A stretch of DNA of 42,774 nucleotides from Planoprotostelium fungivorum (taxonomy: Eukaryota > Evosea > Variosea > Cavosteliida > Cavosteliaceae), in NCBI GenBank assembly GCA_003024175.1, contig MDYQ01000228.1, positions 1 to 42,774 on the forward strand. Direction: 5' to 3'. The notes under the pieces are model-generated. The model was not told where the DNA came from. It searched no databases and worked only from the letters and a program-made list of their open reading frames with translations. Position 1 is the first letter of the stretch. Each line of letters starts with the position of its first letter. Of this stretch, positions 1-42,774 are shown piece after piece. The position numbers and the translations under genes are program-made.

Positions 1-1073
1 CGATCAGCGAGGACACATCCTTCCATGGCCGAGTTACGAAGCCGAAGGAGAAGAATAAAATGCATCGTCCTGGTTACAATCATTTATTTTGGTTTACATC
101 TTCCTGGTGGTTCTCTTCGCCTTGAGAACTCTCGAGGTAATAAAGGTTCTTTTATCTCGCTCTTTCCTCTGCATGAGGTGGTGACGTGTCACGGAGCCAT
201 CGAGTGCATCTCTCAGGCAGTCGGCAGAGCAGTTAGCAGAGCAGGATGAAACTCCCTGTATCTGTGAACTCAAGGACCGTCACCCCTGAGAGTAACTGAA
301 ATTCTCGACGCAAATTTGGCGCCAAAAATGACATGATGTCACGGTCCATCGATTGTTTCGATGATTTTGTGACGACAAACCGGGCGCTCGAGTAGCCGAG
401 CGGTGCGTCACACGCCCTTGTTGGTCGCTGTCTCCCCGTGTTCGGATCCTCTTCGTCCGCCTTTTTTTTACCGAAGAAAAAGAGAAAGAAGGAAGGACAC
501 AGAGGAGAGAGGGATTCAGATGGATCGCACCGACCGGCGATGATATCGAGATCGTGAAGCCAGCACACTTGCCTCGCAACGATTGCTGATGAAATCGATC
601 GAACGACCACCTCCATCAATATAATCTGCAACAAACACCTCGCTTTTCACTTCCTGAGTCAGATGAAACGTAAGAGAGGTGCTAATGCAGACTATTGTCA
701 CTTGAGATCCAATATCGAACATCACTATATTAATATTGACCATTTGATCTGCTCACCAGTTGACCAATCTTGCCATATCAGACCGACCGCTATCTCTCTT
801 GATTCTTGAGAGATCTCTTACATCACCAGGAAGATGGGTGACAATTCCCATCATCCATTTAGAAATCACACATCAAATCGCTCACTGAGAAAGCCAGAAA
901 CAGATCGGAAGATATGGCCAAGGGTACCTCAACGATCTTGCATAGCAAAATCATATGAGATGATCTTGGACGTGCTCTGCATCTTTTGAGAGCAAGACCA
1001 CAATCATCTGGATACAACAATTACACTTCCACACGTGATGCATGCATTGATGGGATGGGCAAGTGTGGATGCA
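1..1073. other. Stretch without a supported gene
   Basis: I see no gene I can defend here. The first 58 bases contain an open frame on the plus strand ending in TAA (about 18 residues, rich in acidic residues at its end), which could be the 3' tail of a gene entering from the left, but nothing confirms it. A second short frame at about 59-150 encodes a hydrophobic stretch without a clear start. From about 640 onward the sequence is AT-rich and looks intergenic. Open frames on the minus strand at 233-634 have low-complexity, unprotein-like composition. Confidence 0.5.
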
Positions 1074-1081
1074 ATTCAAAT

Positions 1082-1265
1082 AAGGACCTGCGAGACAAGT
1101 TGACGCCCCTCCAATTCGATGCTTCACATCATGTCTCCTGCTTGTCTCGTAGCGTCTCGCTGGACAATTACCCCCTATTTGTTGGACGAGACCTGCGAGA
1201 CATCAGCAAGACACATTACCAAGGGGCAAACAAAAGGGACGTAATCTTGTCTTGCAGGTCCTTAA
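1082..1265. mobile_element. MITE-like inverted-repeat element with 8-bp TSD
   Basis: The element begins AAGGACCTGCGAGACAAG and ends with the near-perfect reverse complement CTTGTCTTGCAGGTCCTT. The similarity continues inward for roughly ten more bases with a few mismatches. It is flanked on both sides by the 8-bp direct repeat ATTCAAAT (1074-1081 and 1266-1273). Terminal inverted repeats, an 8-bp duplication, 184 bp length and no coding capacity fit a non-autonomous DNA transposon. An 8-bp duplication is known for hAT and P superfamilies; the assignment to either is inference. Internal copies of CCTGCGAGACA and related GTCTCG strings suggest subterminal repeats. Confidence 0.6.
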
Positions 1266-1273
1266 ATTCAAAT

Positions 1274-1596
1274 GGACAATACAGCTGTATTTCATAGTGA
1301 TTTCACTGCAGATCATTTCTACATATCTATCATTTTTCTCATAAGATGACTTGTCATGGAAAGTGGGTCTGTGGTCTTGTAAAATAAAGGCTATTTTGTC
1401 CAACTGTTTCTTCTGAACAACAGTGATGATCATGACTGAGTGTGAGTTATGTTGATGTGTTGAAAGCAAAATACACATAGGCTCATTGTAAAAATGAAAG
1501 ATGGTGACAGGATGACACACCAAGTCTTCAAAATGATGATAATGTGAAACAAAAGATATCTCATGCATGTGCTACTACTAAATAACTAAGCAGAGA
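1274..1596. other. Non-coding spacer
   Basis: AT-rich sequence between the inverted-repeat element and the repeat array. The minus-strand open frame crossing it (1203-1568) overlaps the element and has no recognisable content. I see no gene or RNA here. Confidence 0.4.
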
Positions 1597-1864
1597 CTGT
1601 CACAGTTTAGGGAGGGTGCCAGCTCACAAAAGATACACTGATAAGGTAGAGAGACACATGGCCTACACGCTGGTGCCATCCATTTTTTCGTCCGGACATT
1701 GGTATCAGAGTAAAGTGAGAATTACGCTAAATAATAGTGTATGTACGCTAAATAGTAGCGTAATATGGACTTTGCTCAGGTTGGACATCATTTTTGTGAC
1801 CCGTGTGACATACCATTGGAATCAGCGCATCTCAGAGAGTCAGAAACAGGTCAGAAAGTATGAC

Positions 1865-1887
1865 GTGCGTTAAAAAAATTAACGCAC
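1865..1887. repeat. Hairpin palindrome in repeat array, copy 1
   Basis: Nine-base arms GTGCGTTAA and TTAACGCAC flank a five-A loop. Confidence 0.8.
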
Positions 1888-2186
1888 ATGAGCACTTATC
1901 ACATCTTAGGTAGGGTACCAGGTCATTGATGACACTTCATCCAGGTACAAAAACACATGGGCTACCCAAAAATGTATTCAGATTTTTCGTCCGGACTGTC
2001 ATAACAGAGAAAAGTGACAATGTATGCTAAAAAAAATAGCGTACGTGAGAATCTCCGGGGTCATATCTCATTTAGGGAGGGTGCCAGGTCAGTTTCCTCA
2101 TTTCCATGGGTAGAGGTACATAAGAACTACAAGGAAATGTAGACTAAACCACCGTCCAACCGTTACCATCAGAGATAAAGGCCTGC

Positions 2187-2209
2187 GTGCGTTAATTTTT
2201 TTAACGCAC
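2187..2209. repeat. Hairpin palindrome in repeat array, copy 2
   Basis: The same nine-base arms as copy 1 (GTGCGTTAA / TTAACGCAC) flank a five-T loop. Confidence 0.8.
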
Positions 2210-2308
2210 ATAACCATATGCATCATTTTTGTGAACCAGGACATATACCGTTGGAATCAGCGCAGTTTGCTGAGTCAGAAACAGGTCAGAAAAGTAGTGG
2301 TCACATGG

Positions 2309-2334
2309 CGTGTGTTATTTCCAAATAACACACG
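2309..2334. repeat. Hairpin palindrome in repeat array, copy 3
   Basis: Arms CGTGTGTTATTT and AAATAACACACG are perfectly complementary over 12 bp around a CC loop. The arm sequence differs from copies 1 and 2, yet pairing is complete. Confidence 0.8.
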
Positions 2335-2552
2335 TGAGGTCATGTCACAGTTTAGGGAGGGTGCCAGCTCACAAACAATACACTAAAAGGTAGAGAGACA
2401 CATGGCCTACACGCTGGTGCAATCCATTTTTTTCGTCCTGACATTTGTATCAGAGTAAAGTGAGAATTACGCTAAATAATAGCCTACGTAGGCTAAATAG
2501 TAGTGTAATATGGACTTTGCTCAAGTTGGGCATCGTTTCTGTGACCTGTGTG

Positions 2553-2553
2553 N
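2553..2553. other. Ambiguous base (N) at a repeat-unit junction
   Basis: The only N in the window. Sequence to its left matches the middle of one repeat subtype (after the GGGCATCGTTT string). Sequence to its right resumes partway through another unit (AGCGTACATGAGAATCTCC, compare about 2039-2057). The register jump suggests an assembly join, so unit number and order here are uncertain. Confidence 0.7.
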
Positions 2554-3295
2554 AGCGTACATGAGAATCTCCAGGTTCATATCTCATTTAGGGAGGGTGC
2601 CAGGTCAGTTTCCTCAGTTCCATGGGTAGATGTACGTAAGAACTACAAGGAAATGTACACTAAACCACCGTCCAACCATTACCATCAGAGATAAAGGCCC
2701 GCGTGCGTTAACTTTTTTAATGCACATAATCATATGCATCATTTTTGTGAACCGTGACATATACCATTGGAATCAGCGCAGTTTACTGAGTCAGAAACAG
2801 GTCAGAAAAGTAGTGGTCACATGGCGTGCATTATCTGGAAATAACGCACATGAGGTCATGTCACAGTTTAGGGAGGGTGCCAGCTCACAAAAGATACACT
2901 GATAAGGTAGAGAGACACATGGCCTACACGCTGGTGCCATCCATTTTTTCGTCCGGACATTGGTATCAGAGTAAAGTGAGAATTACGCTAAATAATAGTG
3001 TATGTACGCTAAATAGTAGCGTAATATGGACTTTGCTCAGGTTGGACATCATTTTTGTGACCCGTGTGACATACCATTGGAATCAGCGCATCTCAGAGAG
3101 TCAGAAACAGGTTGGAAACTTGTTTTTACTAGCGTCTGTTATCTGGAAATAATGCATGTGAGGTCTTGTCACAGTTTTGGGTGGTTGCTTGGTTTTTTCT
3201 TAGTTCACATTCTTAGCAGCATGTCAGAATTACATTTAAATGTTCAATGAAATCATCTGACCTTTCATATCAGAGACACAGGCCAGCATGCGTGA

Positions 3296-3568
3296 TAGCT
3301 GAACAACACAAGCCTTTTATGTTTCTATTCCTATTTCTATCATCAACAATTCTGTGATCTTGTAGAATTGCTCCCAGTCCAAACATCTGGTGTATGTATA
3401 TTCACAATTTCATGATGTCAAATTACCAAACAGACCACCTCATTTTCAGAAGCTCTTGCCTCATTCCAGCAGTTGGCAACTCAGCATCAACTTTTGTGGT
3501 TGTTCTTGATCATTTCAGAGAGAGAAAATTATCACATTCTATGCATGCCCTCATTCACAGATGGACTC
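3296..3568. other. Non-coding spacer
   Basis: AT-rich DNA between the repeat array and the next inverted-repeat element. The short plus-strand frame starting near 3394 shows no domain and runs into that element. Confidence 0.4.
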
Positions 3569-3801
3569 AAAACGCCAACCTGACAAAAAGGAGAGATCAT
3601 CGTCTCTCTTTGCAAAATATTTTATCAATTTTCTCCGTTCTCTGCTCTGATATGATGACCATTATCCTACCAAAGGTGTCTAACTATAAATGCTATCAGT
3701 TGTGAGAACCTCATCTCATCACTTTGACATAGTTGGGAAATAAACAGAAATTACGCATCTCTCATTTGCTCCGTTCTCTCTTTTTTGTTAGGTTGGCGTT
3801 T
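3569..3801. mobile_element. Candidate MITE with about 27-bp inverted ends
   Basis: The left end AAACGCCAACCTGACAAAAA (3569-3588, continuing into GGAGAGA) is matched at the right end by the reverse complement of the segment near 3773-3801, with about two mismatches in the first 25 bases. The interior of about 180 bp has no coding content. I do not see a convincing target-site duplication, so this could also be a stable hairpin rather than a transposon. Its right end lies 35 bp beyond the stop codon of the minus-strand TilS-like gene, so it may fall in that gene's 3' UTR. Confidence 0.45.
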
Positions 3802-3835
3802 CAACATAATACAGACAACAGAAGACATCCACTCT

Positions 3836-6364
3836 TTATCTAGCAGGTGGTGAGGCAGAGTGAATGTAGTCAAGGTTGCTATACACGTCTGCCGCGGGGG
3901 AGAACTGGACCTCACAGCCAATACCAAAGGAGTTGTATCGAAAGTGAGGCACAGCCAGTAACTCTCCCTCTTCCGTCACGAGACAAGGTACAGAGAACTT
4001 GATGTCCACGGGCACGCTCTTGTACTTGAACTTCAGGTCTGTCTCTACGTCAGTTGGACTCTCTCTTGTGGCTCACGTGGATCGTTGTGTGTCACTCGCT
4101 GCCAGTCTTTGATGTTCAACTTTCGAACAAAGAGGGGCATGTCGGGCAGGTGATTGCTGGTCCTCTTATATGTGACGAGAAAATTACTCCAGCGCAGGGG
4201 CACGTTGGGTGTTATGGCGACGGGGCGTGCTGTGGGTGTCAGAAGGATCGAGATGAACGTTGATTGCCTCACTTTTGTTGTGATCGCCGGGGCCGAGCAG
4301 CTCTGGGATGCAGTAGAGGTCCGTACCGTCCCAGATGAAGAGAGTACGGCACACGGCCACACGGCTTCCCGTGGGATTGTTCTGGGAAAGTTACGCTGGG
4401 TTACGTACGGAGTCTGGACGCACCCTCATAGTCTCCAGGACGTCGTGGAGAACTGCCGGGGAGTTTACGCCCTTACCGGTGGCCTGTTTGATGAGGCGAT
4501 TGAGTATCCTTGTTCCATCTTCTGCCGGTTGTGAGAGAAGGGGCGTCAATCGAAGCGTGAGGTAACTGTGAACATTAGATGAGTGATGCGGAAGAAGATG
4601 AGAGATGAGATCGATGATGAGTGATCGGAGGATGAGAGACGATCGGTTGATCGGTGATCAAAGATGAGATGGATGACAATTGATGATCAGATGATTGACA
4701 TGAGTCGATGAAACGAAAACTGATGACGAGTGTAGATCATGGCTGATGAATACCCACCCAAACCACAGATCCTGCTTGACGTGTTTCTCGATGAAAAGTC
4801 CGATGCGTGAGGAAACTTCCCTCTTGAACATATTCATCCTCGATATGAAGAAAGCTAGATCGTGCTTGGGAACTTTCTGGTAAAATTCTGGCGTGAGACT
4901 CTGCGAGAGGTTCGATCAGACGAAGAGTGTCTCATTCGCATACCTTATGTATGCGACTGCGATAGGCTTTGTCGTCTGTATCGATTTGTTCGATGTACTC
5001 GCACTGGAAATCTGCGCACGTGGCCGCCAGACGTTTCTGAGAAATTCGTCGGAAATTTCGCGATGTACGACGGCCTCACTTGTGTCCATCTCAAGAGGGG
5101 TCTCACGATGGCAAAATTGTCTGTCATCTGTGATCACGTGAGCATCATCATCATCATCATGATCGTGTATGAGACGATCACATGTCATCTTCTCACTTGT
5201 CTCCATGCTTCTATCGTGGAGTAACCTTCCAATCCAGATCCCATAGACATCCTCATGAACAGTGTTTCGATGCAGTCCTCCAAGTGATGACCCATCATGA
5301 GGTGTTTCACCTTTCTTCGTCAGAAAAAGAACGGAATCAAACGAGAAGATAGAAGACGATCGAGATGAAAATGCGTTCGTCACTTGATCTCTCTCGCAGG
5401 CATTCTTGAGCAATTCGATTCTGAGATCTCTCATGTCCGAGTTCGATTTCATCATTCTCAATTCCCTCTTTGAATAGGCGGATAAGTTTGGTGTAGACGG
5501 TCGAGCTTCGGGGGAGGCATCGTTAGACATGACCAAGATCTCGCTGGCTATACCTTTCATGATCGTCAACACCATGGGATGATGAGCATTGTTCGAGATG
5601 ATGCAGGAGATGATGCAGGACGTATTCACTTTTCGTTTTGAGAATGTTTTGCACGCGAACGGCTCCGAGGTTACTGTCTGGCTTCGCTTGATGATCGACG
5701 ATGTAAACCTGAATGAGTGACATCAGATGTGATCTTGTTTGCCTCTGGCTCACCTTGAACGTCTTGTTGAATTTTCTACACCAAGCATCGACCAACATCA
5801 CGAGTGCCATACTGATGGATCAGATGAGAGATCGTATCACCTTGTACATACCTATCGAATCCACCCGAGACGGCCACACCGATGGCGGCCCTCTTTGGAT
5901 CTGGAAAATGCAATTTCATCACCGCCTCGAACTCGTCGTTCTGGATGGGTGTCTCTTCGTTTACCTGTCAGAAGATTCAATTCAAGAGGAAGGATGTGAG
6001 ATAATGTTCTCTGATAGAGGATGATTTTCATACCAATTCCTTGATAAGTGCCAGATCCTCCGGTTTATCCTTGAGATAGTTTGGCGGAATAGGTTGTATC
6101 CTCTTTAAAGACCTCAATCTCTTCTGTTCTTTCTGCTCTAAGGTGACCACAGGGATCTTTCTCCTTATGAGACCTCTAGTGGTGCTTCTGTGCACCTGGA
6201 CATAGTCAGAAATGATGTTACACGGACACATCTACCATCGTGGCCTGTGGAATGATCGGACGATGTACTCGCGTGAAAGATACCCGCGGCGTCGAATTGG
6301 TTGCCCACCCTAAACTGCTGCGCAGGGACAACATCATGTTCGCGATGATGTGATGTGCACACAT
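3836..6364 (-). CDS. tilS: tRNA(Ile)-lysidine synthetase-like protein (TilS family)
   Basis: Reading about a dozen exons on the minus strand gives a protein with the N-type ATP-pyrophosphatase loop SGGFDSMALVMLVDAW (near nt 5780-5890, split by an intron after the Asp codon), followed by VYIVDHQAK, then RIELLKNACERDQVKHLMMG and HHLEDCIETLFMRMSMGSG. This matches the PP-loop, the VDH and the HH.(D/E)D..ET motifs of TilS. The family modifies cytidine at the wobble position of isoleucine tRNA to lysidine in bacteria and organelles. The start chosen (6364) gives an Arg/Ser-rich, acid-poor N-terminus that looks like a mitochondrial presequence, so organellar tRNA modification is the likely role (inference). 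The intron at about 4568-4745 is unusually long and full of GAT/ATC repeats. Its start lies 97 bp from the divergent anamorsin gene. Confidence 0.8.
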
Positions 6365-6460
6365 CACTGCGAGAATTGCGATTCGCGTATTTCAGACTAC
6401 ATCTTCGAATGGATGGCGAAATCAATCACACCTCATTCAAAATACAGACGAAGATCATAA

Positions 6461-7302
6461 ATGACTGTCGCAGACAACTCCACTATCAACAGCTCTCAGA
6501 TCAATGAAGTCGCTCAGACGCTCGCACCTGGAAAGAGTATCACCGTGATCGAGAAGGTCTGGTACGAGCCAGTGGCCTCCCAGGGTGTTCAGCAGGACAC
6601 CATCACCGAACGTGACATCATACTCGCTCTAACGAGAGCCGGATTAGTTGACGTCAAGAGAGTATCTTCCAAGAATGTAGACTCCAACCACGAAGAAGTA
6701 GAGGTGAGTTTATCGCGGGAACATACGAAACACCAATGAATCTTACGTTCAATCTCAGATCGTAGCCACGAAACCAACATGGCAAGCTGGTGCTTCTTCT
6801 TCCCTCAAATTGAACCGCCCCGCCGGCAACGAAAAGAAGGTATCCCCATTTCCATTATCGTCCACGTATAAATGTCCATCGTCAACCCCACTCACTGGAT
6901 CCCACAGGTGTGGTCTCTCCCCGCCGACGATGAAGAGCTCGCCGACGAAGATGAACTCCTCGATGAAGACGATCTGAAGAAACCCGCCAAACGTGATCTC
7001 CACCTCCACACGAACACATGTTGACCTCTTAAACAGCCGATGACTGCGAGTTCGACCAAGATGGAAAGCGATCAGCGTGTAAGAACTGCACCTGCGGCAG
7101 GAAGGAACAGTCAGAGGAAGTCGTCAAGCCCGCCAAGTCATCATGCGGCAACGTGAGTCCGTGTGACCTGACATAGAGAGTGACCATGAGACAGTGTTAT
7201 CTAGGAGATGCATTCCGATGTGGAGGCTGTCCATACCTTGGAAAGCCTGCGTTCAAGTCAGGAGACAAGGTCGAGCTGTCGCTGGACGCTGATGACATAT
7301 AA
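6461..7302 (+). CDS. CIAPIN1: Anamorsin/Dre2 Fe-S cluster assembly protein
   Basis: Five exons encode both signature cysteine clusters of the anamorsin/Dre2 family. The first is [20 protein letters not shown], which fits the [2Fe-2S] binding pattern C-x(n)-C-x2-C-x-C. The second is [19 protein letters not shown], the twin CX2C motif; it is completed only when the intron ending ...GAGACAG is removed. The C-terminus [11 protein letters not shown] is typical. The protein passes electrons from the diflavin reductase Tah18/NDOR1 to cytosolic Fe-S assembly. An acidic linker ([18 protein letters not shown]) precedes the cysteines. The N-terminal part is only about 80 residues (exon 1), shorter than the methyltransferase-like domain of the human or yeast proteins. 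The ATG at 6461 is the first in the 97-bp spacer to TilS. Confidence 0.9.
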
Positions 7303-7561
7303 AACATCATGATGCACTCTTGCATGTGTGTCGATCGATGGAAGCCCGATCGATGCACACGATGGGAAAGCGAAAAGCGTATAGGACATCTTTAAAGTCA
7401 GAGTTGATGAACATCTTCTCATCGTTTGTTGTCGGTGGGTAGATCCCTTCAGTGTTCGATAAGGAGTGAATTGTTCCTTCACCGAAACGGTTGATGTTGT
7501 AGACCGGAATCGATTTTACGTGAAATCCTCACACAGCATCAGCGAATCATAAGACATCAAG

Positions 7562-8481
7562 ATGAACGGAAAACCGTGAGTTACGTCGCTATCTTCGTGT
7601 GACTCACCACTTATATAGAGATTATAATTTTAAACTTCTTCTACTGGGAGAATCAGGAGTGGGCAAGGTAATATATCGTTCCCTCTGCTTCGATCATCGA
7701 TCATCTCACTCTATCCAATTTCTCACACCGTGTAGAGCTGTGTCCTCTTGCGTTACGCCGACAACACGTTCTCACCAAACTTCATCTCAACCATCGGTGT
7801 CGATTTCAAGATGAAGACGATACATCTGAATGATAAAACACTCAAAATGTCCATATGGGACACAGCCGGACAAGGTGACTCATTTTCCATCACTCCCCAT
7901 TCTCACTCAAACCTCAGAGAGATACAGAACTATCGTCGCCAGTTTCTACAGAGGCGCCAATGGCATCCTCCTCATCTTCGATGTGACTGACATCAACACG
8001 TTCCTCAAGATCAGAAGTGAGACCGTCCCCATCCCTCACATTCCTGATCTCATCCAGCATGGATCGAAGAGATCAAGAAGAACGCACCAGAATCTGTTTC
8101 CATCGTCTTGGTGGGCAACAAATCAGACATCACGGCACACAGGATGGTCGATGCGGTGGAAGGTGGGAGTCACATGTGAGCTCCTCTAAAGACGATGCAG
8201 CCGGAGCTTTCGCAGACAAGCACAGGATCAAGTATGTGGAAACATCTGCAAAGAGTGGAGAGGGAATACAAGAGGCCTTCGAGACGTTAGCTGCCGAGTG
8301 CATCAAAACGAGGTGATCATCATCGATGACGATGATGGTGATGTGCGATGCTGAGAGAGGACAGCATCCATCAGAAGAGGGAGAACGGAGATGTCGTGGC
8401 TCTAGAAGGAAAGAACACACAAGGTGAACGCATGATGATGATGTCAAAGGTCTCACGTATATTACAGGGGGATGCTGCTGA
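7562..8481 (+). CDS. Rab-family small GTPase (Rab1/Rab8-like)
   Basis: Spliced exons give all G-box motifs: GESGVGKS (P-loop, split by an intron after GK), the switch I string [23 protein letters not shown] and ETSAK. The start is a 14-nt first exon (7562-7575) encoding MNGKP. The frame continues past an apparent stop after ECIKT: two further exons give a hypervariable tail ending GGCC-stop at 8479-8481, the double-cysteine geranylgeranylation signal expected of Rabs. Length is about 205-210 residues, normal for the family. Role: vesicle trafficking; similarity in switch II and [15 protein letters not shown] suggests the Rab1/8/Sec4 group (inference). A polyadenylation signal AATAAA lies at 8543-8548, 62 bp after the stop. 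Confidence 0.9.
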
Positions 8482-8637
8482 GACTGTATAGAGGTTGAAC
8501 AAAGGACACGATGGAGGGACAGCCAGGGTCGTAGGACAGACAAATAAAATCGAGATTTTGGTATTTTATTCACGCAGGCAAGTGGTGGAACTTTTGATTG
8601 AACACCTTAGAGAAAGCTTTTTTGTATTCTAGTCTCC

Positions 8638-9492
8638 TCATGTGACCTGCGAAAGAGACTCGTTGGGTGTTGATGATGACAACATCAACCAGTCCAGGTA
8701 TTCGTCTCGGATTCCCACTTCTTTCTGCAGACTCTCTATGGTCATACGAAGGTATTCAAGAGATGTCCCCCTCGTGCCACGCCGATCCTATCTTCGCGTC
8801 ATCCGTCGTTCCATCATCGACTTCATCTTGATCAACGATCTCCCACTTGGTCTCTAAGAATGTTCAACTTTTCGTCATCTGTGAGTTTTCCCGCGTATTG
8901 CACGTGAGACGTGAGAGGTAGAAAGACCAAGGCGGACACCGAGTGATCTCCTCGCATGCGTCTTTCATCACATCTCAGAGAGACTTGCACGGTGACCGCT
9001 CGATAACACACCAACGGAGTATTCTCCCTCTCCTGTTCGGTTTTGGAATGACAGAATGCATGAGGACATGCACCTGCAGTGCCTTCCAGGCAGCGTCTCT
9101 CTTCTTTGATTCGATTCGAAAAGCGATACCAATGCATGCCTCTCCCTCAGCTGCTGTCAGACCCAAACAGAGCCCGGGTAGCTCAGGGGTTCCTCTTGTC
9201 ATGAAGCTGTACATGCACAGGTCGCGTCTGTATCCGTTCAAATCAGCGTGATGTTGCTCTACACTCTCGAACTCTGGACGATTCAGTGATGTCTGTGATG
9301 ATGACGATGTAATGTAGCACCAGGGTGATTCCACATGAGAGATCCATATCCAAATATCCAACAGGAATCTTCTGACCAATCGTGAGAGAGGTCTGGACTG
9401 TAATCGCGATCGACCGATGTCATGTGGTTGTTGTAGAGAATGATTTCTCTCGCAGATCGCGAAGGAGCTTTCACGTGATCTTGCCGATGCAT
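8638..9492 (-). CDS. CHAC: ChaC-type gamma-glutamylcyclotransferase
   Basis: The minus strand encodes WIFGYGSLMWNHPEFE, the YGSL substrate-binding signature of the ChaC family, followed by GYRRDLCMYSFMTRGTPELP, then PGLCLGLTAAEGEACIGIAF, where a glutamate in the EG..CIG region is the expected catalytic residue. It ends with EYLRMTIESLQKEVGIRDEY, as in other ChaC C-termini. ChaC enzymes cleave glutathione to 5-oxoproline and Cys-Gly in the cytosol. Three introns are inferred; the last must be removed to reach the C-terminal helix. The start at 9492 gives MHRQDHVK..., but a later Met (MTSVDRDYS) is also possible. Its start is 89 bp from the divergent nuclease gene. Confidence 0.85.
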
Positions 9493-9581
9493 CTTCCATG
9501 ATCTGTTCTTCCTCTCAAAGAAAGGGCAATCTGAAGAAGACCTCGAAATTCGAGCACAATGCACCATTCCATCGCAGACAG

Positions 9582-11587
9582 ATGCGGCCGGGATCAACGG
9601 TGGTCTCTTCTGATCATCCACAGCGAGGTGATTTATAGACTTGAGCTGTATCGACTTACATATCACCTCAACAGACAAAGAGAATCGACTATCTGTAGTG
9701 ACTTACAATACTCTGGCACAGAAATACATTCGAAACACATTCTGGTATTGTGATAAGAGGTATCTCGATCCTAAATACAGGTGGAAAAAACTATATAATG
9801 AGATCAAGCGGATGGATGCCGACATCCTGTGCTTCCAGGTGATTCGAATGGTTCAAACCTCGTTCAGTACTCAAATTTGATAGGAGTTTGATGAATGGCA
9901 AGAGAAACGACGGGCTCTCAAAGACCTTGGATATCATGGTGATTCGAATCATCCATCCCGACCGATGTTGAAGACAAAGTGAAATTAACTATCTGATCAG
10001 GAGAATATAACCCAAGAGACGAAAAAGTAGAAGGCTGTGCCATCTTCTGGAAGATGAGCAGGTGACCATTCGTCCCCGCTCTCATCTGATCGCATCTAGA
10101 TTCCAATCGACTTCGGTTCACACGATCGACCTCAATGACATCAGCAAGATCGTCACCGGATTAGACTATGTCAGAGATAACGTTGCGCTCATCGTACAAC
10201 TGACCGATGTCTCTGGTAGATTGCCACCCTTTCTCGTGGTGAATACTCATTTGTTTTGGAATCCTCTGTGGCCAGGTGAAAACCGATATCACGAGACTCA
10301 TCGACTCAATCATGACAGAGATCAAATTCCAACAGACGAAATTCTTGCTGCAGAACATCGAAAAGGTGTTCAAGATGCATCTCATCGACTTTGTGATTGA
10401 TCGTTGTAGATCGGACAAGGACAATGTCCGGTCATACTGTGTGGAGATTTCAACTCGACACCCATCGGCGCCGTCTACAAATTCATTGTAGATGGAGCCG
10501 TCGACGGCAGGTGATTTTATTTCCTTTTATTCTCACTGACTCAGCTCGCAGCCATCCGCACCTGCAGAAAGAAGCGTACAATTATAGAAAAGAAGACGTC
10601 CACGGAATAGACTTTCAGAATGTAAATAGAAAGAATCAAGAGGTGTGATGTCTGACATGTCTATGATGATGATGACATGTGAAGGTGGTTCACACTCATG
10701 ATTTCAAATTTCGTAGTGCTTATGAGGACTACGAAGGTGAGAGGGTAACCATACACAATAAAATAGAATAAAAGGACGAGTGAAATGACAAGGAGTCAGG
10801 TAAGGGTGAACCACCTTTCACGAATTTTACGGGAGATTTCAAGGGCACGTTAGACTACATCTTCTACACGGGTGAGAGGGAGAAACCATCTCATCATCTC
10901 ATCACTGACTGTCATCATAGAAGGAGGCTGGGGGTCGAATAAGAACTTGAAGTGTGTCTCTCAACTGGAGGTCCCACCGGAAGAATGGGTTCAAGGTTTT
11001 TCCGCCCTCCCTAACATGCACCAACCTTCCGATCACCTCGCCCTCATGGCGACCTTCATCATCGAAGAGGTGTCTCATCATCAATGATAACCTCTTACAC
11101 TCGACAGATACGAGACGAATCACGAGACGTCGTGTCTCAAGCGTTCTCCAAACTCGAATTGAATTCCGAGGGACAGAAGTTGAAGACTTTCACGGTAGAA
11201 GAGATGACCGTGAGACGGCAGACGCTGAGAGAGATGCTGGAAACTTGTCGAGATCACGTGGTCCGCAACAAGACATGGTCACCATCTGCGATGATCATCG
11301 ACGAGCTGCGAGACATGAATCGAAGTTATGGATACTATTTTCCCATCGAAGAGGTCCAGAGATACTCATCTGAGCATGTGATTAGTCATTGGATCCCATC
11401 CATCAACTCTGCCATCCGCGATCTCGGCAGCAAGATCAAAAATTTGAACCGAGGGGAGAGGAGGAAGGAAGAAGAGAGTGAGGCGATTCAGGAGGAGAAA
11501 CGAGAAGATGCAAGAGAAGAGATGTCGCCGGAGGTGGTCAGTCATCGGCTTCCCATGCATCTCTTGGCCCACGAAGGATTGGAATGA
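9582..11587 (+). CDS. CCR4/Angel/PDE12-type EEP nuclease with C-terminal extension
   Basis: Exons encode an endonuclease/exonuclease/phosphatase fold: SVVTYNTLAQKYIRNTFWYC, DILCFQEFDEW (catalytic Glu at an exon junction), VVNTHLFWNPLWP, CGDFNSTPIGAVY and PSDHLALMATF. These supply the Asn, Glu, His, Asp/Asn and terminal Asp-His set of the CCR4-Nocturnin-Angel group, which trims poly(A) or 2',5'-linked RNA. The best start is 9582 (MRPGSTVV..., a 46-nt first exon); a longer in-frame form is not supported. After the nuclease domain, a phase-0 intron (11070-11107) joins about 160 further residues, helical and charged, ending at 11587. That tail is not part of the usual family; I do not recognise it. 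It could be a separate gene, but the splice is clean and there is no gap. Confidence 0.85.
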
Positions 11588-11677
11588 ACTTTTTTGTCTA
11601 GCTCTTGATGTGATGAGATGATGGCATCTTCGAATGGTCTTGTATGAGATCATGATGTACTTACATATACTAATTTA

Positions 11678-12328
11678 TTACAATATCATGCAGTCCTTCC
11701 TCTTCGATTTCTTCTTGGGTTTGAGCTCGGCGGTCCCTTCCTCCTGCTTGATGCAGCGGATGATCGAGCAGAATGCATCGTCAATGTTCGCTCCCGTCAG
11801 AGCACTTGTCTCATAGTACGAGCAACCGAATTGCTTGGCCAGGTCTCTCCCTTGTTGAGAGGACACCTCCCTCTGTGATTCGAGATCGGCCTTGTTTCCA
11901 ATGAGGACCATGGGCACGTTGGTCTTCTCCTTGGCTCGCAGAACGGACTCGTAGAGGTTGGGTATCTCTCCAAATGAAGAAGACTCTATGATAGAGAACA
12001 CGAGCGCGAATCCTCTTCCCGTTCGAAGATAGCCATCGCGGAGGCAGCTGAGACGATATGAGAAGGCGGAATTTTGTCTTCAACTCACGTGAACTCCTCT
12101 TGTCCAGCTGTGTCAAGTACATCCACCAGACAAGCCTGACCATCGACAACGATCTGTTTTCGGTACGAGTCCTCGATCGTTGGGTCATACATCTCTACAA
12201 AGTGATCCAACACCCATCTTACAGTGATGGCGCTCTTGCCCTGCACATGTGTGAGTCCATAGACATGAATATTTCCTCAGCCCACTCACCACTGCGCCAC
12301 CACCGATAACAGCCAAGCGTACCTCCAT
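11678..12328 (-). CDS. Ras-subfamily small GTPase
   Basis: Three exons encode [20 protein letters not shown] (P-loop, intron inside it), an effector loop [41 protein letters not shown] and ETSAL. The polybasic tail [10 protein letters not shown] is followed by the CAAX box CMIL, predicting prenylation (Leu at the last position favours geranylgeranylation) and plasma-membrane attachment. The effector loop is the Ras/Rap type. The P-loop has GGGAVGKS where animal Ras has GAGGVGKS; Gly at position 12 equivalent becomes part of GGGA, which is common in protist Ras/Rap proteins. Length about 185 residues. The 3' end is 90 bp from the convergent nuclease gene. Confidence 0.9.
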
Positions 12329-12991
12329 CAGCGAAGAAGATGAAGACATCGCGTGTTGGATGCGTTGAGAGATGCAAACGAAATGATCCACTCCTCTCAG
12401 AACACCTCAACGTCTTCCGCGGCTAAACCGTTGTTTCCTTAGTCACGCGAATGTCAAATCGAGACATCCTCCTTACATATTTTATTCAAAAAAGGTGGCT
12501 CCATGCTCCACTAGAGTCATCCAAAACACGCCGACGCTCTTCATGGTGTCTCCACAGGTTATGTTTAGACCTCACACCGAAAAGTAGACGACGGATCAGA
12601 TCAACATGATCGTGGTGTGTCTGTGGGAAAATACGTTTGTCTTTTTCAACCGAAAGAACACGATGTGAATTTCCCGTGCAGATGATCACGGGTCACACCT
12701 GATCAGAACAGAAATACGGAAGGGTGTTCCGTCCTCCGACCGCAGTCTGAGCCTAAGTCTCCCTTGTCATAATGTCCTTGCGAATACATCTGTTGTAGGA
12801 GCATGCTTCTACCTCCTTGCTGAGTTGTGTACGCACATGTGTTTGTGAAATGCAGTGAAATGTGAAGAATCACATTTCCTCGTTGTAACGTGGCACTTGT
12901 GTTTTTTCGGGGCGAACATCACATCTTTCAGTTTTTCTGTAGAAGGAGTCGTCCGCCTTCTCTTTCTCTCGTACCGTAATCCACACACACC
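12329..12991. promoter_or_regulatory. Divergent intergenic region (Ras / GYPPQ EF-hand gene)
   Basis: This 663-bp spacer should contain both promoters. No gene is visible. An inverted repeat AAATGTGA-agaa-TCACATTT occupies 12858-12877, about 115 bp upstream of the plus-strand start. It could be a protein-binding site (inference only). Confidence 0.35.
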
Positions 12992-14499
12992 ATGCAACCA
13001 CCCGCAGGTGAAATGCATTTCATCCGTGGTCTATCATCTGATCCAAAAAGGACAACCAGGATACCCACCGCAACAAGGAGGTTATCCTCCACAAGGTCAG
13101 CCAGGTGGTTATCCACCACAACAGGGTGAGTCGTCATTTTCACCACCACCTCTTCGAATCGCGTGTCGTCCGACATCTCACGTCGAAAGGTGGTTATCCT
13201 CCACAAGGACAACCGGGCGGATATCCTCCCCAGCAAGGTTATCCTCCTCAGGGTCAACCGGGCTACCCACCCCAGCAGGGCTACCCTCCTCAAGGTCAGC
13301 CCGGTGGTTACCCTCCTCAAGGTCAGCCCGGCTATCCACCCCAGCAGGGTAAGCCCGGACAACCAGGTCAGCCCGGCTACCCTCCTCAGCAGGGTTACCC
13401 ACCACAAGGTCAGCCCGGTCAGGCCGGCGGTTACCCACCACAAGGACAGCCAGGTCAGCCCGGCGGTTATCCACCACAAGGACAGGCCGGTGGTTATCCA
13501 CCGCAAGGACAGCCGGGTCAGGCCGGTGGTTATCCACCACAAGGACAGCCAGGTCAGGCCGGCGGTTATCCACCACAAGGACAGCCAGGTCAGCCCGGTG
13601 CTTATCCACCACAAGGACAGGCCGTTGGTTACCCCCCGCAGGGTCAGCCCGGACAACCCGGTCAGCCCACCGCTCAGAAGGGTTACCCTCCCCAAGGACA
13701 ACCCGGCTACCCTCCACAAGGACAACCGGGCGGATATCCTCCCCAGCAAGGTTATCCCCCACAGGGTCAACCGGGCTACCCACCCCAGCAGGGCTACCCT
13801 CCTCAGGGTCAGCCCAGTGGTTACCCTCCCCAGCAGCCCGGTTACCCTCCCCAGGGTTACCCTCCTCAAGGTGAGAGAATTTTCCCGCCACATTTCGCTC
13901 ACCCACCTCAGCCGGCTACGCCACACAGACGACAAAGACGACGACCACCACGGGCTACCCACCCCAACCGGGCTACCCTCCTCAGGGTTACCCTCCACAA
14001 GCTTATGGAGCACCCTACGGGGCACCGGCTTACCCTGCCGCCGCCGCCGCCGTGACTTACGTCACTGTTCCACAGACATACGCCCGACAGTCTTACACTT
14101 ACGCGTCGCCCTACAGCGCTCGTGCTGCTTTCATCTGCCCCACCGGATTACCACCTCATCTGGCGGCGAAGATGGTGAGTGGCTCGTTGTAGAGCGACGG
14201 ATGACGCGTTGTAGATGCAAGCTTCCTCCATCTTCAGGATGTACGACACCAACCGCAGCGGATCGTTGTCTAAGAAGGAGTGGAAGAAGGCAATGTCCCA
14301 CATGGGGTGGGCCACATCATCACATCTCTGTTTCACTCATCGTCCATCAGATACCACATGCACAAGCACGACCGCAAGAGACTCTTCCACATGATCGATA
14401 GGGACCACTCCGGTTATATCTCTGAGAGAGGTGAGAGATACAGACCTTTATCTCTGACACCTATCAGAGTTCTGTGAGTACTGGGTATCGACCCACTAG
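12992..14499 (+). CDS. Gly-Tyr-Pro-Pro-Gln repeat protein with C-terminal EF-hands
   Basis: After a short first exon (MQPPA), about 300 residues are a low-complexity array of GYPPQ, GQPG and QAGG units (nt 13032-14000). A linker follows ([21 protein letters not shown]). The C-terminus then has two EF-hand loops: [12 protein letters not shown] (near 14245) and [12 protein letters not shown] (near 14400), both with acidic ligands at positions 1 and 12. The last exon encodes FCEYWVSTH-stop. The layout resembles penta-EF-hand proteins such as ALG-2/peflin and grancalcin, where a Gly/Pro/Tyr-rich N-terminus precedes calcium-binding hands and mediates membrane or partner binding. Only two clear hands are visible here. 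The intron at about 14174-14212 holds two CGTTGTAG half-sites. Confidence 0.85.
13032..14000 (+). repeat. GYPPQGQPG-coding minisatellite
   Basis: Codon-level repeats of GGTTAYCCWCCWCARGGWCAGCC type, about 24-36 bp each, fill most of the exon. Because both strands lack stop codons over the array, long antisense open frames appear; these are artefacts of the repeat. Unit-length variation between strains is likely. Confidence 0.85.
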
Positions 14500-15048
14500 A
14501 CAGGAGCTCTCCGTGTGAAAATAAATCGTGTTGACGACATCGGTTTCTATGGTTGACTCAGGAGCATCTTTGTAAAGGAAATCCCACAGACGCGTGGTCA
14601 CTGGCCCCGGGTTCTTACTCTGACAGGAAGCGAGCCCAAGGGAGGTGAAAAATACCGTCAGAGAGGTCCCACCTTCCAGTGAAATGCGGAGATAATTCAT
14701 ATTGAACTCCGCCGCACATTCGTAAACGTAATCATCTGTCACAAGAGGGTTGCCATGGTTGCCTCATCGCACCAAGAGCGGCAGGCGGCAAACTCTATAG
14801 GGAGCGGGGACGTGGGTGGAGCTCAGAGAAAGGGCCATCTAACTGACTCCTTCAGGTGCGGGATGAAGCCACCGAGCGTAGTTGCGGTAGAGAGTCCATC
14901 GAAGAGGGAGAATGAAAGGGAAAATCGTGTGTGGTTGTCTAGGATGGAGAATGGTTGGTCGCTGAGGTGGTGCAGAAGTCTCCGGGGGCCTTGTTCTGAA
15001 AGCGTCAGAGAGAGAGCTGTCAATCAAAGGAGAACAGAAAGCGTCCAT
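14464..15048 (-). CDS. Orphan protein, three exons
   Basis: Minus-strand splicing in frame joins MDAFCSPLIDSS...RWLHPAPEG to SLPPAAL and then to DDYVYECAAEFNMNYLRISL...GRYPVLTEL-stop, about 155 residues. Donor and acceptor sites (GTCAG...TATAG and GTGCG...GACAG) keep one frame open throughout, which is the main evidence. I do not recognise the family; no signal peptide or membrane segment is obvious. Its last 36 nt overlap the 3' end of the convergent EF-hand gene. It starts 165 bp from the divergent PP2A subunit gene, which would share its promoter. It could alternatively be untranslated sequence. Confidence 0.45.
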
Positions 15049-15212
15049 AGCTTGGGTACAAGCTTACACGCGGGGCAACTCAATATAACGCAACTTCGAC
15101 TCATCCTCCATCGACTCTCAGTAGAACGTATATTATCTTTCTCTTGTAGAATATCACGAACGCACGACTCACATCGCAACTTGCATTTCGAATCGTTCGT
15201 TAGACGTTCTCG

Positions 15213-16783
15213 ATGGCGACGATACCTAGGATATTGGGTGAATGGTCGCTGATAATCTCATCTATCCTCTTCATTTCGATTGGATTCTATCTGATTGAGA
15301 TTATACAGAAGTAGATCCATCATCGCGGCTCGAGTTATTTCAGAGGAAACTCCAGCTGACCACTTTCGTACTCAACTTCAACGATCCTACCTCTCAATGG
15401 AGAGAAAAGGAGATCAAGAGGCAGGAGCTCAATGACATCATCAACTTCGTCGCAACCCAACCGGACATCCTCTCTCATCCAGACCTCTACCCACAGATAT
15501 TTCGCATGGTAAGGGCCATCGCACCCATCCTCCATCTTAATCTGACACCTGGTAGGTCTCCAGTAACCTCATACGTTGTCTACCGGCCCATTCGAAGCCA
15601 TCAAACGAGGACGAAGAGGGGAAGAAGGTCGAAGCCGCGTGGAGCCACATCGAACTCGTCTATGTCTTTCTCCTCACATGCTTTCGCTCTTCAGCGTGGA
15701 ATCCCACTCTGGCCATCCCATACGTATCGGCTTCTTTCATCAGAGAGGTGAGATCCAACCATCCATCCAACCCCATTTGATATGATATTCCAGTTGATGA
15801 AACTGTTCGAATCGGAGGACACCCGAGAGAGGCAGAATCTAAAGAACGTCGTCCACCGTCTTTACTACGACATCGTCCCCCTCCGTGGTTACATTCGCCA
15901 GCAGATCGGCAACTCCCTCTTAGAGTACGTCCACGAGAAGAAGCCTCACTGTGGAATCGTCGAGCTCCTCACTGTCCTCGAGTCCATCATCGATGGGTTT
16001 ATGAGCCCACTGAGAGAGGAACACAAGAATTTTTTCAATCGAGTGCTGGTGTTGCTATACAAGACACCACACTACAAGCAATTCCACCAGCAACTCACAC
16101 AGTGCGTCGTTCGTTTCGTCAGGAAGGACATCGAACTGGTACCGATGGTGAGATGCAACACACGTGATGATGATGCTCAACGTCCCAGTTGTTCGCTAGC
16201 ATTCTGAAATACTGGCCGAAGGCAGAGAGTGAGAAGCAGGTTTTACTTCTCAGAGACATCGGTGTCTTGCTGCCTCGCATGCCTCAATCGCAGATCCAAT
16301 ACATCATCCTTCCTTTATTCCGCCGCATCGGACTCTGCGTAGCCAGCGAGCACTTCATGGTGAACACTCGTTTCCATTCACTTTCGTTTACTCTCTCGCC
16401 GACACATTTTATTCTATTTTATTTCATCTCTGACTCGAACGCAGACGGCCGAAGTGGCCCTCACTCTCTTCAGCTCAGAGAACATCATCGTGGTCGTCGC
16501 AGACAACACGCACGTCATCATTCCCCTCTTATTCGGACCCCTCTGCTACTCCATGTGCGGTCACTGGCACTAGTGAGTCACCTCTTTAGAATTTATTTCT
16601 CATCCTCTATACAGCCGAACGAGGGCCATGTGCGACAGCATCCTCCAACTGTTTGCAGAGATCGATCCAGACAGGTTCGCGTGGTGCACGAGAAAGTACC
16701 AATGCACAGAAGGAACAGAGAAGGAAAAGTGGGCCATCTTAGATAGACAAGCCGAGTTTTGGTTCAGAGAGGCATCGACATGA
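15213..16783 (+). CDS. PPP2R5: PP2A regulatory subunit B56 (B')
   Basis: Spliced exons encode the B56 HEAT-like repeat core. Diagnostic stretches include LYYDIVPLRGYIRQQIGNSL, FNRVLVLLYKTPHYKQFHQQ, then LFASILKYWPKAESEKQVLL, HFMTAEVALTLFSSENIIVV and ADNTHVIIPLLFGPLCYSMC. B56 subunits direct the PP2A core enzyme to substrates carrying LxxIxE motifs. The start at 15213 (MATIPRILE) leaves only a very short N-terminal arm, and the frame ends at REAST-stop, so this is nearly the bare conserved core (about 420 residues) without the long tails of animal isoforms. Several introns of 40-70 nt interrupt it. Confidence 0.92.
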
Positions 16784-17135
16784 GGCCATCATAAGAGCTC
16801 ACCTTTTGAAAAGAGTACATAAGATGTTCATACGGCAGTTTCAGACGAGATATAAATGCATCGAAACTTCGATTATATGGCTGTCACCTCCATGATGTTG
16901 TGCGGGCGGCGATGATGTGATGATGGTGAAGTGTCTTTTTTTTGAAACTCCCTCTCCAGAAATTCCAATCTCCAAGCGAAGCAGAGTGTTGGATTGGACC
17001 ATAGAGAAAGCTTGAACGAAAATGAGCTGATGAAGATGTTGCCAATAAAGTTCAAGTTGCTCTTTTTATGATATTTATCTTGTGAATACGTAAAACCTCG
17101 CGGAAGAGAACATCAGAGCACATCTCGGTTCATCA
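16784..17135. other. Intergenic spacer
   Basis: It holds the 3' flank of the PP2A subunit and the promoter of the F-box gene. No coding content or RNA gene is seen. Confidence 0.4.
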
Positions 17136-18806
17136 ATGAGCTGGATCGAATTTGAAGATGGAGACACGTCTTCTAATACCATTGCAGACTTTGGAGAGAC
17201 AATGGGTGCTGCCATAGATGTTGATCTTCGGAGAATCGACAATGGATCTGCAGGGAGGATACCCAATCACAGCATCACACAGGTTTATTCTTTTGACGAA
17301 CCTCTGGACCGCAATGAACTAAAGAAACTGACCGAAAATGGTACGTGTTTGATTGCACAATCTCTCGACCCCTCCCTTGAAGATGTGAGACACGGATGCA
17401 GAGGTTTGTAATGACAATCAGCAGCCATTCAGCCATCTCAACATTGATGTCGTCATGGAGATCTTCTCTTTGTTATCCTACACGGATCTAGCTGCAGCTG
17501 CCAGTGTATCTAGGACATTTTACAGTTACGCCAATCATCCAGTTCTTCCACAATGGAGACACCTGCGTCTCTTTCCACATCGCCGAACCATCACCGATCA
17601 GATCTTATTACAGATCGTCCGAAAGTACGTTCACCATCTTTCTCATTCACCATCCAGCTCAACATCCACCCAGGTGCACTCTCATCAAGAGTCTCAGCCT
17701 TAAATATTGCAAACGCATCAACACCGCAGCGGTGATTTCCTTCATCGATATACATCCATCTCACCATTTCCAGATCGTCGGCCGCCTCATCGATGACGAT
17801 GACTTTCGACTCAACTTGCAGCACTTGGATCTGAGTGGTAACTCTATGGAAGAAGACAAACTGGTCGAATTTACGAAGAAACTCTTGACGCAGTGTCCGA
17901 ACATGAACCTCATCGACTTCAGTTGGACGGAGTTAAAGAAGGCGGAGAACATCCAGAACTTGTTGCTACACGAGAGCAAGAGACAGAAGGCAGCGAGGGC
18001 CGTCGACTCGAATTACAGTGAGGGGACGTGGCCCGTTGTAGATTGACCTGCGTACAGAGGGGAGGGAAACACCCCTGGCTTTAAGGTTTACCTCGAATTT
18101 ACACGTGAAGTCTGGGCAGAGGATGTTATCAGAGATGAACGTCAGAATAGAGTTCATGGAGAGGCGAGATAACTCCCTCAAGGTACTTTTCCCGGAAATT
18201 TCTCCGTCGACTGATCACGTGATCACCAGGTCAAATTCAATCTGTCACCATACAGAGAAGACAACGCGGCAGACATGCTACCCCGGCTAAATTTGCATTC
18301 GGGACTGAAAGCGAAGACGGCCCTACCTCTATGGAAGGTCTCCATGTTCGTCTGCACCCGCCTCGAGCTCGGAGAATCCGTGGAGAAGGTGTGGGAACGA
18401 TGACGTCATCACGGATGACGGAGACAGACTTTCCCTGAGGACTGCATCGAGCTGTACTACAACAACACACCTCTGCCGAACATCTATCACATGTCGCTGT
18501 CTTCCATCGTTGAATCTGCAGTTCACCACGCGGGGGAGGACATCTACCTTAGCTACCGATCGATCGATCTACAACGAAGGAAGACGTACCCGCGATATTT
18601 TTGCGACATGTGTCTGACACCGGTGGAAGGTGAAATTTCAGCGAGATTTCACAACTGACATGACAGGTGATGACGTGGAGCATAGAAGGGGGTGTCTCGC
18701 TGTCTTTCATCACAGAGCACTCAGGATGAAGGGAGGTGTCATAGATTTTGCTCAAGAGATAGAGGTGTTGCCAAAGGTGAGGAGGGTGGAGGTGTGGGAG
18801 ATCTGA
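17136..18806 (+). CDS. F-box / leucine-rich-repeat protein with C-terminal ubiquitin-like and Cys/His segment
   Basis: The N-terminus is acidic. An F-box-like segment follows (HLNIDVVMEIFSLLSYTDLA, then AAASVSRTFYSYANHP), and then LRRs of the AMN1/Skp2 type (CTLIKSLSLKYCKRINTAAV; LNLQHLDLSGNS). This points to a substrate receptor of an SCF ubiquitin ligase. An apparent stop at about 18045 lies in an intron that contains CGTTGTAGATTGAC; removing it extends the frame through LKAKTALPLWKVSMFVCTRL and DCIELYYNNTPLPNIYHMSL, a pattern like the RAWUL ubiquitin-like domain, then YFCDMCLTPVE...H..GC....HH, a possible zinc site. The stop used (18804-18806) is the read-through of a donor-like GTGAGG, so the C-terminal limit is uncertain; the gene could even continue into the WD40 gene. 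Confidence 0.65.
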
Positions 18807-18913
18807 TGATGGATAGTCGGGGGAGCCCAGTATGAGTTGTGGATTGTATTGTGTCCGCAGAAAGGTGATCGTCTTTCTCATCACGATCGAGCTCGGATCA
18901 TCATCATCTCTCA

Positions 18914-20751
18914 TGCCCGATGTCACCATCAATCCATGTCATCGTGATCATCATCACCGTTGTGATCATCATCATCATGACTCTGAACAGGACGCACAAG
19001 GAACAGAGACAGAATACCTCTATGCCTCACACAACAGTGCCCTCAACTACCAGACCCTCGGAGTTCCCGAGGAAGATCGGAATTGGATCCCCTGTCATTC
19101 TACCATCCTCTCTATTTCTTTTCATCCCAGTGGTGAACGCTGCGTCATCGTATCGAGAGAGGCTGACGTCATCGTCTGCCACTTGAACGCGTCACACCAG
19201 ACGATTCATTACGTGAGGTCCATCTACAACGCTGTAGATTGACGCGTCGCAGAATTCAGGCCCACACGCTTACCTGGAGACACCCTTCTACGTCGCCTGG
19301 CTGCCGGAATCTTCCTCGAAATTTCTCGTCGTATTTGCGAACGGTACCATGTGAGTGTCCGTCTACAACGTTGTAGACTGACCCTCCCAGGTTGATTTAC
19401 GACATCCGCCTGAACACGTCCCCGGCACGATCGAAATCAAGCGACACGAAGAAGCCTGCACCCTGCGTCTCTTCTGCAAGGAGAGATAACAACCCCACAT
19501 CACTCTGGCGTCTCAGCTCGAAGAAGTTATTTGCATGCAGTCTGTCCAGACAAGGAATTCTCGCCGTGGTGTCTGAAGAGCTATTGTCGGTGTTCGATGT
19601 TGGGAGGGAATTGTGAGGTGACGATGATGATGATGATGGTGATGAATGAACAGGTTGATTCATCAGGAACCTCTTAAGAAGGTGGTGTTGTGTGTCCAGT
19701 GGTCTCACGACGGAAGATATCTCCTGGTGATGATGTGATGTCGAAGGGGAAACTCACCGGAGGCAGATGGGAGGACACGGACTCCTCATGCTGTGGTGTA
19801 AGATGTCCAAAACGGTCGTGGACAGTAGAAAGATATGTAGAGAGACATCTAACGTGAGTCGTCTCATCATCATCGCACGATGATGATGGAGGTGGAAAGT
19901 CACACCCTGCAGGTCACGTGTATCCAACAAGATCTGTATACATCGAACGACGATGAATTATCTTTCGCATGCACGTTGACAGATGGTTTCCTCTACTTCT
20001 TCACCGTCTCGAATCACAAGGTCAACCATCATCACGACACACGTCTTCACGCTCACATCATCACACGATCTTCCATCATCATCACTCCTCTTCCATCAGA
20101 CACCTTACATGATCGAATGAGGCTCATCGATCTCAGATCCATCTGGGACATCTATCAGACAAGAGTCGAACTGGTCGCGGTCCACCCTGCTCTATTGCTT
20201 TCGGTAAGACGATGGTTGCTCTCGGCTTCTACGGGGGAGAAGTCACACTGTGGTCCAGGGAGGTAAACTTTTTATTTCGTTTTGTTCTTCGTTTCACACG
20301 CGGCAGTGCGATCACATCGCATCACAAGTCCAACCATTGAGGAACTTGGCCCTGCGTGCCGTCACACAGAAGTTTGACGTCTTAGACTTTGAAAAAGTGA
20401 AAGATGGTCGGTTGGCCAACGAGATCATCCGAGAGCAAGCACCGCACCTCTTGGCACAAACGGACAGCGGGCTGTTGAGATCGAAACACAAAGAGAACAA
20501 GTGTTTTCGATGCGGCTGTTCTCTCACGAGGTTTTTACGTTCGAAGGTGATCCATTATCTGATGTGTCCATTCGACTCTCGTGTGTGTCTATATCCTCAC
20601 GTCTCCCCAGTTTCTCTGTTCTCTGTGTGACAATCTCATCTGCGGAAGCTGCACCCGAGCCACCTCTTTCGGTCACGTCTGCAATCGCTGCTCCCCTCTC
20701 ATCAACCGAGCTATTCCATTCTCCACCCCCAACTATCAGAACTACGACTGA
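18914..20751 (+). CDS. WD40-repeat protein with C-terminal FYVE-like zinc finger
   Basis: Exons encode beta-propeller blades: STILSISFHPSGERCVIVSR, FYVAWLPESSSKFLVVFANG..LIYDI, VVLCVQWSHDGRYLLMGGHG, SIAFGKTMVALGFYGGEVTL-W. The C-terminus has eight metal-ligand cysteines/histidines arranged CFRCG...FLCSLCDNLICGSC...GHVCNRC, ending NYQNYD-stop at 20751. The spacing is that of a treble-clef finger, FYVE-like but without an obvious RRHHCR basic patch, so lipid binding is not certain. Neighbouring introns at 19215-19253 and 19351-19390 each contain the TCTACAAC..TTGTAGA palindrome. The start is uncertain: 18914 is the nearest in-frame ATG before the first blade, preceded by a His-rich ATC-repeat stretch that may be an intron. 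I cannot name an orthologue. Confidence 0.65.
19222..19239. repeat. Intronic palindrome, copy A
   Basis: ATCTACAACGCTGTAGAT inside a 39-nt intron of the WD40 gene, nine bases after GTGAGGTCC; one mismatch from a perfect palindrome. Confidence 0.8.
19361..19378. repeat. Intronic palindrome, copy B
   Basis: GTCTACAACGTTGTAGAC is a perfect 18-bp palindrome inside the next intron of the WD40 gene, directly after GTGAGTGTCC. It makes up nearly half of the 40-nt intron. Confidence 0.85.
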
Positions 20752-20839
20752 CCCTCCTTTCACACACAGAATACGCATTCTGCATCCTCCATACGGTGTC
20801 CGTCCCAATTTCTGGCGGGAAAACTGCGGCCGTTTGTAA

Positions 20840-20945
20840 ATGAACCGAAATTTCGCATCGAAACGCGAGCATCGTCATCCTCTTCATTGAAATGCGAAAT
20901 TTTTCCTCCAATCTGAACGTGATTTCCACGTTATCTTAACGTGAA
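20840..20945 (+). promoter_or_regulatory. Polyubiquitin promoter with inverted repeats
   Basis: GAAATTTCGCAT (20847-20858) is matched by ATGCGAAATTTT (20892-20903), an inverted repeat. GAAATTTC also fits the nGAAnnTTCn pentamer pair of heat-shock elements. Closer to the gene, AACGTG, CACGTT and AACGTG occur at 20916, 20927 and 20938. Stress-inducible polyubiquitin genes often carry such sites; here it is inference, because GAAATTTC is also frequent in introns of this genome. Confidence 0.35.
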
Positions 20946-20964
20946 GCTTGGACCAACGACGTAA

Positions 20965-21714
<750 letters not shown>

Positions 21715-21925
21715 GTCAGTCGTCGTACTGCTCAGATTTGATATAAATCTTGATTAATTACATTTCATTTCTATCGAATAAATAGCATGAGGGTACCTCT
21801 TGACGATTACATCTACATCCTTCGTCTTACTTCTATCGGAATGCTAATTCCTCTCATCGACACAAGGAGATAGTTGAGTGGAAGTTGATGTTCGTGATGA
21901 TTACAGCCTAACGTGGTGTCTTTTA

Positions 21926-23202
21926 TCACAGCAATGGAGCCACGAGAGGATGGGACGACAGGAGCTCCACGACATCAGAATGACCTCGTGATGCCGCTAT
22001 TCTGATGGCCTCGTTGTCTTCTGCCGATGGATCTACCCTCGGGTCTGTCAAGAGGAGCCTGATCATGTTGATGTCACCGCGAGACGCGGCGCTTCTGATG
22101 GCGTTGTTGTTGCATGCCGAAGGATCTACTCGAGGGTCGGCCAAGAGAAGCTCTAAAACACGAAGGTCATCAGTGTCCAGCATGGCCACCTGCCTGATGG
22201 CAATGTTGTCCTCTACCGATGGATCGACGTTGGAATGGGCCAACAGCAGCTCGACCACCTCAGTGTGTACACCGTGAGAAGCCGCCTTGATCGCCCTGTT
22301 ACCTTCTGCAGACGGGTCAACGTTGGGATGGGCCATCAGCATCCTGACGATCTCAGTGTATCCGTAGCTGGAAGCCATTCTGATGGCATAGTTGTCTTCT
22401 ATTGATGGGTCCACACGAGGATTGGATAAGAATAGCCGTATGATATCCATACGATTGTGGCGGATTGCCATCATGAAAGGCTGATTGTCCACTGCTGACA
22501 GATCCACATGAAATTCGACGGAGAGTAACCGTACAATGTCCATGTAGCCCGCCGAGGCTGCACCTAGTAGAGCCTTCTGTCTCGCAGATTGATCCATACT
22601 AGGATCAGATAAGAGCAGCCGCACTACCTCGGTGCGCCCCCGAGCAGATGCCCACAGGATGGCCAGATTGTCTTCTGCCGATGGATCCACACGTGGATCA
22701 CGCAAGAGTAATTGTACGATCTCAGCAAAACCGCCCTCTGCTGCCCATTTGATGGCGTAGTTGTCTTCTGCTGACGGATCTACACGAGGATGAGACAAGA
22801 GTAGCCGGACAGCTTCAGTCAGGCCACTTTGAGATGCCGACTTGATCGGTTGATTGTCCTCCAGGGATGGGTCCAGCTCGGTACGAGCCAAGAGGAACTG
22901 AAGAGAGGAGGTTTTACAGCCTGACACGGCTAGATACAAGTCACAGCCGGCCAGACAGTCAGTGAAGCCATCCACTGAGAAAGATGAGAAGTGTGAGACG
23001 GGTGGAAATTCTCACCGATGTCTTTCCACAATTTACACGTTTTACGAAGGATATTCAACTGTTTCCTCCTGATCATGTGTGACTCGGGGCACTCGTCCGT
23101 CCAGATCTTGTTACAATGAACCCATTGTTCTATACCTTCGTTGAGCGCTGTGTGTAAGATAACTTTTGTAACGTCGTGACTGGTGATGCTTCCGTTTTCC
23201 AT
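21926..23202 (-). CDS. Ankyrin-repeat protein
   Basis: Two exons. The N-terminal part (MENGSITSHDVTKVILHTAL... to LWKDI) has no domain I recognise. After a 42-nt intron, about ten ankyrin repeats follow with the consensus RVDPSAEDNYAIRWAS-G--EVVRLLL-- of about 33 residues. Degenerate units lie in the middle (SMDQSARQKALLGAASAGYM; HVDLSAVDNQPFMMAIRHNR). Such repeats bind proteins; no catalytic domain is attached, so the partner is unknown. The first in-frame ATG after the upstream non-ATG codons is at 23202. The DPSAEDNxAI style is common in expanded ankyrin families of protists and giant viruses; nothing else suggests viral origin here. Confidence 0.85.
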
Positions 23203-23364
23203 GAAGATGATGTGTTCGGACAGCACCCGATATTCAAATAAAATGGACGAATTTAAACCGATGACGCAGCCTGATATCGATCAGTAGACAACTAAAGTCT
23301 TAGGACAGTCGATATTCCTCACAGAAAACGACAAGTTTTAACACATGATCTCTCCAGTCTTTAT

Positions 23365-24525
23365 TCATCGTCGGATGAGATGTGAAGGGATGGCCGATGT
23401 GATCAAGTGTATCCCCAAAATTGTGAACGAACCCAACAGAAGTCCATCCACTCCCGTTCTCCACCATCGATTGACGCTGTAGTTACTCTGTATGTCCATC
23501 ACCATCGTGATGGAAGATGATGCATCCGATCGATCGTGCTCACCCTCGCCACACCAGATAGGAAAAAAACGAAGAGGGCGTAGAGAGAATAGAGGTGGAA
23601 GAGGTTGTCGAAGGTGTGACACGTCAAGAGGGTCAACAGGGATGGTGTCGCACCGATGACACAATGGGAGACACTCATCACGACACCTCGTTGAGAGTCA
23701 GACGCAGTCAAGAAGAGATAAAGAAGTTGAAGGTGGGGATGTCGGTGATGGATGGATGGGACGACATGTGATTAAGACTCACCCGAGATGGAAACGGAGA
23801 GATCTGCATCCAATGGAGGCATCTCCAGCTCATCTTTCATCATCAGATCGACAAAGAATTCTCTGTTCTTGCTGAGAAGCTCTATGACTTTCTCTGCATC
23901 TTTCTGTTGAATACCCTTCGATACGTAGAGCTCGACCATCTCTCTCTGTTCTCCTTCTATGTAATTGTCGTATTCCCTGTGTATGAGATCAATCACCATC
24001 ACGATTTCCGATGACGTGATCTCACCATACTTCTCGGTTTCTTTCTTGGATGTACATGGACTCATATTCTGATTTCTGTCGAGACTCATAATATCCCAGG
24101 CATATTCCCGTCGATATGATGACCAACATCTGTGATACGATTGGTCCTTCATCGAATCGAGAGGGATCGATCTCACTTGGAAGGTGACCAATTGTGGAAT
24201 ATGATCGATTGTGTATATCGAAGGGAAGAGATTATAAGCAGCTGCTGCGGTGGCGGCCGCAACAGTCAAGCCATGGATGCCAGCACGTAATGAGATGTCT
24301 ATGTACTTCTTCAGCGAGTTTCTGAACGAGTTCCTGCCATATCGTCAGATGATTTGACGATATGATGTACGATTCTACGCACGCCTTGTGGGGCTCGTTG
24401 ATGAACTTATCGTGAACAACTTTAGAGAGGTCAACGTCTCCTGACTCGAACGCATCAACCGCCGCTTCCTTCTTTTCTGGCGTCATCTGGGGTCTGTGAA
24501 TTTCCTTCTCGTTTTTGTTCCGCAT
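23365..24525 (-). CDS. VIT/CCC1-family iron or manganese transporter-like protein
   Basis: Spliced exons give the order typical of vacuolar iron transporters. A first membrane helix (SLRAGIHGLTVAAATAAAAY) is followed by a second ending ISTGICLGYYESRQKSEYES. The cytosolic metal-binding domain has YIEGEQREMVELYVSKGIQQ, KDAEKVIELLSKNREFFVDL and MMKDELEM. The C-terminal helices are GVVMSVSHCVIGATPSLLTL, HLYSLYALFVFFLSGVA and WWRTGVDGLLLGSFTILGIH. The family exports cytosolic Fe2+/Mn2+ into vacuoles by H+ antiport. The helix-1 signature normally reads G..DGL; here it is AGIHGL, with His in place of Asp. The start is unclear: 24525 is the first in-frame ATG, while the open frame extends further without one. 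Confidence 0.8.
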
Positions 24526-24780
24526 AAGATAATCCAAAGGAAATGGTTCATCTACATCGTATTTTATGTAAGAAGTAGTAACCTCCACCACCTCATCATC
24601 GTCTTAAAGATCACAACCTATCGAATAGAATCTCCAGAGTGACACTGTACACTGAGTTTGTTCACGTTTCTGTGATACAATGACAATTTCACACACAAAT
24701 GGTTTTCCGCTTTATCTGTTATTCCTTTCCTCTTCTTCCTCACACGTTCAATCCTTTGTCTCTATCGTCTGTCACCGCAT

Positions 24781-25389
24781 TCACACGAATCCTCCCTCTT
24801 CAGCATCCACTTCCTCCATCAACTTCTTGTACTCATCACTCCACATCGCCTCATCGTAGTTCTCTTTCGTCTGTCCCTCTTCGATCACCTGTTCCATTCA
24901 GTCCTTCTACCCTCTTCTCATCACTCACGCAGACTCCCTCGTCATCATCGCTGGAGTTCAATCGCATATCTGCGACGGTCTGCGAACAGAGTTGCACGAG
25001 GTGTCTCTCTTGCTCGAGTTGTGGGGAATCTAAATCTTCTACCACCAATTCCCTCTCAGGCTCCACCGTAAATTTCGGTTCTACAACGAGCCGGGTTTCC
25101 GTGACTTCTGGATCTACAACCTGCCGCGTTTCTGTGATCTCGTTTAAGTCTCTTGCTTCAGGGAGGGGAGATGAAGAGGTGATGCCGTCGATCCTGGGAA
25201 GGACTGGGACAGGTGGTGGAGAAGCAGCTCCAGGGCTCTCGAGGTAAGAGGGAGCTCTCGGTATTTGCAGGTGGGAAGGTGCTGACAGATTGTGGAATTC
25301 GACTTTGAGATCGTCTACGAGTTCTCTCATCTGATGTTGATGTGAGATCACGTGACAGACGCATCGCTCACCTCAGAGGCAAAATCCAT
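24781..25389 (-). CDS. Orphan acidic Pro/Glu-rich protein
   Basis: Three exons read in one frame: MDFASE, then MRELVDDLKVEFHNLSAPSH...DDDEGVC, then VIEEGQTKENYDEAMWSDEY...AEEGGFV-stop, about 180 residues. The middle holds a Pro-rich segment (GAASPPPVPVLPRIDG) and Val/Glu repeats of the type TETRQVVDPEVTETRLVVEP. It looks largely disordered with short helices at both ends. No family is recognised. It lies 76 bp downstream of the next minus-strand gene, so the two may be transcribed close together, but each has its own stop and start. Confidence 0.6.
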
Positions 25390-25465
25390 CTCCCTCAGAT
25401 CTCCAAAATCATTGACCACGATGTCTCTGAATTTACATCAGTGAAGGTTTTAAAGAGGATGGGCG

Positions 25466-26196
25466 TCACTTTGTGTTCGTGATGGCCTCTTTAGACGCCT
25501 TCCATGCTTCCGTGTTGGTGATGTTCTCTCCCACTTTTTCTATGCCTCCTTTTGTCTTTTCTACCGTGTTCAAGACTTTCTCTTTCAGCTTGTACCTGAA
25601 TGGATGAGTGATGCAGATCGATCGATCGATCGCCTCACTCCTGATTGGCATTCTGGATGGCATCCGTGATGTTACTGAGGAATGAAATGCCTCCATTGAC
25701 GATATCGGATAGAATCTCTCCCGTGCTTGCTCTCGTCTGATCAGATGACAATTAGAATGTGATGTGAAGGTGAAGTCGTGTGGCCTCACGATGGTGGGCT
25801 TGGGAGGTCCGACGAGTGCTTTGTCGATGTGATGTATTTGTGCATTCGTTTCTTTCAATTTCTTCGACACATCATCGATCTGGGATTCTGAGATGGCGTC
25901 TCGTGCGATCTGCTTCCGCAGTTCCAATTGTTTCTGAGATAGGAATTTCTGAACATCGTTGAGGATGTAGACGATTGACGTCACATCACCTTGATGTATT
26001 CATGCATAGCATACGAGCATACTTTCAGATGTTCTTCCATCGTATGATCCATCTTGTTTGTGGTAAAATTGCAGCCGTCCAAGTTGTATGGACAAGATAT
26101 CACCTGTGATGCACACATCACTCACTATATCCATCAGACTCGGACATTCACCTTTTCCTCTGTTTCTATCGTATTCGTATTGACTGATTGCGCCAT
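25466..26196 (-). CDS. Small protein with a CCHH zinc finger and amphipathic helices
   Basis: From MAQSVNTNTIETEEK the spliced frame continues VISCPYNLDGCNFTTNKMDH-TMEEH, a C-x5-C-x9-H-x5-H pattern like TRAF/SIAH-type or U11-48K-like fingers. Helices follow: KFLSQKQLELRKQIARDAIS, KKLKETNAQIHHIDKAL, STGEILSDIVNGGISFL. The C-terminus KVLNTVEKTKGGIEKVGENI...ASKEAITNTK has 11-residue periodicity like lipid-surface amphipathic helices (perilipin/synuclein style). About 185 residues. The ATG at 26196 is first in frame. An intron near 25615-25640 contains (ATCG)n. Function unknown; membrane-surface association is inference. Confidence 0.6.
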
Positions 26197-26409
26197 GTTC
26201 GTATGATTGTGATGAATCGTTTTTCTGTGAACAAAACGCACCGCTACAACAACTCTTTACTTTGGGAAGGCTTTCGCACAAGGAAGAACAAAAGATAGCT
26301 CTGCTATCACTCACCGACCTTACCCCTCACAGAAAACACTCTACGAAGAGAGATGAAACATAAGACGGAGACCTCAGAGACTAAAGAACAAAAGTGTATT
26401 TTCACTCTG

Positions 26410-29400
26410 TTAGAGCTTCGACGGGGGGCGAAGGGGTACTTCTCTGTGTGTATATGTCTTCTTCCCCGTGCTGTAATCGGAGACAATCTCTCCATCACCA
26501 CTGGTCAGCTTCCACTTGGATGTCAACAATCCATCGATGCCGACGGGTCCTGCAGAGTGTCAATGTCTATGACGAGTCGATGACTCACCTCTGGCGTGGA
26601 TTCTACCAGTTGAGATTCCAACTTCAGCTCCCAGTCCAAATCGGTAGCCGTCTGCGAACCTGGTGCTCGCGTTGTGAAAGACGCAGGCCGAGTCGACCTG
26701 CACCACGTCAGATGAGGTTCGTCTACAACGGTGTAGATGGGATCATACCTCGTTGAGGAAGCGTCTGGCGGCCTCTCCATCTCTTGTGACGATGGCGTCG
26801 GTGTGGGAGCTGCTGTAGCGGTTGATGTGCTGCACGGCCTCCTCTAGATCCTCCACGATCTCTACCGTCATACCGAGGTCACCGTACTCCTCCTGTCGTA
26901 CGTCAGATGACGTCATCCGTTGTAGATCGTTCACCTTGAAGGATTTCGTGGGCTCCAGCTGCTGGAAGCTGATTTTAGCCTTGGGGCCGGCGTACAGCTT
27001 GACTTTGGCTCGGACCAGGCTGTCGAACAGCTTCTGGGCTCTACCGTCACGGACGAGCTGTCTGTGGACGAGGAGGGTCTGTTACGTCTCACTACAACGA
27101 GCCAATTTCATCTTCTCACCTCGGCAGCATTACAAGCGGACGGGTAATCCGTCTTCGAATCCACCACGATCCGGGTAAATAGTTCTTCCGGCGCATCCTC
27201 GTGTACGTAAACGTGACAGATACCCTCAGAATGTCCCATGACTGGAATTTTCGTCGACTTTTGGATGTGGGACACCAGTTCAGCAGAACCTCTGGGTATG
27301 ACCAGATCGATGTGTTCGTGATGCTCCAACAGTTCATTGATGCTCTCTCTGCCCTCTACTAATCCGATGGCGTCCCTATTCGAGTCAGCCGGAGAAACGG
27401 AAGAATCGACGGGGAGACCTGGAGACTCTGCCCTGGGTGGCGCGTTGTAGACTGTCAACGATGATACCGTGGAGCACGGCGTTAGAGAAGGTGGCCTCTT
27501 TTCCTCCCTTCAAGAGCAATCCGTTACCACTCATGATCGCCAGCGCGGAGACTTGGGGTAAGACCTGATGACGTCATCAGCCGGAAGAACGGAAGAATAG
27601 AATACCTCCGGTCTGCTCTCGAAGATGACCAGCAAGACTCCGATCGGTGCCGTGACCTGAAATTTCGTCAGTTTCCTCGCGAAATCTCGCGGAGATTTCA
27701 CCTGCTCCAAGATCAACCCCGGCGACAGCTCCGTCTTTCTCAGGAGTTTCCCAACGGGGTCCTCTCTAGCCTCCGCGATGCTCTTCAGACCATCAATGAG
27801 GGAGGCCAATTTGGGACCGGTCAATTTGAGACGGGACACCAGTTGAGAGTTCGTGTTGTTCTTCTTGGCCAGCTCGATGTCTTTCGCGTTCGCAGCCAAG
27901 ATGTCACTCTGCTGGGACTGCAGTTGAGAGGCGATATCGAGGAGGACGGCGCGGCGGGAGGCGAGATTCAATTTTTGAAGTTGGCGGGAACCCTCGCGGG
28001 CGGCCTGGGCGACGAGGCGGGAGTCCTGGCGGGAAGTTTGAAATTTGAAGGGAAGTGAGACTCACCTTTTTGGCGGGAGCGGAGGCGGGGTTCATCATGA
28101 GAGAATTTCTGGGAATGTTCTCGGTGGGGTAGCGGACAAAGAGTGTACCGACCTGATAAGGTCACGTGACTGTCTGGTTGTAGATGCCCACCTCTTCTCC
28201 CCTCACGATACGTAAGACAGAATCGTTCTTCATTCCATTGGCGATGACCACGGCATCGATGCCTGCCGATTTGACCTGCGGACGAGATTAAATCATTTCT
28301 TAAATGATTTTAATCACCTGGTCGACGTCTTCGTGTAGAGCTTTGAGGATGGCATCAATCTTGGCTTGCATTCCTCCTCGACCACCACTGGACTTGGAGC
28401 CGAAGGTGACCTGAAACGTGCGATTCAGCGTGCGAACGTCAGACTACAACGCGCCACCTGAGTCTGGGGTAGCCAGGTCGCGATGACATCCGGTAATTCG
28501 CCGTGACCCGGTAGAGATCGGTAGACACCGTCCACATCAGAGAGCAGCACCACCAAGTTCGAGTTGGAGGCTAAGCCAGTGAGGCAGGCGAGACTGTCGT
28601 TGTCCCAGAGACACAGGAAATCTTTCTTGGCAGCTGCTCGAGATGAGTCGATGATGGGCATATGAGGTGATGGAAAAGTCGATGTCTCACATGATTCTGA
28701 GAGTCCGACAAGGGGAGTGGACGCATGCGAAGTGACATCGTTCTCATTGAGAACGGGGATGACGCCTGCCTTCAGGAGCTGATCGATGGTGTTTCTCAAA
28801 TTGTTCCTCCTGTCTTTGATGCGAAAATCATCGTCGGTGACGAGCAGCTGTGAGCACCTAAGAGACGTGAGCGAGAGAGGCGGAGATGGATGTCACCTTC
28901 TTCCTTGGATGCCAAAGAGGAACTCGTATACATGCATCAGCTTGGCCTGTCCAACGGCCGCGCAGGAACGAGTGTCAGGGTTGGCGTGCCCCAGAGCGTT
29001 GAGTTCGGTCCTACCCAGACAAACAGATCCACTGTCCAATGTAAGATATGGAACATGCACTTGAGAATTTCTCTTCTTCACCTGCTGACGAGAATGACTT
29101 GTTTTCCTTGTTTCTGCAATGCACAAATCTATTCAGTGTGTTAGACGATTGTGCCAATGTCAGACGGCGAGCATGGTGACACCAGCATGATTCGAATGGA
29201 ATGGAATAGATGAGTGAATTCAGAGATCCTACCTGCTCAACCAAGTTGGCAAGACGAGTCAGTGATGGTTTTCCATCTTGAGTGACAACGTTTGTGCCGA
29301 CTTTGATGACTAAACGCCTGACACCATGGCTAAGTTCAGCACGTGTAACAGGTCTGGGACTTTGCTTCTGTTCCACAAAGATGACGGGAGGGGCCACAGT

Positions 29401-29748
29401 TGCCACTTGCATAGGGAGTTGGCTGAAGACTATATCACTCTCTCTTCTCTCTAGGATCGCTCCAATGAAGCATGTGAGAGTTTCAACCGACAGAGGTGAA
29501 AGAATGAACCGTGATTGACGTGTTATGGAGATCACAATGCATGATGATGATCTTCTCACCCTCTTCTGGTGGTATAGAAGAGAGGCGTTCGAGACTTCCA
29601 GCTGCTGTCCGACGGACTGGTGAAGGTGAGGTCTGAGAGGAAAAAGCAGAATTCCCAAACTCATTCCCGGGAACATGTTACCCGACGTCTCGTCAGACAT
29701 CATTAATTTTCCGTTCATTTTCACTTCAGCGTCCAATGAGGCCAACAT
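26410..29748 (-). CDS. P5CS: Delta-1-pyrroline-5-carboxylate synthase (fused glutamate 5-kinase and gamma-glutamyl phosphate reductase)
   Basis: The N-terminal half is glutamate 5-kinase: [78 protein letters not shown]. The C-terminal half is gamma-glutamyl phosphate reductase: [57 protein letters not shown], and the active-site region [18 protein letters not shown] with the catalytic Cys. The tail [20 protein letters not shown] is typical. The enzyme makes P5C from glutamate for proline synthesis. The ProB-ProA fusion is the arrangement of animals and plants; bacteria and most fungi keep two genes. The first about 60 residues (from Met at 29748) are extra and could be a targeting sequence. 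More than a dozen introns, several with CGTTGTAG half-sites. Confidence 0.93.
26722..26737. repeat. Intronic palindrome, copy C
   Basis: TCTACAACGGTGTAGA inside a P5C synthase intron (minus-strand gene), one mismatch from perfect. On the sense strand it follows the donor GTATGATCCC. Confidence 0.8.
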
Positions 29749-30271
29749 GAGCGTCTCCTCTTTCGATCGGCCATCAGGGACATCTCATGTGCCTCTTTGT
29801 CTAAACATACGGGAAACCTACTCGAACGGGGACTCTGGATGGAATCTAAGGACGGAGCGTATGGTGGGTCGTGGTACAAGTTTGTAAAAGGCTGCAGAGG
29901 GAGGGAGGACGAGTACCCGACTCAGGGGGGTGTTAGGATGAGATGGTTGTTTGTAGATGGTGGAAGAATGGAAATATTGGTTATCGATCAATTCTGTTTG
30001 GGGCATCGTTGAAACGCAAGCGATAGCCGCTGTGGTACTTTCTCACGATTGAGTCGGAGTCGTTCTATAAACCATATGCTCAAGTTCGAATGTAGCCAGA
30101 TCTCCATTGACAATTGTTTGATATTCATTCTATCATCGTTGAGCTGCGGTGTCTCTCCATTAAATCGACTTAAAAGTTGAAAATCTTCGGCAGAAATCGA
30201 TTTATTGTTTTTCCCTCCAAATTCGTCACTTTGTTCTTGGGCCTCGCGAAGAAGAGTATGCACAACTGAGC
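29749..30271. promoter_or_regulatory. Divergent intergenic region (P5CS / SET gene)
   Basis: This 523-bp spacer must hold both promoters. No protein-like frame is convincing. Just before the SET gene start, ATGCACAACTGA at 30258-30269 would be a three-codon upstream open frame if the transcript begins further upstream; it could dampen translation (inference). Confidence 0.4.
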
Positions 30272-33200
30272 ATGCTCGACCCTGAGCCACGCCAGAAGAA
30301 GAAAGAGAAGAAATTCTTATCCCTCGATGAACTGCTGACCCACCACTCTTCATCTGAAGATGAAAAGGATAAGAAATCTGCAGCCACCATGCCACCAACG
30401 ATTCCAAAGGTAGAACCGCCTGCAGTACCCATCGAGAAACCGAGTCAAGAGGAAGAGGAGGTCGATCAGGTCGGTTACATTAGTTGTGATTGCGCCCCCA
30501 ATTCTCCACCCATCATCCATCGACGATTTCCATCCACTATTCCATTCAGATGGATCGAAACATATGATCACCATTATATCGCGATTCTATCGGCTGATAC
30601 CTCGGCAGCAATCGAATACCCCGAGGGCAAAATCACGAACGGGTCGAGTCATCAAGCCCTCCCAGGCTCGAATGGAAGCGGAAGAATCTGATCGTCTCAT
30701 CGAACAAGAACTAGAAGAGAAGCCAACCGGGGAAAAGAAGTGAGTCTCCAACTTTTCTCCTTTCCTCTCGATCCCATCTGCATCTCCCCATTCTCATTTT
30801 CATCTCCAGAAGAAAAGCTGCGACTCCCCGGAAGACACCTACGCCCCGCAAGCCAAAAGCGATTCCACAACCTGCATCGACACCGACATCCATCCTTTCA
30901 CCCAATGAAGTCACGCTACCTGAAACTTCTATCCCAGAGCCATCACTCAGTGAAGATCTCGAAGGTGCAGAAGGTAGATCGAAGAGGATGAGAAAGGTGA
31001 TGCCGATGTTCAATGCACGCTGATTCACACTCTACAGATCCCTCAGACCAAAGGTGAAGCGGCGGTAGAGGGAGAAGAAGAAGAAGACATGGAGGAAGTG
31101 GAAGAGATCACGACCGGACCAGATGGCCAACTCATCAAGAAGATGGTGAAGAGAAAGAGAGTGACCCCATTGACCTCCGTGGCTTCTCTGGACGAACTCA
31201 ATGCAAACAAGGTGAGATGAAATGGTATGGTTGGATGCTGAATGGTGCAGCGCAAGAAGATTGTGACTGTGGCCAAGTTGGGGTTGACCGATGCGTTGAA
31301 GAACGTGACGGACATGGCGGGATGGTCCGAGGCCAGGGTCAAGGTGAGAATCCGTTTCCCGCCACATTTTCCCGCTCGTTTTCCTCATCATCCCCTCGAA
31401 TATCTCCCGCCAAAAGATTGACGAGGGTAGGCCTGGAACAACCGTGCCACGGTACCGAACGCATATTATTTCCGGTTCAATGAACCAGGTGAAGAACAGA
31501 AGACGGGTCCGTGGACGGCCCAGGAGAAACTCCTCTTCAAACAACGCATGGAAGAAGTGAGACATTTTCATAAATATCTTCTCCTCACCCTCCATCAGGT
31601 CGGCGTCAACGGAGAGTGGGGACTCTTCAGTCGTCCCATACCCGGAAGGGTGAGTACTGTACGTACGCTACGTACGCTGATGACGTCATCAGGTGGGCTA
31701 CCAGTGTGCATCGCAGTTTAGGAAGATGGTACAGAAGGGGGAGATCAAACCACCCGCTGGTTACGTCCCTGTGACGAAGAAGAGGGGAGAGAAGGGAGAT
31801 GGCTCGGAAGTTCCGAGGGAGCAACGGGCCGCCCGAGGAAAGAAGGCCAAGGTAGACGTGAGTCATCCATCTACAACGCCCTTTATTCATTTTCTCAGGA
31901 TTTCGACGACCTGCCCGGGTCACCCAGTTCCCTGTTGGAGGCACCGAACGATGTGATCCGTCTACAACGTTGTAGATCGAATATTGACTTTTCAAGGGCA
32001 CGCGGCTGACTACAACTCCCACGGTGTGGTACAGTAAAGACAAGTCACAAGAGATCCAATCCCTGGAATTCTGTTACTTCTGCGGAAGTTTTGGGGGACC
32101 CGACAGCCTCATCAGCTGCGTGGACTGTGGAGAGAGCTACCATCAGTCTTGCTTCGATCCACCCATTCACGTCAAACCAGAGTACCGCTTCAACTGGAGG
32201 TGATGACGTCATCACACGTCATCCACTCAACTCTACCAGGTGTCCCAACTGCAAGTTTTGTGAGGTATGCAAGGGACCACAAGAAGAAGACAAGCTGCTC
32301 GTCTGCGAGCTGTGTGATAGCTCCATCCACACCTTCTGTCTAGATCCTCCACTGTCTGATATACCGGACAATCTGTGGCTTTGCAGGAAATGTGGAGTCT
32401 GTGCAGAGTGTGGATCTACAAAGGCTGCACCGAACATAGAAGACAACAGCGGCTGGATCACTCTACCGGAGGACCCACACAATGGTCAGGTGAGATATTT
32501 CCGAGAAATTTTGAGGAAGAGACTGAGATATTTCCAGGAAAAGAAGACGAAATTGCAGTGGTACACTTGTTTCTGTCAGAAATGTGGAGAGCAGAGGAAG
32601 AGGACCAAACTGTGTAAGACGTGTGGCTGCAGGGACAGCAACGTAGAGACAATGTTAACGTGCACGGCCTGCGGTAGACACGCGCACGAGACGTGTGCGT
32701 CACCACAGGAACTGTCCATCAACGGATTCCGGTGTTTGGAGTGCAACACGAGTGCGGTGAGTCCATCATGAAGACATGTCCGTGATGATCGTGATCATCA
32801 CACATCACACATCACACATCACACATCACACGATCGTGATGATGATGAATGATCCATGATGATGATCGCGATCGTCCATGTGATCATGCAGATGATGATG
32901 TAGCTGATCACGTTGACAGAACGAAATGGATCCGATGATGAGAGGACTGGTAGAGACGAGAGACAAGATCACGTCAGGAGGAGGATTAGAAGTAGACGAC
33001 ACGTGGATGACCGACACAAGGTAACAAGTGAGGGGAGCGTGAAATAAAGAGATTGCAACGGAAGCAACACCAAGATTTCTGAGAATTTTCCATCTACAAC
33101 GAGCTTCCGTTGATCTCATTCATCTCCCCTCTCTTCTGTCAAGGTCTCAACTTCTCCAGGTCTTGTCAATTGTGCCAGGGGAGGGACAATTCGAACACCT

Positions 33201-35747
33201 GCGGCTACCTCATGCCTTTAGACAGAGACGCATGGGTGCATGAGCGCTGTGCATCATGGAGTGATGAGGTGTCACGTGACTCCCTGGGTCTACTCCATTT
33301 CGTATCCAAGAGCATAGCGAGGGGGCAGGCGACGGTGGGGTAGGGAGGGGTGAAGCGTTCTGACTCGTTGTAGAACTGCGGAATGTGCGGAAAACCCGGG
33401 GCCACCCTCGGATGTTCCGCGGGAGATTGTGACAACAGCTACCATTTCCCTTGTGCCTTTGACCACTGCTGCTTCGTGAAGAGCGGAAAGGTGTTCTGTC
33501 CTGATCACGTGGACAGGGGAAAATTCAAGGAAAAATACGACTTCTCGCAGGTGACTGGAACGTGCGAATGCGATGGAGACTGAGCGTTGTAGATCGAGAA
33601 GAGACCGATATTTTACGTGGGGAATAAGTTCAAGAGGGTGGAGTGAGTGGAGATTTCCGTGGAGTTTCACTGAAAAGTCTTCAGCAACGAGGTGTCTTAC
33701 CGTGCCGGTCCCATTAGTTTCGACCAGGTGATCCATCTACAACGAGACCATCATCCATCTACAACGCGTATTCACGGAGAAATAGATCGGAAACGCCGTT
33801 CTCAGTCGAGAATTGGGTATGACAGCCCACGGATACACATTTCCAGTTGGATACAAAGCAATGAGGAAGTACTGGGCTCCTGATGGTTCACACAAGAGGG
33901 CCACTTATGTATGCGAGGTGACGATCTACGCGGGAGAAACATCACCGATCTATTTTTAGATCACGAAGGGTCTGAATGAGAGGGGAGGCTCGTTTCCATT
34001 GTTCAAAGTGACATGCAAGGAGGATGCATCTGTACAGCATATATCATCCTCTATCGCAGGTACCTTCTTCTCATCTTCTTCTTCATTATTTTCTCAACCT
34101 CTTCTCACCTTTTTCACAGAAGTTTCACTGAATGTCGTGGGCATGATAAATATGTACAGATCAAGACTGCCTGAGCCCAAGCCCGATATCATTCGCCTGG
34201 TACACTACAAAGTGAGGCCGGTTGTAGATGGAGGAATTCTGAGGAAATTTCGCAGCCATCTGAAGGTCCCAACTCCGTTTCACCCGTCAAGAGAATGGAG
34301 GTAGAGAGATCTACAACACCTTCACCCACCTTTGCTCCATCTACAACAAATCCGGATGTTACGCAGGGTTACGTACCGGTTACCCCACCCGGAAAGATCT
34401 CTCCCAGTGTTTCTCCTCGTCAGAGAACGACACCACCGTCACTGGCTGGTCCGATTGGGCCCTATCAGGTGAACCTCTCAACATCATCATCACGATCACG
34501 ATCACACGATGTCGATGATGATCGGCACGACCATCATCTCAACTTCTTTTTGACTTACGGGATTCAGACTCTGAGACCACTCAAATCGTTACCATTTCCT
34601 GGAAATTTCATCGGCTCGTCTCCCGACGCGATGCCTCCGCCGGTCATCTCCCCATCCAAGTCACTGAAATTTCACGAGAATTTGGAGACAGAGTTGAAGG
34701 ACTTTGTTCCACAATCTACACCTGAGACAGATTTCTTCTTCGGACTCTGGTTCTTCGGGTTGGAGGATCCAACGCTGACACGGATCATACTGAGAGACCT
34801 GCACTACAACCACCACGTCAAGAAGGAGAAGGTCGTACCATCCTCCACAGGTTCGTCTTCTCTTTCTATCTCCCCCGAAAGATTCCTTTTCATACAGAAA
34901 ATCCTCTTGATCATCTCATCTGATCTCATCATCTGTCCTCATCATCTCGACTCATCATCTCACCATCTGTCCTCATTGTATAACGCTGCCTGTAGAAATT
35001 GTAGAGGGAGAAGTGACCCACCCCTACGGCTGCATCCGCTGCAGACCCTTCGAGAAGGGAAACATGAGAAGAATGGCCACCATCAACACCACCAAGTCCG
35101 AGAAGAAGAGAATGACCCTCACTGCCATGCCAGTCAAGGCAGAGTCATTCCAATTCCTCCCCGACGCCATGCAGTACCGCATCACGAAGGCCAACCAGGG
35201 TCACCTCAGGTGAACGTGGCGGGTTGTAGATGGTGTTGACCCTCGTACAGGGTGGTGCCGTCACCCGTTGCACAGATGGGTGTCTTTACAACGAGGCCAA
35301 TTGCCGAAGGAGAGATGATTATTGAATACGTAGGGGAGATCATCAGACAGCACGTGGCTGATGAGAGGGAGAAGGTGATGAGTGATCTTCATTGTCGTGA
35401 GGCTCATGACATCAGATGTACAATTCAAAGGGTTTAGGATGTTACATGTTCAGACTGAACGACTACCACATCATAGACGCCACAGTCAAGGGAAACAAGG
35501 CGAGATTTGTCAACCACAGCTGCGACGTGAGTCTACAACGTTGTAGATGGACCGTGTCTCATCTGATCAGCCCAATGCGGCGACGAGAATCATTGACTTG
35601 GGCAATGGAGAGGAGAGGATCATGATTGTGGCCATCAGACCTATTGTGGCTGGAGAGGAAATCTTGTACGATTATCAGTTTCCATACGAAGATGTGAAGA
35701 TACCCTGTCACTGTGGATCTGTATTATGCAGAGGATTCCTCAATTAA
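30272..35747 (+). CDS. Trithorax/MLL-type histone H3K4 methyltransferase (SANT, PHD, ePHD, FYRN-FYRC, SET)
   Basis: About 25 exons in one continuous frame. In order: a basic/acidic disordered N-terminus (from MLDPEPRQKKKEKK, ATG 30272); a Myb/SANT-like domain (PWTAQEKLLFKQRMEEVGVN, then GEWGLFSRPIPGRVGYQCAS, nt about 31495-31730); PHD1 (CYFCGSFGGPDSLISCVDCG); PHD2 (CEVCKGPQEEDKLLVCELCD); PHD3 (FCQKCGEQRKRTKLCKTCGC); an extended PHD (CQLCQGRDNSNTCGYLMPLD... to VFCPDHV); FYRN (NEVSYRAGPISF) and FYRC (YTFPVGYKAMRKYWAPDGSH); and SET (MGVFTTRPIAEGEMIIEYVG, GLGCYMFRLNDYHIIDATVK, NKARFVNHSCDPN, EEILYDYQFPYED) with post-SET CHCGSVLCRGFLN-stop. The NHSC and post-SET cysteines that bind zinc are intact. 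The order matches KMT2A/B; the SANT domain does not. About 1,300 residues; nuclear, transcription-linked H3K4 methylation expected. Confidence 0.92.
31961..31976. repeat. Intronic palindrome, copy D
   Basis: TCTACAACGTTGTAGA, perfect, inside a SET-gene intron, right after the donor GTGATCCG. Confidence 0.85.
32796..32831. repeat. 7-bp tandem repeat (ATCACAC)n
   Basis: About five copies of ATCACAC in an intron of the SET gene, next to runs of GATGAT and GATCGTGATC. It is simple-sequence DNA and probably variable in length. Confidence 0.8.
35532..35547. repeat. Intronic palindrome, copy E
   Basis: TCTACAACGTTGTAGA, perfect, starting only five bases into the intron (GTGAG-TCTACAAC...) that splits NHSCD|PNAA of the SET domain. 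Confidence 0.85.
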
Positions 35748-36540
35748 AATCATTCAATTGTCTTTCCTCTTTTACTGTGACAGTTTGTGACAGGGATTCA
35801 TGCAAAGTGAGTCATACAATGTGTTGATACAACAATGATCTCCTCATTGGCAGAATTCAAAGATGGATTGGTATTCAACAGTCCTGTTGGACATCAACAA
35901 GATGGGATCTGTTATCATGTCACAATCTTGTATGCATGAGAAGATGAACATCTGTGAGGTCACCCTTACCTTTCTCTCTGATAAGAAGACCATCCTCACT
36001 GATGGAAGAGAGTGCATTGAAATGCAGATCACATTTTGCACACCCTTCTGTCTGCAAGAATTGCACTCAGGGCTATTGCAGTTCACAGCAAAGAGCTCTT
36101 GGCCAAAATTGAAGCACAGTAAATCGGTTGGATGATTGAACATAACTTGAGTAGATGAATATCTTCATCCTGAAATGATGTTCTACCATGTATCATTCTC
36201 AAGCATACTCCTGTCTTGCTAATCAGATATGAGGATATTGTAACTGTAACTGATTGTCATAACATAATATTGAGTGAATGAGGTACAGTTGTCACTGGTG
36301 TCAATTGACCGCTGGATGATCATTGTTGAAATTGAAAAAAACTACTATGATGTAAAAAAAAGGAACACAAAACCATCCACATAGCACGGATATCCACAAA
36401 GCAACGGGAAGGAAAGGACAAAATAGGAGGAAAAGATATGGCAGAATCAGGGCATCTGTTGCATCTGACTGAGTCAGGATGATGTGGGTTGGAACTGGTC
36501 TGACCCCGGACGCCCAACAGTTATGGCCAGAGGGGCATGT
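35748..36540. other. Intergenic stretch; one doubtful open frame
   Basis: AT-richer than the flanking genes. A plus-strand frame from ATG at 35863 to 36135 would encode 90 residues (MDWYSTVLLDINKMGSVIMS...). It has no recognisable domain and other frames nearby are equally unremarkable, so I do not call it a gene. No RNA gene is visible. Confidence 0.4.
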
Positions 36541-36676
36541 CAAATCTTAGGGAGGGTAGCAGGTCAGTTTTCACACTTTTGCCAGGTAGAAAGACACATG
36601 GCCTACACGCTGGTGTAATCCATTTTTTCGTCCGGACGTTCTTATCAGAGAAAAGTGAGAATTACGCTAAATAATA

Positions 36677-36709
36677 GCATATCTACGCTAAAATTTAGCG
36701 TAGATATGC
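36677..36709. repeat. 33-bp perfect palindrome in repeat copy
   Basis: Arms GCATATCTACGCTAAA and TTTAGCGTAGATATGC pair over 16 bp around a single A. This is the longest perfect hairpin of the family in the window. Confidence 0.9.
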
Positions 36710-36985
36710 ACTTTGCTCAAGTTGGGCATCGTTTTCGTGACCAGTGTGATATACCATTGGAATCAGCGCGTCTCAGAGAGTCAGGATCAGGTCAGTTCAA
36801 ATCGGTCTGATACCAAATGTATGCATGAGAAACAGGGTCACGTCTGACCTTAGGGATGGTGTCAGGTCGAGTCTGACACCATGACCATGTAGAACAACAC
36901 CTGGCCTACCCAGGAGTGGTATCTGTTTTTACCTCCGACCATTTGCATCAGAGATGAGTGCAAATTACGCTAAGGTCTAGCGTCC

Positions 36986-37006
36986 GTACGCTAAGGCTTA
37001 GCGTAC
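36986..37006. repeat. Palindrome in divergent repeat copy
   Basis: Arms GTACGCTAA and TTAGCGTAC flank GGC. Confidence 0.85.
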
Positions 37007-37110
37007 AAATGGCTTTATCTCAGCTGGGAACAACTTTTACCACTTTTCTCTTTCACTGTTGGAATCAGCGCATCTGTCCGAGTCAGAATGATGTATGCTG
37101 GTGTCTCTGA

Positions 37111-37448
37111 CCCCCACTTGCCCCAGTGGTGAAATGGCTGCTACGCACATCATCATAAGTCATCTTAGGAATGTGTTTTACAGATAGCTTGCACTGCAAG
37201 ATAGACCAGTAATCGCAGGTGCAGCTTTTCTTTGAGTCTGCATGGTTTCACATTATCATGATACATATGGCATCTGTATTTGTGTTTTCTTCCCTTTTTG
37301 ACATTCACAACAGTGAAAATGTTCACTCCACACTCTGTCAATGGCATTTGCATCAACAGACTAGAATGGATCCACACTGCCTCTTTGGTGGAGGAGTCAA
37401 GAATCATTCATCATATGTCAATACCTGCGCTGCGTTTACCATCTAGAT
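37111..37448. other. Spacer downstream of the DOCK gene
   Basis: It holds no supported gene and probably contains the 3' UTR and polyadenylation region of the minus-strand DOCK gene. Confidence 0.4.
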
Positions 37449-40400
37449 TTATTCTTCTTCTGATTCTTCTTCCAGGGGCATGTAGCGGTTGAATTCGGCC
37501 ACATGAGTCCTGAAAGACTCGCAGAGTGATCTATGGAAGCTCATGCCTTCTGGTCCGCTGATGTTGGCGTTCAACTGCAGGGCCTGGTCTATGGCCTGAA
37601 AGACATGAGATCAATGAGTCACGGGACATCTGATGATGGCAAAGGAGGATGGAGGTTCACCTCGATGAGCTGATGGAAGGTCTCAATCATGACGTGCACA
37701 TGGGCTTTGTTGTATTTGGTCATGTTGTCACCCAAGAAAACTTTACAGATTTCAAGTGGACCTCCATTCACCTCTGCAACACAATTGAATCATCTGGTTC
37801 AAGATTGTGTTGTTGATAGATGTTGATGATATTTGATGATGATGACATCATCATGGGATGACTCACGGGCCATGAGACTTCCAGACAGCTCCATTGTCAA
37901 TGTCTTCGAGTTGGGTGGTGTCATTGTCAACTCCCTCTTGATCTTGACAATCTGCCCCTGAAGTACCTCCGTGGAAGCCTCGATGGGTGTGAGCGTAAAC
38001 TGCCATCGTCAGCCTGGGACATATTCTCCATCATCTTCCCACACCTCTTCCTTCTTAACGACTAAGAGTCTCTTCTGAATGTAAGGGAAGACGCTGTCTG
38101 TCGTGATGATTGTCTTCTTCTGGTACTGCTCCGATACACTTCCCTGGGCCTTACCGCTCATCGTAAACGGTACGTTGTATTCGAAGCGTTCTGTAAAACG
38201 TTATTCTGGCGCGTTGTAGACGGACGTGATGTACGTACCAACACCAAAATTCTGCTCGAACGGAGTGATCTTCGTCTTCAGTTCGTGGGGTGGAAGCCAT
38301 ACCCTCACGCTAATGATCTGGATGTGACAGAACTCCGCGTCCGTCATCAACTTGTCTACCTTCTCCATATTGGACACAGGCTTGACGTACTGCCACGCTT
38401 CAGATGAAATCTCATCGAAATCTACGTGAGAAGTCGTTCACCTCTTCACCGAATCGGTTCTTGAATTGTCTCTCGATCTTCTCTTTGAATTCTGCGAGTC
38501 TTAGACCTCCCGGCTCTTTGTATATGTACTCTTGGCCGTTCAGCTCTTGCAATTTGGTACCGTAGAAGGCCACACGGTAGTAGAGGGGGAAGAGTCTCGT
38601 AGATTGATTCGAGGCAGAAGAGGCATCCGCATCCATCTGTTCCCATTCAGATCGTCTTCCGTGAAAAGTGGAGGAAAAATCGGAGAGAATTCGAGGAAAA
38701 TTCTTGGTAGAATCTGTGAAATTTCGGTCACCTTGCCGACGATGTAACGACAGAGGAGGTTGAGGTGGCTGTACACTCTCTCTAATTGGATGAAATTACG
38801 GTGGTTGTGGAATATAGTCTGTACACTCTGGTACACTTCGACACAGTTCTCCCACTGTTTCGCCTGAAGAATATAAATAAAATGAAATAAAGTACGCTCC
38901 TGTCCGCTTCAAAGAAATCCCTCACCTTTTCCAAAGAACGTATGGAATCCATCAACAAGTTGATGAAGCCTTGTTCCGTGAACATCTTGGACACACACAC
39001 CTCTCCCTCCTGCCATCCACGTTCAATCTCACGCCGTGTCGTCAAATCCCACCAGTGATTCCAGCACCGAACTCTGTGGCATCAACATCTCCCTATTGAT
39101 ATTCTTGTACACGTCCGTGTATTCTCTCGGGAAATTTTTCGGCTGCATGTTGGCCAAATTCATGTAACCCGACACGAGCGCCGCCATGAAGATCTTCACC
39201 AGGGCTAATTCCTCGAAATTCTCGTTCTACAACGTTTCAATTCGATGCGATCCCTCCGCTTCACCTTCTCGTGGAAATTGGCCAAGTGGCTGAGCCAGGT
39301 GAGACGTAAGTCGGGTGAGTCGGTGAATCCCTTCGAGATCTGATAGAAGAGCTCGCTGTGTCTCTCGGGGTCCCACGAGGATTCTTTCATCTTCTGCGAG
39401 TCACGCATGACACCGAACAAGCGATTGACCATCTCTTCCACTTGCTCGCTGGGAAGACGTAAGCGGAAATCTCGGGGAGATCTGGGGAGATGGCGGAAAC
39501 TGACTCACGGTAGGGTGTTGTTGAACTTTGTACCGAATTTTCCAGAGTGGCCTCGGCTGACGACTATGGATAGAGACTCTGTCAGCATGGTGAAGTCTGT
39601 TGTTTCTCCCGCCAAATTTGAAATTGAAATACCCGTCTGCAGTTTCGTTCTTGAAAAGTTCTTCATCTCCTTGTAGTTGTTCTGTACGGGTTAAGGGGTG
39701 AAATTTCGAGTTACGTACGGAGATGAGGATGTACAGGAGGGTGGTAGCCTCAATCCTGGGTGAACGTAATCTGAAATTGCAATGTCTGATGGTCTGGTAG
39801 CACAATTCACCACAGAGATTGTGTGCATAACGGAAGAGGGGTCTGTTTTCCCATCAGCTCTCCACAGATTCTCCACGAAATCTCTCTCACTTTCTGAACT
39901 CGACGATGAGATTGGTCAAGGCCATGTTGGCGGCAGTCAAGAATCGTACAGCTTGATTCGTGGTTAAAAATAGACACATGGTCTCGAAAACAGGTTTCAG
40001 CAGGGTGGAATGCTTCACCATCATGTTATCCCTATTTTTCCCTCAATTTTCTCCGGAATTTCTTCAGGATCCCACCTGAAGTCTTTGACAAAGAGGAGGA
40101 GGGTATCGAGCACCACGAACGAGACTTCTTTTCCCAAGTGTGATTCCCGCCTGGAATTGTTTGTCGGCAGGAGAGATAATGTAGACGGAGGGGACGACAC
40201 TGTCGGTCTCGCTTCCACTGTGGAACACTCAGCGTTTGTCATGTAGAGTGACGAAGAGAATGTGAGAATAAAATGAAATAAAATAATCACGAGAGGGTGA
40301 GCTGGGGGCGGAGGGAGGTGTGGTCGGTCGCGAGCTGGAATTCTCGATGTGATTGTCCGAATCCTGCCTCGTTGTAGTTTGACGTATCGGGCCGACTCAC

Positions 40401-42774
40401 CTTGCTGCGGATGACGGTAAATCTTTTCTTTTCCGGTTTTTGTGATTTTTTCTTCTTCAAGATTGTCGTGGGTGATAGATTGTCCTCCAGATTCGGAGAC
40501 ATAATGACCTCCTCCGGTTTCCTCTTGTACTGCCAATCGTCAATCTACAACAAGCCATTCGACTCGAAATCTCACCTCGAAGACGTCGACGGCGGATTGT
40601 AGACAGTCCCAAAAGTTCAATTTCCTGGTTGTAGTGTCCGCCCTCCACCAATCTTGCAGTAGCGTTCTCGGTATGTGCTTTAGAACGTACAGCCAGCACA
40701 GGAATATGTTACGTCGATCGGACAGGTTACAGCTGGTTACGGCCTTGAGGTTGTCCACCACCGTAATCAAGAAGGGAAAATACATGGCAATGATCGTCTT
40801 GATCATCTCTGGATCGTTTGCATATCTCGCATCAAAGTTGTGTTTGTAGAGGATGGTCTTCAGGGTGTCCATAGCCTGGTGACGTAAGTTGAGATTTTGA
40901 TGGGATTTCGATGTAATATCTCACGGGGGAGAGAGAAGAGAGGTCGTGGTCATTTGTGCCCTTGACAAATACAGAGTTGATCTCCTGCAGCATCAATCCA
41001 ACCAAGAAATGCTTCTGCCTGGGGGAAACTTCTCAGAAATTCCTCGTAATATTCGCGGTATTCACCAGAACGTTCTGAGAATATCTGACGGAGGTCCCAA
41101 ATCTGCTTTCATCTGTGGAGAATTGAAAGCGACGTAATGTTCGTGGTCGTTGATGATCTTCATGCAAGAGAATTTCATCTCGATCAACAGAGGCTGTCCC
41201 CCCTGTTCTAATCCTCCCACGTAAGCGTAAATCTGCACGACGTCATCCTTCTACAACGCCCTCGAAATTCCGATGGAAACTCACCAACTTGAAGATGGTG
41301 GATCGGTTGAGTATGGACATCTGGTCTTTCAAAAAGTAAGCAACTTGGTTGTTGAGCTGTCTGGCCGTTGTAGATGAGAGGATCTTGACGCTCTTTAGAC
41401 AAGCGCGGATGATATGGTGGAGGGAAGCGATGGCATCCGCAGAGAAAGTAGACGACGAGCCGGTACAACCTGGTACCAGGTTGAGAAATGTCGATGAGAT
41501 TTCGAGTTACGTACCGGACAGAGTACCCGATTTGTGTAGGAAGAGGATCATCGATTTGGTTATGATGCCGAAGAAGAACCAAGAATATTGGAAGATACCC
41601 TCCAAACTCGCAGGCTGATCCTAAATAGAGTCACAATGTGTTACTCTCTTGTGATCATTTCTCTCTCTTCTCCATCTTACAATGTAGAGTGATATTTTTT
41701 CATCTTCTTTCAATGTCGAGAAATAAAGAGATGAAGACATTTCACCTCGCGACTGCGAATGACATTGGACCACACTTGACATAATCTCTGATAGAGGGGA
41801 ACCTTCTCTCCCACTTCATTATCGAAGACAAAAGTCAGCCACGATTCCAACACGTTGTTCTTCGTCTCGTTGTAGATCCTACCGCCACCTGTCAGATGAA
41901 ATTTCTCTCGAATCTCTCACTTGTCCACGAGGGCGATGAGGTGAGAGAACACTTGCTCCGCCGCATTCACCGGAATTTCACAGAGAAGTGTCAGAGTCTA
42001 CATCGCGTGAGTTTTCACCGGATTTTCACGGTCACCTTCTTCATCACGATGGGCAGCAGTTGGATCAATTTCGTTCCGTTGGCTTTTCTCATGTGATCGA
42101 GGCTCTCGGCGACCTGTCACACGTCAATCTACAACGGTGTAGATGACTCACCTGCTGAGGTGTTCCCTCGTTGTGGTTGTGCAGACGATCGTACAGTGAG
42201 AAGAATTGGTGGATGTGTTCGTCTTGACAATGCACCGTGGAGAGTAATTTCGTGCGGACTTGAAAGACTCCCTTCTTGTTATCGATCCACTACAACCGGT
42301 CAGGAATTTTGGCGGGACGTTTGAATTTCGAACCTTGTATGCTTCGTTGTTGCGGTTCTCACGGTAACCGTTGGAGAAGTTGGTGCAGATGGGAAGCGAT
42401 CGACTCTCGTCTTTCAATACGGTACCACCGTCGATCTGTATTATGTCAGACTACAACGCGCCAGATGAAATTTCTAAGAATGTTCGTCTCACCAGGTCGG
42501 ACAGGAGGGGTAAAATGGCGTGACCCAGAACGACCTGGAATTTTCTCGTCAATTTCTGGCGGGAAATCATATGTTCACCTCGGCCTTCTCGTCCTTTTTA
42601 CTCTTTTGACATTGTACGTGGTAGAAGGTGAAGAGCAGGTGGTGCTTGGTGTTGAGAACGGTGGGTAACACGATCTTAAATTCGTTCGTAAATTTGGGAC
42701 GCTTGTTGTGGTAGCTGACGCCAGAGAAATCCTTCGTGGCCAGTCCTTCTGTCGTATTCGAAAAACCTGTGAAA
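37449..42774 (-). CDS. DOCK-family guanine-nucleotide exchange factor, zizimin-like (5' end outside window)
   Basis: The sequence enters from the right in the DHR-1 (C2-like) domain: [61 protein letters not shown] long helical middle follows. The DHR-2 catalytic region is near the C-terminus: [75 protein letters not shown] and [20 protein letters not shown], ending with an acidic tail at 37449. The LLFTFYHV.C string and the GPE(D) motif near the end fit the DOCK-C/D (zizimin) branch, which activates Cdc42 or Rac; target specificity is inference. More than twenty short introns; many carry ACAACG/CGTTGT half-sites or GCGGGAAATTT strings. The N-terminus is missing because the window ends. Confidence 0.88.
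42127..42144. repeat. Intronic palindrome, copy F
   Basis: ATCTACAACGGTGTAGAT in a DOCK intron. On the sense (minus) strand the intron reads GTGAGTC-ATCTACACCGTTGTAGAT-TGACG, the same layout as the copies in the WD40 and SET genes. Confidence 0.8.

What the first reader, a model, noticed from the sequence alone, without database searches (positions are those of the whole stretch)
14171..42457. A shared palindrome, TCTACAACGTTGTAGA, recurs inside introns of unrelated genes
Full or nearly full palindromes lie at 19222, 19361, 26722, 31961, 35532 and 42127, in introns of the WD40, P5CS, SET and DOCK genes. Half-sites (CTACAACG or CGTTGTAG) occur in at least 20 further places, for example 14183, 14207, 18029, 26921, 27441, 28440, 31868, 33093, 33581, 33735, 33755, 34220, 38210, 41248, 41868, nearly all in introns. 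Several introns share an extended start, GTGA(G)-TCC(A/G)-TCTACAACG, and a shared sequence after the palindrome, TTGTAGA(C/T)TGAC. Some use the half-site as the acceptor (CGTTGTAG|AT). Independent introns should not share 20-30 bases. This looks like an introner-type family of recently gained introns, or a structural/protein-binding element needed by very short introns.
Basis: partly seen in the sequence, partly recalled or inferred. Interest (0 to 1): 0.8.

Follow-up and report, generated by a model that had tools for sequence, protein, structure and literature searches.

The report
Intron-only DNA dyad, thousands of copies
A compact genome of an unnamed microbe with nuclei carries some 1800 copies of one strictly spaced mirror-image DNA word, nearly always inside its tiny introns; the evidence fits a protein-binding site kept there by selection better than it fits a jumping intron or an RNA hairpin.

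Summary
TCTACAACGTTGTAGA has 681 exact copies in the 36.9-Mb assembly (reversed control 0); TCTACA-N4-TGTAGA has 1800 (control 7). In 40 loci holding 52 such dyads, 46 lie in predicted introns, mostly about 40 nt long; introns cover 26.5% of those bases.

A second form, TGGC-NSGT-TGTAGA, has 1714 copies (control 5). 28 of 45 sampled sites are in predicted introns, 16 sense and 12 antisense. The arms are rarely mutated, the central 4 bp vary, and the spacing is fixed. G-U-making and A-C-making arm changes are equally frequent (1401 vs 1402 matches, wild type included), and flanks do not covary. This argues for recognition of duplex DNA by a dimeric protein rather than an RNA stem.

Introner features were mostly not met: no excess of target-site duplications, no extra length, and one motif intron at an old position (intron in 20 of 20 fetched paralogs, motif-free in 19). 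But a palindromic intron in a kinase gene is at a position none of six paralogs has. Palindromes cluster along the genome, near a second intron-enriched dyad, TGATGACGTCATCA.

The bound protein and the function are inferred, not shown; introns are predictions without RNA-seq.

The parts
19213..19252 (+). 40-nt intron with dyad TCTACA-ACGC-TGTAGA (19223-19238), the finding's 'WD40' gene (no Pfam hit)
19351..19390 (+). 40-nt intron with exact palindrome (19362-19377), branch-point-like CTGAC directly after
26698..26748 (-). 51-nt intron of P5CS gene with dyad TCTACA-CCGT-TGTAGA (26722-26737)
31953..31996 (+). 44-nt intron of PHD/SET gene with exact palindrome (31961-31976)
35527..35570 (+). 44-nt intron of PHD/SET gene with exact palindrome (35532-35547); the duplicated copy on contig C139 has a mutated palindrome
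42114..42151 (-). 38-nt intron of DOCK gene with dyad TCTACA-CCGT-TGTAGA (42128-42143)
14175..14214 (+). 40-nt intron with TGGC-form (GTGAGTGGCTCGTTGTAGA) and a second half-site as acceptor CGTTGTAG
18018..18057 (+). 40-nt intron with TGGCCCGTTGTAGATTGAC (the retrained model extends this intron to 18132)
26893..26934 (-). 42-nt P5CS intron with antisense half-site and a GATGACGTCATC dyad
27079..27119 (-). 41-nt P5CS intron with TGGCTCGTTGTAG
28411..28457 (-). 47-nt P5CS intron with TGGCGCGTTGTAGTCTGAC
31858..31898 (+). 41-nt SET-gene intron with antisense half-site CCATCTACAACG
33551..33592 (+). 42-nt SET-gene intron using CGTTGTAG as its acceptor
33728..33785 (+). 58-nt SET-gene intron with two antisense half-sites
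34212..34255 (+). 44-nt SET-gene intron with GGTTGTAGATGGA half-site
35210..35250 (+).
38191..38244 (-). 54-nt DOCK-gene intron with CGTCTACAACGCGCCA (TGGC-form, antisense)
39227..39264 (-). 38-nt DOCK-gene intron with CGTTGTAG acceptor
42436..42492 (-). 57-nt DOCK-gene intron with TGGCGCGTTGTAGTCTGAC
10366..10409 (+). 44-nt intron using CGTTGTAG as its acceptor

Best explanation
The repeated word is a sequence-specific binding dyad, read in double-stranded DNA by a dimeric protein and kept by selection inside introns. Its core is TCTACA-N4-TGTAGA (extended consensus GTCCATCTACAACGTTGTAGATGGAC). A heterotypic form, TGGC-NSGT-TGTAGA, keeps the same 4-bp gap and occurs in either orientation. Shown: copy numbers, enrichment in predicted introns, fixed spacing, near-invariant arms with a variable centre, strand symmetry, clustering, presence in an intron whose position is older than the motif's distribution. 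Inferred: that a protein binds, that it does so on DNA, that selection keeps it, and what follows. The most likely role is a gene-body cis-element. The bound dimer would mark or slow transcription across these ~40-nt introns, or act as an intragenic regulatory site of a gene set; introns are where such a site can sit without altering protein. Why intergenic DNA holds so few sites is the weakest link, and points to a job tied to transcribed, spliced DNA.
For: Fixed spacing: 1800 sites at N4 out of 2193 at N0-N30, control 310. Arms all-or-none in window plus sample: 17 exact, 3 with one mismatch, 13 with two; five unrelated control dyads give 0-4 with one and 11-23 with two. Centre variable: ACGT in 41 of 90 introns. 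No RNA-pairing signature: left-arm changes that keep a G-U pair (1401 matches, wild type included) versus the mirror right-arm changes that give A-C (1402) in intron orientation; 2 and 4 mutants among the first 100 listed of each. First outer flank pair in 90 introns: A-U 40, A-C 21, G-U 13, G-C 3, Watson-Crick 43 against 48 expected by independence. Strand symmetry: TGGC-form 16 sense and 12 antisense in introns; solo half-sites in introns 20 and 14. Introns: 46 of 52 dyads, 45.2 of 52 after shuffling their own bases, base rate 26.5%. Clustering: 106 within-gene pairs, 51 +/- 9 expected (window included); on contig C1 19 of 42 dyads have another within 1 kb, 6.0 expected. Motif in an intron at an old position.
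Against: No protein, footprint or expression data. Intergenic DNA, the usual home of regulatory sites, holds few: of 17 exact-arm dyads in window plus sample, 13 were in predicted introns, 1 in exon and 3 outside genes. Half-sites are above chance in exons and intergenic DNA too. The TGGC-form is less confined: 28 of 45 in predicted introns, base rate 19.8%, and it does not co-cluster significantly with the palindrome (6 of 27 within 1 kb, 3.3 expected, p 0.16). In the one recent duplicate with a dyad (C139, 93% identity) an arm base and the centre have mutated. Palindromic introns fold better than shuffles (mean z -1.55), as a palindrome must. The wobble test used one arm of each kind only and few mutants. 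The CREB-like dyad that behaves the same way could mean a general intron-sequence process rather than a specific factor.
Confidence: 0.45

Rival explanations
1. Introner relics: a short inverted-repeat mobile element created these introns; splice signals lie at its ends, and it inserts in either orientation. 5'ss GTGAG and the complement of the branch point CTGAC (GTCAG) resemble each other, so one element could splice both ways.
For: Some 1800 near-identical cores mostly in introns and 1714 of the second form; both orientations; clustering; in 5 of 14 short sense TGGC-form introns the core starts directly after GTGAG; the L036 palindromic intron is absent from 6 of 6 fetched paralogs.
Against: No target-site-duplication excess: runs of 4+ matching bases across the two junctions in 21 of 114 motif introns, 21.6 expected. 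No added length: median 42 vs 43 nt among introns up to 70 nt, 44 vs 47.5 without that limit. Similarity stops at the core, with variable distance to both splice sites. Near-invariant arms with a variable centre is not how neutral copies decay. Motif inside an intron whose position is shared by 20 of 20 fetched paralogs.
Confidence: 0.25
2. RNA hairpin or RNA-protein splicing element that shortens the distance from 5' splice site to branch point in ~40-nt introns.
For: Core usually lies between 5' splice site and branch point; palindromic introns fold better than shuffles, mean z -1.55.
Against: No wobble preference, no covariation of flanks, loop length fixed at 4. The TGGC-form is not a hairpin (motif introns without the palindrome: mean z 0.06) and occurs in both orientations. 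Some palindromes sit at the 3' end and include the acceptor.
Confidence: 0.17
3. Biased intron-sequence turnover: introns are rebuilt from a small stock of words (CATC/GATG runs, the TGTAGA dyad, TGATGACGTCATCA) by slippage, templated insertion or conversion between introns, without function.
For: CATC/GATG runs, both dyads and half-sites are all intron-enriched, and 6-bp-arm inverted repeats in general are commoner in introns; paralogous introns at one position have unrelated sequences; the second dyad co-clusters with the first.
Against: Does not explain near-invariant arms at fixed spacing with a free centre.
Confidence: 0.1

Closest known systems
Introners / introner-like elements (Gozashti et al. 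2022, PMC9860276; abstract and three sections read)
   Same: Sequence-similar introns scattered over unrelated genes in one genome; some families have inverted repeats; enriched in genes
   Different: Here similarity is a 14-26 bp core, not the whole intron; no target-site-duplication signal; same length as other introns; a core found in an old intron. Their screen needed BLAST E 1e-5 and similarity starting near both intron ends, so I infer it would miss this. A term search of their main text finds no 'amoebozoa', 'protostelium' or 'palindrom'
Internally symmetrical stwintrons and sister introns of Hypoxylaceae (PMC8469720, abstract seen)
   Same: Proliferated introns with inverted symmetry and no flanking short duplications
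   Different: Those have terminal inverted repeats of 45-55 nt over whole (stw)introns; here an internal 16-26 bp dyad with free centre, in about 1800 places, mostly ordinary short introns
Amoebophrya introner elements (PMC7789003, passages seen)
   Same: Introns with 8-20 nt inverted repeats that can form hairpins
   Different: Mostly non-canonical splice sites, direct repeats at borders, varied repeat sequences; here canonical GT-AG and one shared dyad
Intronic transcription-factor dyads such as the CREB/ATF site TGACGTCA (recalled)
   Same: Strand-symmetric, fixed-spacing dyad, clusters of sites
   Different: This dyad matches no factor known to me (recall, not searched), and is rare in intergenic DNA

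Membership tests
Introner (intron-creating transposable element) | Similarity covers the whole intron, end to end | tested here: not met
   Only the core is shared; distance from 5' splice site to CTACA varies 5-18 nt and from TGTAG to the intron end 8-30 nt in 90 palindromic introns (the search pattern itself capped these ranges); likewise for the TGGC-form without such a cap
Introner (intron-creating transposable element) | Target-site duplication at the borders (many but not all families) | tested here: not met
   21 of 114 motif introns have a matching run of 4+ bases across junctions, 21.6 expected from shuffles (introns up to 70 nt)
Introner (intron-creating transposable element) | Intron present/absent as a unit between close homologs | tested here: inconclusive
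   Membrane-protein family: intron at the same site in 20 of 20 fetched loci, chosen largely because their matches break there; motif in the four C5 tandem introns, a bare half-site in 1 of 20, none in 19. Kinase family: palindromic intron absent from 6 of 6 fetched paralogs (of 30 places listed); next motif intron shared in phase with 1 of 6 and within 1 nt with 2 more, by eye. No relative's genome was available
RNA hairpin element | Compensatory or wobble changes preserve pairing | tested here: not met
   few arm mutants, one arm tested each way
RNA hairpin element | Loop length tolerant | tested here: not met
   1800 of 2193 at exactly 4 nt; the remaining 393 are spread over 30 spacings, against a control total of 310
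DNA-binding dyad of a dimeric protein | Strand-symmetric use, fixed spacing, conserved arms | tested here: met
DNA-binding dyad of a dimeric protein | A protein occupies the site | not testable with these tools
   Needs footprinting, ChIP or DNA-affinity purification
U12-type (minor) intron | 5' splice site GTATCC/ATATCC (recalled) | tested here: not met
   Donors of 114 motif introns: GTGAG 53, GTGAT 12, GTGAA 11, GTGAC 7, GTAAA 4, rest not listed; branch point not tested

The most novel reading that the evidence does not exclude
A DNA-level intron-marking system: a dimeric protein, and a partner with a TGGC half-site, binds thousands of strictly spaced dyads that selection keeps mainly inside very short introns. 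Intron recognition or transcription of a gene set would then partly be specified by duplex DNA inside introns. A CREB-like dyad would do the same nearby.
Probability: 0.3. Interest if true: 0.9.

Novelty: new variant of a known kind. Interest (0 to 1): 0.7.

Why it matters
Independent introns should not share sequence. Here about 1800 palindromic sites sit, as sampled, nearly always in introns, and about 1700 heterotypic ones mostly so, with the signature of duplex-DNA recognition and no sign of transposition in the tests run. If a factor binds them, gene-body DNA sites would be tied to splicing or transcription of ultrashort introns in a way that the listings of seven paper searches did not show. 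If they are relics of an intron-building element instead, they are a family that a whole-intron similarity screen such as the one described would miss. Either answer can be reached with one relative's genome and one protein-DNA experiment.

Tried and rejected
Motif discovery by expectation-maximisation drifted to CATC/GATG runs and was not used. The first gene finder merged the whole window into one gene; penalties were changed and the model retrained on the window plus 156 kb. Weak splice sites as the reason for the motif: not supported. Exon -1 G is 90 of 114 in motif introns and 295 of 409 in others, and donors are alike; acceptors differ only in more T at -3 (29 of 114 vs 61 of 409), as expected where CGTTGTAG is the acceptor. 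Outward extension of the stem with compensatory pairing: looked plausible in single introns, not supported in 90. Paralogs for the ADCK-like gene: only its own exons matched. Duplicates C12/C13 and C13/C13: 100% identical, uninformative. A DNA search of the window's right part gave a repeat family and the C139 and C58 duplicates but no other paralogs of motif introns. Organism: gene content suggests an amoebozoan, and Protostelium aurantium (filed as Planoprotostelium fungivorum) is a guess; no call tests it. Introns over 200 nt were not modelled.
Full report
WHAT IS THERE. A first-order Markov model expects 0.00001 exact copies and 0.6 half-sites on the two strands; 3 and 32 are found. The window lies on contig C180 of an assembly of 36,859,091 bases in 471 contigs, which holds 681 exact copies of the 16-mer; the same letters read backwards occur 0 times. 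Letting the four central bases vary gives 1800 (control 7).

GENE MODELS. No annotation or RNA-seq was available. A splice-aware gene finder was written and trained on the window and on 20 stretches of up to 8 kb chosen by contig number, without regard to the motif. Pfam supports the DOCK, PHD/SET and P5CS genes of the window; the 'WD40' fragment has no hit. These introns are predictions.

INTRONS. Half-site density in the sample is 0.99/kb in introns, 0.27 in exons and 0.21 elsewhere; 0.014/kb is expected, so half-sites are above chance everywhere and most so in introns. The exact 16-mer was 3 of 3 intronic in the sample and 3 of 3 in the window. With free centre, 13 of 17 dyads in window plus sample are in introns, 1 in exon, 3 outside. 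Forty further loci on contigs C1 and C2, picked from the lists whatever their context, hold 52 dyads; two C1 dyads already in the sample were left out. Of the 52, 46 lie in predicted introns, 4 in predicted exons and 2 outside. One of the 'exon' cases (C2:82227-82274) has an intron shape on the other strand in the listing. Introns cover 26.5% of the bases of these stretches, and after shuffling each palindrome's own 16 bases 45.2 of 52 still fall in introns, so the motif itself does not drive the call. A genome-wide pattern for GTGA, dyad, CAG in intron-like spacing gives 480 + 513 matches, control 7 + 0.

ANATOMY. Extended consensus: GTCCATCTACAACGTTGTAGATGGAC for the palindromic form, TGGCTCGTTGTAGATGGA for the other. 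The plain pattern TGGCNSGTTGTAGA has 1714 copies, control 5. Forty loci from the head of that list, a few entries left out, hold 45 such sites: 28 are in predicted introns, 16 sense and 12 antisense; introns cover 19.8% of those bases. Of the other 17, some look by eye like missed introns or introns of the other strand and some are coding by chance; all 17 are counted as misses. The core usually lies between the 5' splice site and the branch point. In some introns it is at the 3' end and supplies the acceptor, CGTTGTAG.

DNA OR RNA? Five tests. (1) Spacing: TCTACA-N0..30-TGTAGA has 2193 matches, 1800 of them at N4; the other 393 are spread over 30 spacings against a control total of 310. (2) Arms: in window plus sample 17 dyads have exact arms, 3 have one mismatch and 13 have two; five control dyads give 0-4 with one and 11-23 with two, so the mutated ones are at background. 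In 90 intron sequences with exact inner arms the centre is ACGT in 41 and something else in 49. (3) Wobble: in intron orientation, left-arm changes that would keep a G-U pair total 1401 matches with wild type, and the mirror right-arm changes that would give A-C total 1402; among the first 100 listed, 2 and 4 are mutants. An RNA stem should favour the first. The converse pair of arms was not tested. (4) The first outer pair shows A-U 40, A-C 21, G-U 13, G-C 3 of 90; Watson-Crick pairs are 43 against 48 expected by independence. (5) The second form is no hairpin (mean folding z 0.06 for 68 motif introns without the palindrome; -1.55 for 46 with it; -0.42 for 100 others) and occurs in either orientation. 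Together these point to recognition of duplex DNA by a dimer. The protein is not identified.

IS IT AN INTRONER? Tested features mostly fail: no excess of target-site duplications (21 of 114 introns with a run of 4+, 21.6 expected), and no added length (median 42 vs 43 nt among introns up to 70 nt; 44 vs 47.5 without that limit). Similarity ends at the core. In a membrane-protein family the motif intron of the tandem copies on C5 (four introns) sits at a site where 20 of 20 fetched paralogous loci, with protein matches from 87% down to 26% identity, also have a GT-AG intron; 19 have no TTGTAG or CTACAA and one uses a bare half-site as acceptor. These loci were picked largely because their matches break at this point, so the count shows that the position is old, not how often it is kept. 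The motif therefore entered, or was lost from, an old intron. Against this, the palindromic intron of a kinase gene (L036) is at a position that none of 6 fetched paralogs has. The next motif intron of the same gene is shared in phase with 1 of 6, and within one base with 2 more, by eye. A 93% duplicate of the SET gene end (C139) keeps the intron with a mutated palindrome.

CLUSTERING AND A SECOND DYAD. Motif introns (62 of 534, broad definition) cluster by gene: 106 within-gene pairs against 51 +/- 9, none of 2000 shuffles as high; this set includes the window, which was chosen for its motifs. On contig C1, independent of that, 19 of 42 dyads have another within 1 kb (6.0 expected at random) and 9 of 27 TGGC-form sites do (2.5 expected); random placement ignores gene density. 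The TGGC-form is not significantly near the palindrome (6 of 27 within 1 kb, 3.3 expected, p 0.16). Among short inverted repeats with 5-6 bp arms the two families most enriched in introns are TCTACA-N4-TGTAGA and TGATGACGTCATCA, with CATC/GATG-type repeats behind them. The latter dyad has 501 copies, control 0; in two window introns it forms CTGATGACGTCATCAG, spanning branch point and acceptor. On C1, 8 of 15 such sites lie within 1 kb of a TCTACA dyad, 1.9 expected (p 0.002; at 2 kb 8 against 3.4, p 0.06).

VERDICT. A real, genome-wide dyad concentrated in introns, with the marks of a selected protein-DNA site. Its function is inferred: a gene-body element tied to transcription or splicing of very short introns. 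Listings of seven searches of the open-access library did not show it described; of the papers listed I saw the abstract and three sections of PMC9860276, the abstract of PMC8469720, and passages of PMC10639083 and PMC7789003.

Noticed in passing
window 27566, 31678, 32201 (TGATGACGTCATCA), also GATGACGTCATC at 18399 and 26906; genome-wide: A second intron-enriched dyad, TGATGACGTCATCA (CREB/ATF-like core), 501 exact copies in the assembly; in two window introns it is CTGATGACGTCATCAG, i.e. branch point plus 3' splice site, and in one GTGATGACGTCATCAC at the 5' end.
   Followed up: partly
window 36439-37173: A ~740-bp unit with many further copies, some in tandem, on dozens of contigs (130 matches, most to this unit).
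   Followed up: no
window 37388-42774: 100% identical to C58:152358-157745 (minus strand): redundant contig end or very recent duplication.
   Followed up: no
L061 (C139:1-575) against window 35438-36012: A 93% duplicate of the SET gene end whose differences, by eye, are largely C-to-T/G-to-A, many at CpG, suggestive of cytosine methylation decay.
   Followed up: no
L003 (C5:40001-48000): Tandem multi-copy gene for a membrane protein; some introns at shared positions have unrelated sequences between copies 78-90% identical in DNA, showing fast intron turnover.
   Followed up: partly
window 12992-14499: Gene model with long Gly-Tyr-Pro-Pro-Gln repeats followed by EF-hand-like sequence (by eye); several frames stay open over its repeats.
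   Followed up: no
introns of window plus sample: Strong CATC/GATG run enrichment in introns (TCATCATC 73 against 7.4 expected from non-intron DNA).
   Followed up: no
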